Virus record (IMG/VR): IMGVR_UViG_3300013104_000034
Span: 1 to 43,949 of that record
Source: a virus
Direction: 5' to 3' (one strand)
Length of the DNA stretch: 43,949 nucleotides
This document shows positions 1 through 43,949 of the stretch, in pieces. A model generated the notes under the pieces. The model searched no databases and was not told the origin of the DNA. It worked only from the letters and a program-made list of their open reading frames with translations. The translations under genes were made by a program, and so were the position numbers. Every line of letters starts with the position of its first letter. Positions within the stretch are counted from its first letter, which is position 1.

Positions 1-44
1 CTATGTTCCGCGCACTTCCGAAGGGCATCCCAGCCCCGACACGG

Positions 45-120
45 GAGAGCGTAGCTCAGCCGGTAGAGCAACTGACTTTTAATCAGTAGGTCCAGGGTTC
101 GAATCCCTGCGCTCTCACCA
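45..120 (+). tRNA. tRNA-Lys (anticodon TTT)
   Basis: A full cloverleaf can be folded: a 7-bp acceptor stem (GAGAGCG with CGCTCTC), a D arm, an anticodon stem ACTGA/TCAGT around the loop CTTTTAA (anticodon TTT), a T arm CAGGG/CCCTG with TTCGAAT, and an encoded CCA. It is a host-type tRNA. Phage-type genes begin about 170 bp downstream of its 3' end, which is the usual layout when a tyrosine integrase has recombined into the 3' half of a tRNA gene and rebuilt it. No integrase gene lies beside it here. Calling it the attachment site is an inference. Confidence 0.97.
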
Positions 121-158
121 CCTAACCACCTGAAATCATTGATAAAACTGGTACATTA

Positions 159-206
159 GCAAACGCTTGCGTATGTCGCAGTTTGCGTAGTTTGCTGCCA
201 GTTTGC
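159..206. repeat. Cluster of four GTTTGC repeats beside tRNA-Lys
   Basis: GCAAAC at 159-164 (inverted) and AGTTTGC at 180-186, 189-195 and 200-206 (direct) lie within 50 bp, 40-90 bp past the tRNA end. The copies are spaced about 9-11 bp apart, close to a DNA helical turn. This is the look of integrase or excisionase arm-type sites at a phage attachment site, but function cannot be shown from sequence alone. The rest of 121-255 holds no recognisable gene. Confidence 0.45.
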
Positions 207-255
207 AAAAGTCGTTCTGCGGATGTTCTGGTGGTGCAACCTATGCGGCATAAAG

Positions 256-283
256 AAAAACCCCGCCGTGGTTAGTGGCGGGG
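256..283 (-). terminator. Rho-independent terminator of the left early operon
   Basis: On the minus strand a 7-bp G/C stem (CCCCGCC with GGCGGGG, 9-nt loop) is followed by a run of five T residues. It lies just after the stop codon of the last gene of the left minus-strand operon. Confidence 0.85.
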
Positions 284-293
284 TATTGGTGAT

Positions 294-542
294 TTAGGCC
301 GGGCTCATGATTTCGCGGTGGATGTATGAGGCTACAAGCCTCGCCTCCCCGCCTGCCGCCACGTCTTTCCGATATTTGTCGGTGGTCTCAGCGCAACGTT
401 TCCGCTCCGCGAGGATAGCCCGCGCGATGGTCACTGCCCCCTCTGTCGAATCAAGGTTGCCATGCGAACCATTGACCTCCGCCCACGCGGCTTCCTGGAT
501 ATCGAGAGGGAAAGACCTCATGTAGTCGTCGAGCGCGCTCAA
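294..542 (-). CDS. Small phage protein of unknown function
   Basis: 82 residues, not recognised. It is acidic to neutral and mostly helical in appearance, with no membrane segment or cysteine motif. The C-terminal half has the pattern AILAERKRCAE, common in small early proteins of rhizobial and other alphaproteobacterial phages. Its start overlaps the stop of the upstream gene by 4 bases, as for every gene of this operon, so it is probably translated by coupling. It is the last gene before the terminator. Confidence 0.7.
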   Translation of the reverse strand: MSALDDYMRSFPLDIQEAAWAEVNGSHGNLDSTEGAVTIARAILAERKRCAETTDKYRKDVAAGGEARLVASYIHREIMSPA

Positions 543-1006
543 GCCGCCACCTTCAATCGCTCAATAGCCTCACTCGCCGAAGCGCACTTAGGCCGATCGT
601 CAATTAATGTGCCCGCCGCTTTTGCGTCCAGCAGAATGCCCATGCAGGCCCGAACATGCGCCAGGTGTGACGCGCCGCTCTCCGGGTCGATATCTTCACC
701 CGCGAACCATTGCAGCAAGTGGCGGATTGCCGCGCTGTAGTAGGTGGTGGCGTCGACTGGATCGTCCTGCCAGTTAAACGCACCGTACTTTGCAGCGCCA
801 AGTGCCATGACGACACTTTCCTCAATGATGGCGACAGGTGGGATGAACTGCGCCGACGGCTTCTTTACTCCGAATGCGCGCTTAGGGTTTGATGATGGCA
901 ACTTGCCGATGGCTTCCGCCAACTGCTTCAGTTCTGCTGGCACCTCGACGTTATCATTCGCAGGTACGGCTGTGAGGCAGCCGGTGTCTTTGGATGTGAT
1001 GGTCAT
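539..1006 (-). CDS. dATP/dGTP diphosphohydrolase-like protein (dGTP_diPhyd_N / DUF5664 type)
   Basis: 155 residues. The central block AAKYGAFNW, followed by HLLQWFAGED and a DPESGASHLAHVRA segment, is the signature of the phage family annotated as dATP/dGTP diphosphohydrolase N-terminal domain (formerly DUF5664). These all-alpha enzymes are related to MazG and hydrolyse purine deoxynucleoside triphosphates; the acidic and histidine residues of the block would hold metal. Residues 16-19 carry the recurrent ANDN tract seen in other early proteins here. It sits in a coupled operon with an HD phosphohydrolase and a MazG-like protein, which supports a role in nucleotide-pool control. Its substrate has not been inferred from sequence. 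Confidence 0.8.
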   Translation of the reverse strand: MTITSKDTGCLTAVPANDNVEVPAELKQLAEAIGKLPSSNPKRAFGVKKPSAQFIPPVAIIEESVVMALGAAKYGAFNWQDDPVDATTYYSAAIRHLLQWFAGEDIDPESGASHLAHVRACMGILLDAKAAGTLIDDRPKCASASEAIERLKVAA

Positions 1007-1317
1007 GGCTTATCCTTCAGTGCTGCGTCGATAAGGGCAGACCAAACGTCGCTGGCCTTCTGCGGATAGCCGGGAAGGCCGAGATAGATGTTTCCGTCGC
1101 CACATGCGAAGTCATCATAACCAACGACGATATCTTCGGCGGCTTCAAGCTGCGCCATGGTGGGCTCGCGCATTGCTTCGATGGCGGCGCGGGCTTGGTC
1201 GATCCACCAAAGTTTCAAAGGGTCGTTTTCGAAAGAAACGCCAACACTCCTTCGGATTGGCTCTTCTTTGGCTTTTGACCAAAGCGCCCACGCCACCCGT
1301 TCAATCATTTCGCTCAT
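1003..1317 (-). CDS. Conserved small phage protein
   Basis: 104 residues, function unknown. The N-terminus (MIERVAWALW, then ARAAIEAMREPT) is typical of a small protein widespread in rhizobial and other alphaproteobacterial phages; no catalytic motif is visible. It overlaps both neighbours by 4 bases (ATGA-type), indicating translational coupling inside the nucleotide-metabolism operon. Function is unknown. Confidence 0.75.
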   Translation of the reverse strand: MSEMIERVAWALWSKAKEEPIRRSVGVSFENDPLKLWWIDQARAAIEAMREPTMAQLEAAEDIVVGYDDFACGDGNIYLGLPGYPQKASDVWSALIDAALKDKP

Positions 1318-1532
1318 GCTGCCTCGCCTCCAAAGTTATAGGCGACGATCTCTCCGCCATTGCGGTAATTGTCATTGGCCGCGACGGGGCACTTCGGCCT
1401 GCCCCACATGACTTCCTTGGCGACGACAGCCTTCATCACCTTGCCGCTGCGTAGCCGCACGTCGCCGACAGCATTCTCCGCCACAGGCAGGAACTTGCCG
1501 CCGTTCCACTCTTTCCAGTTCTCTGCGGTCAT
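1314..1532 (-). CDS. Small protein of unknown function
   Basis: 72 residues. It is basic, with a W-rich N-terminus and a central GDVRLRSGKV segment that could be a small beta fold. Residues 52-55 are ANDN, the tract shared by several unrelated early proteins of this prophage. It has 4-base overlaps with both neighbours. I do not recognise a family. Confidence 0.65.
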   Translation of the reverse strand: MTAENWKEWNGGKFLPVAENAVGDVRLRSGKVMKAVVAKEVMWGRPKCPVAANDNYRNGGEIVAYNFGGEAA

Positions 1533-1807
1533 ACCGTCTCCTCAATATTCTTCTTGTTCTCCACCGAAGGCTTCACCACCGGTTTAAACCGGCGCGCCGC
1601 AAACGGTGGATCTTCTTCACCAAATTGCGGGCAAACGCCGCGGTTCACACCCGCCAGGCGGATACCGGCATAATCGCCGCCGAGGTACGTGCGGTACATG
1701 CCTACCCACGTCGCCGTGTAGGTCTCCCCGGCATGAATGCCGAGGTATTGCTCTGGAAGGGTGGTGTCGTCGATGCAGACGACTTCGTCGCCGGGTTTGA
1801 TGGTCAT
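1529..1807 (-). CDS. Small SH3/KOW-like protein of unknown function
   Basis: 92 residues. It begins MTIKPGDEVVCIDD and continues with a GETYTATWVG segment. This beta-barrel-like pattern is common in small phage proteins that set out a conserved nucleotide- or RNA-binding-like barrel, but no assigned function exists that I can support. The C-terminus is charged and probably flexible. It is coupled to its neighbours by 4-base overlaps. Confidence 0.65.
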   Translation of the reverse strand: MTIKPGDEVVCIDDTTLPEQYLGIHAGETYTATWVGMYRTYLGGDYAGIRLAGVNRGVCPQFGEEDPPFAARRFKPVVKPSVENKKNIEETV

Positions 1808-2523
1808 GCCACCCTCCCCGCCTTCAGCGCGTCAAATGTCGCCAGGAATTCGAGCTTTGCTTCCGCCGGAGACCAGTACCGCAGCTTCACGCCAAGCTCT
1901 TTGCCGGCGTACCTCGCATGCCAAGACATCTCGCGCAGGTTAACCAGCTCGTCGGCGATGATCCGATTGTCGGCGTCGTGAACCTCGCGCGGCAACTCCT
2001 TCGGCAAACCAAACCGCGCCGCGATAGCCAGCCAGTTGTCTTGCTCGATCGCACGGTAGTTCGTCAGGTACGGCTTGAGTGGGCGCGGAATGTCCACGCA
2101 GTACGCCTCGGGCGCATCGTGCAGAAGGCCAGCCAAAGCCACCTCTGGCGCATGCGTCGCCGCGAGGTGACGTGCGATGAGGACCGAGTGCTCAGCGACT
2201 GAATAGAAGCGAAGGCAGTGGCCTGCATAGCGCGCCTGCATGGCGAGGGAGTGCGCAATATCCTCGATGTGGACTTCGTGCGGGCGCGGGTCCATCGGCC
2301 AGTATTTGCGGCCGGTGAACGTTTGCATGAAGTCACCGGTGCGGCGTGGTTCGACTGGCACAAAGACGCCTCGAGAGGCCGGGTCGTCGCAGTCAGGGAT
2401 CCACTCGCCTTCACGGTTATCGTTGGCAGCTACGTACTTGTCGAGCGGGCCGAAGGTGGTGGCGAACACGTCGTCCTCTTGCGCCATCTGCTGAATGGCC
2501 AGTTCTCGCGTTACAGAACCCAT
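1804..2523 (-). CDS. HD-domain phosphohydrolase (YfbR-like)
   Basis: 239 residues. The HD signature is visible as EDIAHSLAMQ, then SVAEHSVLIARHL, then LAGLLHDAPEA and a later ADNRIIADE segment, giving the metal ligands H...HD...D. Relatives hydrolyse (deoxy)nucleoside phosphates. An in-frame start 90 bases upstream would overlap the previous gene; the ATG at 2523 is preferred because it shares its A with the previous gene's stop (TGATG). Residues 33-36 carry an ANDN tract in the variable N-terminal region, before the conserved GRKYWPMDPRP block that opens this family. The operon context points to nucleotide-pool control. Confidence 0.88.
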   Translation of the reverse strand: MGSVTRELAIQQMAQEDDVFATTFGPLDKYVAANDNREGEWIPDCDDPASRGVFVPVEPRRTGDFMQTFTGRKYWPMDPRPHEVHIEDIAHSLAMQARYAGHCLRFYSVAEHSVLIARHLAATHAPEVALAGLLHDAPEAYCVDIPRPLKPYLTNYRAIEQDNWLAIAARFGLPKELPREVHDADNRIIADELVNLREMSWHARYAGKELGVKLRYWSPAEAKLEFLATFDALKAGRVA

Positions 2524-2828
2524 CACGCGTCCCCCTCGAAAAAGTGCAGCACGAGCGAGCCGCCGTGTAGTAACACCGTGGAAATGTATCTTGCCGTCGC
2601 CTTTGGCCGGCAAGGATGACCGGTGCCAACAACGTGGATCGTTCGCTCACAATCCGAGGGCAGACCCGGATTGCAGCGATACCAAACGGCAAGCCTCCCG
2701 CTACCAACCTCCTGCTCTGCGATGGTGAGAATTTCGGACCAAGGCGGTAGTTTCAAGGTAACCGTGCTGTCGCTCTGGATGTCTCTGGTGAGGCTGATGT
2801 TTTGCTTGTGAACCGCGATAGCCATCAA
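2523..2828 (-). CDS. DUF7352-type small phage protein
   Basis: 101 residues. A beta-rich pattern runs from QSDSTVTLKLPPWSEILTI through GRLAVWYRCNP and HVVGTGHP to a C-terminal GGSLVLHFFEG. This matches the small phage family known as DUF7352, whose role is unknown. It is coupled to the MazG-like gene upstream (4-base overlap) and the HD gene downstream (1-base overlap). Confidence 0.75.
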   Translation of the reverse strand: MMAIAVHKQNISLTRDIQSDSTVTLKLPPWSEILTIAEQEVGSGRLAVWYRCNPGLPSDCERTIHVVGTGHPCRPKATARYISTVLLHGGSLVLHFFEGDA

Positions 2829-3253
2829 AACGCCTTCCCACCAGCCTTAAGCCGGTTCTCGATCTTGTGGTCAGGACGGTTGGCATTGAATGCCATCTTC
2901 TCGACGACGGCGCCGCCGAGGTCGTAGCCAAGGAACGCTGCCAGATCGCCGATTCGGATCATCGCGTCGGCAAGCTCAACCTCAGCCATCGGCCGATTTG
3001 GCAACTTGTCATCCATCAGCACTTTGCCTAGCTTTGACTTACGATAGCCTTCCATCGCTTCGCTGATCTCGCTGTGGATCAGGCAGAGCATTTCAGGCAC
3101 GTTGCGGTCCAGCGCTTTGCCAGTAGCGAGATCGGTGTACCAGCCTGCTCTGCGGCTTGCTGCGTGGCAGTCGGCGGCGAATAGGTTGATCGCTGCGGCG
3201 TGGTGGTACTCCACCTCCGCAGTAAGTTTCAATGTCACGACATTGTCGCTCAT
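2825..3253 (-). CDS. MazG-like nucleotide pyrophosphohydrolase
   Basis: 142 residues. The MazG-type metal sites are visible: SEISEAMEGYR (E-x-x-E) followed by EVELADAMIRIGD (E-x-x-D) in an all-helical protein. Enzymes of this superfamily cleave dNTPs or NTPs to monophosphates and pyrophosphate. The start at 3253 was chosen over one 78 bases upstream because a GAGGAGA ribosome-binding site lies 6 bases before it, inside a leader shared with five other early genes. It is the first gene of an eight-gene coupled operon. Confidence 0.85.
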   Translation of the reverse strand: MSDNVVTLKLTAEVEYHHAAAINLFAADCHAASRRAGWYTDLATGKALDRNVPEMLCLIHSEISEAMEGYRKSKLGKVLMDDKLPNRPMAEVELADAMIRIGDLAAFLGYDLGGAVVEKMAFNANRPDHKIENRLKAGGKAF

Positions 3254-3303
3254 TATAGTCTCCTCAGTGGTGTGGTGGTTGACCGCCAGCTGGTGGCTGG
3301 CGG
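3254..3303 (-). promoter_or_regulatory. Structured early leader (hairpin + CACCACA + Shine-Dalgarno)
   Basis: Read on the minus strand, an 8-bp hairpin (CCGCCAGC / GCTGGCGG, loop CACCA, 3283-3303) is followed by ACCACCACACCAC and then GAGGAGA 6 bases before the MazG-like ATG. The same order of elements is found before genes starting at 5211, 5931, 35982, 36485 and 41286. See findings. Confidence 0.6.
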
Positions 3304-3462
3304 ATCGGCTGGGGATTACTGGGGAAGGCACTGTATAAACGCTCTAGAAACCCCAATTTCCCGGTTGTTTCGGTGGTTATTCCCCGTTTGCAATTGACGC
3401 GCCGCCCGTAGGGTGTGCTTATTGCCATTGTGGTGCCAGCTAATCTTTCACTGGAGCACCAC

Positions 3463-3594
3463 ATGAAAAACTTCTTGAAAATCAAACACGGTCAGACCGA
3501 AGGCGAGGCCGGCGGAACTCTAGCCGTTGTTCTCCTAGCCGTGATGTTCTTGGCGGCTATATTCGCACCGATCATCGCGTGGGCGGTTAGGTGA
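3463..3594 (+). CDS. 43-residue single-pass membrane peptide
   Basis: A basic, polar N-terminus (MKNFLKIKHGQ) is followed by a Gly/Ala-rich hydrophobic helix (about residues 17-41, LAVVLLAVMFLAAIF...), so it is a likely inner-membrane microprotein. GGAG lies 7 bases before the ATG. A TTGACG at about 3395, with a loosely spaced CTTATT, could be its promoter. It is divergent from the MazG operon. No family is recognised; a holin-like or toxin-like role is possible but unsupported. Confidence 0.5.
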   Translation: MKNFLKIKHGQTEGEAGGTLAVVLLAVMFLAAIFAPIIAWAVR

Positions 3595-3639
3595 GTTCGA
3601 CTGTCTTGCCGCTACAGCTTGGACTAGTGAAAATGCCAT
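3535..3639 (-). CDS. Possible 34-residue ORF antisense to the membrane peptide
   Basis: AAGGAGA lies 5 bases before an ATG at 3639 and is itself preceded by ACCACCCCAC, resembling the early-leader motif of this prophage. The frame encodes 34 mostly polar, Arg-rich residues and then stops, lying antisense to the plus-strand membrane peptide. The start signals are good but the peptide is not recognisable, so it may be a relic leader whose gene has been lost. Confidence 0.25.
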   Translation of the reverse strand: MAFSLVQAVAARQSNSPNRPRDDRCEYSRQEHHG

Positions 3640-3715
3640 CGTTTCTCCTTAGTGGGGTGGTCGTATCTAGGATCAGAATTGGTTCAGTTTTCGTCAGAAC
3701 GTCGGGGATAGCGCG

Positions 3716-3964
3716 ATGAAGATCACACAATCAAAGTTCAACGGTTCGCTCGCCGAGATCGTCGTGGAAGATGAACCTGGCCGCTCAGGCCTCATCGTTC
3801 AGTTCGAAGCATCCGGTCCTTTACAGAGCGACGCACAAACCGACCCTGTCGTCTTTGCAACTGACCTATCCATCGAGGAAATTAGCAAACAGTGCAAAAT
3901 CTCCGACGCAGAGGCTCGAGCGATGGTGGTCACATTTTTACTCAAGGACGGCTTGGTGGCCTAA
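3716..3964 (+). CDS. Small acidic protein of unknown function
   Basis: 82 residues. The N-terminal half looks like beta strands; the C-terminal part (DLSIEEISKQCKISDAEA) resembles a short helix-turn-helix or helical hairpin. GGGGA lies 8 bases before the ATG. It converges on the metallophosphoesterase gene, and the two stop codons overlap by 4 bases. No family is recognised. Confidence 0.6.
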   Translation: MKITQSKFNGSLAEIVVEDEPGRSGLIVQFEASGPLQSDAQTDPVVFATDLSIEEISKQCKISDAEARAMVVTFLLKDGLVA

Positions 3965-5211
3965 GCCACCGCCCTCGCTGGCTCATTGTCATTCGCAGCC
4001 GAATACCGACCAGCGACCATCTCCGGCCGCAACGTGGCGCGAGCCACTTCGCCATATCGACGCGAATATGTGATGACTTTGGCAGATCGTCCGGAGAGCC
4101 AGCCGCCACCAGCGGCGTATGCGTCAGGTGCGGCAAGCGTCTCGTGGCGTTCGACATACATCAGCGCCGACTTGCGACCTTCATCACTGTGCAGGTGACC
4201 CACATGAGCGAATGCGTACTTTGATTGACCGAACATCTCTCGGAACATGCCTGCGAGCGTAGCGTCGACCTGGGCCACGCCGCGCTTATGGCCGTGGTGA
4301 TAGAAGAGCGCAGTGTCCCCCCACTTGTAGGCATAATACAGCATCGGGCTGGTATCGACCGACACGCGCGGCTCGTTCTCATAAATCGTCGCAAGAAGCT
4401 CTCGAACCCAAACAGATGAGGCAGGATCGTGATTGCCAGACGCCATCACGACGTGAACGTGCTTGTGCTTCTGTAGCAGCATGTCGATGACACGGCGCAA
4501 CGTGCGGATAACGACACGAACCACCTTATGCAGTCGGGAATCAGCGTCAAGGACATGCTTGTGCGCAGGCGTGACGCTTTCAAGGGCGTCATGGTGCAGT
4601 AGATCGCCGAGTTGCGCCAGAACGGCGGTGTGCGCCTGCGGAGCGCCTGCGACAGCGGCCGCGAACCAATCCAGCAGCAACTGCTCGGCCAGCCTTAGAT
4701 CGTAGTCAGCGCCCGTTTCTTCGCGATGGGCCAGCATACCGAAATGGCTGTCTGTCACAACGAACTGGTTGAGCAAATCTTCTTCTACGTGCTGCGGCGC
4801 GGGCATGATGGTGATACGGGGAAGATCTTCCTTGAGGCCGTCGACCATCGCGCGGAAAGCAGCGAGCTGGCCTTCTTTCTCCACCGCCGTCTTCTGCCAC
4901 TGCTGGATAACTCGCCCGTCAGCATCGACGAGAGCAGATACGCCTTTGACGACGTGACCGGTAGGCACCTCAAAGCGATCACCGCGCTCCGGCGTCTGTT
5001 GGATGAACGTGCCGCTCGGGGTGTTGCTGATGCGGCTGATGCGAAACCCCGGCAGCACAGGTTCGGTGCCAAGCAGGCCAGCCTCGGCTGCGTGCTTCAG
5101 GCTTTCAGAAAGAGCGGACTTCTTGATGCCGAGCGCTTCGGCCGCCTTAACAAGCGTGCCGTACTCACGGTAGGCGTCGGCTCTTCGGCGTAGTTCTTCG
5201 GTGGGTAGCAT
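3961..5211 (-). CDS. Calcineurin-like metallophosphoesterase with N-terminal HTH
   Basis: 416 residues. The five metallophosphoesterase blocks are present in order: D154-x-H156 (VVTDSHFG), GDLLHHD (D203), SGNHD (N260-H261-D262), HHGHKRG (H308) and GHLHSD (G338-H339). This two-metal nuclease or phosphatase fold is related to SbcD/Mre11 and is common in phage early regions. The first 45 residues (LVKAAEALGIKKSALSESLK) form a helix-turn-helix, suggesting DNA tethering. The protein ends in ANDNEPARAVA, with the recurrent ANDN tract near its C-terminus. A DNA-processing role during replication or recombination is inferred, not proven. GAGGAGA lies 4 bases before the ATG, within a structured leader. 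Confidence 0.88.
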   Translation of the reverse strand: MLPTEELRRRADAYREYGTLVKAAEALGIKKSALSESLKHAAEAGLLGTEPVLPGFRISRISNTPSGTFIQQTPERGDRFEVPTGHVVKGVSALVDADGRVIQQWQKTAVEKEGQLAAFRAMVDGLKEDLPRITIMPAPQHVEEDLLNQFVVTDSHFGMLAHREETGADYDLRLAEQLLLDWFAAAVAGAPQAHTAVLAQLGDLLHHDALESVTPAHKHVLDADSRLHKVVRVVIRTLRRVIDMLLQKHKHVHVVMASGNHDPASSVWVRELLATIYENEPRVSVDTSPMLYYAYKWGDTALFYHHGHKRGVAQVDATLAGMFREMFGQSKYAFAHVGHLHSDEGRKSALMYVERHETLAAPDAYAAGGGWLSGRSAKVITYSRRYGEVARATLRPEMVAGRYSAANDNEPARAVA

Positions 5212-5257
5212 GCGCTCTCCTCGATGTGGTGGTTGAGGCCGCTTGGTGGGCGGCCTT
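5212..5257 (-). promoter_or_regulatory. Structured early leader before the metallophosphoesterase gene
   Basis: Minus strand: an 8-bp hairpin (one G-T pair) with the 7-nt loop CCACCAA at 5235-5257, then AACCACCACATC, then GAGGAGA and the ATG. It has the same architecture as the leader at 3254-3303. Confidence 0.6.
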
Positions 5258-5265
5258 GGTGATAT

Positions 5266-5931
5266 TTATTTGCGCGCCAGCAACTCACAAACAGCAGTCG
5301 AAGGCACGACAAAGCCGAAGCCAACCAGCGAGCCTGAGAAGCCAATAGGCGCCGCCATGACGCCGACGGTGATGCCGATCAGGTCGCCGTTGTCTGTAAA
5401 GATAGGCCCGCCGGATTGCCCCATTACAGTCGTGATGTCGGTCACATAGACAGCGTTCCACGGACCTGCTTTGCGAGGCTCGCCAGCAATCTTGCCGTAT
5501 GCAGCCACGAATTCGATACCGAGAGGATTGCCGTAAGCGGTGATTGGATCGCCAGCCTTCGCAGAACCGCAGGACAAGTGCGCCGTACCTAATCCAGCCG
5601 ACGACGTGCGCAGCAGTGCGATGTCGTTGGCCTTATTGACCCAAAGGACATCCGCCTTGCGGAACTCGGCGCCCTTCGCCTTCAACTGAACTTCTTGTGC
5701 ATCGCCGACGACGTGCGCAGCAGTGATGATAAAGCCGTCGCCTATGTGGACGCCGGAGCCGTGGCCGTCGTTGACTTGGATTTTGACGGTGGCGCTCTCG
5801 GTCGTCGGCAGAGTGGGCGGAGGAAGGAGCGCGTAAGCGGCCGCAGAGGTAGCGGCGACGATAACGAATAATGCGACGAGGAATGCTGTCGGCGAACGCC
5901 GCAATGAGGCACGCAGGAACCGTCTGAGCAT
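5266..5931 (-). CDS. Membrane-anchored trypsin-like (S1 family) serine protease
   Basis: 221 residues. An N-terminal Arg-rich segment precedes a single hydrophobic helix (about 15-36) and then a chymotrypsin-fold domain with the full catalytic triad: TAAHVV (H73), NDIALL (D103) and GQSGGP (S173). It has no PDZ domain, so it is a minimal HtrA-like protease anchored in the inner membrane with its active site in the periplasm. It is unusual as phage cargo in an early unit. Possible roles are processing of envelope proteins or exclusion of other phages; neither can be read from sequence. AGAGGGG precedes the start. Confidence 0.85.
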   Translation of the reverse strand: MLRRFLRASLRRSPTAFLVALFVIVAATSAAAYALLPPPTLPTTESATVKIQVNDGHGSGVHIGDGFIITAAHVVGDAQEVQLKAKGAEFRKADVLWVNKANDIALLRTSSAGLGTAHLSCGSAKAGDPITAYGNPLGIEFVAAYGKIAGEPRKAGPWNAVYVTDITTVMGQSGGPIFTDNGDLIGITVGVMAAPIGFSGSLVGFGFVVPSTAVCELLARK

Positions 5932-5988
5932 GATATCCCCTCTTTCTGGCGTCTGGCGCCAATGTGGTGGTCTCGGTTGGTTGCCGAG
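5932..5988 (-). promoter_or_regulatory. Structured early leader before the S1 protease gene
   Basis: Minus strand: a 5-bp hairpin CTCGG/CCGAG with the 7-nt loop CAACCAA (5972-5988), then ACCACCACATT, a second small hairpin (TGGCG/CGCCA) and an AGAGGGGA ribosome-binding site. It is the longest variant of the leader family. Confidence 0.55.
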
Positions 5989-6031
5989 CGGCTGGTGAGG
6001 CCGATATTCACGCTATACGCTTTTTACAAAT

Positions 6032-6060
6032 TTGTCAAGAATCAACGAGTAATGTATGGG
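6032..6060 (+). promoter_or_regulatory. Candidate sigma-70-type promoter of the acyltransferase gene
   Basis: TTGTCA (6032-6037) and TATGGG (6055-6060) are separated by exactly 17 bases in an AT-rich stretch about 100 bp before the GTG start. The spacing is ideal; the -10 match is moderate. Confidence 0.4.
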
Positions 6061-6159
6061 TATGCGACTTGCTGTTTATGTACAAAGATACCGCACGAAA
6101 AATTCCAGCCGAGTGTTTCATGTGCTAACAAGCAATGCCCACTAGCGAAAGGAAGCTCG

Positions 6160-7299
6160 GTGAAGACGGAATACTGTACTCGGACGCAGTCAAGCGATTC
6201 AGCACCAAAGCCAAAAGTTGGAGAGATTCGTGCGCTGACTGGCCTGCGAGGCGTTGCGGCTACAGATGTTGCGCTGCTCCATATCGGTGGCGTTGCACCG
6301 TTAAGTTTATTTGCATTCCACAATCAGGCCGTTGATATCTTCTTTTGTTTAAGCGGTTTCACGCTATCTCTCGCCTATCGTATAGAATCGGCTCGGCATT
6401 TGAATTGGAAAGCTTTTTTTGCTGCTAGGTTTGCGAGGGTCTATCCGCTTTGTGCAATAGCACTGATTTTATGTACAATTTATAGCGCTTTTTGGAACTT
6501 AAACAATTTTTCGGCCTATGGAAAAATAGAATTCATTGGTGACTTCGTGCGCCAACTGCTCATGATAAATGCCCTTCCTGTAATCGGTTCCAGCGTTCAC
6601 TGGATAGCGCCGATGTGGTCGCTCTCAATTGAGGCATTTTGCTATGTTGCAATTTTCCCCATCTTGTTCGCCATAACAATGCCAGCTGGATCTTTGAGCC
6701 CAAAATGGCGTTTGGCAATTATTCTTATGCTCAGCGGTTTCACCTACGCATTCTATGTACTTTTCATGAATCCGGGGGTGTATTCACATCTTGTTCCGCC
6801 GGCAACAGGGCCCTGGATACATTGGGTCGCGATAGTGCGGGGAATCTGCATGTTCACCTGTGGCTGGCTGGTTTATACCCTCTATACCAATGCACCCGCA
6901 ATTTTGAATGGCGCAATCGAGATGGTTGACATTGTAGTGTTTTTCGCTGCGCTTATTCTAGTTGGCCGGATGTTTGGTGTGGTTGATGTCGCCCTCATCG
7001 TACCCTTAGCGCCCTTTTTAGTTCTTGGCATTTCCAGCGGAGATTCCCTGACATCCCGAATTCTATCAGGTAAAACACTGCATTATCTCGGGAAAATTTC
7101 CTATTCTCTCTACATCCTGCATTGGCCTGTAAAAGAATTATACGACTTGCTGGGTGGCAGCTCACAGCCAGAAATAAGGCTCGCCGCAATTTTTATCGCA
7201 TCGTTGGCCTTATCTGGCTTATCATATTCATATTTAGAAACACCAATGCGAATATTTTTGTTTAAAAAAATCACGCAAAAACTTAGCAAGCATGGCTAA
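6160..7299 (+). CDS. Membrane-bound O-acyltransferase (acyltransferase 3 / OafA-OatA type)
   Basis: 379 residues. It opens with the family block EIRALTGLRGVAATDVALLH, then NQAVDIFFCLSGFTLSLAYR, followed by about ten hydrophobic helices and the late block YLGKISYSLYILHWPV; all are hallmarks of acyltransferase 3 enzymes, which acetylate O-antigen, capsule or other surface glycans in the inner membrane. The frame is open 198 bases further upstream, but GTG at 6160 is preferred: AAAGGAAG lies just before it and the conserved domain begins shortly after. The gene is clearly more AT-rich than its neighbours, a sign of recent acquisition. It is likely a lysogenic-conversion gene changing the host surface; the target glycan is unknown. 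Confidence 0.88.
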   Translation: MKTEYCTRTQSSDSAPKPKVGEIRALTGLRGVAATDVALLHIGGVAPLSLFAFHNQAVDIFFCLSGFTLSLAYRIESARHLNWKAFFAARFARVYPLCAIALILCTIYSAFWNLNNFSAYGKIEFIGDFVRQLLMINALPVIGSSVHWIAPMWSLSIEAFCYVAIFPILFAITMPAGSLSPKWRLAIILMLSGFTYAFYVLFMNPGVYSHLVPPATGPWIHWVAIVRGICMFTCGWLVYTLYTNAPAILNGAIEMVDIVVFFAALILVGRMFGVVDVALIVPLAPFLVLGISSGDSLTSRILSGKTLHYLGKISYSLYILHWPVKELYDLLGGSSQPEIRLAAIFIASLALSGLSYSYLETPMRIFLFKKITQKLSKHG

Positions 7300-7407
7300 G
7301 CCAAGCACGTTTCCAACTACTCGCCGCCCTGTATAGTCCGATGCAAGACTCCGCTTGACTCCTCTGCAGAATGAGAACATTTGTAGAACAAACAAGGAGT
7401 ACGCGAC

Positions 7408-7647
7408 ATGGCCGATGAAGAAAAAATCATCGTAGTGCAATTTAAAAAAGGCCGCGCAGGCATTGTGCCTGGCGAAATGCGGCCCGCCTCAAACGCGGCA
7501 TCCGCGGAAAAAATGGCCGGTGCAATGGCATCGCGCCACATCGGCGTGGCGGCGTACGCTGTCACTGTGGATGATGAAAGTGGCGCTATGGCCAACCCGC
7601 GTCTGCTGGTGTCGCATGGGCAGATTTCGGACTTGATGCCAGACTGA
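7408..7647 (+). CDS. Small conserved phage protein
   Basis: 79 residues with no catalytic motif, not assigned to a family. The pattern EEKIIVVQFKKG, followed by an Ala/Met-rich helix (AASAEKMAGAMASRH) and a short beta segment, suggests a compact alpha/beta fold. AAGGAG lies 8 bases before the ATG, and a CTTGAC box lies about 50 bp upstream. A strong terminator follows directly, so this may be a single-gene unit. Function is unknown. Confidence 0.65.
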   Translation: MADEEKIIVVQFKKGRAGIVPGEMRPASNAASAEKMAGAMASRHIGVAAYAVTVDDESGAMANPRLLVSHGQISDLMPD

Positions 7648-7653
7648 TTTACC

Positions 7654-7676
7654 GGCGCGGGGGCGCGCGCCTTTTT
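7654..7676 (+). terminator. Rho-independent terminator
   Basis: The stem GGCGCG/CGCGCC with a 6-nt loop is followed by TTTTT, directly after the 7408-7647 gene. It lies before the ATG at 7678 of the next frame, which argues against that ATG being a real start. Confidence 0.75.
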
Positions 7677-7722
7677 CATGACAAGGGAAGTTTTTGCGGC
7701 TCTGAAGAAGGAGAATGAGAAC

Positions 7723-7923
7723 GTGCGCCCAGAAAGACGAGAACCCGAAGCCGATCCGGTGGACCACATCATTGCATGGCACGATGGAGATAGCCGAGCC
7801 GCTATTGAGACGCTCATGGAGGACATTCTGCATTTGAGGATGCAGTTAGCCTTGGCAACGGCTGCAATGGGCCGAGGCTTTACCAGGGGGTGGATGCCGG
7901 AAGCAGATCGAGATGCCAGGTGA
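7723..7923 (+). CDS. Small helical protein of unknown function
   Basis: 66 residues if started at the GTG at 7723, which has AAGGAG 9 bases upstream. A longer frame from the ATG at 7678 lacks a ribosome-binding site and sits on the terminator. The core DPVDHIIAWHDGDSRAAIETLMEDILHLRMQLALA is a strongly helical, leucine-containing segment. It overlaps the next gene by 11 bases. Confidence 0.55.
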   Translation: MRPERREPEADPVDHIIAWHDGDSRAAIETLMEDILHLRMQLALATAAMGRGFTRGWMPEADRDAR

Positions 7924-8389
7924 AGGAGCGTATTTGCTGTCGGATTACGGCGGCGAGCCTGTCGGAGTTTTATGCGAGGATTGCGAGCTTCTCAAATTCA
8001 TCTGCTCGGGAGAGCTTATGATCGAATATGGCGACCAATCGATGCCATCCCTGCTCAACAAGATAGCGAAAGACATAATCAAATGCCCCCGTCCCTTCGA
8101 AGGATTTTCGGATCGATGCAGACTTAGATACCACGCCCGCGCACGCAGCCTCATCGAAACATTGAAACAAGCGCCGCCGACGGCCGTTAAGGTCAAGGAA
8201 ATACGGAACTGGGAGATTGTCGTTGCCAAGTGCAACTACTGCGGTCACGTTTCGAATATCCAGCATTGGCAACTGAACCGCGTGGCTAAAACCGATACCA
8301 CCGTCGACGATATTGCCAAGCGGCTAAAGTGCAAAAGGTGCAACACCAAGGGTGACGTCAAAATCACCATAGCCAAGATGCCGAGGTGA
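7913..8389 (+). CDS. Protein with two tandem zinc-ribbon-like segments
   Basis: 158 residues. C21-x2-C24 with later cysteines at 58 and 69, and C107-x2-C110 with C140-x2-C143, flank two similar halves. IAKDIIKC in the first half mirrors IAKRLKC in the second, suggesting an internal duplication with the first copy degenerating. Short zinc ribbons of this type are frequent in alphaproteobacterial prophages. Nucleic-acid or protein binding is likely; the exact role is unknown. The gene is followed directly by the SRAP gene with a 2-base gap. Confidence 0.65.
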   Translation: MPGEGAYLLSDYGGEPVGVLCEDCELLKFICSGELMIEYGDQSMPSLLNKIAKDIIKCPRPFEGFSDRCRLRYHARARSLIETLKQAPPTAVKVKEIRNWEIVVAKCNYCGHVSNIQHWQLNRVAKTDTTVDDIAKRLKCKRCNTKGDVKITIAKMPR

Positions 8390-8391
8390 GC

Positions 8392-9054
8392 ATGTGTAAT
8401 TTGTACCGTGTAAAGACCAATCAGGAATCTATCCGCGACATCGTGGGCACCATGCAGGAGCGGCTTAACCTGGAGCCTGATATTGAGGTTTACCCTGACA
8501 GGCCGGCGCCCGTGGTCCGCAATGGTGAGAGCGGGCGGGAACTGGTCGGCCTGACATGGGGCATGCCCTCGCCGCAATTCGTCACGCAAGGCAAGCCTGA
8601 CACCGGCGTGACCAACATCCGCAACGTCACTTCACCGCACTGGCGGGGCTGGCTTCGACCAGAGAACCGCTGCGTCGTTCCGTGGACGACCTTTTGCGAA
8701 TGGGAAGATACCAAACCCCGGAAGACGAAGCGCTGGTTTGCGATCAACGAGGAAACACCCCTCGCCTTCTTCGCCGGCATCTGGACGGACTGGCATGGCG
8801 TTCGGGGATCGATGAAGAACCCGCGCGAAGGCGATCATCACCTTTTTGCGTTCCTGACGACCGACCCGAACGGCATTGTTAAACCGATACACCCTAAGGC
8901 CATGCCGGTAATCCTGACAAATAAAGATGAAATTGAAACATGGCTTACGGCGCCGTGGGAGGAAGCGAAAGTACTTCAACGGCCATTGCCTGATGACGGT
9001 CTTGTGCTGCTGCCTGTTGAGGAAGAAAGGCCACAACAGGATCTATTTGGATAG
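8392..9054 (+). CDS. SOS-response-associated peptidase family protein (SRAP; YedK/HMCES type)
   Basis: 220 residues. The ATG at 8392 is chosen over an in-frame GTG two codons upstream because it places cysteine at position 2 (MCNLYR). That is the catalytic residue, exposed by Met removal, which forms a thiazolidine crosslink with abasic sites. Other family landmarks are present: NIRNVTSPHW, RCVVPWTTFCEWE (Glu) and HPKAMPVIL (His). The family shields abasic sites in single-stranded DNA. In a phage this could protect replicating DNA or handle base-excision damage. It lies in a plus-strand unit of small phage genes. Confidence 0.92.
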   Translation: MCNLYRVKTNQESIRDIVGTMQERLNLEPDIEVYPDRPAPVVRNGESGRELVGLTWGMPSPQFVTQGKPDTGVTNIRNVTSPHWRGWLRPENRCVVPWTTFCEWEDTKPRKTKRWFAINEETPLAFFAGIWTDWHGVRGSMKNPREGDHHLFAFLTTDPNGIVKPIHPKAMPVILTNKDEIETWLTAPWEEAKVLQRPLPDDGLVLLPVEEERPQQDLFG

Positions 9055-9063
9055 GAGGCAAGC

Positions 9064-9477
9064 ATGCGCATTCGTCCATACCTGCTCGAAAAACATGGCG
9101 TATACGCAAAATTCCCGCTGGATGAAGGTGACTTCGTCGGCGCAACGAAAGCGAGCCACGACGACCTTGATCCGCGTATCCTAGATGAAGTTGACCGCGA
9201 TTCTGACCTCACAGCCTTCACCGGTTACGTTGCCACAGAACTCCTTGCTGACGATGACGACATACCGACCGGTGCAAGAACGGAGATTTTGTTCAGCCAG
9301 CGCAAGGGGATCGCTGCCATTCTGTATGACCACCCCAATATTTCCGACGCGTTCATCGAATGGGTCTTTTGTTCCTCCGCTGAGGAGGCGTTAGACAAAT
9401 GGAAAAAGAAAGTTCGCTGGCCGTTGATTGAGACATCTAACGAGCCGATAGACATCACTGGAAATACCATAACATGA
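9064..9477 (+). CDS. Phage protein of unknown function
   Basis: 137 residues, acidic (patches such as ADDDDIP). GGAGG lies 6 bases before the ATG, directly after the SRAP gene, and the stop overlaps the next start (ATGA). The second half carries AFIEWVFCSSAEEALDKWKKKVRWP, an amphipathic helical region. No family is recognised. Confidence 0.65.
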   Translation: MRIRPYLLEKHGVYAKFPLDEGDFVGATKASHDDLDPRILDEVDRDSDLTAFTGYVATELLADDDDIPTGARTEILFSQRKGIAAILYDHPNISDAFIEWVFCSSAEEALDKWKKKVRWPLIETSNEPIDITGNTIT

Positions 9478-9635
9478 GCGACCAATCCAAAAATAGCGAC
9501 GGCATTCACGAAAATCACTATTGCGAGCATCCTGGCTGCAAGAAATGGGGCGGCTTCGGGTATTCTCGATCGAAGGCCGAGAAATCCACCTGGCATTGCT
9601 GGGCGCATTATCCGCATAAGGAGCCACTACAATGA
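9474..9635 (+). CDS. 53-residue Cys/His-rich small protein
   Basis: The frame encodes C-x4-C (CEHPGC), a KKWGGFGYSRSKA segment and W-H-C-W-x-H-Y-P-H, a compact zinc-binding-like pattern. Similar small proteins with KWGGFGYSRSKAE are common in rhizobial genomes and phages. The start overlaps the previous stop (ATGA) and its stop overlaps the next start, so it is embedded in a coupled operon. Function is unknown. Confidence 0.7.
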   Translation: MSDQSKNSDGIHENHYCEHPGCKKWGGFGYSRSKAEKSTWHCWAHYPHKEPLQ

Positions 9636-9847
9636 TAACCCGCATTTCCCGCCAGAAGAACGCGGAACAACGGTTGGCAATGGCCCTTCGCCAGTTAAAC
9701 GATGCCATCAAAGAAGTTCACAAGACCGGCCTCGACGTCGATATCAGCACCCTGACGATGCATACATCCCGTGGCCCAATGACGCAGGTAAATCTAAAGA
9801 CGTTCAGAGCTGAAGGTGCGCCGCCGGTGCTGCGTGTGGTGGAATAA
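9632..9847 (+). CDS. Small phage protein of unknown function
   Basis: 71 residues. A basic helical first half (SRQKNAEQRLAMALRQLNDA) is followed by a short beta region. AAGGAG lies 8 bases before the ATG, inside the previous gene. It is the last gene of the coupled run 8392-9847; a terminator follows about 105 bases later. Confidence 0.65.
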   Translation: MITRISRQKNAEQRLAMALRQLNDAIKEVHKTGLDVDISTLTMHTSRGPMTQVNLKTFRAEGAPPVLRVVE

Positions 9848-9951
9848 CTAATTTTTTCGGAACCGATTTTTTCGTCGCGAGTTTTTAAGGCCGGACGGAC
9901 CCTTTCCCCCTCCGCCCATTGCTCCTAGTGCCCTTTAGTTGGCACGATTAG

Positions 9952-9979
9952 AACCCTCCCCGCCGGAGGGTTTCTTTTT
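9952..9979 (+). terminator. Rho-independent terminator of the SRAP operon
   Basis: The stem AACCCTCC/GGAGGGTT with loop CCGCC is followed by TCTTTTT. A small hairpin (GTGCC/GGCAC, 9928-9945) lies just before it. The rest of 9848-10098 holds no gene I can support. Confidence 0.85.
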
Positions 9980-10098
9980 AGGTGAGCTCGAATAACGCCG
10001 AGCGTTCTGCATCTGCACGGGGCATGAAGATGCGGAACAATATCAAGTGGCTGATCGTTGATATCGACATTCTTTGAACGCATGACGGGAATTTCGCT

Positions 10099-10335
10099 AT
10101 GCCGCGGTACTTTTTCCACGTCCGAGACGCTGAAGGGCTTTCCGTGGATATGGAGGGAGCAATTCTTTCTACTGATGAGCAGGCAAGACACGAGGCCGTG
10201 CAAGCCGCGAGAGAAATGCTCTCAGAAAAAATCCTCAAGGACGAAGTCGTAGATGGCAGCTCATTTGAAGTTATTCGCGGCGACGGCCACTTGATCGCGA
10301 GAATCCCACTGAAATCTGTTATGCGCTTTAAGTAA
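10099..10335 (+). CDS. DUF6894 family protein
   Basis: 78 residues. MPRYFFHVRDAEGL, then DMEGAILSTDEQARHEAVQAAREMLSE split by a short acidic patch, and a final FEVIRGDGHLIARIPL match the rhizobial small-protein family DUF6894 (beta-beta-alpha-beta layout). The family is widespread in Hyphomicrobiales chromosomes and prophages; its function is unknown. It is read as a separate unit after the terminator at 9952-9979. Confidence 0.85.
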   Translation: MPRYFFHVRDAEGLSVDMEGAILSTDEQARHEAVQAAREMLSEKILKDEVVDGSSFEVIRGDGHLIARIPLKSVMRFK

Positions 10336-10447
10336 ATTCGGCGCGTCATCACACTCGACCATATAGATTTTGCACATAGACTCTTCGCTTATCACGTGCT
10401 CTCATTTGAAGAGGAGAGAACACAGTGCAGGTGGGAGGGATGAACGT

Positions 10448-10747
10448 ATGCCTAGGGGGCTTATTTCAGAGTTGGAGCAAGCGGCGTCCAAAGTATCTAG
10501 CCTCACTTCACATCAAGTGAGAACGCTGCTGAATAGAACGATTAATATGGTCCAACGACTTCATGAGGAAGTACCGGGCGAACCGATCAATCGTGATTTG
10601 ATGAGCTATCTCCGCACCGCATCTATGGAGACCGGCCGGCTCTCCGAAGATGAAAAGGTGCACGTACTGCTTGATGCAGCAGAAGGTATACGAATGCTGT
10701 TGTCGAAGCGACCAACGAGCTTGGGAGAGCTGAGACGGACGAGTTGA
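10448..10747 (+). CDS. Helical protein of unknown function
   Basis: 99 residues from the ATG at 10448, which follows GGGAGGG; the open frame extends 78 bases further upstream without a good ribosome-binding site. It is almost entirely helical (LISELEQAASKVSSLTSHQV, RTASMETGRLSEDEKVHVLL). No family is recognised. It converges with the lysis operon. Confidence 0.5.
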   Translation: MPRGLISELEQAASKVSSLTSHQVRTLLNRTINMVQRLHEEVPGEPINRDLMSYLRTASMETGRLSEDEKVHVLLDAAEGIRMLLSKRPTSLGELRRTS

Positions 10748-10850
10748 AGCGGTAGCTAGAAGGGGCCGAAGCCGCGCTCAGCAAACCATAACGGTTCTCA
10801 ATAGCGCTATCGAGCTGTTTTTGATGTTCTCGAATCGCGCCAGACCAAAC

Positions 10851-10882
10851 AAAAAGCCCGCCTACCTCTCGGCAAGCGGGCT
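10851..10882 (-). terminator. Terminator of the lysis / late operon
   Basis: On the minus strand the stem AGCCCGC/GCGGGCT (14-nt loop) is followed by TTTTTG, immediately after the last lysis gene. It probably ends the whole right-to-left late transcript. Confidence 0.8.
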
Positions 10883-10885
10883 AAA

Positions 10886-11230
10886 TTAGGAAGCCCGCGT
10901 CGCGCGCGGCTTTGATTGATTTTCGACGATGCGATCCACGCGTAACGTCATCTTGTCGACGGCATCTTTCACGGCGCCGATAGCGCCCATAATCTGCTCA
11001 GTCTGTTCGCGAAGGCCGGACTTTGAGACGTAGGTTTCCGCCACATGCAGACGGTGAGCCGCGAGCTCTTCCCTCGCAAGGGACGCCATTGCCGAAGCCG
11101 CCGATGCAGCGCCAGACGCCTCCATCTTTGCGGCGCTGATCTTCGCGTCTACATACTTCCATAGACCGAAGAGGAAACCGAACAGCAGCACAAAGAACCC
11201 GCCGACGGCCATGATCTCGGGGCCGGTCAT
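10886..11230 (-). CDS. Membrane-anchored coiled-coil protein of the lysis cassette (holin or antiholin candidate)
   Basis: 114 residues from the ATG at 11230, which overlaps the Rz1 stop (ATGA). One hydrophobic helix (about residues 7-26, IMAVGGFFVLLFGFLFGLW) is followed by an Ala-rich coiled coil and a positively charged tail. The position after the spanins, and the single transmembrane segment with a long coiled coil, fit a lysis regulator or holin-type partner. Its sequence is not diagnostic and no other holin is evident in the cassette. Confidence 0.6.
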   Translation of the reverse strand: MTGPEIMAVGGFFVLLFGFLFGLWKYVDAKISAAKMEASGAASAASAMASLAREELAAHRLHVAETYVSKSGLREQTEQIMGAIGAVKDAVDKMTLRVDRIVENQSKPRATRAS

Positions 11231-11418
11231 GGCTTCACCCCGCACAGCTTCATCAGCTTCTCATTCTCGGTGAGGATTTGCCGCTTTGTTTCCGGCGTCA
11301 GGCTATCCTCGAATGACGGCCGCACCGGTCGCGCGACGTCGCAGTAATTACCGCTTGTCGCGCATCCACTGAGTAAGACGACGATCAACATCATCGTCGC
11401 CAAGATTTTTGATTTCAT
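11227..11418 (-). CDS. Rz1-like outer-membrane spanin lipoprotein
   Basis: 63 residues. It begins MKSKILATMMLIVVLLSGCA, a signal peptide ending in the lipobox LLSGC, so Cys20 would be lipidated. The mature part is short and polar. It starts inside the Rz-like gene in another reading frame, the nested arrangement typical of two-component spanins. Together with Rz it would fuse inner and outer membranes in the last step of lysis. A longer frame upstream of the ATG at 11418 is just a shadow within Rz. Confidence 0.8.
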   Translation of the reverse strand: MKSKILATMMLIVVLLSGCATSGNYCDVARPVRPSFEDSLTPETKRQILTENEKLMKLCGVKP

Positions 11419-11581
11419 GCTCGACGTCCCCGGCCTTCTTGATAGCCTTGGCATTTGCCGCAGCCTGCTCGTCCTTTGCCGCGGTGCGCCCTGCCCGCTG
11501 GCCATACAAAAAGACGCCCGCGAGTATCGCGAGCGCCGTACCGATTGCGGCTAGGTAGCCTTTAAGCTTGGCGATGATCAT
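11348..11581 (-). CDS. Rz-like inner-membrane spanin
   Basis: 77 residues. An N-terminal transmembrane helix (about residues 8-25, YLAAIGTALAILAGVFLY) is followed by an Ala/Lys-rich coiled coil (GRTAAKDEQAAANAKAIKKA) facing the periplasm, then a basic tail. The ATG at 11581 overlaps the endolysin stop (TGATG). The Rz1 gene begins within its 3' half in a different frame. Confidence 0.78.
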   Translation of the reverse strand: MIIAKLKGYLAAIGTALAILAGVFLYGQRAGRTAAKDEQAAANAKAIKKAGDVEHEIKNLGDDDVDRRLTQWMRDKR

Positions 11582-12504
11582 CAAACCACCACCTCCTTGC
11601 CGCGCCAGCTATTCCACCGGCGTGCGATCACATCGCGGTTGCGGTAGGTGACATAGCCGACAACCGCCACAAGCACGCCGGCGGCGATCCAGCCCCATGG
11701 AAGGCCAGCAGTGAAGGCGAGCAATCCAGAACCGGCCGCAGAGCTTGCGCCTTTTGTAACCACGTCCTTGGCCGTGCCTGCGTCGCGACGAAGCTGTGCG
11801 ATGGTGGCAGGACCAACGATGCCGTCGGCGATAAGGTGCGGGTGCGCCTTCTGATAGGCAATAACAGCGGCCTTGGTCTTCTCGCCCATCCAGCCGTCGA
11901 TAGCGCCTGGATTTAGGCCCGCAGCCGTGAGCAGCTCCTGCGCTTCCTTCACAACTGGATCCGGTAGCACCGGCGGTTCCGGCGTCACTTCTTTCGTCAC
12001 GCCAACGCCGGTATAGATGCCCTTATCGAAAAGCAGAGCCTCTTCCTTGCGGCGGCGCACGAGACCCGGAAGCTTCTTGCCTTTCGCAGTGTTGTAGTTG
12101 CTTGCGAGATGAGCGGCGGCCTTCTTGATCAGGCCCTTGCGCCAGAGCTCAGCCCACGTCCAGTTCATCGCGCCGACGCCGAGATTGAACGTCACGGATG
12201 TAGCGGCGTCCAGCTCATGCTGTTTGCGATTCTCGGGCGAACCAGCGACGACGGCAGGTACGTACTCAGCAGCGAGAACAGCGTCGAGGATGACATCGCT
12301 CTGCGCTGCGGTGATCTTGGTCTTACCAGGCACCAGCTTCGTGATGCCGATCTTCGCCAGTTCGCGGCGAACGGAATCGCTGCGCATCGTGAAGCCCGTA
12401 CCGATCGTCGGAATACCGACAGGGTCGAGGTAGCAGGTTAGTGGATTGCCCTCGTGCAGGCGCACGAAAGCCCTCCCCTGTGTGGAGATTTTGATGATTG
12501 GCAT
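11581..12504 (-). CDS. Endolysin: GH24 muramidase with peptidoglycan-binding domain and C-terminal membrane helix
   Basis: 307 residues. The first 170 are a T4/P22-type lysozyme; the catalytic Glu is E18 (RLHEGNPL), followed by YLDPVGIPTIGTGF, the usual E-D-T active-site region. Residues about 185-245 form a PG_binding_1 domain (VKEAQELLTAAGLNPGAIDG, then GIVGPATIAQLRR). A final hydrophobic segment (about 262-285, LPWGWIAAGVLVAVVGYV) with a basic tail is extra compared with ordinary endolysins. There is no N-terminal signal-anchor, so export needs a holin, unless the C-terminal helix tethers it. It is the first gene of the lysis cassette. Confidence 0.9.
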   Translation of the reverse strand: MPIIKISTQGRAFVRLHEGNPLTCYLDPVGIPTIGTGFTMRSDSVRRELAKIGITKLVPGKTKITAAQSDVILDAVLAAEYVPAVVAGSPENRKQHELDAATSVTFNLGVGAMNWTWAELWRKGLIKKAAAHLASNYNTAKGKKLPGLVRRRKEEALLFDKGIYTGVGVTKEVTPEPPVLPDPVVKEAQELLTAAGLNPGAIDGWMGEKTKAAVIAYQKAHPHLIADGIVGPATIAQLRRDAGTAKDVVTKGASSAAGSGLLAFTAGLPWGWIAAGVLVAVVGYVTYRNRDVIARRWNSWRGKEVVV

Positions 12505-12621
12505 TGGGAATCCTGATTTTTACGGGTTGTTTCTCGCCCCAGAGCAGAGGCGAGTCGTTCATCTGCGGTTCATGCGACCGAGGCCACCTTGCGCGTGGTC
12601 GCTCCGCCCAGCGACCTGACA

Positions 12622-12663
12622 GAGGCCCGCAGCCGCCCCCCGGCCCTGCGGGCCTCTTTTTTT
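12622..12663 (+). terminator. Strong plus-strand terminator with no obvious gene upstream
   Basis: A perfect 11-bp stem (GAGGCCCGCAG/CTGCGGGCCTC, 13-nt loop) is followed by seven T residues. It lies in the 317-base gap 12505-12821 between the endolysin start and the methyltransferase gene, where no plus-strand gene ends. The flanking sequence also has a TTGACA at 12725 that could serve the methyltransferase gene. It may end a small RNA starting within 12505-12620, or block read-through. Confidence 0.75.
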
Positions 12664-12821
12664 GCTTCTGCGCCTGATTGTGGGTTATCGGTACCGTGTT
12701 AGTTGTGTCATCTACGCGCAGTGGTTGACATCAGCCGGTTATACCGATTTTAGTTTTTCTGGTTTTCTGAACGAGACGAGCCGAAGCCGGTTCAACTGAC
12801 AAAGCTGAAACTGGAGCGCAG

Positions 12822-14096
12822 ATGAAACTTATTTCGCGTCTAATCAGGAAAGTTACCATGGCCCCCAAAAAAGGGCTCGACGAGCAGAAATGGCCATCAG
12901 ACTTTTCTTCGATCGTCCCGCATCGCTATTCCGTCAACGTTCATCGTTATGAGAAATTTGAGAAGAGCCTCAACCCAGCCGCTCTAAGTGATGGGTTCTT
13001 TCATAATGAAGATAACAACAAGGGAGACATGGGCCGTTTCTTCACTTTTACCCTTATCTATGACCAAATAAGGAAAGAGAACATCCAAGGAGATTTGGCT
13101 GAAGTCGGGGTTTATAGGGGCAATACAGCTTACATTCTGGCCAGCTTTGCGCGGATTCTTGATCGGACCGCCTACTTGTTTGACACGTTTGAGGGCTTCG
13201 ACCCCAAAGACCTGAAGGGGATTGATGAGGCGATCCCACACCAATTTTCCGACACATCGCTTGAAACCGTCCGGAATTTTGTGGGTGAGGAAAACGTTGT
13301 GTACGTAAAGGGTTACTTCCCAGAATCGGCGGCGCAAATTCCCGACGACAGGAGGTTTGCAGCGGTTCATCTGGATTGTGACTTGTACAGTCCTATGATG
13401 AGCGCGCTGGAATATTTCTACCCGCGGATGTCGGAGGGCGGATTTATAATCATCCATGATTACTCCAGCCTCCATTGGGATGGGGCAGAGAGCGCGGCCG
13501 ATGAGTTCTTTTCCGACAAGCCAGAATGTCTTATGCCAATTGCGGACGCAGGTGGCAGCGCAATAGTTCGGAAGGCGCGCACATCGTCCGACCAATTCAA
13601 CAATTGGCGAATGGGACGGCTTCATGAGTTGTCCGTTGGGTCTTGGGTCCCGCCCCATATTCTGAAAACTTACCTCAAAGAAGGTTGGGCTGACATCGAG
13701 GACTGGGGAGTATGGGGCCTCGGTGAAAGCCACACCTTATCACTGGTAATTCCTTTTGTACCTCAATCGGAAATCAGCTTGAGTTTTGATGTCGATGCTC
13801 TTCTGCTCGGCAAACAAGCAGCCCAAAGAGTTGCCGTTTCTGTGGAAGGAATACCAATTGCCGATTGGACGTTCACAAATGAAGATAAACGCGGGCAGAG
13901 GGAGTTGACTATCCCGCTGGAGATAATCCAACAAAAAGTGAATGATAAAGCTCCACCGACGATCCTATTCGAATTCAGGCCAAAATTCCATTCGTCTCCG
14001 AACTCCTTGGAGCCCTCCAGTACTGACACGAGGCCTCTTGGTCTTGCACTGCACAGTTTCAAAATTTGCCCAGTTATCCCTATGGCCAAGCGATAA
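12822..14096 (+). CDS. TylF/MycF-type SAM-dependent methyltransferase with C-terminal beta domain
   Basis: 424 residues. Residues about 85-250 form a class I methyltransferase of the macrocin O-methyltransferase group: GDLAEVGVYRGNTAYIL (SAM site), LFDTFEGFDP, AAVHLDCDLYSPMMSALEYF and GGFIIIHDY (metal-binding Asp residues). Residues 260-424 are a separate beta-rich domain opening with a GWADIEDWGVWGLGE pattern, of a kind found on surface-polysaccharide enzymes. The gene is on the plus strand between the lysis and tail-fibre genes, which run the other way, so it is expressed independently. This is typical of a cargo gene for lysogenic conversion, probably methylating a surface sugar. The substrate is not predictable. 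Confidence 0.82.
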   Translation: MKLISRLIRKVTMAPKKGLDEQKWPSDFSSIVPHRYSVNVHRYEKFEKSLNPAALSDGFFHNEDNNKGDMGRFFTFTLIYDQIRKENIQGDLAEVGVYRGNTAYILASFARILDRTAYLFDTFEGFDPKDLKGIDEAIPHQFSDTSLETVRNFVGEENVVYVKGYFPESAAQIPDDRRFAAVHLDCDLYSPMMSALEYFYPRMSEGGFIIIHDYSSLHWDGAESAADEFFSDKPECLMPIADAGGSAIVRKARTSSDQFNNWRMGRLHELSVGSWVPPHILKTYLKEGWADIEDWGVWGLGESHTLSLVIPFVPQSEISLSFDVDALLLGKQAAQRVAVSVEGIPIADWTFTNEDKRGQRELTIPLEIIQQKVNDKAPPTILFEFRPKFHSSPNSLEPSSTDTRPLGLALHSFKICPVIPMAKR

Positions 14097-14672
14097 TCAC
14101 TGCGCGGATGGCGCAAGGATTTGCGCCGCCCTATCTTCACCGAAAAGAGAGACGGCAAGCTGGTTCAGGAGCGGCCACAGTTCATGGTCGCTGCGGTACG
14201 AGTTGGCGGTCTCGAAGATTTTTCGGGTGCGGATTAGCTGCGTTTCCATGACGGAAAGCACCTGCGCGACTTCGCCGCCATTGCCATCCTCGCCGCCGTC
14301 CAGACGCGTCCAGAAATCGACGGCGTAAACGGTCGTAACCGGTTCAGGGACGGCAGGAGGTTGAAACTCGCCATCCACCCAAAGCCAGCCGAGCTGGGGA
14401 ATAGCCTCGCCGTCCTCAAGCTCGATCAGCTCGAATTGAGATGGCAGCGAAAGCATGGACACATCAGCGCTAATGCAGGTTGTGAAGCCATTCACGACAG
14501 CTACCTTAGTCGTTCCCGATGTGTCAGCGCCGTCCGCGAACTCGTAAAACAGTCGGCTCCATGCGTAGAGGTCCACACCGTCTGACGGTCGCCGCCAGAA
14601 CAGGGCGTTGGCAGGCATACCGAACGGAATTTCGTCGGGAACATAGCTTTCCCAAACACCGCGATTTTTCAT
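14097..14672 (-). CDS. Tail-fibre-associated protein of unknown function
   Basis: 191 residues. The C-terminal half (LGWLWVDGEFQPPAVPEP and later helical residues) resembles tail-fibre assembly-type proteins, which lie directly after fibre genes as here. The first half looks like a beta domain. It may be a fibre chaperone or distal fibre component. Its stop codon abuts that of the convergent methyltransferase gene. Confidence 0.6.
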   Translation of the reverse strand: MKNRGVWESYVPDEIPFGMPANALFWRRPSDGVDLYAWSRLFYEFADGADTSGTTKVAVVNGFTTCISADVSMLSLPSQFELIELEDGEAIPQLGWLWVDGEFQPPAVPEPVTTVYAVDFWTRLDGGEDGNGGEVAQVLSVMETQLIRTRKIFETANSYRSDHELWPLLNQLAVSLFGEDRAAQILAPSAQ

Positions 14673-14682
14673 GAGATTACCC

Positions 14683-16536
14683 TTAAACCTGCGCTACAGT
14701 TACCCAATTCCCGCTAACGTCTGTCTGCTGGACAGCGCGATAGGCAACTTCTCGGGCGGCGTAGATGCCGTCCGACCTAATTGCCGTGAGGAATGAACCC
14801 GAAGGAGCGATTGTCCACTGATCAATAACGGTTAAAGCGGCACCCTGAGCACCAAGACGAACTTGCCGGGCTGCGGACGGAACCACATCCATAAGGGTTC
14901 GTGCTTGTGCTGCCGTGAGGTCCTGCACATCACCGGTTCCTGTGGCAACGCGCCCCTTGATTGTGGCTGTGGCGACGTTGGACAGCAGCGCGTTCGTGAC
15001 AACGCTATTCGGCGCTGCCTTCAAGACTTTGCCGGTCGTCCCGCTATAGACAGCCAGACCATTATCAACCGATGAAGCCGGGCCGCTAACGTCGCCTTCC
15101 GCGATCCAAGCATCCCACACCCACGGATCGGAACTCGTGCCACGGAAGCCGTTTCTCTTGTATGTGACGCCGCGAGCGGTCGATACGAAGTTTCTGAAAA
15201 CCTGCACAATTCCGGTCAGGTACCGTTGATAAACTTCAATGGTACCAGCGTGTGTTGCCGGATTACCCAAAGGTCCGTTTGCCCAAGAACCAGTGGTTAC
15301 GTAAAGGCCGCCGAACGTTAGCGTATTAAAGTCACCATCAGACATACCTACGCCGGCGGCCGAAGGAACAGGAGGAATGCCACCGAACACTGGCCCGAGC
15401 GCGGCCAGCGCCTCAGATACCGCCAACTGCTTTACATTCCTACCGCCAGTCCCGTTAAATCCAACAATAGAGTTTCCTGTGACGGCAGTTCCCGGTCCTG
15501 AAACGTCTCCATAGAAGCGCCGATTCCATGCGCTCCAGACGTTGTTGACTAGTTGCCGCTCATAAAAAATGTTGTTTACTGGATCGGAAATGCCAAGCGC
15601 GGTTAGACGCTGCACACAATAAGTAGACGACTGAGCAATAACCTCCCCTACGAATGAGTACGGCTGCACAGGAGTGTTAACCGTAGTCGATCCACCAAAA
15701 TAGAAGCCGCTCGCCTTGGCGTTATTCCAGTCAGAAGTGAATACTGGGAATTCCCTTAGGCGCTCAGGAAGTGACACATCCGGGATAACGTTGTTTGCGC
15801 CGAAGTTTGGAACACGGCCCCACGCCCCCCACGATCCAGAAACCCTAATCCTGTACCAAACATCAGGATTAGCCACGGAAGTCCTTGTATATGTCTGAAC
15901 GCCTGCACTTGATACGTCGTACATTGTGACGTTAAGAACGCCAGCTGCAGCAACTGGAATGCCAGTCGTTGATGCTGATACAGCGTAAACGCCCGTTTCA
16001 AGAACAGCGTCTGCACTGGTGACAACTGTAGACAAAGCCCTTAACCGCGTCGGCAACTGCGCGTTCGGGATCACGCCAAGAGCGCCATACGCTGCCGAGC
16101 TATTTAGGGACGCGATCAGCGATTTGCCGAAAGTTGAGAGATCGGCAAGTGCCGCCGCGCCATTCTCATCAATCGTCAAGGCCTTGTTCGGTGCAGCGGT
16201 GAGCTGCGACACGCCGTAAAGAATGCCGCCTGACAAAGAGCCGAGAACCCGACGCAACGCTTCCACCGCGATGACATCCGGATTTGTCAGCTCGATGCGG
16301 TAAGCAGCATTCGTTTGTGCCGGACCTGGCCAATTATCCTCAAGGGTCAACTGCGTGTTGCTGTCGACCGATGCGATAATGATCGGCCGTCCGACATGAA
16401 TGCCAAACTTGTCACCAGCCTTGATTGCAGTCAGTCCACCGACGACGGAAAGCCAGTTCGTGCCGGTACCGGTCACGATCTTGGAGTTGACCGCAACCGT
16501 CGCCGTACCGGTGTTGTAGTAAGCAACGCCTGCCAT
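14683..16536 (-). CDS. Tail fibre / receptor-binding protein
   Basis: 617 residues, Gly/Ser/Thr/Ala-rich, and beta-structured throughout. Repeated modules are visible: VSGPGTAVTGNSIVGFNGTG and VSGPASSVDNGLAVYSGTTG around 355 and 500, and two lever-like segments of the type SGSWGAWGRVPNFG and NNVWSAWNRRFYG. The N-terminus (AYYNTGTATVAVNSKIVTGTG) is the particle-attachment type common to many siphophage fibres. The C-terminal part would bind the host surface. Its position after the J-like gene and before a small assembly-type gene supports this. Confidence 0.82.
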   Translation of the reverse strand: MAGVAYYNTGTATVAVNSKIVTGTGTNWLSVVGGLTAIKAGDKFGIHVGRPIIIASVDSNTQLTLEDNWPGPAQTNAAYRIELTNPDVIAVEALRRVLGSLSGGILYGVSQLTAAPNKALTIDENGAAALADLSTFGKSLIASLNSSAAYGALGVIPNAQLPTRLRALSTVVTSADAVLETGVYAVSASTTGIPVAAAGVLNVTMYDVSSAGVQTYTRTSVANPDVWYRIRVSGSWGAWGRVPNFGANNVIPDVSLPERLREFPVFTSDWNNAKASGFYFGGSTTVNTPVQPYSFVGEVIAQSSTYCVQRLTALGISDPVNNIFYERQLVNNVWSAWNRRFYGDVSGPGTAVTGNSIVGFNGTGGRNVKQLAVSEALAALGPVFGGIPPVPSAAGVGMSDGDFNTLTFGGLYVTTGSWANGPLGNPATHAGTIEVYQRYLTGIVQVFRNFVSTARGVTYKRNGFRGTSSDPWVWDAWIAEGDVSGPASSVDNGLAVYSGTTGKVLKAAPNSVVTNALLSNVATATIKGRVATGTGDVQDLTAAQARTLMDVVPSAARQVRLGAQGAALTVIDQWTIAPSGSFLTAIRSDGIYAAREVAYRAVQQTDVSGNWVTVAQV

Positions 16537-16754
16537 TATTCGGTTTCTCCATCGATGGTATCGCCGTCACCGCGCGCAAGACGCAGATCGGCTTCGAGGC
16601 CGTTGATTTTGTTGAGAAGCACTTTGTTCTCTGCATTCTGCATAGCGAGGTGCTGAGCGAGAAACAGATTGCGCTGTTTGAAGAACTCTTCGCGCGCGTT
16701 CGCTTCTTGCAGAGCGACCATAGGGTCGATCTGCATGGTGTTGCCGGTTGCCAT
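16536..16754 (-). CDS. Small coiled-coil protein between fibre and tail tip genes
   Basis: 72 residues, nearly all helical (EANAREEFFKQRNLFLAQH, NAENKVLLNKINGLEADLRL). The stop overlaps the tail-fibre ATG by one base. Small coiled-coil genes are often found at this spot in alphaproteobacterial siphophages; it may be a structural adaptor or chaperone of the fibre. No enzymatic motif. Confidence 0.65.
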   Translation of the reverse strand: MATGNTMQIDPMVALQEANAREEFFKQRNLFLAQHLAMQNAENKVLLNKINGLEADLRLARGDGDTIDGETE

Positions 16755-16763
16755 GGGATTTCC

Positions 16764-19700
16764 TTAGCGCTTGAAGGTGGATGCGATCAAAATCGTCCTA
16801 TCGACAGAACCGAGGAACGGACCGCCAGAAACTGTGACTCTGAACGTAGTGGAAGATTGACCGGACGCAGGCGTATAGAGAACGATATCGCTCCCAACGT
16901 AGCGGAATCCGCTGGCATCATCCGTCGAGTTGAAGATGCAGAAGTTACTGACTTCGCCACCATTGGTGATGTTTTGCGTAACGATCTGTGACTTCCCGTT
17001 GACCGTTCCGCCAGATATCAGCTTGCTATTTATATCAAGGCGCACAGTCGGTGATCCCGTGCCGTGACTAACGGTGACATCGAACGTCCCTGTGTCATTT
17101 CTTGAATTGACGTCTACTCTTGTAATCGCGCCAGGCTGGATGTTCGATGTGCCGACCGTCAATGTGCCAATGTTGGCATTCGAAATATCAACGTTTCCGA
17201 GTACGCTGGACAGCGCCGAAAGACTGTTGACGCGGACGTCATCCAGGTAAAGCACGCCGCCCTGAAAGACGAAGGGGCGCTTCAGGGAAGACGGATCAGT
17301 CCCATACATCAGGATTTGATCCGCCTGCATCAGGATGCGAGTTGGCAATGACGGATTTGAAGGAGCATCCATCAAAAATGATGCTGCTCTTGTCGAGCCG
17401 TCATTAACTACGGTCACGATGCCAAAACGCGCATCGTATCCCGTGGGGCCTGCACTGGCTTCCCATTTCACTCTAACCTGGGCAGAATTTCCGCCCAATG
17501 CCGCCGTGAGCGTGTCTGTGCGCGTTGCCAGTGCGGATGTTGCATTGGCGACCACAAGAATATCGTTCGATAGGCCAGCTGTCGCAGCGCCGAACTCGAC
17601 CTCAATCTCATCAACCCTGCCTGCCAACGCCTGATTGGCGTCAGCAACAGCGATGACTTGGCTGGTAAGGCTGGCGATAGAGCCGTTGAATGTGACCTCA
17701 AGGCTGTCAATCCGTGTTGCAACGGCTTGTGTCCCGTCGACTGCGACCTGTACCTGACTGGTGAGCGAAGCAACGTTCTGGTTGACACTGACGGTTAGCT
17801 CTTCGAGTTTGCTTCCTACAGCTGCTGTTTCGCTGACAGCAATCTCGATCTTCTCATTGTAATCGGCGCGAGCGTTGCCGAGCGCTAAAGAAAGGCTGCG
17901 GCGTATGGATTCGCTGTGTTCCATTGCGACAACTGGCAACTCCAGCTGCGAGGCAATGAGCGCCTGTATCCGATCTTTAGCCGCTCTCGCGTTGTCGTAG
18001 AGCCATGAAAGCTGCTTGTCGACGCCGGAAAAATCGACGTCAACGAACACATCCTTGTCGGAGAGCAGCACGTTCGGCGTGATGACCGGGATAAATCCAG
18101 ACCACAAAACTGGCCTGTCGCCACCGGGAATGTAGCGGCCACGAACTACGTAGCTTTGATTGGGCAGAAGGCTCTGGGAGATCAGCATTGAGCCCACTTG
18201 CGGCTGGTCGGTTCGGCCCTCGCTTACCTTTTCAAGCGTGGCTTGAAGCCGGACCTCGTACTCAATGCCAATGACATCATCCAGGCGACCGTCGCTGTTA
18301 TCCCACGTCAGCCGGATGGCAGGTCGCCTATCGTCACCCGCCGCGTCTTTGATTGTGGCGGGTTCAGCGAACCAATCAACAATCGCCTGTGGCGATGGGC
18401 GAATTACCCCGAGCTGCCCATCAACAGGAGGCTTGAAGTCTGTATCCGTACTCCAATCGTAGTCGGCTGGATCAACCTCAGTGATGTCGACCATGACATC
18501 GAGATTGGCGCGATCCGCCACACCGTCGAGGCGCATCAGTTTCGCGATGTAGCCGTTACGTTCGGAAGTCCACGAGAACACCGTCCCCGGCGTCGCGTAT
18601 GCCCAGAACTTCGGAGGGAGAACAATCGTGTGCCGCCGGAACCGCCGAGCTTCTTCGAGCGCCGACCTCATTAGCCGCTGCACCTGCTCCGCATACGGAA
18701 CAAAGTTCAGATCGACATCGGCCATCAGACGGCGATTGCCGTCGATCGCTTCAAGGTCAGTCCGATAGAGCGGCGGCGCAGTCTTTGACACCCAGCCGTC
18801 TTGCGGAGAAGGATAGTTCGCCGAAACACCGTTGATGGTGTCCGCCAATCCAAGGAACGGCGTGAACTCCTGCTCTTCAGTCGACAAGATATCGTCGTCG
18901 GTGAATGCGATAACCGGAGCATCCGGAGCGCCAGAATGCAGGTAATAGACGCCACCAACTTCCGAGATCTTGCCTTGGCAGGCCGTGAGCAATGCCTCAA
19001 CGGCAGACGTCAGCGGAGCCTCGACCTGAACTTCCCCACCGCTCCGATAGGTGTTGACCCAGCCTGTCGATTCCAGCGTGCCTGCGCGGTGCTTCTCGAT
19101 CTGCGCAATCCACGCCAAAGCAGGGAGGCGGGCCGCCGCCATGTTCTGCAGGCCGTAAAACCACTGACCGTTGTAGCTGATGCCGCGCAGCAGATTGTAG
19201 ATCTGTACCGCCGGCAGAAAGTCGCCGTCGCCGCCCCACGTCGCCGGATCGGCATAACGATGGGTGCCGACACCGCCTTGCGTGCTGTCCCGCGAGATAT
19301 CGTAGAGGCGCATGCCTTCAAGGACGAACTTGAATGACGGCACGCCGGAGAACATGTTCTTGGAAACGCGAGCTGTCACGATCGCGTAAGCAACACCCCT
19401 ACCGATACGGTCAGGGTTCCACCACCTGTTGCCATTGGATACCGACGTGAACAGGAAGCTGTCGGCTGTCGTCTGCGAGCCGTCGTAGAACTTGACCCAG
19501 AGGCTGTCTGGATACTCGTTGACGGCATAGCCACGCTCAGAAAGTCCACCGAGCGTGACGCGCTCGCCGTTGACCCAGACTTCAGCAAGGCCACGTATTG
19601 GCATATCCGAAAGCGCAATCACCTGGGTCAGATAGGCGTTCGGTGTGTCACCGTCCTGCCCCCACGTATTGACGAACACGAGAGAGCCAGCAGTCGCAGT

Positions 19701-19919
19701 GCGACCGAGGATAAAGGAGCGCGAGATATCGCCGCCGCCTTGCAGTGTGCCGTTGATCGAGAACGTCGGATCTTTTGGCTTGCCGGCGAGCGACTGGGCG
19801 AGCAGGCTTACGCCGACGCCTACAGCCGTTTTCAGCAGGAAAGAGCCAACGACGCCGAGGCCACCAATAAAGGTCGACACAGCGGAGAACGCCGCTGCGA
19901 CTGCGCTGAAAAATGGCAT
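16764..19919 (-). CDS. J-like tail tip / host-specificity protein
   Basis: 1051 residues. The hydrophobic N-terminus (residues 1-45) is followed by a phage-tail hub region (residues 55-560) with LGRTATAGSLVFVNTWGQDG, MPIRGLAEVWVNG and VTARVSKNMFSGVPSFKFVLEG. It continues with fibronectin-like sections and a long helical repeat region (TSQVQVAVDGTQAVATRIDS repeated about every 40 residues, 700-830), then a beta-rich C-terminus. Size, position after small tip proteins and domain order fit the central tail tip protein of lambda-like phages, which contacts the receptor and helps trigger DNA release. Confidence 0.88.
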   Translation of the reverse strand: MPFFSAVAAAFSAVSTFIGGLGVVGSFLLKTAVGVGVSLLAQSLAGKPKDPTFSINGTLQGGGDISRSFILGRTATAGSLVFVNTWGQDGDTPNAYLTQVIALSDMPIRGLAEVWVNGERVTLGGLSERGYAVNEYPDSLWVKFYDGSQTTADSFLFTSVSNGNRWWNPDRIGRGVAYAIVTARVSKNMFSGVPSFKFVLEGMRLYDISRDSTQGGVGTHRYADPATWGGDGDFLPAVQIYNLLRGISYNGQWFYGLQNMAAARLPALAWIAQIEKHRAGTLESTGWVNTYRSGGEVQVEAPLTSAVEALLTACQGKISEVGGVYYLHSGAPDAPVIAFTDDDILSTEEQEFTPFLGLADTINGVSANYPSPQDGWVSKTAPPLYRTDLEAIDGNRRLMADVDLNFVPYAEQVQRLMRSALEEARRFRRHTIVLPPKFWAYATPGTVFSWTSERNGYIAKLMRLDGVADRANLDVMVDITEVDPADYDWSTDTDFKPPVDGQLGVIRPSPQAIVDWFAEPATIKDAAGDDRRPAIRLTWDNSDGRLDDVIGIEYEVRLQATLEKVSEGRTDQPQVGSMLISQSLLPNQSYVVRGRYIPGGDRPVLWSGFIPVITPNVLLSDKDVFVDVDFSGVDKQLSWLYDNARAAKDRIQALIASQLELPVVAMEHSESIRRSLSLALGNARADYNEKIEIAVSETAAVGSKLEELTVSVNQNVASLTSQVQVAVDGTQAVATRIDSLEVTFNGSIASLTSQVIAVADANQALAGRVDEIEVEFGAATAGLSNDILVVANATSALATRTDTLTAALGGNSAQVRVKWEASAGPTGYDARFGIVTVVNDGSTRAASFLMDAPSNPSLPTRILMQADQILMYGTDPSSLKRPFVFQGGVLYLDDVRVNSLSALSSVLGNVDISNANIGTLTVGTSNIQPGAITRVDVNSRNDTGTFDVTVSHGTGSPTVRLDINSKLISGGTVNGKSQIVTQNITNGGEVSNFCIFNSTDDASGFRYVGSDIVLYTPASGQSSTTFRVTVSGGPFLGSVDRTILIASTFKR

Positions 19920-19926
19920 AATTACC

Positions 19927-20364
19927 TCAGATTTTCTTGATGTGTCTTACGTCCGACCGGGCATACCCAAGGCCACGCAACGCTCTCGTCATGGCTTCCG
20001 GCCTAATGCCCTCCTGCGCGGACATCTGGCAGAATTGGCAGCCCGCCTCTTTTGCCCACCGCTCGTATTCCGTCACGAAGGTACTCAGAGCGCCTTTTCG
20101 AGTAGCTGGCGTTGCCCATATCAGGAACTCGTCGGCCACCCTTACTGGTGCTATTTGGCTGACACCGTAATGAGCCATAAACATCGCACTGACGGGATTT
20201 CCAGACACCAGGCAGAGCTTATTGTTACCGGAGATGAAGTCTGCCACCGTTACGCTGAAATGCTCGGCACTGAACGGGAATGGAAAGTCGTGCGACTTAT
20301 GGAATTGCTTGGCCAAGGCAACAATTGCGGGGATATCCCTGACAGACGCTCGCCTGACATCCAT
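19927..20364 (-). CDS. GNAT-like acetyltransferase in the tail-tip cluster
   Basis: 145 residues from the ATG at 20364, which overlaps the upstream stop (TGATG). It opens MDVRRASVRDIPAIVALAKQF, continues with a beta-rich core, a helix (RKGALSTFVTEYERWAKEAG) and ends in ALRGLGYARSDVRHIKKI, which together fit the GNAT acyltransferase fold. In lambda this slot, between L and J, is filled by the NlpC/P60 protein K and by I. Here there is no such peptidase. Its role in tail biology is unknown; an acetyl-CoA-dependent modification of a tail or host protein is possible. Confidence 0.7.
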   Translation of the reverse strand: MDVRRASVRDIPAIVALAKQFHKSHDFPFPFSAEHFSVTVADFISGNNKLCLVSGNPVSAMFMAHYGVSQIAPVRVADEFLIWATPATRKGALSTFVTEYERWAKEAGCQFCQMSAQEGIRPEAMTRALRGLGYARSDVRHIKKI

Positions 20365-21029
20365 CAGAATATCCCGAGAAACTTCTTGCGCTTCGGCTGG
20401 GTCGCGACCTTGCCCTTCTCGGAACCCCAGAAGAACTCCCACTCGGACGAGGTGTCCGCATCGGTGTAAAATGCATCACCGGCCTGCCGCAGAACCTGCG
20501 TGGCATGGCTTCGCGTCGACGGGTTGGAACGTGTCATTTCCTGCGTATGGCTGGCGCAAACCATCGTCACACTACCCTCTTCATTTTCAGAGGGCGTGTT
20601 GATCGTGATGGTGTCGACGAAACCGACGAAACGGCACTCTGCCGGCGCGACCATCTGGCGGCTATCCGGATCGAACAAGCCGCGGTAGATCTCGACGCGA
20701 GCCTGTTTACAGTCGTAAAGGCGGACAAGCGTCTGAACGTGTTCGCTCACCTGCGACAGGCGAATGTTGACGTTTTGCACCGAGAGGTTGGCTACCAATG
20801 GAATGTCATCGATCTGCACGAGCGTGCCGGAGCCGTACCAGTCACGAGTGACCGGCAGGCCTGTATCCGGGTGGACTATGGCGGCCGACACGTTACCGAC
20901 GTCCGACCACATGCCATCAGTGACGGGCGCACCAGTGGCTCGATCGCGCGCAACAAACCAGAGGAAGTCACGCGCCACCAGCTGCCGCGCCTCAAGCGCA
21001 GCAAGGTTTTCTGCTGAGATGTTTCTCAT
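20364..21029 (-). CDS. Tail tip/hub protein (lambda L position)
   Basis: 221 residues. Beta-rich; blocks ALEARQLVARDFLWF, VQIDDIPLVANLSVQNVNIR, ARVEIYRGLFDP and CRFVGFVDTI describe a minor tail protein that sits under the tail tube. By gene order (tape measure, 214-aa protein, this protein, J) it occupies the place of lambda gpL. Two cysteine-containing stretches (YDCKQAR, VCASHTQEMTRSNP) are visible but do not form a clear cluster. It ends basic (QPKRKKFLGIF). Confidence 0.72.
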   Translation of the reverse strand: MRNISAENLAALEARQLVARDFLWFVARDRATGAPVTDGMWSDVGNVSAAIVHPDTGLPVTRDWYGSGTLVQIDDIPLVANLSVQNVNIRLSQVSEHVQTLVRLYDCKQARVEIYRGLFDPDSRQMVAPAECRFVGFVDTITINTPSENEEGSVTMVCASHTQEMTRSNPSTRSHATQVLRQAGDAFYTDADTSSEWEFFWGSEKGKVATQPKRKKFLGIF

Positions 21030-21038
21030 TGATTTCCC

Positions 21039-21683
21039 TTAGCGGGCTTCAATCGCCTGAAACGTGACAGTGCCACGACCAGTCGCCATATCGGCTGTTG
21101 TCGAGATTGAGCCAGGCAAGATCGCCATGGTGCAGGAAGGCTTAACCAGCGTAGCTGCGACAGGCGCCGTAACGCCCGGCCACAGATGCGGGCGAACCTC
21201 AAACTGCGTCGTCACGCCGCTGCCACTGGCCGTTACAGGCTCCATTACCATATGCAGGTCTTTGTCGCCGATCTGGATGTAGTCACCGACTGAGACCTTG
21301 TAGCCAGCGGGCAACCCTGACAGTGAGATAGCCTTACGGTTGCTCGCAATCGTAGCCACCTGCCCAACCCCGGCAAATGCGCCGCCAGTCGGCCAACTGC
21401 CGTTCGGATACGCCACCGGGAAACAGCGAGACTTCGGGAATGCGCGAAACGTCTTGAGCCCGTTTTCCAAGCTAGTCAGGCGAGCACGCCAATAATCCAA
21501 CTCGTTCGGCTTCATCGATCGCGATTGCGCCGTCATCTGCCAGAGCGGAGAGCCAAGGTCTTTGACGACGGTCTGCCCCCCTGCCGTGCGCGACTGTTCT
21601 TGCCGCCACAGCATGTTAAACTCGGTCGTCCAGCCTGGGAACTCGTCGAAAAACGAAGTTGGGAGCGGGTATGTGATTGTCAT
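21039..21683 (-). CDS. Minor tail protein (lambda M position / distal tail-like)
   Basis: 214 residues. N-terminal Pro/aromatic segment (PLPTSFFDEFPGWTTEF), a conserved middle LYWRA-like helix (ELDYWRARLTSLENGLKTF) and a beta-rich second half (LSGLPAGYKVSVGDYIQIG). The order with respect to the tape measure gene is that of lambda M, which initiates tail tip assembly. Function is inferred from position. Confidence 0.68.
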   Translation of the reverse strand: MTITYPLPTSFFDEFPGWTTEFNMLWRQEQSRTAGGQTVVKDLGSPLWQMTAQSRSMKPNELDYWRARLTSLENGLKTFRAFPKSRCFPVAYPNGSWPTGGAFAGVGQVATIASNRKAISLSGLPAGYKVSVGDYIQIGDKDLHMVMEPVTASGSGVTTQFEVRPHLWPGVTAPVAATLVKPSCTMAILPGSISTTADMATGRGTVTFQAIEAR

Positions 21684-21686
21684 GCC

Positions 21687-24059
21687 TTACCCCAACTTCA
21701 CGTTTCGTTTTTGAGCCGATCGCACAGCCGCCTCAACACGGCTTTGGAGCTCGCCCTGCATCTTGGCCAGCGCCTTTTCCTGCCTCGCGACGGCTTCAAC
21801 AGATGCGCCGCGGTTATCGACGACTGGATTGAAGTTGACGACGACACCGGCAGATTGAGCGGACATGGATCGCAAGCTCGGCACACTCGGCACGGAAATC
21901 CCTACCGGGCCGCCGTTTGCGTAACCCTTAAGATTGCGCCGCATTGCCTCCATGGCCGCAGGACCGCCGGCAGCTTTGACGGCCGCCTGGTCGAACACGT
22001 ACTCGCCTTTGTGGACGACGCCTGCGGGCTGATATTTGCCGCCGTCGCCGGTGTAGCCGCCATCGGAGAAGCCCGATCTTGCGGTAGGAACCGGCCCTGT
22101 CATTGGAAGAGAAGCAAACCCGCCGCCACCAAACAGGCCGAGGAAGCTACTCAGGAGGCCGCCACTGCCGCCAGCTGCACTGTTTACCTTGAACAAGCTG
22201 GCGAGCACATCGTCGAGAAGCGCATCTGCAATGCGGCTTAGCGCGCCAGCAAATGCGTCCGCGGCACTCTCGCCATGAATCAGGTCGTCGATAAAGCCGC
22301 GCGTTGCATCTCTCGCGACGTTGTTCCATTCATTCAGCTTCTGCTGTTGCTCTTGCGCTTGCCTAAGCGCCTCAGACTGCCGAGCATATGCCGCAGATTC
22401 CTGCTCGATTGCGTCAATCTTGTCGGGCGAAAGCGTGATGCTTTCCAGATCCTTCTCGCCCTTCTTGCGGGCCTCTTCTCGAAGGTCGGCGAGTGCCTTC
22501 TGCTCTAGGTCAAGAGCAGTGCGGCGCTTGGTCTGAGCCTCGTTAGACAGGCCTATTAGGCTCATCTCCTGGCGAAGCGCTTCGGTTCGATCGCGAACTG
22601 CCTGAAGGTCTTCCGCGAAGCGATCGGATGCAGTCTTTGTCGGCGCCCTCGCCCGCTTTGGTGTACCGAACCCTCTATTTTTGTCCGTATCCAGGTCAGA
22701 TGGGCGTCGATCTGGTGTCGGGCCGTTATCCGGTAGGGGAAACTGAGTTCCTTGGATTGTGGCATCTGCGCCGAATTGTGAATCCTGCTGGCCTGCTCCG
22801 CGCCACGTCCTCGGATCATTGATCCTGGAGGTTGCTACAGACGTTGCGTCGTTGACTTTCTGGACGCTGTCAGCGGCCGACAGCGCAGCTGCCGATAGCG
22901 TGGAAAAGTATTTGGCGAACTCAGTGAGTGCAGGAATGCCGGTGTTGTTTATGGCCGCACTGAGGGCCGACTGCACACGGTCCACATCTTCAGTCTGCGC
23001 CTTGCCTTCTTCGGCAGACTTCGCAAAGTCATTGAATGCTGACTGGAGGTTCTTGATAACGTCAGCTTCTTCACCTGCAGACTGAAGTTGCGAGACCAGA
23101 TCAGCAATGGTGGCGCGTGTACTCTCGACCTCTTTGCGGACGTCAGCGAGCGTGTTGGTATTTACAATGTCAGCGCCCTTGGTTAGGTCGGCGTTGTCCT
23201 GCGCACGCTTCAACTGATCAGCGTAATCGCGCAAGGCAGGAACCGCATCGCCCCACCGCTCGGCTACGGCAGCAATCAGCGCAGCCTGCTCCTTGAGCAC
23301 CTCTGCTGACTTATCGCCCTCACTCATTATGGTGGAGAAGTACTGAAATGCCGCCGTACCTGCGGCAATGACACCGATTGTCACCAGAGACAGCGGAGAG
23401 ATAACGGAAGCGAAAGCGGCTGCAAGACCTTGCCCAACTCCCTGCCCGCTATCCTTTATCTGCTGTAGAACGGCCGAAAGCTGCGTGCCTTGCTGCAAAG
23501 CTATCTGGATAGGCGACATGCCCATCGCTGCCGTCACGCCGATGTCCTGAAATTGGGCTGCGATGTTCGCGGTATTGAAGCTGTTGCCGCTACTCGTTGT
23601 AACTGTTGCCTTCAGTGCGGCGTTACGGCCCTTGATGGCTGCAGTCGACGCAAGGGCGGCCTGTCGCTCTCGTTGAATTGCCGAGGCCATCTCATTAGCA
23701 GAAATGGCGCCGGCAGCATGTGCCTGCCGGATCTCGGCGACGGCGTTCCTATAATTAGAAATTGTAGCGAACAACGGGCTGTATTTGGCGCGGAGGCGAT
23801 CAAGCTCTTTCTGCTGATCAGCGAGAACCCCGTTCCATTCTTTTGCTGCCGTCGTCCCAATACCCACCATACTGTTGATGCGATCCTGCATCGACGTGGT
23901 GAGCGAATTGTTGATCGACTTCCCAGTCGCGGCAAAACGTTTCTCAATGCCACTGGATGCCGCGCCTACGTCCGACACCAGCCTGTTTAGGGCACGCTTT
24001 ACGGTTGCAAGGTCGGTGCTGATTGAGATAATCAGATCATCATTATTATTACCGGCCAA
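21687..24059 (-). CDS. Tail tape measure protein
   Basis: 790 residues. Long, mostly helical and low in aromatic residues, with coiled-coil stretches (VESTRATIADLVSQLQSAGE, RDRTEALRQEMSLIGL), central hydrophobic segments (FASVISPLSLVTIGVIAAGT), and a C-terminal phage-tape-measure block with FSDGGYTGDGGKYQPAGVVH and GEYVFDQAAVKAAGGPAAME. This C-terminal signature is typical of lambda-like tape measures that set tail length and are ejected with DNA. By the usual 0.15 nm per residue its length suggests a tail of roughly 120 nm. Confidence 0.93.
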   Translation of the reverse strand: MAGNNNDDLIISISTDLATVKRALNRLVSDVGAASSGIEKRFAATGKSINNSLTTSMQDRINSMVGIGTTAAKEWNGVLADQQKELDRLRAKYSPLFATISNYRNAVAEIRQAHAAGAISANEMASAIQRERQAALASTAAIKGRNAALKATVTTSSGNSFNTANIAAQFQDIGVTAAMGMSPIQIALQQGTQLSAVLQQIKDSGQGVGQGLAAAFASVISPLSLVTIGVIAAGTAAFQYFSTIMSEGDKSAEVLKEQAALIAAVAERWGDAVPALRDYADQLKRAQDNADLTKGADIVNTNTLADVRKEVESTRATIADLVSQLQSAGEEADVIKNLQSAFNDFAKSAEEGKAQTEDVDRVQSALSAAINNTGIPALTEFAKYFSTLSAAALSAADSVQKVNDATSVATSRINDPRTWRGAGQQDSQFGADATIQGTQFPLPDNGPTPDRRPSDLDTDKNRGFGTPKRARAPTKTASDRFAEDLQAVRDRTEALRQEMSLIGLSNEAQTKRRTALDLEQKALADLREEARKKGEKDLESITLSPDKIDAIEQESAAYARQSEALRQAQEQQQKLNEWNNVARDATRGFIDDLIHGESAADAFAGALSRIADALLDDVLASLFKVNSAAGGSGGLLSSFLGLFGGGGFASLPMTGPVPTARSGFSDGGYTGDGGKYQPAGVVHKGEYVFDQAAVKAAGGPAAMEAMRRNLKGYANGGPVGISVPSVPSLRSMSAQSAGVVVNFNPVVDNRGASVEAVARQEKALAKMQGELQSRVEAAVRSAQKRNVKLG

Positions 24060-24112
24060 GTCGGTGTCCTAACGTGAAAAGGCCCGCCAGGAGCGAGCCG
24101 AAAGGGATGGAT

Positions 24113-24559
24113 ATGCCCAAATGCAAACGGTGCGGTTCGGACTATTATCTGGGCGGTAAGGACGGTCACTGCGTTGACTGCGAGGAAGTGCTCGCGAAGA
24201 GCGATGGCGACGCAAAAAAGCAGTCAATTATCATGACGACGTCAATCGACGTGCCAAATCGACAGGTTGAGAGCGTCATATCGATAGTAGCGTCGGAAGC
24301 CGCATTGGGCATGAGCATTTTCAAAGACGTGGCCAACAATTGGCGGGACTTTGTGGGTGGTCGTGCAAACGCTTCCCAAGCCTCACTAAAAGAGGCACGT
24401 CTCGCATGTTTGGATGGCCTTAGGTCAGAAGCCTATGAGGTCGGAGCGGACGCCGTCATCTCTGTTGACCTGGATTACAATCAACTGACGACCGGCGGCA
24501 CCGGAGGCATACTCTTTGTCGCGGCGACGGGTACGGCTGTTAAGCTAAAGCCAGCATAA
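24113..24559 (+). CDS. YbjQ-like protein with N-terminal zinc ribbon
   Basis: 148 residues from the ATG at 24113, which has AAAGGG 6-8 bases upstream. Residues 3-24 form a C-x2-C ... C-x2-C ribbon (CKRCGSDYYLGG, HCVDCEEV). The remainder matches the YbjQ / UPF0145 family: DVPNRQVESVISIVASEAAL, EARLACLDGLRSEAYEVGADAVISVDLDYN and a Gly-rich end. YbjQ is a conserved bacterial protein of uncertain function. It is an opposite-strand insertion between the tape measure and tail chaperone genes, so it has its own promoter and is likely expressed in the lysogen. It is paired with the next lipoprotein gene. Confidence 0.8.
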   Translation: MPKCKRCGSDYYLGGKDGHCVDCEEVLAKSDGDAKKQSIIMTTSIDVPNRQVESVISIVASEAALGMSIFKDVANNWRDFVGGRANASQASLKEARLACLDGLRSEAYEVGADAVISVDLDYNQLTTGGTGGILFVAATGTAVKLKPA

Positions 24560-24575
24560 TATCTTTGGGGGTACC

Positions 24576-24908
24576 ATGAAAATAGCGATGGCAATGGCGG
24601 CCTCAATGGCCGCAGTCCTTACGGGCTGCACCAAAATGGAGCAGTACTATCCAAACGGGCAAGTCGTCGAGATTGACGGCATCGAATTCTCAGTCTCACC
24701 CATGGGCAACAAGGCTGGCTCCTACAAGGCGATGCCGAACAATCCAAAAGACCAGTCATTCCTGATGCTCGATCCGATGGTTTGGGTTCGGAACACTAAA
24801 GCGATCGAAAAAGCTACCGGATGCAGCGTCTACCGCGAAAGCGTGAAGAATCATGAGAACACGACCTTCGCCGCGGTCGACTGCTCAGCTAAGCCGAACC
24901 CGGCTTAG
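24576..24908 (+). CDS. Small lipoprotein, possible exclusion/immunity factor
   Basis: 110 residues. The N-terminus (MKIAMAMAASMAAVLTGCTK) is a signal peptide with lipobox LTGC, so Cys18 would be lipidated. The mature part has two cysteines (TGCSVYRE and VDCSAKPNP). GGGGG lies 5 bases before the ATG. It lies 16 bases after the YbjQ-like gene on the same strand. Phage lipoproteins encoded as cargo often block receptors or DNA entry (for example Llp or Cor types); this is only a hypothesis here since the sequence is not recognised. Confidence 0.7.
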   Translation: MKIAMAMAASMAAVLTGCTKMEQYYPNGQVVEIDGIEFSVSPMGNKAGSYKAMPNNPKDQSFLMLDPMVWVRNTKAIEKATGCSVYRESVKNHENTTFAAVDCSAKPNPA

Positions 24909-24909
24909 C

Positions 24910-25469
24910 CTAACCACCATACTTCTTGATCAACTCGTCCATCTCGGCGTCTGACGGAGGAGCCACGGCTTTCTTGCCGCCGTTCGCTTCGGCCTTGCCC
25001 TTCACCGCAAGAGTGAACTCGGTCAAGCTAGACGCCCAGAATATTCCTGGTGTCCAGCCGAGGCCGCCGAATGCGATCTTTTGCCAGTCGCGCCAAGGGA
25101 ATGGTTCTTCTACGCCGCCTTTAGAGCGGCTTCCCCGTTTCCCTCGTCTTCCTCATCAAAATGATGGGACAACGCCTCAGAGATCGCTTTGGCAACAGCG
25201 CCAAAGTGCTTCAGCTTCAATGCACTGATGGCCTTCACCTTGTCGCCCCGCACGGTAAGCAGATCGAGAGCGGCCACGGTAGCAGCCGGCTCGACGCCCG
25301 ACAGGCGAAGGAACAAATCGGACATACTTTTGCACGACAGGCGCGAAGACACGGCAGCAAGGCCACCCATCTCAGCGACGATGACCAGCGGTTCCTTGCC
25401 GACCCACAGGCCGACCTCCCCCCGAGCTCCGTTTACTTCCAACGGAAAGGGTTTTTCAGCATCAGCCAA
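24910..25469 (-). CDS. Tail assembly chaperone fusion made by -1 frameshift (gpGT-like)
   Basis: Upstream frame 25469-25137 (111 codons) continues, after slipping back one base at GGGAAAC, into the frame 25137-24913 (75 codons), stopping at the TAG at 24912-24910; the predicted fusion is 186 residues. The downstream part has the Phage_TAC_3 / rcc01693-type signature: PFPWRDWQKIAFGGLGWTP, GIFWASSLTEF and DAEMDELIKKYGG. It has no start codon of its own: the frame is closed by a TGA just before the heptamer and contains no ATG, GTG or TTG before the conserved segment. This is the lambda gpG-gpGT strategy, in which the ratio of short to long chaperone controls tail assembly. That the site works has not been shown. 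Confidence 0.8.
25110..25469 (-). CDS. Tail assembly chaperone, short form (gpG-like, GTA gp10-type)
   Basis: 119 residues. The pattern is typical of Phage_TAC_11 / gene-transfer-agent tail chaperones: PLEVNGARGEVGLWVG, then helical DLFLRLSGVEPAATVAALD and a C-terminal acidic stretch FDEEDEGNGEAALKAA. It lies directly downstream of the major tail protein gene, as in lambda. Frame-0 translation ends at the TAG at 25112-25110; the heptamer GGGAAAC lies 9 codons before the stop. Confidence 0.8.
   Translation of the reverse strand: MADAEKPFPLEVNGARGEVGLWVGKEPLVIVAEMGGLAAVSSRLSCKSMSDLFLRLSGVEPAATVAALDLLTVRGDKVKAISALKLKHFGAVAKAISEALSHHFDEEDEGNGEAALKAA
25114..25143 (-). promoter_or_regulatory. Programmed -1 ribosomal frameshift site
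   Basis: Minus strand: heptamer G GGA AAC (25143-25137) in the correct phase, a 6-nt spacer GGGGAA, then a 5-bp hairpin GCCGC / GCGGC with loop TCTAAAG (25130-25114). The heptamer fits the X XXY YYZ rule and differs by one base from lambda's GGGAAAG. Confidence 0.78.
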
Positions 25470-25471
25470 AA

Positions 25472-25903
25472 TTACACCTCCGCGACGAATGCAAGAACAC
25501 CAGCAGCAACGAACGTGGCCGTGAATTCCATATTGCCTTCCATTTCGCCGCTGAACTCGAATTCAGAAACGAACCAAGGGCCGGTGTAAGTACCAAGACC
25601 GGGAACGATTACCTTGGCGTTGAACTTCGTGGCGTCATTGACGTGGGTCATGAACGCTGTGTTGGAGGCGCTCTTCACGAACTTGCCGGAGCCCGAGAAC
25701 GTGCGGTTCTTGATGCCAGGCTCCGCAGTTTTCTGCGGCGTATTCGCTGGATTGACGCAGTCCGTGATAGTCGTATCGACTTCATTTGCGGACATATTGA
25801 AACTGCGGGTCGTCAAACCGCACAGATTCGAGAAGACTTCGGGAGTTTCGCCGTCACCAATCTGGATGAGCAGCGTACGACCAATCTGTTGACCGTCGGC
25901 CAT
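25472..25903 (-). CDS. Major tail protein
   Basis: 143 residues, beta-rich: MADGQQIGRTLLIQIGDGE, then the STANEVDTTI-like segment (SFNMSANEVDTTITDC) and SEFEFSGEMEGNMEFTATFV. This is the Phage_tail_2/TP901-1-type tail tube subunit, as in gene transfer agents and many alphaproteobacterial siphophages. The gene order (DUF3168 protein, this, chaperones, tape measure) supports it. Confidence 0.85.
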   Translation of the reverse strand: MADGQQIGRTLLIQIGDGETPEVFSNLCGLTTRSFNMSANEVDTTITDCVNPANTPQKTAEPGIKNRTFSGSGKFVKSASNTAFMTHVNDATKFNAKVIVPGLGTYTGPWFVSEFEFSGEMEGNMEFTATFVAAGVLAFVAEV

Positions 25904-25938
25904 GAGTAAACCTCAAAAATTTGGGGGTTGATGGCCAA

Positions 25939-26349
25939 TCAGGCCGGTGTCTCGACGCGCGCGACAAATTCGACGACGCCATGCGTCGTAACTTCATCCG
26001 GGTCTTTGAAATTACGGGTGTCTTGCCGCGTAATCGATATCAATCGATGTGAGGGCAGCGCCAAGGGCGCTTCATCCAACGCCTCGACGACCTCGTGAAT
26101 GATTTCCTTCAGCTCCTTAAAGCCTCCGGAATATTGCGACCAAACGTGGATCGTCACGTAGATGAGGTTCGACTTCAGACAGCCGACGTCATCTCTAATC
26201 ACTTGGCTTTCGCCGTATTCGACGTATGGAAACGCAGCATTGGTCGGCGGGCGGTCGTAAATGCGCTGTGCGACAATGGCCGTTAGCGATGAACGTGCCT
26301 TCAGCCTTGCGACGATGGCGCCCTGTAGCTCAAGATCGGGACTAGCCAT
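25939..26349 (-). CDS. Tail completion / terminator protein (DUF3168)
   Basis: 136 residues. It begins ASPDLELQGAIVARLKA, contains RIYDRPPTNAAFPYVEYGES and IYVTIHVWSQYSGG, and ends VVEFVARVETPA; this is the DUF3168 family that closes the tail tube. The ATG overlaps the preceding stop by one base. Confidence 0.88.
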   Translation of the reverse strand: MASPDLELQGAIVARLKARSSLTAIVAQRIYDRPPTNAAFPYVEYGESQVIRDDVGCLKSNLIYVTIHVWSQYSGGFKELKEIIHEVVEALDEAPLALPSHRLISITRQDTRNFKDPDEVTTHGVVEFVARVETPA

Positions 26350-26843
26350 TAGTTCTTCATGGCCTCCCTCACTCCGCGCGATATGGCATCGCTAATCTTC
26401 TTTTTTGCCTTGGCTTTCATCGATCGCCATGTCGGAAAGACGTGTGGCTGCGCCCTTGTGCCGGGATGCATTCTTGCGCCGTCGCGCTGCTTCCTGCCCG
26501 CAACAGTGCCGCCGCCTTTGGCGACATTATGTGGCCGCGTGCCAAATTCCAAAAAGTGCCAAATCCATGCGGCGAAAACTCCAGTGGCATCCGGATCCTT
26601 GCTGGCCGATGCGCCCACAAGCGCTTTCGCACTCGGCCTGTCAGAAATCTTGCCGCCCTGTATCGAGGCAGCATAGTCGCCAGCCGTTGCGCTGTTACTT
26701 ATCGGCGCCCGGTCGGAGATTTTGTCGGCGGCTTCGGTAGCGATCTGAAGTTTCGCTTCGGCGGCGTACTTGTTGGCGAGCGGAGCTACCTGATTGAGCT
26801 TTTTCGTTAGCGCCTCGCGGCCCAGAACCTTTGCTTTAATCAC
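26349..26843 (-). CDS. HK97 gp10-like head-tail connector component
   Basis: 164 residues. Family landmarks are VIKAKVLGREALTKKLNQVA, a long helix (NKYAAEAKLQIATEAADKIS), RAPISNSATAGDYAASIQGG and the terminal GTRPHNVAKG and MHPGTRAQPHVFPTWR motifs. The start is taken as a GTG at 26843 overlapping the upstream stop (GTGA) and preceded by GGGGAGG; a longer frame has no such signal. It belongs to the head-tail joining set. Confidence 0.82.
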   Translation of the reverse strand: MIKAKVLGREALTKKLNQVAPLANKYAAEAKLQIATEAADKISDRAPISNSATAGDYAASIQGGKISDRPSAKALVGASASKDPDATGVFAAWIWHFLEFGTRPHNVAKGGGTVAGRKQRDGARMHPGTRAQPHVFPTWRSMKAKAKKKISDAISRGVREAMKN

Positions 26844-27196
26844 GAAGCCTCCCCCTGCACCACAAGCAGCTCGATCCACTGGTTGCGTTCGTCGATGTTG
26901 ACCGCAGCCTTGATTGCATACACCACGCCAGACCGCTTATTCCGCGCCCGCCAAGCTGGCGTGATGGCGCGCGTGCGTTCGTTGCTGCGCACGGTCATGG
27001 TGTAGGGTTGCAAACCCTGTAGGCGGCTTGCAATGACAGGCTCGCTGCCGACGCGCGGCTCAAGACGTGCGGGCTCTACGAATTGCTCCGCGAAGCCGAC
27101 CACCACGCCGCCATACCCGTCATCACCCTCGACGTCGGCCTCAAAGCCGACGCGCTCACTGAGCGACCCCGCTCCGGATCTCTTGCGTTTTGGCAT
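26840..27196 (-). CDS. Phage head closure / head-tail joining protein
   Basis: 118 residues. Beta-barrel-like: SERVGFEADVEGDDGYGGVV, FVEPARLEPRVGSEPVIASR, and TMTVRSNERTRAITPAWRAR. This matches the HK97/SPP1-type head closure family (Phage_H_T_join). It overlaps the next gene's start by 4 bases. Confidence 0.83.
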   Translation of the reverse strand: MPKRKRSGAGSLSERVGFEADVEGDDGYGGVVVGFAEQFVEPARLEPRVGSEPVIASRLQGLQPYTMTVRSNERTRAITPAWRARNKRSGVVYAIKAAVNIDERNQWIELLVVQGEAS

Positions 27197-27341
27197 TCGG
27201 TCGATCCTTGGTGGGTTCAGCAGCCTTGGCAGCTATTGCAGCCGCTGCGCACTTGCGTGTGACGTTGTAGAGGCCAGCCTTGTAGGCGATGGTGAAGCCT
27301 GGCTGGCGCCAGTCGAACGGTTCATGGAATCGGAGCCACAT
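27156..27341 (-). CDS. Small phage protein in the connector cluster
   Basis: 61 residues from the ATG at 27341. MWLRFHEPFDWRQPGFTIAY, then KAGLYNVTRKCAAAAIAAKA is the pattern of a small protein commonly found between connector and head closure genes in alphaproteobacterial phages. It overlaps its upstream neighbour by 20 bases and the downstream one by 41 bases in other frames. The frame extends 27 bases upstream of this ATG, so the start is uncertain. Function unknown. Confidence 0.6.
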   Translation of the reverse strand: MWLRFHEPFDWRQPGFTIAYKAGLYNVTRKCAAAAIAAKAAEPTKDRPNAKTQEIRSGVAQ

Positions 27342-27669
27342 AGTCGTCCGCCACTGTTCGCCAGACACGCCACGGAGCCAGAAGCATCCGTACCGCTCGC
27401 GGAAGAACCGCGTCGCCCGTTGCCTTCGTGTCAGGCTCGCGCACCTCGTAGAGATCGCCGGTCACGAGAAGGATCGCCGACACGATTGCGGGCGTTGCAG
27501 CGATGCCGTCGGCGGCCGTGGGCGTTTCGCCTGCGGCTACGACTTCGCGATCAAGATGCTGCGTAACGATGCTTTCAGCGGCGTCGCGATAGAGGCCGAT
27601 CTCCGCATCTTCATCTTCATGAAAGACACGGAGATGCTTCTTGACGGTTTCGAGATCGACGATGGCCAT
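27322..27669 (-). CDS. Head-tail connector protein (gp6-like)
   Basis: 115 residues. DLETVKKHLRVFHEDEDAEI, then GLYRDAAESIVTQHLDREV and AIVSAILLVTGDLYEVREPD is the Phage_gp6 / HK97 gp6 adaptor signature, the first ring below the portal. Confidence 0.9.
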   Translation of the reverse strand: MAIVDLETVKKHLRVFHEDEDAEIGLYRDAAESIVTQHLDREVVAAGETPTAADGIAATPAIVSAILLVTGDLYEVREPDTKATGDAVLPRAVRMLLAPWRVWRTVADDYVAPIP

Positions 27670-27670
27670 A

Positions 27671-28012
27671 TCAGGCCGCCACTACTGCGGCAGTCGGCGC
27701 GCTTGTGACAGGCACGCTGCCCTTGTCATTTGTGGCGGTTACCCGAACCGTGATGGTCTTGCCAACATCGCCTGCGACAGGGACATAGGTATCCGCCGTA
27801 GCGCCAGCGATTGCGACGCCAGCGGCAAACCACTGCCTTGCGTAGGTCGGCGAGCCGGACCACGTGCCAGTGGTCGACGTCAACGTCTGTCCTACCTGAG
27901 CTGTGCCCGTGATTGCCGGAGCAACCGAATTCACGGGTGAGCCGATACCGTTGACGATACCGGCGCCGATATAGGATGCGACCCTGCGCTTACGAACCTT
28001 CGTTGACAGCAT
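27671..28012 (-). CDS. Phage Ig-like domain protein
   Basis: 113 residues. Residues 30-110 form an Ig-like repeat: ITGTAQVGQTLTSTTGTWSG, PTYARQWFAAGVAIAGATAD, TYVPVAGDVGKTITVRVTAT and NDKGS. Such domains decorate capsids or tails in many phages and may stick to surface carbohydrates. It starts within the upstream gene (23-base overlap), unlike tail proteins of this family that carry the domain as a fusion. Confidence 0.75.
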   Translation of the reverse strand: MLSTKVRKRRVASYIGAGIVNGIGSPVNSVAPAITGTAQVGQTLTSTTGTWSGSPTYARQWFAAGVAIAGATADTYVPVAGDVGKTITVRVTATNDKGSVPVTSAPTAAVVAA

Positions 28013-28256
28013 CGGGTTTGTCCTTCTTCTTCGTCGAGCGAGCAGAGGAGATCACCGGCTTGTCAGCGGCTTCATCCGCGGCGTCGTCTTCAACAGAGGC
28101 GTCAGCCTTAACCTCGCCGATGATGTCGACCAGGCCCAGCTCATCGAGCTGCTTCGCCTCGCCTGCCTCGACCTTGAACGGATCGCTCTTTTTGGTCTTC
28201 AACTCTTTGCCGACGGCGAACGTGCGCTTGGCTTTCACTTCTAGAAAATCGGTCAT
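27990..28256 (-). CDS. Small head-region protein of unknown function
   Basis: 88 residues from the ATG at 28256, which has GGGAG 7 bases upstream. The first 50 residues (VKAKRTFAVGKELKTKKSDP, EAKQLDELGLVDI) are a small fold often seen next to capsid and connector genes. The rest is acidic then Lys-rich and probably disordered. Role unknown. Confidence 0.65.
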   Translation of the reverse strand: MTDFLEVKAKRTFAVGKELKTKKSDPFKVEAGEAKQLDELGLVDIIGEVKADASVEDDAADEAADKPVISSARSTKKKDKPDAVNEGS

Positions 28257-28276
28257 GTTCACTCCCTTTCAAGGAA

Positions 28277-28294
28277 GGGGAGCCGAAGCTCCCC
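28277..28294 (-). terminator. TTCG-tetraloop hairpin after the major capsid gene
   Basis: Minus strand GGGGAGC-TTCG-GCTCCCC: a 7-bp stem closed by the very stable C(UUCG)G tetraloop, 8 bases after the capsid stop. There is no T tract, so it is more likely a partial terminator or mRNA-stabilising element than a full stop. Confidence 0.6.
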
Positions 28295-28302
28295 TAGGTC
28301 AA

Positions 28303-29511
28303 TCAGGCGCCTTCGACGTCGCCGGTCACAAAGGACTCGGGGCGATAGACTGCGAACGCCAGACGCTCTTCGGCGCGGATGGTGAACATGTTCTTCTCGA
28401 AGTCGTCGACGTTCTCGCTGGAAAGCAGAACCTCGATTTCCATGCGGTCGAAGATCTGGGCTGCGAAGCTGAACGCGCCGGTGAGGAACTCGCCTGCGGC
28501 CATCGCCTGCGTCGAAACAACCGGCAGGTTCCAGAGCGTCGGAGTGAGCGAGCCCTGCGGGTTGCCGATGATGTAATTGCCGCCGGCGTCCTTGGTCAGC
28601 TCAATCTTCGCCCAATCGATTGGGTTCAGAACGAACGCGGTTGCCGGATACTCAGCGAGAACGACCTGCAGAACAGCCAGACGAAGACGGTCGATGCCAG
28701 TTTCGTCTGCGGCAGCGAACGCCGGGTTGAACGCGGTAGCCTGCGGAACCAGACCGTGGATGTTCTGGCCAGTGCCAGAGCCATTCAACAGCTGATTTTC
28801 CTCGGCGAAACGGAGACCGTAGCGAGCGCGGCCGTCGATGTAGGAGCGAAGCGCAGGCGCGTCGTCCAGGATCTGACGGGAGGCCTTGAAGAGGTGCGCG
28901 ATCGTACGAACCGGCGCGGACGTCATGTCGAACGTCAGATCCGAATAAGGCTTCGCAGTCGTTTCAGCGACCGGTGCAGCGTTGTTCGTGTAGCCGGTTT
29001 CCTTGACGTATTCGATCGAGCTTGAAGCAGTCTGGCCGGGCAAAACCAGGTCGCGGATCGTCAGCTGACGCTCAGGCAGGCCGAAGATGCCGGGAACGCG
29101 GGCGCCGGGCACCAGAGACGTTCCCTGAGAGCGGCCGGCGCCGACGGTGGTATTGGCAGAGGTGATGGCAGCGCGGTCAGCCTTTACGCGGATTGAGCCG
29201 CGAGATGCACCGGTGAGCATACCGGCCTTGAACTCGGTAGAATCGATCACGAGGTCGCCGAGCGACTTCTGCTCGTTTTCGCCGATTTCGTTTTCTCGAG
29301 CGGCGCGCTTCTCCATCTCGCCGAGGCGGGTCGTAACGTCGCCAAGCTCAGACAGAGCCTTGTCAGTCTTTTCCTTTAGCTCCGCCGAAACTTCGCCGTT
29401 GGCGGCAAGCTTCGTGGTAAAGTCGGTTGCGAGATTGCCCACCTGCTCCTTGATGGACGCAAGCGAAGTACCGAGCTCGCCGATCTTATCGGCAAGTTGA
29501 TTATCAGCCAT
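28303..29511 (-). CDS. Major capsid protein (HK97 gp5-like)
   Basis: 402 residues. Residues 1-95 form the coiled-coil scaffold (delta) domain: LADKIGELGTSLASIKEQVG, TDKALSELGDVTTRLGEMEK. After about residue 130 comes the HK97 fold: VPGIFGLPERQLTIRDLVLP, SIEYVKETGYTNNAAPVAE, FKASRQILDDAPALRSYIDG and ENQLLNGSGTGQNIHG. The S49 protease gene upstream would cut off the N-terminal part during maturation. Confidence 0.94.
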   Translation of the reverse strand: MADNQLADKIGELGTSLASIKEQVGNLATDFTTKLAANGEVSAELKEKTDKALSELGDVTTRLGEMEKRAARENEIGENEQKSLGDLVIDSTEFKAGMLTGASRGSIRVKADRAAITSANTTVGAGRSQGTSLVPGARVPGIFGLPERQLTIRDLVLPGQTASSSIEYVKETGYTNNAAPVAETTAKPYSDLTFDMTSAPVRTIAHLFKASRQILDDAPALRSYIDGRARYGLRFAEENQLLNGSGTGQNIHGLVPQATAFNPAFAAADETGIDRLRLAVLQVVLAEYPATAFVLNPIDWAKIELTKDAGGNYIIGNPQGSLTPTLWNLPVVSTQAMAAGEFLTGAFSFAAQIFDRMEIEVLLSSENVDDFEKNMFTIRAEERLAFAVYRPESFVTGDVEGA

Positions 29512-29522
29512 GAGTGGCTCCT

Positions 29523-30641
29523 TTATCGAATGAGTGGTGATTTTGCTTCGGCGATAAGCCGTTCAATGGCTGCCAAAGCAGCAGCATCCGTCTCGACGTC
29601 AGGAGCCCCCTGACCATCTTTGAGGTAGAGCCGAGCGGCCCGCTCTGCCTCAGAGCCCGACAACCCCATCAGTCCCCTGATGCCGTTTTCGAACTCGCGT
29701 TTTGTGATTTGCTCGCCGGCGGACATCTTCTCGACCAGCGTCTGCGCTGCCTCAGCCTTCGCAGCGTTGGCGGCTTTGATGCGCCTCACCGGAGCAGGCT
29801 CGATGTCGGCGCCGTAGCGCGCCAAAGTCTCGTCAAGCGTCGCAATGCGGTCGACCATTCCTCGGTCCATGAGGGCTTCTGCGTAGAAAACGCGGCCCTG
29901 ACCGTAGCCATCCTCAACCTTGCTGACCGTCACGCCGCGCCCTTCGGCGACGGACGCGACGAAGCGATTGTAGGATCGGTTCACACCGTCCTGCACATGG
30001 GCCAGCGTGTCCTTGCCGAGTGGCTCGGTCTCGTTGCCCTCAACCTTGTGCTTGCCGGCTGAAATGTACGTGCGTTTGATGCCACGCTTCTCAAGAGCTG
30101 CGGACAGGTCATCATGGGCGGTATAAACGCCGATCGAACCGGCGCGGCCAGATGGAGTGACGACAATTTCGTCGGTCGACGCCGCGATCCAGTAAGCCGC
30201 GCTTGCAGCCAGGCTGTTGACCTGCGCAATGATCGGCTTTTCGCCGCCGCGAAGCTTGCGGATTTCGGTCGCGAGCTCGTCTGTGCCTGGCACCGTGCCG
30301 CCGGGGCTATCGATATCGAGAACAACAGCCTTGATGTCCTCGTTCGAAAGCGCTTTGTGCAGCGCTTTCTTGATACCGGCATAGGAAGTGCCGCCGCTCA
30401 TCGCGGAAAACAGGTCCATTTTGTCGGCCAAAACCCCGTAAACCGGGATAATGGCCACGCTGCCGCTGGATTCCGCAATTTCCTTCGCTCGGGCCTCATC
30501 GATAGAGGCGGCGTACTCGGACGAAAACAGCTTTTCGCCTTCGGCCCGCGCCACCAAAACATCAGCCAAAACGCCCAGTTTTTCGCGCTGAATAGCCCAA
30601 GGCTCGGCCGAAAAGGCCGAAATCAGGTGTTCAAACTTCAT
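29523..30641 (-). CDS. S49-family prohead protease (SppA-like)
   Basis: 372 residues. Residues 60-250 match S49 peptidases: VLDIDSPGGTVPGTDEL, the nucleophile Ser in VNSLAASAAYWIAA, and the Lys base in ISAGKHKVEGNETEP. A helical C-terminal part (DAAALAAIERLIAEAKS) may serve as an internal scaffold, as in other phages with a protease/scaffold fusion. It lies between portal and capsid genes, the usual spot for the maturation protease. Confidence 0.92.
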   Translation of the reverse strand: MKFEHLISAFSAEPWAIQREKLGVLADVLVARAEGEKLFSSEYAASIDEARAKEIAESSGSVAIIPVYGVLADKMDLFSAMSGGTSYAGIKKALHKALSNEDIKAVVLDIDSPGGTVPGTDELATEIRKLRGGEKPIIAQVNSLAASAAYWIAASTDEIVVTPSGRAGSIGVYTAHDDLSAALEKRGIKRTYISAGKHKVEGNETEPLGKDTLAHVQDGVNRSYNRFVASVAEGRGVTVSKVEDGYGQGRVFYAEALMDRGMVDRIATLDETLARYGADIEPAPVRRIKAANAAKAEAAQTLVEKMSAGEQITKREFENGIRGLMGLSGSEAERAARLYLKDGQGAPDVETDAAALAAIERLIAEAKSPLIR

Positions 30642-30650
30642 GATTTTCCC

Positions 30651-31880
30651 TTATGCAGCGCGCGCTGCTGGCGTTGGCGCCGGAGTTTCGGTCTTCCCAA
30701 GCGTATCGAGGCGAGTCATCGTGCCGTTCACGATGGCCTTGTTGCCGCCGTCCACTGGCGCCTTGTCTTCGTAAGAGCGAGCCTCATCGACTAGGTAGAT
30801 GCCGTTCGTGACCATCTTCGACAGGAATTCTGCCCGAGCCGTGCTGTCGCCGCGCAAGAGTTCTTCCATGTTGAACTTCACCTTCGTGGTCTTCCTCGTC
30901 TTCGCGTCGAGCAAGTCACGATAAATTGCCGCTTCGATGCGCTTGAGCATCGGCCGCATGCAAGTTTTGGTGAATTGGAGGATCAGCTGCTCGATGCCGC
31001 TTCCCCAGGTCGTGGTGCCGTTTGCCGCGTGACCAATCATCACGGGAGGAACGCCGAAAATGCGGCAGATCTGCTCGACGCTGTACTGCCTCGCCTCAAG
31101 GAATTGAGCATCCTTTGGGTTGATCGACATGGGATACGGCTTGAAGCCAGCCTCCAATACCGTCACCCCACCAGCCTTCTCGGCACCGGCGAATTGCGTC
31201 AGCGTGTCGGATATCTGCTTGCGCTGCTCAGGCTTCAGGATCTGATCCGAGCTAACGATTAGTGAAGAAAGCAGGCCGTTCTTGAACATGCGGCCGGCGA
31301 CCTTCTCGCCCGCCAATGCACTCCCGACCGTATTACGCACCACGCCGATCGGCGACATGCCTCGATCACAGCCCGGCAGCCGGACGCCGCGGACGTGAAA
31401 CATCTTACCTTCTGGCACTCGGCGCTTCTTGCCGTCTTCCGTCACCTCGTAGTAGCGCGTGTTCCGCCCATCTTTGGAGCGACACACGTCCACGCTCAAA
31501 GGGTGAAGCGGATTAAGTGCAACGAGGCGCTCGCCGTTCATCTTCTTTTCGGCGAAGAAATTGCCGTCGAGCAGCAGGCACATCGCCGCCATCGACCAGA
31601 ACTCTGGCGCAGTGTCGTCCATGTTCGGCATGTCGTGCAGAAGCTCGTATAGCGGAGCGTTCTTATCGACCGTGACGCCGTCCTCGCCATAAACGATGCA
31701 AGGAAGGGTGCCGGCCGCGTTCTGCACGAGGTTGACACATGCCCAAACCGCATCAAGCGAAAGGGCACTCTCAATCGTGACTGTCTCCCCGGACGTAGTG
31801 CCGAGGCCAAAGAAGCCTCGCCAGAACTCGCCGTCGGTGAGCTTGATAGGCCTTCCGACCCATCTCTCAAAAAAGCCCAT
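30651..31880 (-). CDS. Portal protein (HK97 family)
   Basis: 409 residues. GFFGLGTTSGETVTIESALS, LDAVWACVNLVQNAAGTLPC, RKDGRNTRYYEV-like beta region, and the C-terminal RIFGVPPVMIGHAANGTTTW typical of HK97 gp3-type portals. The C-terminus is Ala/Pro-rich. It forms the dodecameric DNA channel. Confidence 0.93.
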   Translation of the reverse strand: MGFFERWVGRPIKLTDGEFWRGFFGLGTTSGETVTIESALSLDAVWACVNLVQNAAGTLPCIVYGEDGVTVDKNAPLYELLHDMPNMDDTAPEFWSMAAMCLLLDGNFFAEKKMNGERLVALNPLHPLSVDVCRSKDGRNTRYYEVTEDGKKRRVPEGKMFHVRGVRLPGCDRGMSPIGVVRNTVGSALAGEKVAGRMFKNGLLSSLIVSSDQILKPEQRKQISDTLTQFAGAEKAGGVTVLEAGFKPYPMSINPKDAQFLEARQYSVEQICRIFGVPPVMIGHAANGTTTWGSGIEQLILQFTKTCMRPMLKRIEAAIYRDLLDAKTRKTTKVKFNMEELLRGDSTARAEFLSKMVTNGIYLVDEARSYEDKAPVDGGNKAIVNGTMTRLDTLGKTETPAPTPAARAA

Positions 31881-31904
31881 CAGGCCTCACCACTAGGTTG
31901 CCCG

Positions 31905-33548
31905 TCACCAGGTGACAGAGATGATATTGTTGACGAAGTCGTCCAAGTCGCCGCTATCGCCGCCCTCATAGGTTCCGGCCATCGCCGTTGCCATTGCCAA
32001 GGCGACTGCGCCGTCGATGCGGCGTTCGCGGTTGTGTTTGACGAGCTTTCGATTGCCGGCAGGATCCGCTTTGATGGTGGCATTCATCATGCACATCGTC
32101 AGCACTGGATGGTCGCCGTGGGCAAGGTTGCCGTTGAGGATGATGCTTTCGAGCTCGCGGAGAGCCGGCGACATCGACTGGAAGCCCTGCCCAAACGGCT
32201 GGAATACAGCATCGTCGCCTTCAAGTTGATCGTCAGTAAAGCCAGCCTTTTGCAGCCATGGCTTCAGGTGCCTGAAATTCCAGCGGTCGAACGCGATCTT
32301 GCGGATATCCATCTCTTCGAAGCGGTCGCGCAGGTAATGCGCAACGAACTCGTAGTCGACGGTTCTACCTGGGGCGGCTTCAAGATGCCCACCCTTGTGC
32401 CACAGATCGTAAGGTACCCGGTCGGCTTTTGCCTTCGCGCGTATCCCGTCGCCGGGCAGCCAGAACGTCGGCTTTACGTGCCAGGTGGTCTTTCCGTCCT
32501 GCTCTTTCGGCGCCATGAGCACCAGAGCAGTCAAGTCGCTCACCTCAGAAAGATCAAGCCCACCAAACACAGGTAGACCATCAAAGTCCACAACTCGAGC
32601 GTTACACGCTCGCCAAATAGCCGGAGACACAAACGGTGCATTGGCATCGATCCTTTGGTTGAGATGGAGCCAACGGAAGCTGGCCTCCTCAGTCGGCATA
32701 CGTGCCGCGCGCTCAGCGTCGTCGCGAACCGATGAAACGGACTTGAACTTGCCAAGCGCAGGGTTCGCGGCCTGCCACGCTTCCTCGTCGAGGACGTCGC
32801 AATCAGCCGGAGCCGTGTAAAGGTGCGAAACCGTTCGTGGTGCTTTTGATGTCTCGGCATCATCCAGCCATCGCGAGAAAAGGTCGCCGTCAGTCGCTGC
32901 CTGCGTCGAGATAGCGAAGATCATCGCCTTGTCGCCGTAGGCGCCTTGCGATGTCACGATCGCTTCAACGAAGTCGTCGTGCGGGCCTTTGATCTGGCCG
33001 ACTTCATCGAGGATGGCGACCAGTGGCGAACCACCGTGCGCGCTCTTGGCTTCAGCTGAACTGGCGCGATAAACGACGTTTTTGCGCAGGCCGACGATCA
33101 TCTTGCCGGAGGGCACGATGCGATACAGCCCTTTCAAGCGCGGCGACATCATCAGCATCTTGCTGGCGTAGTTGAATACTTCCGCAGCCTGGTCGCGAGA
33201 ACGTGCGCCCGACATAATGCGACTGTTTGGGAACGCCTCAGGGCCAATAACGTGGCCGAGCAACAGGCAGGCAATGGTAGCCGTCTTGGAGTTCTTACGT
33301 GCGATCGACAGGTAAGCGCGCGACGTGCCGTTCGGATTGTCATAGACCGACAGGATGAAGGCCACCTGGAAGTCCAGCAGCCTGATTGGCTGCCCGACGA
33401 GTGCTCCCTCTGGCACGACCAAATATTCTTCGATGAAGCGGCACATTTTCTCGCCGCGGGTGAGCTCCGACGTCGGCAGTCCGCGCCAGTCGCGCAGAAC
33501 CGGGATCGGGCCGCACTTGATGGCGCCGACCACGGCCTCAGAAAGCAT
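31905..33548 (-). CDS. Terminase large subunit
   Basis: 547 residues. N-terminal ATPase: the Walker-A-type loop is YLSIARKNSKTATIACLLL (about 79-97), Walker B is VAILDEVGQI, with the coupling motif SQGAYGDKAMIFAISTQAAT. C-terminal nuclease: FGGLDLSEVSDLTALVL (first Asp) and later acidic residues. HK97-type terminase, packaging DNA into proheads. It ends GDLDDFVNNIISVTW. Confidence 0.94.
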   Translation of the reverse strand: MLSEAVVGAIKCGPIPVLRDWRGLPTSELTRGEKMCRFIEEYLVVPEGALVGQPIRLLDFQVAFILSVYDNPNGTSRAYLSIARKNSKTATIACLLLGHVIGPEAFPNSRIMSGARSRDQAAEVFNYASKMLMMSPRLKGLYRIVPSGKMIVGLRKNVVYRASSAEAKSAHGGSPLVAILDEVGQIKGPHDDFVEAIVTSQGAYGDKAMIFAISTQAATDGDLFSRWLDDAETSKAPRTVSHLYTAPADCDVLDEEAWQAANPALGKFKSVSSVRDDAERAARMPTEEASFRWLHLNQRIDANAPFVSPAIWRACNARVVDFDGLPVFGGLDLSEVSDLTALVLMAPKEQDGKTTWHVKPTFWLPGDGIRAKAKADRVPYDLWHKGGHLEAAPGRTVDYEFVAHYLRDRFEEMDIRKIAFDRWNFRHLKPWLQKAGFTDDQLEGDDAVFQPFGQGFQSMSPALRELESIILNGNLAHGDHPVLTMCMMNATIKADPAGNRKLVKHNRERRIDGAVALAMATAMAGTYEGGDSGDLDDFVNNIISVTW

Positions 33549-33560
33549 TCACAACCTCGA

Positions 33561-34016
33561 TTAGGCTAGGAGTTCGTCATCCACGCTCGCGCCTGCCTCG
33601 ATCTCCTTGGCTTGGTCTCGCCGCTTGGCCGCGTCCCTCGCCTCGCCTTGTACGGCGCGCGCATGCAGCGCCAGTGATCGGCGAAACGAAAGGATGGAAG
33701 AAGCGTGCATCTGGACTACGGATTTCCGTGGGTTGGCTACGGGCGTCCCTTTTTCAGTGACTGCGACCGAGCCCTCAGTGCGAAGCAGGTCTTGCTCCCT
33801 CACTAGGTCTGCCATCGTGCGGGCAAGCATCGCGGCAATTTCAAGCTGGTGCGCCGACCAATCGGCGCGGGCATATTCGGCGATGACATTCTTGAAAAAT
33901 GGGACGTCGCCGTCGTCGAGCGGCACGTTTTCAGGAAACTGGATGTCCTCAGAAGCCGCAGAGACAATCCTCACGGCCTCATCAACGCTGTCCACGCGGC
34001 TTTTCTTATCAGACAT
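33561..34016 (-). CDS. Terminase small subunit (P27-like)
   Basis: 151 residues from the ATG at 34016, which has GAGGGG 7 bases upstream; a longer frame lacks one. Mostly helical (FFKNVIAEYARADWSAHQLE, EIAAMLARTMADLVREQDLL), followed by the NPRKSVVQMHASSILSFRRS block common to P27-type terminase small subunits. It recognises packaging sites on phage DNA. Confidence 0.85.
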   Translation of the reverse strand: MSDKKSRVDSVDEAVRIVSAASEDIQFPENVPLDDGDVPFFKNVIAEYARADWSAHQLEIAAMLARTMADLVREQDLLRTEGSVAVTEKGTPVANPRKSVVQMHASSILSFRRSLALHARAVQGEARDAAKRRDQAKEIEAGASVDDELLA

Positions 34017-34136
34017 GCGGAATCCCCTCGCGCACGCGCGCTTGCGCACGCGCTAGGCAAAAATCTGTGTTTGCATTTGAATTGCGTTACCCCGGCGGTC
34101 CTTGGCCAGTGCGATCGTCGACTTTCGAGGCACCCC
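34017..34136. other. Intergenic packaging-site candidate (cos region)
   Basis: The 120 bases between TerS and the HNH gene hold a G/C-rich stretch in which GCGCACGCGC occurs twice (about 34032-34063) and no open frame. In HK97-like phages the cos site lies in this place. I cannot identify the cut positions. Confidence 0.25.
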
Positions 34137-34457
34137 CTACCCACCCACTTCGACCGGATACCCATCAACGCCGATGACCACGGCCTGCTGGCCTCGCTCA
34201 ATGCGGTCCTTCAACGTGTCGTGGCATGGAGCGCACAACGATTGCAGATTGTCTGGGTCGTAGAACAAGTCTTCATCGCCCCTGTGTGGCTTGATGTGGT
34301 CACACGTCGTCGCCTCGGTCACATCCTCGATAGCCAGGCAGAAGCGACACAGAGGCTCAGCAGTAAGTTGTGCTTCGCGTAGTCGCTGCCATCGTGCTGT
34401 CTTGTACATGCGGCGGTAGAGAGCAGCTTCGGCCGAGCGGCCGTAGGGTTTTGGCAT
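34137..34457 (-). CDS. HNH endonuclease
   Basis: 106 residues from the ATG at 34457 (GGGAG upstream). CRFC, CDHIKPHRGDEDLFYDPDNL and LCAPCHDTLKDR give the two C-x2-C pairs, the catalytic D-H, the N and the final H of the HNH fold. In HK97-type phages this protein sits beside the terminase and is needed for packaging-end cleavage. Confidence 0.9.
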   Translation of the reverse strand: MPKPYGRSAEAALYRRMYKTARWQRLREAQLTAEPLCRFCLAIEDVTEATTCDHIKPHRGDEDLFYDPDNLQSLCAPCHDTLKDRIERGQQAVVIGVDGYPVEVGG

Positions 34458-34582
34458 AACGTCTCCCGATATGGACGCCATCGTGGTTGCGCAGTGCAGC
34501 CCAACTACCTACATACGGGACAGTGACCGACAGCCTGCAATATGCGGCTCAAGTAGCGTCGGCCATATCAAGGAGAAAAACC

Positions 34583-34744
34583 ATGGCACAACCGCAAGGC
34601 GCTTCGGCGTCCGAACAGGCTTATGACGCCAAGACATTGGCCAAGAAGCATCGCATTTCCGTGGAAGAGGCAGCTAAAATCATCTCGGAACATGGTGCTG
34701 ATCGTAAAGCATCCGACAAAGCTGCTCGTCGTATCGCAGCATAG
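34583..34744 (+). CDS. 53-residue DUF3606-like helical protein
   Basis: AAGGAG lies 8 bases before the ATG; an in-frame upstream extension has no such signal. The core YDAKTLAKKHRISVEEAAKI then ISEHGADRK aligns without gaps with YTVEQLQQEYSVSLPKAVEV then MDRFGGDRR of the gene at 36617-36778. Both look like a short helix-turn-helix with a Gly-x-Asp-Arg turn, as in DUF3606. Function unknown. Confidence 0.72.
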   Translation: MAQPQGASASEQAYDAKTLAKKHRISVEEAAKIISEHGADRKASDKAARRIAA

Positions 34745-34775
34745 CACCGCAGCGGATCGGCATCCGAAGCAATCA

Positions 34776-34821
34776 AGAAAAACAAAAGCGGCCCGCTCAA
34801 CCACCCAAGGGAACGGGCCGC
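34776..34821 (-). terminator. Terminator of the initiator-type tRNA transcript
   Basis: Minus strand stem GCGGCCCG/CGGGCCGC (18-nt loop) followed by TTTTGTTTTTC. It lies 39 bases past the tRNA 3' end, and between it and the convergent DUF3606-like gene. Confidence 0.75.
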
Positions 34822-34859
34822 ACGATCACCATGCAAGCGGAGGAGAACGCGCATGGGAT

Positions 34860-34936
34860 TGGTTGCGGAGGTGAGATTTGAACTCACGGCCTCCAGCTTA
34901 TGAGGCTGGCGAGCTACCGGGCTGCTCTACTCCACG
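34860..34936 (-). tRNA. Initiator-type tRNA-Met (CAT) encoded in the prophage
   Basis: The 77-nt cloverleaf has acceptor CGTGGAG/CTCCGCA with the C1-A72 mismatch that marks initiator tRNAs, D stem GAGC/GCTC with A11-U24, anticodon loop CTCATAA, T stem GTGAG/CTCAC and an encoded CCA. The anticodon stem is CCAGC/GCTGG: of the three G-C pairs used by ordinary initiators (29-31 with 39-41) only 30-40 remains G-C in the usual orientation (A29-U41 and C31-G39 differ). It lies between structural and early genes, with its own terminator. Confidence 0.9.
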
Positions 34937-35020
34937 TGATAGTTACCCAAAGCTCAGAGGCTGCAACGAGTGCAGCATGGCGATGGGCCCGACGCATAGC
35001 GCTCGGAGTGCAGTGGGGTT

Positions 35021-35035
35021 CGCAACTTAGTTGCG
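35021..35035. repeat. 15-bp palindrome
   Basis: CGCAACT-T-AGTTGCG is a perfect 7+1+7 inverted repeat in the 140-base gap between the tRNA and the 35077 gene. It could be an operator; no T tract follows, so it is unlikely to be a terminator. Confidence 0.45.
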
Positions 35036-35076
35036 CCCCCTTCACCCTACTCTCTCCGAGATCGCGGAAAGGGACG

Positions 35077-35982
35077 CTATGATGATGCCTTTCGCAGCGC
35101 AGCCATGAGATTATCATTGGCTGCAATCAATCGTCGCTTGCCTTGGCGTTCAGCCTGCTTGCCTTGATGCCCAGCCTTCGCCCCGAGTTCCGCCATGTTC
35201 TTGGCAGACCTCGCAGCTTCCAGAGTTGCTCGGTCGCTATCCTTCAAATCATCAACTGCATCGAACCATTCTTTGCGATCGGCCATTGCAGTCACGATGT
35301 CCTGCCACATCATCGATCCGCCACCAGCACACGTTGTCTTCTGCATGCCTAAGAAGCTATCGGCAATCTTGGCGGAGCCGCATGGCAGCCCGTCCGGGCA
35401 GCGGGTGAAAGTAATTTTGCTCATGTCGGTGTTGGCGTAAGCCCTGGCCAACTGCGCCTTGGCTTCGTCGTGGCTTAGATTGATGCGAATACCCTTGTGC
35501 CTGCGCCCCGTGAAGTATCTGGGCTTCTTGGTGTCCAGCATCTCGGCGAAGTAGTTGTTGCTCTCTATCACCTCACGTGGGTTTTCGTCACCGCCAAGGG
35601 CAACGTCAACCTTGTCCCGTGAACCAAGCATCGCACCTGCTGGCATCCTTGCCGCATATTCCTCAACGCCTCCGTCGATCTTAAGCCTGAACGCTCTTTC
35701 TGTCTGGCTCCCGTCACTGAAACGAAGTCGGCCGATACGAATGGTCTGCCCTTCTTCGTTTTTTTCCAATTCACCTGAAGCAACGTTCTTCATGATCTCG
35801 GCGACGGATGGCGTTACCAGCCTCTTGCGGTCGTGCTTTAGGTCGTCGATTTCATCCAGGTCATTGTCGTTTGATGGGACGACAGACCAATTGGTCTGTA
35901 GCGGCTCGGGCTGATGATCGGGTTCGGTGGCAAAGCGGCGCACCGCCGCCAACTGCTCTGCAAGTGATCCATGTCTGGCCAT
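35077..35982 (-). CDS. Early phage protein of unknown function
   Basis: 301 residues, not recognised. N-terminal 60 residues look disordered and carry SNDND (37-41). The centre has FSDGSQTERAFRLKIDGGVE, GAMLGSRDKVDVALGGDENP and a region with four cysteines or so (TRCPDGLPCGSAKI, KTTCAGGGSMMW). The C-terminus is Lys/Arg-rich and ends LIAANDNLMAALRKASS. Two copies of the NDN tract in one protein is notable. GGGGAGA lies 6 bases before the ATG in a structured leader. Confidence 0.7.
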   Translation of the reverse strand: MARHGSLAEQLAAVRRFATEPDHQPEPLQTNWSVVPSNDNDLDEIDDLKHDRKRLVTPSVAEIMKNVASGELEKNEEGQTIRIGRLRFSDGSQTERAFRLKIDGGVEEYAARMPAGAMLGSRDKVDVALGGDENPREVIESNNYFAEMLDTKKPRYFTGRRHKGIRINLSHDEAKAQLARAYANTDMSKITFTRCPDGLPCGSAKIADSFLGMQKTTCAGGGSMMWQDIVTAMADRKEWFDAVDDLKDSDRATLEAARSAKNMAELGAKAGHQGKQAERQGKRRLIAANDNLMAALRKASS

Positions 35983-36019
35983 ATCGTCTCCCCTGTGGTG
36001 CTAGCGCTTGGTAGGCGCC
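35983..36019 (-). promoter_or_regulatory. Structured early leader before the 35982 gene
   Basis: Minus strand: 5-bp stem (one G-T) with the 7-nt loop CTACCAA (36003-36019), then AGCACCACA and GGGGAGA. It occupies the short gap after the VRR-NUC stop codon. Confidence 0.55.
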
Positions 36020-36020
36020 G

Positions 36021-36485
36021 TTACTGCTGCTTGGTGTTGTCGTTATCAGCCAGCCATTCCTTGACCAACTCCACCGCCTTGCTGGCAGCTTCTGCTGTGG
36101 ACGTGAACCGTACCACCTCCACTGGATGCCCGAGCCGAGCCAGCGACGCATGCCGCTCAACCTGCGCCGGAGAAAGCCGGCCTTTACCAACCTTGTTCTC
36201 GATCATCCGCAGCTTGCCGCCCTTGAGGTAGATCCGCAGGTCAGCTTCGCCAGGCGTCATGCCAGTCGCGATAGCGTCAGCCTGGGCACGTGGACCGCGC
36301 TTGGCACTGTTCATGTCGCCAGCCAACAGAAACTGCCTGCCGTACTCCGGCAGCGACCGCAGGGCGCGGACCTGAGCCGCCTGCCCTTCGCTTTCCTTGA
36401 TGGGTGCGTCTGCGAAAGTGACTGTGCCCTTTGGCGAAGTACGGATGATGACGCGCATGCCATTGATGCGGGTGGTTTGCTGCAT
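36021..36485 (-). CDS. VRR-NUC domain nuclease
   Basis: 154 residues. The nuclease core is PGEADLRIYLKGGKLRMIEN then KVGKGRLSPAQVERHASLAR: Asp (ADLRI), then E-x-K (IENK) and the Gln of SPAQ, the PD-(D/E)xK set of VRR-NUC proteins, some of which resolve branched DNA. The start at 36485 follows GAGGAGG; a longer frame of 14 codons is less likely. It ends with DNDNTKQQ. A recombination or replication-intermediate role is likely. Confidence 0.85.
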   Translation of the reverse strand: MQQTTRINGMRVIIRTSPKGTVTFADAPIKESEGQAAQVRALRSLPEYGRQFLLAGDMNSAKRGPRAQADAIATGMTPGEADLRIYLKGGKLRMIENKVGKGRLSPAQVERHASLARLGHPVEVVRFTSTAEAASKAVELVKEWLADNDNTKQQ

Positions 36486-36522
36486 GCTGGCCTCCTCGTG
36501 TGGTGTTGTCGTGGTGGCGACA
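36486..36522 (-). promoter_or_regulatory. Structured early leader before the VRR-NUC gene
   Basis: Minus strand: 5-bp stem TGTCG/CGACA with loop CCACCA (36507-36522), then ACACCACAC and GAGGAGG 6 bases before the ATG. Confidence 0.6.
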
Positions 36523-36585
36523 CACATACTTTCCGAGAGAGGAGCGAAAACGGGTAGTCAATTTGTGAAATATTTTTTGGCCAAA

Positions 36586-36618
36586 AGAAAAGACCGGCTG
36601 AACGCCGGTCGTTTTTTT
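36586..36618. terminator. Terminator after the DUF3606-like gene (usable on both strands)
   Basis: Stem GACCGGC/GCCGGTC with loop TGAAC. The plus strand has GTTTTTTT after it and the minus strand CTTTTCTTTT. It directly follows the TAA of the minus-strand gene at 36617. Confidence 0.8.
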
Positions 36619-36778
36619 AGTGCTCGTCACCGCGATGCGGACATCGCTTCATAAGCTTCTTGATCGTCCGTCGATCTCCGCCGAACCGATCCATGACCTC
36701 GACGGCTTTTGGCAGGCTGACCGAATATTCCTGTTGCAGTTGCTCAACGGTGTATGGCTGAGTTTCATTGTCTGGCAT
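36617..36778 (-). CDS. 53-residue DUF3606-like helical protein (paralogue of 34583-34744)
   Basis: The ATG at 36778 has GGAGG 7 bases before it, and the frame extends 156 bases upstream without a good start. The core YTVEQLQQEYSVSLPKAVEV aligns position by position with the gene at 34583-34744, including the G-x-D-R turn. Two such paralogues in one prophage suggest a small DNA- or protein-binding family. The 318 bases upstream (36779-37096) hold a possible control region described separately. Confidence 0.72.
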   Translation of the reverse strand: MPDNETQPYTVEQLQQEYSVSLPKAVEVMDRFGGDRRTIKKLMKRCPHRGDEH

Positions 36779-36921
36779 GGCGCCCTCCTTCTGACCCGCA
36801 AATGCGACCACCCTGATTCGAGTTCCATTCAAAAGGCAGGTTGCACCCGGACCGCCCTTCTGCCCGCCGCACGTTGCCCAGTTAAAATCATCTTGAGAAC
36901 CGTGCGCGCGGCACACCGCCC

Positions 36922-37056
36922 TGCACGGTTGCACGTGTAGGGGTATATATAAATATATACCCTACTAAACGTGCACCAACCGGGCAGCGCTGTGCGGGTG
37001 TCTCCGCCCGTATGTGCACAGTTAGTGCACGGATAAAAAATGCGCTATCCGGGCAG
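36922..37056. promoter_or_regulatory. Repeat-rich control or origin region with AT-rich palindrome
   Basis: Between divergent genes. A perfect 10-bp inverted repeat GGGTATATAT-AA-ATATATACCC lies at 36941-36962, flanked by CACG/CGTG arms. TGCAC occurs five times (36922, 36930, 36972, 37015, 37026) and CCGGGCAG twice (36980-36987, 37049-37056). AT-rich centre plus short repeats fits an operator cluster or replication origin. The whole gap 36779-37096 otherwise has no gene. Confidence 0.5.
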
Positions 37057-37096
37057 TATTAGAAGTTGTATGTCGGAGCAAACGGGGTTGTACTAG

Positions 37097-38101
37097 ATGA
37101 CATACGATGAACTTGTATCGGGCGGCGAAGCGGCGATCGCGTCTCTGATTGGCAGGCAAGAATCTCTTCAACTTGAATTTAAAGCAAATGATGATCGCGA
37201 CCCCATTTTTGTCGATGGGGCAATCACGAAATCAGGCAAGAAGATGCTAGCGAAAGAAATCTCAGCTTTTGCGAACTCAGCAGGTGGATTGATTGTCCTC
37301 GGAGTAGATTGCAGGCCGGTAGATAAGGTGGACCAAGCAGTAAAACTCACCCCAATTTTACGCCTTTCCAGGGCCGAAACTACGGTGAGAGACGCAGCCT
37401 CGGAACTTCTTCAGCCGCGCCATGATGGAATAAGGGTTGCTTCCATACGATCGGAGGAAGTAGCTGACGCCGGGTACATCATTATTGACGTCCCGCGATC
37501 CGAACGCCGGCCGCACCGCTCAGAAGCCACTGACCAAAAGCAGTATTTCAAACGGTCCGGGGGGAGCGCTTTTGCGATGGAGCATTACGACATCGAAGAC
37601 GCTTTCAATCGCGCGTCTTCGCCCTCATTGATACTGGAAGTCTCATATTCGGCTGGAATGCAGGTTGGAACACAAGAACAACACTATAAACTTGATATCG
37701 CACTTGAAAATACAAGCGACGTCACCGCCAAGATGATCAGCATGCAAATTTGGAATCGACACGGCGCCGTATTTGGAGACGATAGGCATGCCCAAGTATC
37801 TGCCAAGCAGACCTTCTACAAAGGTCGATACCACTTCGCCGGCCCAATGGACTTCGCGCTTCACCCTGGTGAAAAACGGCTCTTTCACGCCTTCACATTT
37901 GTTGCAAGAACGACAATTGACGGAGGCGTGGTCTGTGGAAGGTATGATCTTGAACCTGGATCAATCCATTTCAACTATTCAATATCAGCCGAGAACATGC
38001 GTATGAAATCCGGCAGGTACGAGCTCAATGACTCTGAGATGTATAACTTTGCTGCTGTATTCGGTGCTGCACAAACAAGAAAAGAGCGATTCACACCATG
38101 A
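37097..38101 (+). CDS. AlbA_2 (Schlafen-type) ATP-binding protein
   Basis: 334 residues. Residues 10-165 match the AlbA_2 domain: RQESLQLEFKANDDRDP, then GKKMLAKEISAFANSAGGLI and VLGVDCRP, and AGYIIIDVPRSERRPHR with KQYFKRSGGSAFAMEHYDIE (the loop contacting nucleotide and the acidic residues of the fold). Schlafen-type AlbA_2 proteins include nucleases acting on tRNA/RNA and defence components. Residues 180-334 are a beta-rich domain that is not recognised (IALENTSDVTAKMISMQIWN, DGGVVCGRYDLEPGSIHFNY). The gene is comparatively AT-rich and transcribed alone, with its own terminator. An exclusion or defence role is plausible. Confidence 0.78.
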   Translation: MTYDELVSGGEAAIASLIGRQESLQLEFKANDDRDPIFVDGAITKSGKKMLAKEISAFANSAGGLIVLGVDCRPVDKVDQAVKLTPILRLSRAETTVRDAASELLQPRHDGIRVASIRSEEVADAGYIIIDVPRSERRPHRSEATDQKQYFKRSGGSAFAMEHYDIEDAFNRASSPSLILEVSYSAGMQVGTQEQHYKLDIALENTSDVTAKMISMQIWNRHGAVFGDDRHAQVSAKQTFYKGRYHFAGPMDFALHPGEKRLFHAFTFVARTTIDGGVVCGRYDLEPGSIHFNYSISAENMRMKSGRYELNDSEMYNFAAVFGAAQTRKERFTP

Positions 38102-38106
38102 CAAAA

Positions 38107-38139
38107 AAGGCCGGCGCATTTCCGCACCAGCCTTCTTTT
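38107..38139 (+). terminator. Terminator of the AlbA_2 gene
   Basis: Imperfect hairpin (AAGGC/GCCTT outer stem, inner GG/CC and GC/GC pairs) followed by CTTTT, right after the stop codon. Confidence 0.65.
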
Positions 38140-38241
38140 GCTTCTCTGCGCCGCCAGTACATCCGTGGTCGACGATAAAGCCGCTGCGCTAACGCGCTGC
38201 CATGACCTATCTAACTGCCCGGCGCGCTTAAGGTTCCAGCA

Positions 38242-38445
38242 TTACCAACCCTGACGACCGTACCAGTCGTCGATGTCTTTCTTGGTCTGGTCCTTCGCAT
38301 AGCCATAGCGCTCCTGGATTTTGCCTTCCAGCTGCTCGCGCTTGCCATTGATGACATCAAGGTCGTCGTCGGTGAGTTTGCCCCACTGCTCCTTAACCTT
38401 GCCCTTCATCTGCTTCCAGTTACCTTCTACGCGGTTCCAATCCAT
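38242..38445 (-). CDS. CsbD-family protein
   Basis: 67 residues. MDWNRVEGNWKQMKGKVKEQ, WGKLTDDDLDVINGKREQLE and GKIQERYGYAKDQTKKDIDD is the complete CsbD (YjbJ) pattern, a stress-induced protein in bacteria with a helical fold. Start at 38445 was chosen because GAGGAGA lies 7 bases upstream and the domain starts there; a longer frame of 27 codons has none. A chromosomal-type stress gene in the prophage is likely cargo. Confidence 0.92.
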   Translation of the reverse strand: MDWNRVEGNWKQMKGKVKEQWGKLTDDDLDVINGKREQLEGKIQERYGYAKDQTKKDIDDWYGRQGW

Positions 38446-38476
38446 TGATATGTCTCCTCTTTGTTGTGTGAGGAGA
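38446..38476 (-). promoter_or_regulatory. Hairpin that would mask the CsbD ribosome-binding site
   Basis: Minus strand: TCTCCTC (38476-38470), loop of 10, GAGGAGA (38459-38453). The 3' arm is exactly the Shine-Dalgarno of the CsbD gene, so folding would hide it. A switch opened by heat, a factor or transcription speed is possible. Confidence 0.5.
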
Positions 38477-38550
38477 AAACGCAAGGTGGCGCAAATGGTT
38501 CCCCGATAAGTCAGAACGGCGATCAAGGCCGCCGCAGACGAGACAAAAAA

Positions 38551-38587
38551 AGCCGTCGGCCTTGCAGGGCCGACGGCTCAATTTTTT
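38551..38587. terminator. Strong bidirectional terminator
   Basis: An 11-bp perfect stem AGCCGTCGGCC/GGCCGACGGCT with loop TTGCAG has CAATTTTTT after it on the plus strand and TTTTTTT on the minus strand. It separates the CsbD side from the regulator unit. Confidence 0.85.
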
Positions 38588-38633
38588 ACCACCAAAATGG
38601 TGGTTTTTGCTTGCGTTACCACCAAAATGGTGG
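38586..38633. promoter_or_regulatory. Twin palindromic operators upstream of the XRE-type regulator
   Basis: TTACCACCAAAATGGTGG occurs twice (38586-38603 and 38616-38633), start-to-start exactly 30 bp. Each holds the palindrome CCACC-AAAAT-GGTGG. The spacing equals about three turns of DNA, so two dimers would bind on the same face. It lies about 190 bp before the regulator gene. Confidence 0.65.
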
Positions 38634-38686
38634 CATAAAGAAATCACCGAAGCAAACCCGCTTCGGCAACCCGACTGGAGGATACC

Positions 38687-38755
38687 ATGAGCATCAAGCT
38701 CACCGTCCAAGTCCGGTTCGGCAAGTGGAGAGTAACGATCTCCATCGGCCGTTAA
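38687..38755 (+). CDS. 22-residue peptide upstream of the regulator
   Basis: GGAGG lies 6 bases before the ATG. It encodes MSIKLTVQVRFGKWRVTISI then GR, a basic beta-hairpin-like peptide. It lies between the operators and the regulator gene. It may be a leader peptide or a true microprotein; too short for family assignment. Confidence 0.4.
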   Translation: MSIKLTVQVRFGKWRVTISIGR

Positions 38756-38821
38756 ACTGGGGGCCGGAGGGGCTGCAACCTCTCCGGTTCCCCAAGATAA
38801 CAAAAGGGAGTGTGGAATTCA

Positions 38822-39064
38822 ATGTTTGACCTGAAGACCCTGCGCAACGGCGCAGCCTTGACCCAAGCAGAATTTGCGGAGGCCATGGGCGTTCCTTTGC
38901 GTACCTACGAGAACCTGGAGAGTGGATCGACGCCAACTCGCCCGGTTCACTTGAACGCGGCCTACTGGGGGCTGATTAAATTGGCCCATAAGTCTGGCCG
39001 TGGTCTAGGCTTTCTCCCCTTTGAGATCGGCGAAATAGTTCGCAAGGTGGCCAGTAGCTCTTAA
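38822..39064 (+). CDS. Cro/XRE-type helix-turn-helix regulator
   Basis: 80 residues from the ATG at 38822 (AAGGGAG 11 bases upstream). FDLKTLRNGAALTQAEFAEA, MGVPLRTYENLESGSTPTRP is a classic lambda-repressor-like HTH (helices around 16-38). Short, with no dimerisation or peptidase domain, so Cro-like or an early regulator. A strong hairpin (38758-38796) lies in its leader, and twin palindromes upstream are candidate binding sites. Its stop overlaps the convergent prim-pol stop. Confidence 0.85.
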   Translation: MFDLKTLRNGAALTQAEFAEAMGVPLRTYENLESGSTPTRPVHLNAAYWGLIKLAHKSGRGLGFLPFEIGEIVRKVASSS

Positions 39065-41286
39065 GCCGCGCGTACAAACACCGCCAGTTCCCGCCTGACC
39101 GGGTCGCGCTCCTCCCGCTCGACAAGCGCACCTTCACGCATCAGCGCCGTCACAAGGCTGGAGGCGCGCTTGCGCTGGACGTTGTCGTCCAGATCCAGCC
39201 CCACAGCGTACGCTACAGCGCTCCCGACCCAGTTCTTGGCCTTCGGTGACTTCTTGTAGTCGGACGCGCTCACGGCCGCCAGAATCGACGCACGCTGCTC
39301 TTCCGTCAGATCTCCCGCGACCTCCTCCGCGCTCGGCCAATGCCATTCCGTCACCACCGGCGCGAAGTCCTGCGGCTGAGCAAGGCCGGTCCCGTTTCCC
39401 AGCGGCGTCGAGACCAGATGGCGCCATTCTGCCTTGTGTGAGAGCGGCGTCAGGTTGGACTTGCCATAGGTGGTGTAGAAGTATCCAAAACGATCTTCCT
39501 TGTTGATACCCGCCTCACCTGCTTGCTCTTCCGACATGCGGTTTAGGACGCGCACCGAGCGCGCCGCGCCGATCAGCGACACCGCACCGCGCGCATCTTC
39601 GACGGTAGCCTCTCGGTCGGCGACCTTGCGCAGATGGTGCACGATGTCGATCGAACAATTGGTGTAGTCGGCGATCTGCGCCCACAGCTTCGCCACCTTG
39701 TCGATCGCGCCGTTGTCATTTTCGTTCACGCCGTGCGTGGACACGAATGGGTCCACGATCATGACATCGATGCCATATCGCTCGATCTGCTCGACCACCG
39801 CCTCAACAATCGGCTGCTGGATGCGCACGCCAGCCTTCTTGTCTTCGATGGCGACGACCAGTTCCTGTTCTCGGCCGCTATCCAGGAAGAGATGTCCCTC
39901 AAGGTCGGCAGGCTTCAGCTTATAGTGGATGCAAGCCGCCATGATGCGCCGCTCCATTTCGTCGCGCGGGTCTTCGGCATTGAATATCCACGTGCGCAAG
40001 CGCTTGGGTGGCTTGATTCCGAGCAGAGCCCTGCCCGACACCATAGCAAGGCCCTCAGCGATGCTGGCCGACGTCTTACCAAGGCCGCCCGGCGATACCG
40101 TAACAGAGACGTACTTGCGGATGAAATGCGAGCCGTAGGCGAACTCACGACGAGGCAGTGTCTTGGGGTCGATCCACTTGAATGCCGTGGCGACGATCGG
40201 TGATTGTGGCACGTTGTCGTTGGCGGGCTCGATGTCGCCGTTCGGTGATATGGCTTCCTGCTCGGGAATATCCGCGCCGTTTTGCGGCACTTCTTCCTGT
40301 ACGGTAAGGTCTGCATCGATCCGTGCCGCCTGCTCGCGCAGCCTGCCCTTCTCTAGCCCACGCTGGATCATGCGCGTGATGTCCACAAGACGCGTGTTAT
40401 CGTGCGCAGGGAAGTCCGGCTCCGGGATGTGGCGCGGGTTCTGTATCCCAGCCTTAAGGCCGTTCTCGATCGTCTTGCAGCAGCGCGACCAGTCCCTGCC
40501 CCATCCACGCGCAACGTCCTGCAGCAGTGCGCGTGCCTCGGCCTCGCCAAGTGCACCGGCGCCTACGATAGTGCCGATCGAGAATGCAGCGTCATTCAGT
40601 GCGTTGTTGCGCGTGCCTATAGGCGCACCGGCAAGGTCTTCCAGTTCGCGGTCGACGGCCGCATCGACATAGGCGTTGTTGGTGGCGGCCGACAGGCTGT
40701 ACTGCGTGTGAGTGGGCGCCGACTTCGGCAGCAGCAGGTCGAGCAACCACGCCGGCGCGTCCGCGATCTCGCGCGTTTCTGTTTTCCACTTGTAGGATCG
40801 GCCATTAGCCATCGTGCTGCCAGCGGCAAGCACGTAACCGCCTTCGGACCTGATATCCACGCCTGCGCCAAGAGCGCCACGGTTGCGCGTGCCCACGACG
40901 TACTTGAAGTAGATATGCAGCCCGCCGTTCGGGCTCGTCACGCGTGCCGTGTCGGGGAGCTGCCCGTGCTCGGCTTCCATCTCAGCCAGCCAGTCGAAGC
41001 CGTTGGCACCGCCCGGCTTGTTGTCGATGTCTAGCGCGAAGAGGCCGGTCTTCTCGCCAGTCGGCAGGCCGACAGCCGCATCTGGCCAGTCCGACCACCA
41101 TCTCTCGATGATGCGAGGAAAGCGTGTTGCACCCTTGAAGCCATTGGGGGTCAAAGGCGTCTTCTCGCCAAGCGTGATGATCTCGCCGGTGGCTGGGTCG
41201 ACGTGCTCTTCGGCGTGAGAACGGCAAGGAAATACCGGCCAGCCTTGGACGACGTAGTGTTGCGCTAGTTCAAGAGGCGTTTGCAA
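39061..41286 (-). CDS. Bifunctional primase-polymerase / helicase-type replication protein
   Basis: 741 residues. N-terminal prim-pol domain: LAQHYVVQGWPVFPCRSHAE, GLPTGEKTGLFALDIDNKPG (catalytic D-x-D, about 86 and 88) and SPNGGLHIYFKYV. C-terminal AAA_25/RepA-like ATPase: Walker A SPGGLGKTSAS (about 398-408) and Walker B DVMIVDPFVSTHG. A linker holds ANDN (355-358). The start is a TTG at 41286, chosen because GAGGAGA lies 6 bases before it in a structured leader; an ATG-initiated frame 132 bases upstream runs into the broken Mrr gene. It primes and unwinds phage DNA. Confidence 0.88.
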   Translation of the reverse strand: MQTPLELAQHYVVQGWPVFPCRSHAEEHVDPATGEIITLGEKTPLTPNGFKGATRFPRIIERWWSDWPDAAVGLPTGEKTGLFALDIDNKPGGANGFDWLAEMEAEHGQLPDTARVTSPNGGLHIYFKYVVGTRNRGALGAGVDIRSEGGYVLAAGSTMANGRSYKWKTETREIADAPAWLLDLLLPKSAPTHTQYSLSAATNNAYVDAAVDRELEDLAGAPIGTRNNALNDAAFSIGTIVGAGALGEAEARALLQDVARGWGRDWSRCCKTIENGLKAGIQNPRHIPEPDFPAHDNTRLVDITRMIQRGLEKGRLREQAARIDADLTVQEEVPQNGADIPEQEAISPNGDIEPANDNVPQSPIVATAFKWIDPKTLPRREFAYGSHFIRKYVSVTVSPGGLGKTSASIAEGLAMVSGRALLGIKPPKRLRTWIFNAEDPRDEMERRIMAACIHYKLKPADLEGHLFLDSGREQELVVAIEDKKAGVRIQQPIVEAVVEQIERYGIDVMIVDPFVSTHGVNENDNGAIDKVAKLWAQIADYTNCSIDIVHHLRKVADREATVEDARGAVSLIGAARSVRVLNRMSEEQAGEAGINKEDRFGYFYTTYGKSNLTPLSHKAEWRHLVSTPLGNGTGLAQPQDFAPVVTEWHWPSAEEVAGDLTEEQRASILAAVSASDYKKSPKAKNWVGSAVAYAVGLDLDDNVQRKRASSLVTALMREGALVEREERDPVRRELAVFVRAA

Positions 41287-41335
41287 TGTGGGTCTCCTCT
41301 GTGGTGATGAGGCGGCGCCGATTGGTGGTCGACGC
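41287..41335 (-). promoter_or_regulatory. Structured early leader before the prim-pol gene
   Basis: Minus strand: 7-bp stem (one G-U) with the 7-nt loop CCACCAA (41315-41335), then ATCACCACA, GAGGAGA and a TTG start. The leader settles the choice of start codon. Confidence 0.62.
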
Positions 41336-41345
41336 AGTATTCTGT

Positions 41346-42164
41346 TTAAATCTCGGCGAAGAACTCCTTCACCACGCTGACTTTTTCGACCATCTCGGTT
41401 TTCACGCCGAGCTTTCAATTCCTTGAGGATCGCGGTGAGATCCTCACCGTTGATCAGATCGAGAAAGTACCAGTTGTGATGAATAGCGCCTTGTCAGTTC
41501 GTCCCTGCATAGCGCCCCTAAAGTTGCGAAGGTCTCCCGCTCCAACCGTATCCTTGTAACGTTTGCACTGAACCACGACCTTGAAGGTCAGGACGCTGTT
41601 GACGGTCACGGTTCCTACTGCATCAATCCCTCCGTCGCCGGACCCACCGGTAACTGTGACCTTCGAGAATCCCAACTCGAGCAACAGTCGCTTCGCTAGT
41701 CGCTCAAATGCAGCTGGGTTCATGCTTTTGATCGTGTCCAACACGTCCGTCTGCCATTCGATCTCGTCGACTGGAGTCGCGATTGGCGGAACAGGTTCGA
41801 CATCGACTTGTGCCGCGTCGTTTCCCTTTGGCGACATACGTTTCTTGTTCGGCGCGACGCTTTCTGCCTCTTCCTTGGAAACGGTTCTTCCAATCAATGT
41901 GAGAACCCACACCCCGCGTTTCGGGTTCTCAAGAATACCGGCGTGTTTCAACCATGTCTGGACCCAAGCTACCCGATACGACACTTCCGACGCGGGTCCA
42001 TTGTGGTGGAGTTCCGTCATCACATCTTCCGATAGCCCCATGATTTCCGCTATCTTGTCCAGTAATTGCTGCTTGTCAGCAGAGCCTCCAAGCTCCCTGA
42101 ACGCAACCACGGTTGGCCATATAAAGTCACCGTAACCCGGCACTTTTGTCTTAACTTTTAGCAT
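41346..42164 (-). pseudogene. Disrupted Mrr-family restriction endonuclease
   Basis: The open part (42164-41454, 236 residues) has an Mrr_N winged-helix domain (GYGDFIWPTVVAFRELGGSA, SYRVAWVQTWLKHAGILENP) and most of the Mrr catalytic domain: LGFSKVTVTGGSGDGGIDAV and VVVQCKRYKDTVGAGDL, with the D and Q-x-K of the PD-(D/E)xK site. It stops after ALFITTGTFSI. The usual C-terminus continues in other frames: YFLDLINGEDLTAILKEL and then KLGVKTEMVEKVSVVKEFFAEI, ending at TAA 41348-41346. About 15 codons normally lying between TGTFS and DLINGE appear to be missing, and one more shift follows. So it is degenerating; whether the truncated protein is active is unknown. It lies next to a methyltransferase gene. 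Confidence 0.8.
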
Positions 42165-42216
42165 GCGATCACCCCCATTGATTTGGCGACGATCGCACGC
42201 TTTGGTTTCGCAAAAG

Positions 42217-43431
42217 TTAGGCTGCTCGTTTCTGGTTGAGTTCTATCGAGTTGTCGTTTTGACTAATGGCACATATGGCGCGCTCCACCCTTATGATGGC
42301 TCGTCCGATTGCTTCGGGGATTTGCGGGCATACGGCGTCACCGAAGGCTTCGACGATGAGGCTAGCTGCAACTGTCCCTCGCGGACCGCCGATTGCAATG
42401 CGCGACTGAGCCACCCAGCAGGATAACCCATCATCCACCCGTAGGTGATGGGCAAGGCCGCTGTTCCAGTCAGACCATGGCTCTGTAAGAGATTGGCCAA
42501 CGCCCTCGCCCTCGCTCCCGCCCACTTGTCCCTGTTCGGGTCCAGGGAGCCTGTCTCCAACTCGTGCATAGCCTGGTGCATGTGCTCGCCCAATGGTCTG
42601 TCGCGTGGATGCTTCCAAGCATTCGACCCCGCCCTTCCGCGCCCCGCGTCCCGCTTCACTGGCGTCGGCATCAACCCAAGTGTTCGATAGCCCATTGCCA
42701 TCGCTGTCACTAGCGACGTGCCGGTAGATTTCGCCCTCAGAGCTTTGGTTATCTCTGGTCCGTGAGTTGCGTCTGAAGCCTTGGGTGTCGCCAACAAGTT
42801 CGATCCCGTTAGAACTTTTCTCATTTCGAATGTCGCGCCCGATCCCCCACCATTTCCCAGCCCACCATCCGCTGCCATTGGCGTCGCTAATTTTGAACCC
42901 GATAAGCCAGCTTCGCTTGCGTTCGTGATTGGCTCCGATGTCTCCAGCACTAACCACGAATGGCCAGCAGGTGTAGCCGATTGCCGCCAACGCATCGATG
43001 ACCCTGTCTGCGCCTCTAATTCGGAGATTAGCGCTATTTTCAAGAGCGAACCAACGAGGTCGGCATTCGTCGATGAGGCGGACAGCTTCGAAGTAGAGGC
43101 TGCTACGCGCGCCGTCGACGCCCTTGCCTTTGGTGTTTGCGCTGCTGATGTCTTGGCACGGCGGGCTTCCGACGATGATATCGGGGAGTCCAACGCCATC
43201 CCGAATAAGTCTGTCTGCGGTAAGGATTGTGACGTCGTCATAAACAGGAACTCCAGGATTGTTCTGCGAGTAAAGAGTGCGACGCCAGTCAATGACCTCG
43301 CAAGCGGCAATGGTCCGATATCCGGCACGGTGCATTCCAAGAGACCATCCTCCCGCCGCAGCACTGAAAAGGTCGAGAACGCGGATACCGGCGTGATTGT
43401 CATTTGCGTATTGCATCTTACACTCCATCAA
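42217..43431 (-). CDS. C5-cytosine DNA methyltransferase
   Basis: 404 residues. Motif I VLDLFSAAAGGWSLGMH, motif IV GSPPCQDISSAN (catalytic C92), motif VI ALENSANLR (ENS in place of the usual ENV), motif VIII GANHERKRSWLIG, and the C-terminal AFGDAVCPQIPEAIGRAI matching motif X. The target-recognition region (about 185-320) is polar and repetitive. ANDN at 9-12. The ATG overlaps the preceding stop (ATGATGG). It methylates a DNA sequence, guarding phage DNA or host; specificity is not predictable. A long second frame lies inside (see 42291-43403). Confidence 0.88.
   Translation of the reverse strand: MMECKMQYANDNHAGIRVLDLFSAAAGGWSLGMHRAGYRTIAACEVIDWRRTLYSQNNPGVPVYDDVTILTADRLIRDGVGLPDIIVGSPPCQDISSANTKGKGVDGARSSLYFEAVRLIDECRPRWFALENSANLRIRGADRVIDALAAIGYTCWPFVVSAGDIGANHERKRSWLIGFKISDANGSGWWAGKWWGIGRDIRNEKSSNGIELVGDTQGFRRNSRTRDNQSSEGEIYRHVASDSDGNGLSNTWVDADASEAGRGARKGGVECLEASTRQTIGRAHAPGYARVGDRLPGPEQGQVGGSEGEGVGQSLTEPWSDWNSGLAHHLRVDDGLSCWVAQSRIAIGGPRGTVAASLIVEAFGDAVCPQIPEAIGRAIIRVERAICAISQNDNSIELNQKRAA
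42291..43403 (-). other. 370-codon alternative reading frame within the methyltransferase gene
   Basis: The same strand read in another frame is open for 370 codons. Its translation holds LRWRQSATPAGHSWLVLE, KLATPMAADGG, LLATPKASDATHG, LMPTPVKRDAGRG and YGWMMGYPAGW. These resemble the W/L-PTP-x-x-x-D repeats and W-L-M-G-x-P-x-x-W of proteins often annotated as phage methyltransferase-associated. The last part, SKPSVTPYARKSPKQSDEPS, is the frame-shifted image of motif X. Whether it is expressed is unknown. It is a possible case of overlapping coding. Confidence 0.35.
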
Positions 43432-43802
43432 AACGGTGCCTCACTCAGCGCCGCCCTCAGCCCCTGAGCACATCCCTCCCAAGCAGCCTTGACCATCATC
43501 CGCTGCATGAGTTCGTCAAAGTGCGCGAGGTCCGTCACGCCATGCTCGGCGATGTACTCGCCGACGGCATCGACGCCGGCATCCAGGGCGCGCAGCTCAT
43601 AGTCGTCGAGGCGATCGATCTTCTTGTAATTGTCGATGCCCACGGCGCACCTCCGGCAGATATAGTGGGGGTCTTTCTCGCGGCTGTTGGCGTTCACGCC
43701 AATACCGAAGGCGTGCATGCCGCAGACGAAGCAGGTGGTTGGGTTATGGTCGGCGTCGACCGTTGGTGTGTGCTGGCGGGGGGTCGTAGGGAGTTTGGTC
43801 AT
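43428..43802 (-). CDS. Zinc-finger-like phage protein of unknown function (DUF6511-like)
   Basis: 124 residues. CFVCGMHAFGIGVNANSR with YICRRCAVGID gives a C-x2-C...C-x2-C zinc site (24-52). The rest is helical, including LDAGVDAVGEYIAEHGVTDL, a pattern seen in rhizobial phage DUF6511-type proteins. Its stop overlaps the methyltransferase start by 4 bases, so they are coupled. An IS inserted 24 bases before its start. Confidence 0.65.
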   Translation of the reverse strand: MTKLPTTPRQHTPTVDADHNPTTCFVCGMHAFGIGVNANSREKDPHYICRRCAVGIDNYKKIDRLDDYELRALDAGVDAVGEYIAEHGVTDLAHFDELMQRMMVKAAWEGCAQGLRAALSEAPF

Positions 43803-43826
43803 GCTTGTGCCTCTTGTGCGCTGACA

Positions 43827-43949
43827 TGGAGTTGCCCCTTAAAAACCGGACAGGATCAGGTTTCTGTTTGACGGTTTAAGAACTCACGAGGCGAGCAATA
43901 GCCCAAGGCCTTGTGCGGGTGAAGGGTATTGTAGTGTTCGAACCATGAG
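43827..43949 (-). mobile_element. IS3-family insertion sequence, 3' end (partial)
   Basis: A terminal inverted repeat beginning TGGAGTTGCCCC and running through TTAAAAACCGGACA at 43827-43852 resembles IS2-type ends (TG...CCCC...GACA). Just inside is the end of an OrfB-type transposase on the minus strand. The element runs off the window. Confidence 0.85.
43856..43949 (-). CDS. IS3-family transposase OrfB, C-terminus (partial)
   Basis: 30 residues visible: [20 protein letters not shown] then EFLNRQTET and stop. Family hallmark is YN-x(4-5)-H-x-ALGY-x-SP-x-EF, the conserved C-terminal box of the DDE integrase-type transposase. The 5' part lies outside the window. Confidence 0.92.

What the first reader, a model, noticed from the sequence alone, without database searches (positions are those of the whole stretch)
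3254..41335. Family of six structured 5' leaders shared by unrelated early genes
Six minus-strand genes (starts 3253, 5211, 5931, 35982, 36485, 41286) are preceded by the same ordered elements: a hairpin of 5-8 bp whose loop is CCACCAA, CAACCAA, CTACCAA, CCACCA or CACCA, then within 0-8 bases a CACCACA tract, then a strong Shine-Dalgarno (GAGGAGA type). The stems differ in sequence but all pair, including G-U replacements, so the fold rather than the sequence seems conserved. The genes encode MazG-like, metallophosphoesterase, protease, unknown, VRR-NUC and prim-pol proteins, so this is a shared control element for early units. It may be bound by a phage or host RNA-binding protein or by an sRNA complementary to the loop. 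Leaders are at 3254-3303, 5212-5257, 5932-5988, 35983-36019, 36486-36522 and 41287-41335.
Basis: partly seen in the sequence, partly recalled or inferred. Interest (0 to 1): 0.75.

Follow-up and report, generated by a model that had tools for sequence, protein, structure and literature searches.

The report
Shared RNA hairpin switch in phage leaders
A family of viruses of soil bacteria carries the same small RNA hairpin and tag sequence in front of many of its genes, which looks like a common control for making viral proteins and was not found in the databases and papers searched.

Summary
All six leaders lie where stated: a hairpin with ACCA in its loop, CACCACA, then a strong Shine-Dalgarno (SD). 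Resampled windows give about 0.2 such places. The same element recurs in phage 16-3, RHph_X2_25 and Rhizobiales prophages. Nine phages hold 114 ACCAC-SD-start leaders, 56 with an ACC-loop hairpin (6 after shuffling letters), against 1 in 400 kb of host DNA and 0 in the related phage RHph_X2_26. Of 175 places found by sequence alone, 137 have a stem of at least 4 bp, against 32 of 2,055 other CNACCAA places. Stem sequences vary widely while pairing is kept.

Best explanation (0.55): a phage-specific translational operator, read through ACC(A) words by a phage-coded factor. Direction of control, binding and early expression are untested. The best candidate factor is 16-3 gene p073, a predicted NusG/KOW-like barrel whose presence agrees with the element in 38 of 40 virus records, but few independent evolutionary events stand behind that, and p073 is not in the window. 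A phage sRNA with exact complements was not found. No Rfam family matches.

The parts
3283..3303 (-).
   Evidence: phrog_5658
3271..3277 (-). Leader 1 CACCACA tract; SD GAGGAGA at 3265-3259
5236..5256 (-). Leader 2 hairpin (7 bp, loop CCACCAA) before the DNA repair exonuclease (metallophosphoesterase-type) gene (start 5211)
   Evidence: phrog_704
5225..5231 (-). Leader 2 CACCACA tract; SD GAGGAGA at 5222-5216
5972..5988 (-). Leader 3 hairpin (5 bp, loop CAACCAA) before the trypsin-like protease gene (start 5931)
   Evidence: PF13365
5963..5969 (-). Leader 3 CACCACA tract, followed by a second small hairpin and a G-rich SD
6026..6038 (-). TTGACAAATTTGT promoter/operator-like word upstream of leader 3, repeated in related phages
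36003..36019 (-). Leader 4 hairpin (5 bp with one G-U, loop CTACCAA) before the phrog_36072 gene of unknown function (start 35982)
35994..36000 (-). Leader 4 CACCACA tract; SD GGGGAGA follows
36507..36522 (-). Leader 5 hairpin (5 bp, loop CCACCA) before the VRR-NUC-like nuclease gene (start 36485); not the minimum-free-energy fold
   Evidence: weak nuclease matches; 70% identical to the 16-3 protein annotated as VRR-NUC
36499..36505 (-). Leader 5 CACCACA tract; SD GAGGAG follows
41315..41335 (-). Leader 6 hairpin (7 bp with one G-U, loop CCACCAA) before the prim-pol gene (TTG start 41286)
   Evidence: PF09250
41300..41306 (-). Leader 6 CACCACA tract; SD GAGGAGA at 41299-41293

Best explanation
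The six leaders are copies of one phage-specific translational operator. It presents the same single-stranded word twice: ACCA in the loop of a short hairpin of free stem sequence, and ACC repeats (CACCACA) in a line directly 5' of a strong SD. Leaders without a hairpin have further linear ACC words instead. The mechanism I think most likely (inferred, not shown) is that a phage-coded RNA-binding factor recognises these words and, sitting at the 5' edge of the ribosome footprint, sets the translation of many replication, recombination, nucleotide-metabolism and regulatory genes together. I lean to repression, a RegA-like shut-off, because the SDs are strong, well spaced and mostly not paired; activation is the second choice. 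In related phages the leader of a leftward gene (in 16-3 the first after PL) pairs its SD with a 5' anti-SD, the ACCA hairpin lying inside, so at least one member appears to sit in a translation switch. Shown here: the element, its fold, position, spread and near-absence from host DNA. Inferred: a protein reader, its identity, the direction of control.
For: Six leaders against about 0.2 by chance. Fold test on places picked by sequence only: 137 of 175 have a stem of 4 bp or more closing the 7-nt loop, against 32 of 2,055 other CNACCAA places and 16 of 525 slid controls (many places come from related phages). 114 ACCAC-SD-start leaders in nine phages (552 kb), 56 with an ACC-loop hairpin of -5 kcal/mol or better, 6 after shuffling letters; 1 leader in 400 kb of host DNA, 0 in RHph_X2_26. 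32-seed alignment: 6 of 6 pairs with double changes, but the rows had been chosen for pairing. 27 clamp-gene leaders not chosen for their sequence: 18 have an ACC-loop hairpin, with 17 different stems. In 16-3 and RHph_X2_25, 28 of 38 model hits at E<=5 end within 30 nt 5' of an annotated start on the same strand (my count). SD to start is 4-6 nt in 204 of 256. SD-sequestering leaders fold better than shuffles (z -5.65, -5.76, -3.39, -2.63). Phage restriction: in six of ten Rhizobiales genomes all hits (34) lie in one stretch of 65 kb or less. Phage-coded reader: R1 hits and p073 agree in 38 of 40 virus records, while the clamp gene occurs in 6 of the 11 records without R1 hits.
Against: No expression, binding or 5'-end data. 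The p073 link is confounded by ancestry: on a clamp tree the element-free records need only 2-4 changes of state, and the p073 profile was built from element-bearing phages. p073 is not in the window fragment; G224 has p073 without R1 hits, G244 one weak R1 hit without p073. About half of the leaders have no scored hairpin, leader 5's best fold lacks it, one orthologue has lost it, so the hairpin is not obligatory. The window's own leaders have unremarkable folding energies. A few late genes carry the linear tract (major head protein of 16-3; one Phage_capsid protein). A class of integrase-type leaders has the unit without a start codon at SD distance.
Confidence: 0.55

Rival explanations
1. 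Passive leader: an unstructured C/A-rich stretch, a hairpin and a strong SD that raise initiation or protect the mRNA, with no dedicated factor.
For: CA-rich tract and strong SD in nearly all copies; several copies sit close behind a TTGACA-type promoter, so the hairpin would be near the 5' end; integrase-type leaders carry hairpin-CACCACA-GAGGAGA without a start codon at SD distance, as a stabilising SD would.
Against: The loop is specific although any loop would do: in 180 seven-base loops the ends, which the search did not fix, are C (174) and A (169) (ends that pair would have been counted as stem). Some relatives without the element keep a clamp-leader hairpin with TTCG or TACG loops. Host genes hardly use it. 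Many copies are operon-internal.
Confidence: 0.2
2. Target of a host sRNA or host RNA-binding protein that recognises CCACCAA and CACCACA.
For: C/A-rich targets beside SDs are typical of some sRNA targets (recalled: GcvB); in my samples the element is found with 16-3-like phages of Rhizobiales.
Against: RHph_X2_25 and RHph_X2_26 come from the same host species and only the first has it; 1 leader of this kind in 400 kb of host DNA. Host sRNA genes were not searched for complements.
Confidence: 0.12
3. Phage-coded sRNA complementary to loop and tract.
Against: In eight phages, places with both exact complementary words within 30 nt appear to be the opposite strands of leaders or leader-like stretches; I did not check each for a gene, and partial complements were not tested.
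Confidence: 0.04
4. Antitermination site of the nut type: hairpin plus linear box read by a NusG-like phage protein.
For: Hairpin of free stem and fixed loop beside a linear word; p073 is predicted to resemble NusG KOW domains, with weak scores.
Against: 11-17 copies in seven of nine phages, each within a few bases of an SD; nut sites are few per genome and not tied to the SD (recalled).
Confidence: 0.07

Closest known systems
T4 RegA translational operators
   Same: One small phage RNA-binding protein competes with the ribosome at the initiation regions of about 30 mRNAs (PMC3014915, passages seen).
   Different: RegA sites are A+U-rich, at or just 5' of the AUG, and lack structure (same passages); here the sites are C/A-rich, 5' of the SD, and often in a covarying hairpin. 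No RegA homologue was sought.
CsrA/RsmE sites (recalled)
   Same: Short word repeated in a hairpin loop and in a linear site at the SD, in many leaders.
   Different: Word is ACCA, not GGA; the SD itself is not the word; found with phages.
Mu Com-mom and MS2 coat operators (recalled)
   Same: Phage protein binds a hairpin at a ribosome-binding site.
   Different: Single targets of fixed sequence; here many targets with free stem sequence.
Lambda nut sites (recalled)
   Same: Small hairpin with conserved loop plus a linear box.
   Different: Act on RNA polymerase; few copies; not tied to the SD.

Membership tests
T4 RegA operator regulon | RegA protein encoded by the phage | not tested
   No RegA model was searched; none was named among the families shown.
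T4 RegA operator regulon | A+U-rich, unstructured sites at the AUG | tested here: not met
   Sites are C/A-rich, 5' of the SD, and often in a hairpin.
CsrA-type leader | GGA word in the hairpin loop (recalled) | tested here: not met
   Loop consensus is C-N-ACCAA; ACCA was asked for by the search, the ends were not.
Any Rfam 15 family | Match to a curated covariance model | tested here: not met
   Window at gathering score: two tRNAs and ar35; 17 leader-bearing pieces at E<=1: one tRNA.
Lambda-type nut site | Acts on transcription elongation | not testable with these tools
   -
Phage-coded sRNA target | A phage transcript complementary to loop and tract | tested here: inconclusive
   No candidate with both exact words in eight phages; partial complements not tested.
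Phage translational operator (general kind) | Element within the initiation region of several genes | tested here: met
Phage translational operator (general kind) | A trans factor binds it and changes translation | not testable with these tools

The most novel reading that the evidence does not exclude
These phages carry their own translation-level regulon: p073, a stand-alone NusG-CTD/KOW-like barrel, perhaps with its neighbour p074 (tandem SH3-like modules and a tail like the L7/L12 stalk C-terminal domain), reads ACCA operators and brings ribosomes to, or keeps them from, a dozen or more phage messages at once, a translational counterpart of a phage sigma factor.
Probability: 0.15. Interest if true: 0.85.

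Novelty: new variant of a known kind. Interest (0 to 1): 0.68.

Why it matters
Phage translational operators with many targets are known to me mainly from T4 RegA, whose sites have no clear motif. Here is a phage family with an easily recognised, covarying operator in 11-17 leaders in most genomes compared, a phage that carries it and has a long record of study (16-3 of Sinorhizobium meliloti), an element-free relative from the same host species, and a short list of candidate readers in the rightward early region. That makes phage-wide translational control directly testable, and the operator can be used to find regulons in unannotated rhizobial prophages.

Tried and rejected
Rfam: no family. 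Phage sRNA with exact complements: no candidate. The window's ar35 sRNA as regulator: by eye its sequence has no UUGGUGG; not pursued. DNA-level operator: set aside because stems differ while pairing is kept, and elements lie on the coding strand. General host leader: not supported. p074 as the specific reader: weakened, since its modules match in 6 of 11 records without R1 hits and are missing from three with them (G237, G239, G241). The leftward gene as reader: weakened, because the 16-3 copy looks frameshifted. p073 found no significant relative among solved structures by sequence and only weak ones by fold, best E 3.4e-3, none at 0.001. False positives: descriptor hits include a conserved minus-strand coding match (5 of 166 distinct), and the 114 leaders include a few chance matches. 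The script found 55 hairpins but misses CTCACCA-type loops; one search rescored them. Pattern-only search of genome contigs was capped and mostly chance: of the first 80 loci, 11 fit the full descriptor, 8 of them Rhizobiales. Papers: none of the searched words for hairpins or leaders in PMC10460002 and PMC5492332, two irrelevant ones in PMC12429752 (word searches of the main text); listings showed none by title and start of abstract. In the clamp tree one row (G209) has an implausible branch, probably a wrong frame picked by my script.
Full report
1. What is in the window. The window is a 43,949-base virus record. The six leaders are on the minus strand at the stated places. Each has a 5-8 bp hairpin with an ACCA-bearing loop, CACCACA 1 to 8 bases after the stem, and a strong SD; in leader 3 a second small hairpin separates CACCACA from the SD. 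The genes are a pyrophosphatase (phrog_5658), a DNA repair exonuclease (phrog_704), a trypsin-like protease, a gene of unknown function (phrog_36072), a VRR-NUC-like nuclease and a prim-pol. The scan finds these six and no other; 40 resampled windows average 0.225. By folding energy alone they are unremarkable (z -2.27 to +1.37).

2. The element is a family. Phage 16-3 and RHph_X2_25 carry the same leaders; RHph_X2_26, whose prim-pol is 50% identical, has none by the descriptor. In 195 virus loci brought in by three window proteins, a hairpin-tract-SD-start descriptor finds 243 places (161 distinct sequences) against 5 in one resample of the same 3.29 Mb; loci overlap, so the 243 are not independent, and a few are false. 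Model R1 (32 seeds, two from the window) ranks the window's six leaders first and finds 181 matches at E<=0.1 in 99 sources, seeds included. In 16-3 and RHph_X2_25, 28 of 38 hits at E<=5 end within 30 nt 5' of an annotated start on the same strand (my count).

3. The fold is kept, not the stem sequence. In the seed alignment 6 of 6 pairs have double changes, but the rows were chosen for pairing. The fair test takes places by sequence alone: 137 of 175 have a stem of 4 or more bp, against 32 of 2,055 other CNACCAA places and 16 of 525 slid versions; of the 38 below the cut several pair with a larger or shifted loop by eye. A second test takes the sliding-clamp leader of 27 phages: 18 have an ACC-loop hairpin, with 17 different stems. 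In one of the 18 (G226) the script scored an upstream hairpin; the leader's own ACC-loop hairpin is visible. In a third, 56 of 114 leaders have an ACC-loop hairpin of -5 kcal/mol or better, and 6 of 114 after shuffling letters. The 7-base loop reads C-N-ACCAA.

4. Wider anatomy. Nine phages or prophages hold 114 ACCAC-SD-start leaders: 17, 17, 16, 15, 15, 14 and 11, with 5 in the window fragment and 4 in the Brucella-derived prophage. Chance matches are included, but the same rule gives 1 in 400 kb of host DNA and 0 in RHph_X2_26. Leaders without a hairpin have up to eight ACC words in 80 nt. In one 16-3 leader (p075) the tract lies before the hairpin. Of 81 downstream proteins, the commonest families shown include clamp, Sak4-like annealing protein, SSB, helicases, primase-polymerase, methyltransferases, pyrophosphatase, sigma factors, proteases and SPFH proteins, and one capsid protein (25 of 34 and 25 of 105 families shown). 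For a leftward gene that in 16-3 lies first after the annotated left promoter, 14 of 18 fitting leaders contain an exact anti-SD CTCCTC upstream of the ACCA stretch and SD (22 rows printed, 4 without such a leader). Four such leaders fold better than shuffles.

5. Where it occurs. Ten Rhizobiales genomes, chosen because a pattern search had hit them, gave 45 hits at E<=0.05 in nine genomes. In six genomes all hits (34) lie in one stretch of 65 kb or less; in G002 4 of 5 and in G003 3 of 4 share a contig stretch; G005 has two hits on two contigs; G007 none (only the best 150 candidates per genome were scored). The six stretches encode 16-3 homologues. Of 199 genomes of the order, 4 have a hit at E<=0.001; the three single ones were not examined (32 candidates scored each). 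In 400 kb of host DNA there is no CACCACA-SD-start and no descriptor hit; the nine element-bearing sets have 1-11 and 3-10. Of 116 virus loci found by pattern only (a capped list), 84 carry two or more 16-3 homologues; the other 32 are short pieces of the same phages, the integrase class of section 8, or look like chance. The closest of the nine sets compared with the window is a prophage of Agrobacterium pusense (20.7 kb at 85.8%).

6. Who reads it. No phage RNA with both exact complements was found. Of 101 16-3 proteins tested by tblastn, only p073 and the clamp p081 occur in all seven other element-bearing genomes and not in RHph_X2_26; the window fragment lacks both. In 40 virus records R1 and p073 agree in 38: 28 both, 10 neither, G244 one weak R1 hit only, G224 p073 only (Fisher 1.4e-7). 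The clamp is in 35 of 40, including 6 of the 11 R1-free records; within those 35 the table is 28/1/1/5 (p 1.1e-4). ACC-loop hairpins occur in 18 of 21 clamp leaders of p073+ and 0 of 6 of p073- phages (p 2.8e-4). But a clamp tree needs only 2-4 changes of state, so few independent events stand behind these numbers. p072 tracks almost as well (29 of 40, some matches weak), p074 less well. p073 is predicted as a small five-stranded barrel (residues about 20-60, pLDDT about 90; whole model 69.7, pTM 0.50), with weak matches to NusG/KOW and PWWP domains. Of 12 p074 rows, 8 match the ribosomal L7/L12 C-terminal domain. p072, the first gene of the p072-p073-p074 group, has an ACCAC-SD leader in six of the phages, as self-control would predict.

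7. Mechanism. I judge a phage-specific translational operator most likely (0.55). The tract lies within a few bases 5' of a strong, well-spaced SD, so an occupant would meet the 30S subunit. Strong open SDs beside a binding site suggest repression; the SD-sequestering leaders leave room for activation. Both are inference. The strongest rival is a passive leader for initiation or stability (0.2).

8. A result that fits poorly. In a class of loci (L205, L212, L258 and others) the hairpin, CACCACA and GAGGAGA stand behind a TTGACC-type promoter with no start codon at SD distance and a further hairpin downstream; the next ORF in the two loci read is integrase-like by eye. This suits a stabiliser, or an operator recognised apart from its own SD.

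9. Novelty. No Rfam family matches. Six paper searches (listings) and word searches in three papers show no such leaders; subscription literature was not searched. The general kind, a phage translational operator with many targets, is known from T4 RegA (PMC3014915, passages), whose sites are unstructured and A+U-rich. I therefore call this a new variant of a known kind.

Noticed in passing
window 6038-6026 (-); 33 sites in 8 of 10 phage sets: A repeated promoter/operator-like word TTGACAAATTTGT precedes many of these leaders in 16-3-like phages (1 in the window fragment, 3-7 in the others that have it); absent from RHph_X2_26 and the Brucella-derived prophage, and unlike the annotated 16-3 C operators.
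   Followed up: partly
L450:6084-6160, L463:16915-16990, L008:5540-5625, L246:10226-10300: Leader of a leftward gene in which a 5' anti-SD pairs with the SD and the ACCA hairpin lies inside.
   Followed up: partly
L008:5340-5560 (-): The first leftward ORF of phage 16-3 looks frameshifted and is not annotated.
   Followed up: no
L008:12584: The annotated start of the 16-3 clamp gene p081 lies inside the leader hairpin; a start after GAGGAGAC fits better by eye.
   Followed up: no
L205, L212, L258, L269, L291, L357, L377, L230, L249: A second class of leader with hairpin, CACCACA and GAGGAGA but no start codon at SD distance; integrase-like ORF downstream in the two loci read.
   Followed up: partly
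L007:3607-4749 and alignment A4: p074 family: tandem SH3-like modules with a tail matching the ribosomal stalk L7/L12 C-terminal domain (8 of 12 rows).
   Followed up: partly
window 38100-38229 (-) and about 38442-38260 (-): Rfam ar35 sRNA beside a CsbD-like gene (named by eye), whose leader has TCTCCTC facing GAGGAGA.
   Followed up: no
window about 38590-38640: Two palindromes of the type ACCACCA-TTT-TGGTGGT upstream of a + strand HTH-like ORF (named by eye); possible operator.
   Followed up: no

Follow-up and report, generated by a model that had tools for sequence, protein, structure and literature searches.

The window analysed here is a whole stretch of 43,949 nucleotides recorded as a virus in IMG/VR (IMGVR_UViG_3300013104_000034); it comes from a rhizobial phage, and we claim no gene transfer agent (GTA) status for it. 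On its minus strand the genes run in the order tail tube, gene 1, frame 2, tape measure. The major tail (tube) protein is encoded upstream of gene 1 at 25472..25903 (PF06199, 77 bits; phrog_1407), and the tape measure protein, the expected client of the chaperones, is encoded downstream at 21687..24059 (phrog_8892, 702 bits). Between them sit two overlapping open reading frames with a -1 relation, as in the G/GT pairs of lambda-type phages. Gene 1 (25110..25469), which would encode a gpG-like tail assembly chaperone of 119 aa, starts with TTG at 25469, carries GGAGG 8 nt upstream of this start and ends with TAG at 25112-25110. Frame 2 is open from 25152 to 24913, in the -1 frame relative to gene 1. 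Two plus-strand genes lie between the pair and the tape measure gene and look like cargo genes. One (24074-24559) encodes a protein of the YbjQ family (PF01906), possibly containing a zinc ribbon; the product of the other (24576-24908) is small and lipoprotein-like. A tblastn search over related loci located the YbjQ-family gene in 27 of them and the lipoprotein-like gene in 10.

On the minus strand, the junction of the two frames reads GAT GAG GAA GAC GAG GGA AAC GGG GAA GCC GCT CTA AAG GCG GCG TAG. An earlier note on this DNA had pointed here to a -1 frameshift site, with an in-phase G GGA AAC nine codons from the stop and a 6-nt spacer, and the sequence bears this out. The slippery heptamer G GGA AAC (25137..25143) stands in the X XXY YYZ phase of gene 1, its AAC lies nine codons ahead of the gene 1 stop, and the spacer GGGGAA (25131..25136) separates it from a stem-loop. 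The hairpin described in the same note is also present, yet the GCCGC/GCGGC stem, given there as 5 bp, is in fact 6 bp long. Folding places GCCGCU-CUAAA-GGCGGC at 25114..25130, with arms at 25130-25125 and 25119-25114, one U-G pair and a 5-nt loop, starting 6 nt 3' of the heptamer. Past the heptamer, the -1 frame reads CGG GGA AGC CGC ... and remains open to 24910. A slip at this site would join residues 1-111 of gene 1 to a T-like extension of 75 aa (24910..25137), giving a predicted fusion of 186 aa. Scanning of the whole open frame 2 found no ATG, GTG or TTG ahead of its conserved domain, and the note had likewise given this frame no start codon of its own; the first such codon is a TTG located 86 nt beyond the gene 1 stop, within the domain.

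The predicted products resemble tail assembly chaperones. Frame 2 passes the cut-off of Phage_TAC_6 (PF09550; 30.5 bits against a cut-off of 23.4), with 40 of the 58 profile positions covered. With matches allowed up to E = 1, no other Pfam family was reported for frame 2, and the Phage_TAC_3 domain proposed earlier was not matched. For the rcc01693 type named alongside it, the match to the NCBIfam model TIGR02216 is weak (21.2 bits) and below the curated cut-off of 56.1. Gene 1 falls in phrog_13724 (136 bits) and has no Pfam match, GTA-gp10 (PF11836, Phage_TAC_11) included. Profile comparison of the gene 1 family with GTA g10 gave a probability of 92.5 (E 5e-7, 43 columns), and the g10 of a Hyphomonadaceae GTA, which lies in a genuine GTA head-tail cluster, was retrieved directly with the gene 1 alignment; the sequences indicate a distant homology between gene 1 and GTA g10. 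Among the solved structures listed as matches of a predicted gene 1 model (pLDDT 82.8), just two reached Z of at least 2, YqbN (3klu) and the HK97 tail assembly chaperone (2ob9), both of them tail chaperones and both weak (Z 2.9-3.2). Likewise, Foldseek with this model returned several viral tail assembly chaperones, with weak scores (E 0.02 and worse). The structural matches of the model are weak yet mutually consistent. For the fusion, a sequence search returned no solved structure.

Synonymous resampling of the last 20 codons of gene 1 gave a chance of ~0.036 of such a heptamer in the window. The heptamer is thus not very improbable in a single sequence, and conservation must carry the weight. 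We collected relatives from viral contigs, one-per-species bacterial genomes and two Rhizobium phages, and counted 111 with an intact junction, 43 of them non-redundant (<85% nucleotide identity). This comparison, which the earlier note had proposed as a check, shows that the in-phase heptamer is kept in 111/111 relatives and in 43/43 non-redundant ones. GGGAAAC is by far the most frequent form (101 relatives), followed by AAAAAAC (6), GGGAAAA (3) and AAAAAAA (1). The gene 1 stop lies anywhere from 10 to 70 nt beyond the heptamer start. The codon preceding the heptamer varies as well (GAG, CCG, GTG, ACG, GCG, TCG or CAG, and CAA or CCA with A-type heptamers), and in all 111 relatives its final base is the one that the heptamer requires. 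A single locus among the close relatives, prophage L028, was set aside, with foreign DNA inserted at the heptamer (~3325-3723). The insert breaks the junction, abolishing the predicted frameshift, and encodes an apparent transposase OrfA (IS3 type, judged by eye).

Could a conserved Gly-Asn merely happen to be written GGA AAC, by chance or through constraint on the protein? Gly-Asn is nearly invariant in gene 1 of the relatives, and the single-sequence value given above would be compatible with such an origin. However, GGA accounts for only 30 of the 327 Gly codons (9%) elsewhere in gene 1, and relatives with Lys at either position still form a heptamer: those with Gly replaced write A AAA AAC with the matching preceding base, and those with Asn replaced keep GGGAAAA. 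None of the 111 relatives has GGC or AAT at the heptamer, which in practice refutes this explanation, and we consider it very unlikely. Even less credible is slippage during transcription rather than translation. Runs of six to seven A occur in a few relatives and might permit it, but the window's GGGAAAC is no homopolymer, and the same mixed heptamer, followed by a stem, is found in almost every relative. A sequencing error, or a pseudogene, could also split one gene into two frames; this is equally hard to credit and is refuted by independent sequences, the same arrangement being found in isolate genomes, prophages, metagenomes and two named Rhizobium phages.

The stem is conserved along with the heptamer. 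Of the 43 non-redundant relatives, 42 have a stem with its 5' arm starting 5-7 nt past the heptamer, compared with a mean of 14/43 and a maximum of 22/43 in dinucleotide-preserving shuffles. Its 3' arm is either of a short-loop type, to which the window belongs, or of a long type made by back-pairing of the frame 2 codons for PWR (e.g. GCCGCCAAG with CTTGGCGGC in L106); in L068 the long-form stem extends to 13 bp. Covariation in the short-loop subset did not rise above controls because four of the six short-loop pairs are invariant, and the evidence for the stem rests on its presence at a fixed spacing in 42/43 relatives with two alternative 3' arms. We also considered a Shine-Dalgarno-like stimulator upstream of the heptamer; a trinucleotide match occurs in 21/43 relatives versus ~11 in shuffles, which is too weak to claim.

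Frame 2 might instead be expressed as a separate T-like protein, by termination and reinitiation or from an unusual start codon. Such expression apparently occurs in Rhodobacteraceae, where 43/47 of the -1-related pairs have an ATGA or GTGA overlap, and several relatives of the phage, not the window, have an ATG slightly past the gene 1 stop. For the window we regard it as improbable: no ATG, GTG or TTG precedes the frame 2 domain, and reinitiation would leave unexplained the 100% conserved heptamer, its alternative forms and the stem at fixed spacing. In GTA pairs, moreover, heptamer and start are nearly mutually exclusive (see below). Pairs that lack the heptamer and have a normal start, which the earlier note had held to count against slippage, do exist, as in the Rhodobacteraceae GTAs with their prevailing ATGA overlap, but solely in distant GTA lineages; none occurs among the relatives of this phage.

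Together, the retention of the heptamer, the stem at fixed spacing, the lack of a usable start and a gene 1 model whose solved-structure matches, though weak, are all tail chaperones support the -1 frameshift reading. Judging from these sequence features, programmed -1 ribosomal frameshifting almost certainly yields two tail assembly chaperones, a 119-aa G-like and a 186-aa GT-like protein, from one initiation site. From the observed phase, conservation, stem and homology we infer the following course. Most ribosomes would finish gene 1 at its stop and release the G-like protein. A minority would pause at the hairpin 6 nt downstream of the heptamer, slip back one base from G GGA AAC to GGG AAA, and read on in the -1 frame as CGG GGA AGC. 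By analogy with lambda, the slipped ribosomes would amount to a few percent and would make the GT-like fusion with its Phage_TAC_6 domain. By the same analogy, the G part would coat the tape measure protein, the T part would recruit the tube protein in a low, fixed proportion, and neither part would be retained in the virion. This reading settles the annotation of the phage as one G/GT pair rather than a gene and a fragment.

As a phage feature the arrangement is ordinary, being the G/GT mechanism of lambda. A conserved frameshift in tail genes of dsDNA phages was described by Xu, Hendrix and Duda (2004; cited by PMC5009743 and PMC10885494), and PMC8601537 states that it is usual in phages of R. 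capsulatus. In lambda, most ribosomes make G and a few percent slip to make GT; G binds the tape measure and T recruits the tube (reviewed in PMC5009743). The locus in the window shares with lambda G/GT its position between tube and tape measure genes, the -1 relation, a heptamer near the end of G and a startless T part. It differs in sharing no detected sequence family with the G or T of lambda, in having a stem 6 nt 3' of the heptamer, and in that gene 1 belongs to phrog_13724 with a distant relation to GTA g10. The heptamer of lambda itself is GGGAAAG. The pre-tape-measure chaperones of the Caulobacter phages phiCbK and Colossus have AAAAAAC and GGGAAAC, respectively (PMC3556154). These are also alphaproteobacterial phages, compared here by heptamer alone, and the two main heptamers of the window's family had thus already been reported in them.

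The Rhizobium phages RHph_Y3_1 (MN988490) and RHph_Y3_56_1 (MN988502) encode a predicted fusion ~52% identical to that of the window, with the same heptamer, spacing and gene order; unlike in the window, their frame 2 has an internal ATG. The RHph_Y3_1 record annotates two separate genes, the second from an ATG past the gene 1 stop, and the RHph_Y3_56_1 record omits frame 2. In the public records for L042 (3366-3554), L043, L294 and L295, the second chaperone is given an internal start as a separate gene, or is omitted.

The earlier note had linked this phage pair to GTAs, in which it took the two chaperones to be usually described as separate genes. A 2024 paper indeed describes them as tail chaperone 1 and 2 (PMC11409702), and RcGTA g10 (pfam11836) is accompanied by a second tail chaperone gene, g10.5/g10.1 (PMC11409702, PMC9765227). 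RcGTA g10/g10.1 has the same two protein families as the window (gene 1 distantly), the same gene order and usually the -1 relation; unlike in the window, the second gene of Rhodobacteraceae mostly starts by an ATGA/GTGA overlap with the gene 1 stop and lacks a heptamer. The proposed link holds and goes further: the PF09550 cut-off is exceeded by frame 2, gene 1 is distantly related to GTA g10, and many GTA pairs carry slippery heptamers. The picture among GTAs is mixed, as those of Rhodobacteraceae, the RcGTA family, mostly have the ATGA overlap. A literature search among open-licence papers found no report of a g10/g10.1 frameshift in GTAs.

We surveyed the junction in Alphaproteobacteria using PF09550, PF11836 and TIGR02216, and classified 200 distinct pairs. 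These come mostly from GTA clusters and partly from prophages, in genomes that are partly related; GTA or prophage status was judged from neighbouring genes for L069 only and by GTA-family match for the others. R. capsulatus was represented by relatives whose tail tube proteins share 79-80% identity with Rcc01691. Of the 200 pairs, 161 have the second frame at -1 relative to the first. A heptamer was scored when gene 1 contained an in-phase XXXYYYZ within its final 60 nt, and a start when ATG or GTG preceded the domain. An in-phase heptamer is present in 53/67 pairs without a start versus 7/94 pairs with one (Fisher p ~1e-21); in control windows further upstream in the same genes it occurs in 13/483. 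Tree-based independent contrasts yielded only 4 supported pairs, although the state changed 20 times along the best tree, and were underpowered, so we compared pairs below 60% identity, among which a heptamer is present in 22/29 without a start versus 2/28 with one (p ~1e-7). Since the two are nearly exclusive, heptamer and own start look like alternative routes for expressing the g10/g10.1 pair.

The commonest heptamers in the surveyed pairs are GGGAAAG, AAACCCT and CCCTTTC, the last two being candidates by the XXXYYYZ rule. In Caulobacterales, GGGAAAG is present in all five pairs that lack a start before the domain. Where the PFPW motif of frame 2 overlaps gene 1, CCCTTTC lies within this motif, and Pro-Phe is written CCC TTT in 14/17 pairs with PFPW overlapping gene 1 versus 3/20 with PFPW past the stop (p 6e-5). 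These patterns suggest that many alphaproteobacterial GTAs probably use programmed -1 frameshifting at GGGAAAG, AAACCCT or CCCTTTC, that Rhodobacteraceae mostly use a stop/start overlap with the two frames in that same relation, and that fused and split forms are interchangeable. The phage pair represents a known mechanism, and the GTA signals are the part that deserves specialist follow-up. If many GTAs keep the frameshift, domestication would have preserved control of the G:GT ratio; in pairs whose second gene has acquired a start, the fusion has probably ceased to be obligatory. The contrast between fused and split pairs would then allow a direct test of what tail assembly requires, the fusion protein itself or just a ratio of the two domains. 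In many genomes the start of GTA g10.1 is probably misplaced by automatic annotation.

Neither start nor heptamer was scored in 14 pairs, including that of the Agrobacterium pusense GTA. In some GTA pairs of this kind (L117, L224 and L217, Agrobacterium pusense among them), which have no ATG or GTG and no strict heptamer, gene 1 ends with CCC TGA or CCT TGA, possibly another type of slip at the stop codon. In several GTAs, L133, L135, L144, L149 and L215 among them, CCCTTTC lies inside the PFPW codons at the 3' end of gene 1, sometimes with a TGATG stop/start just downstream.
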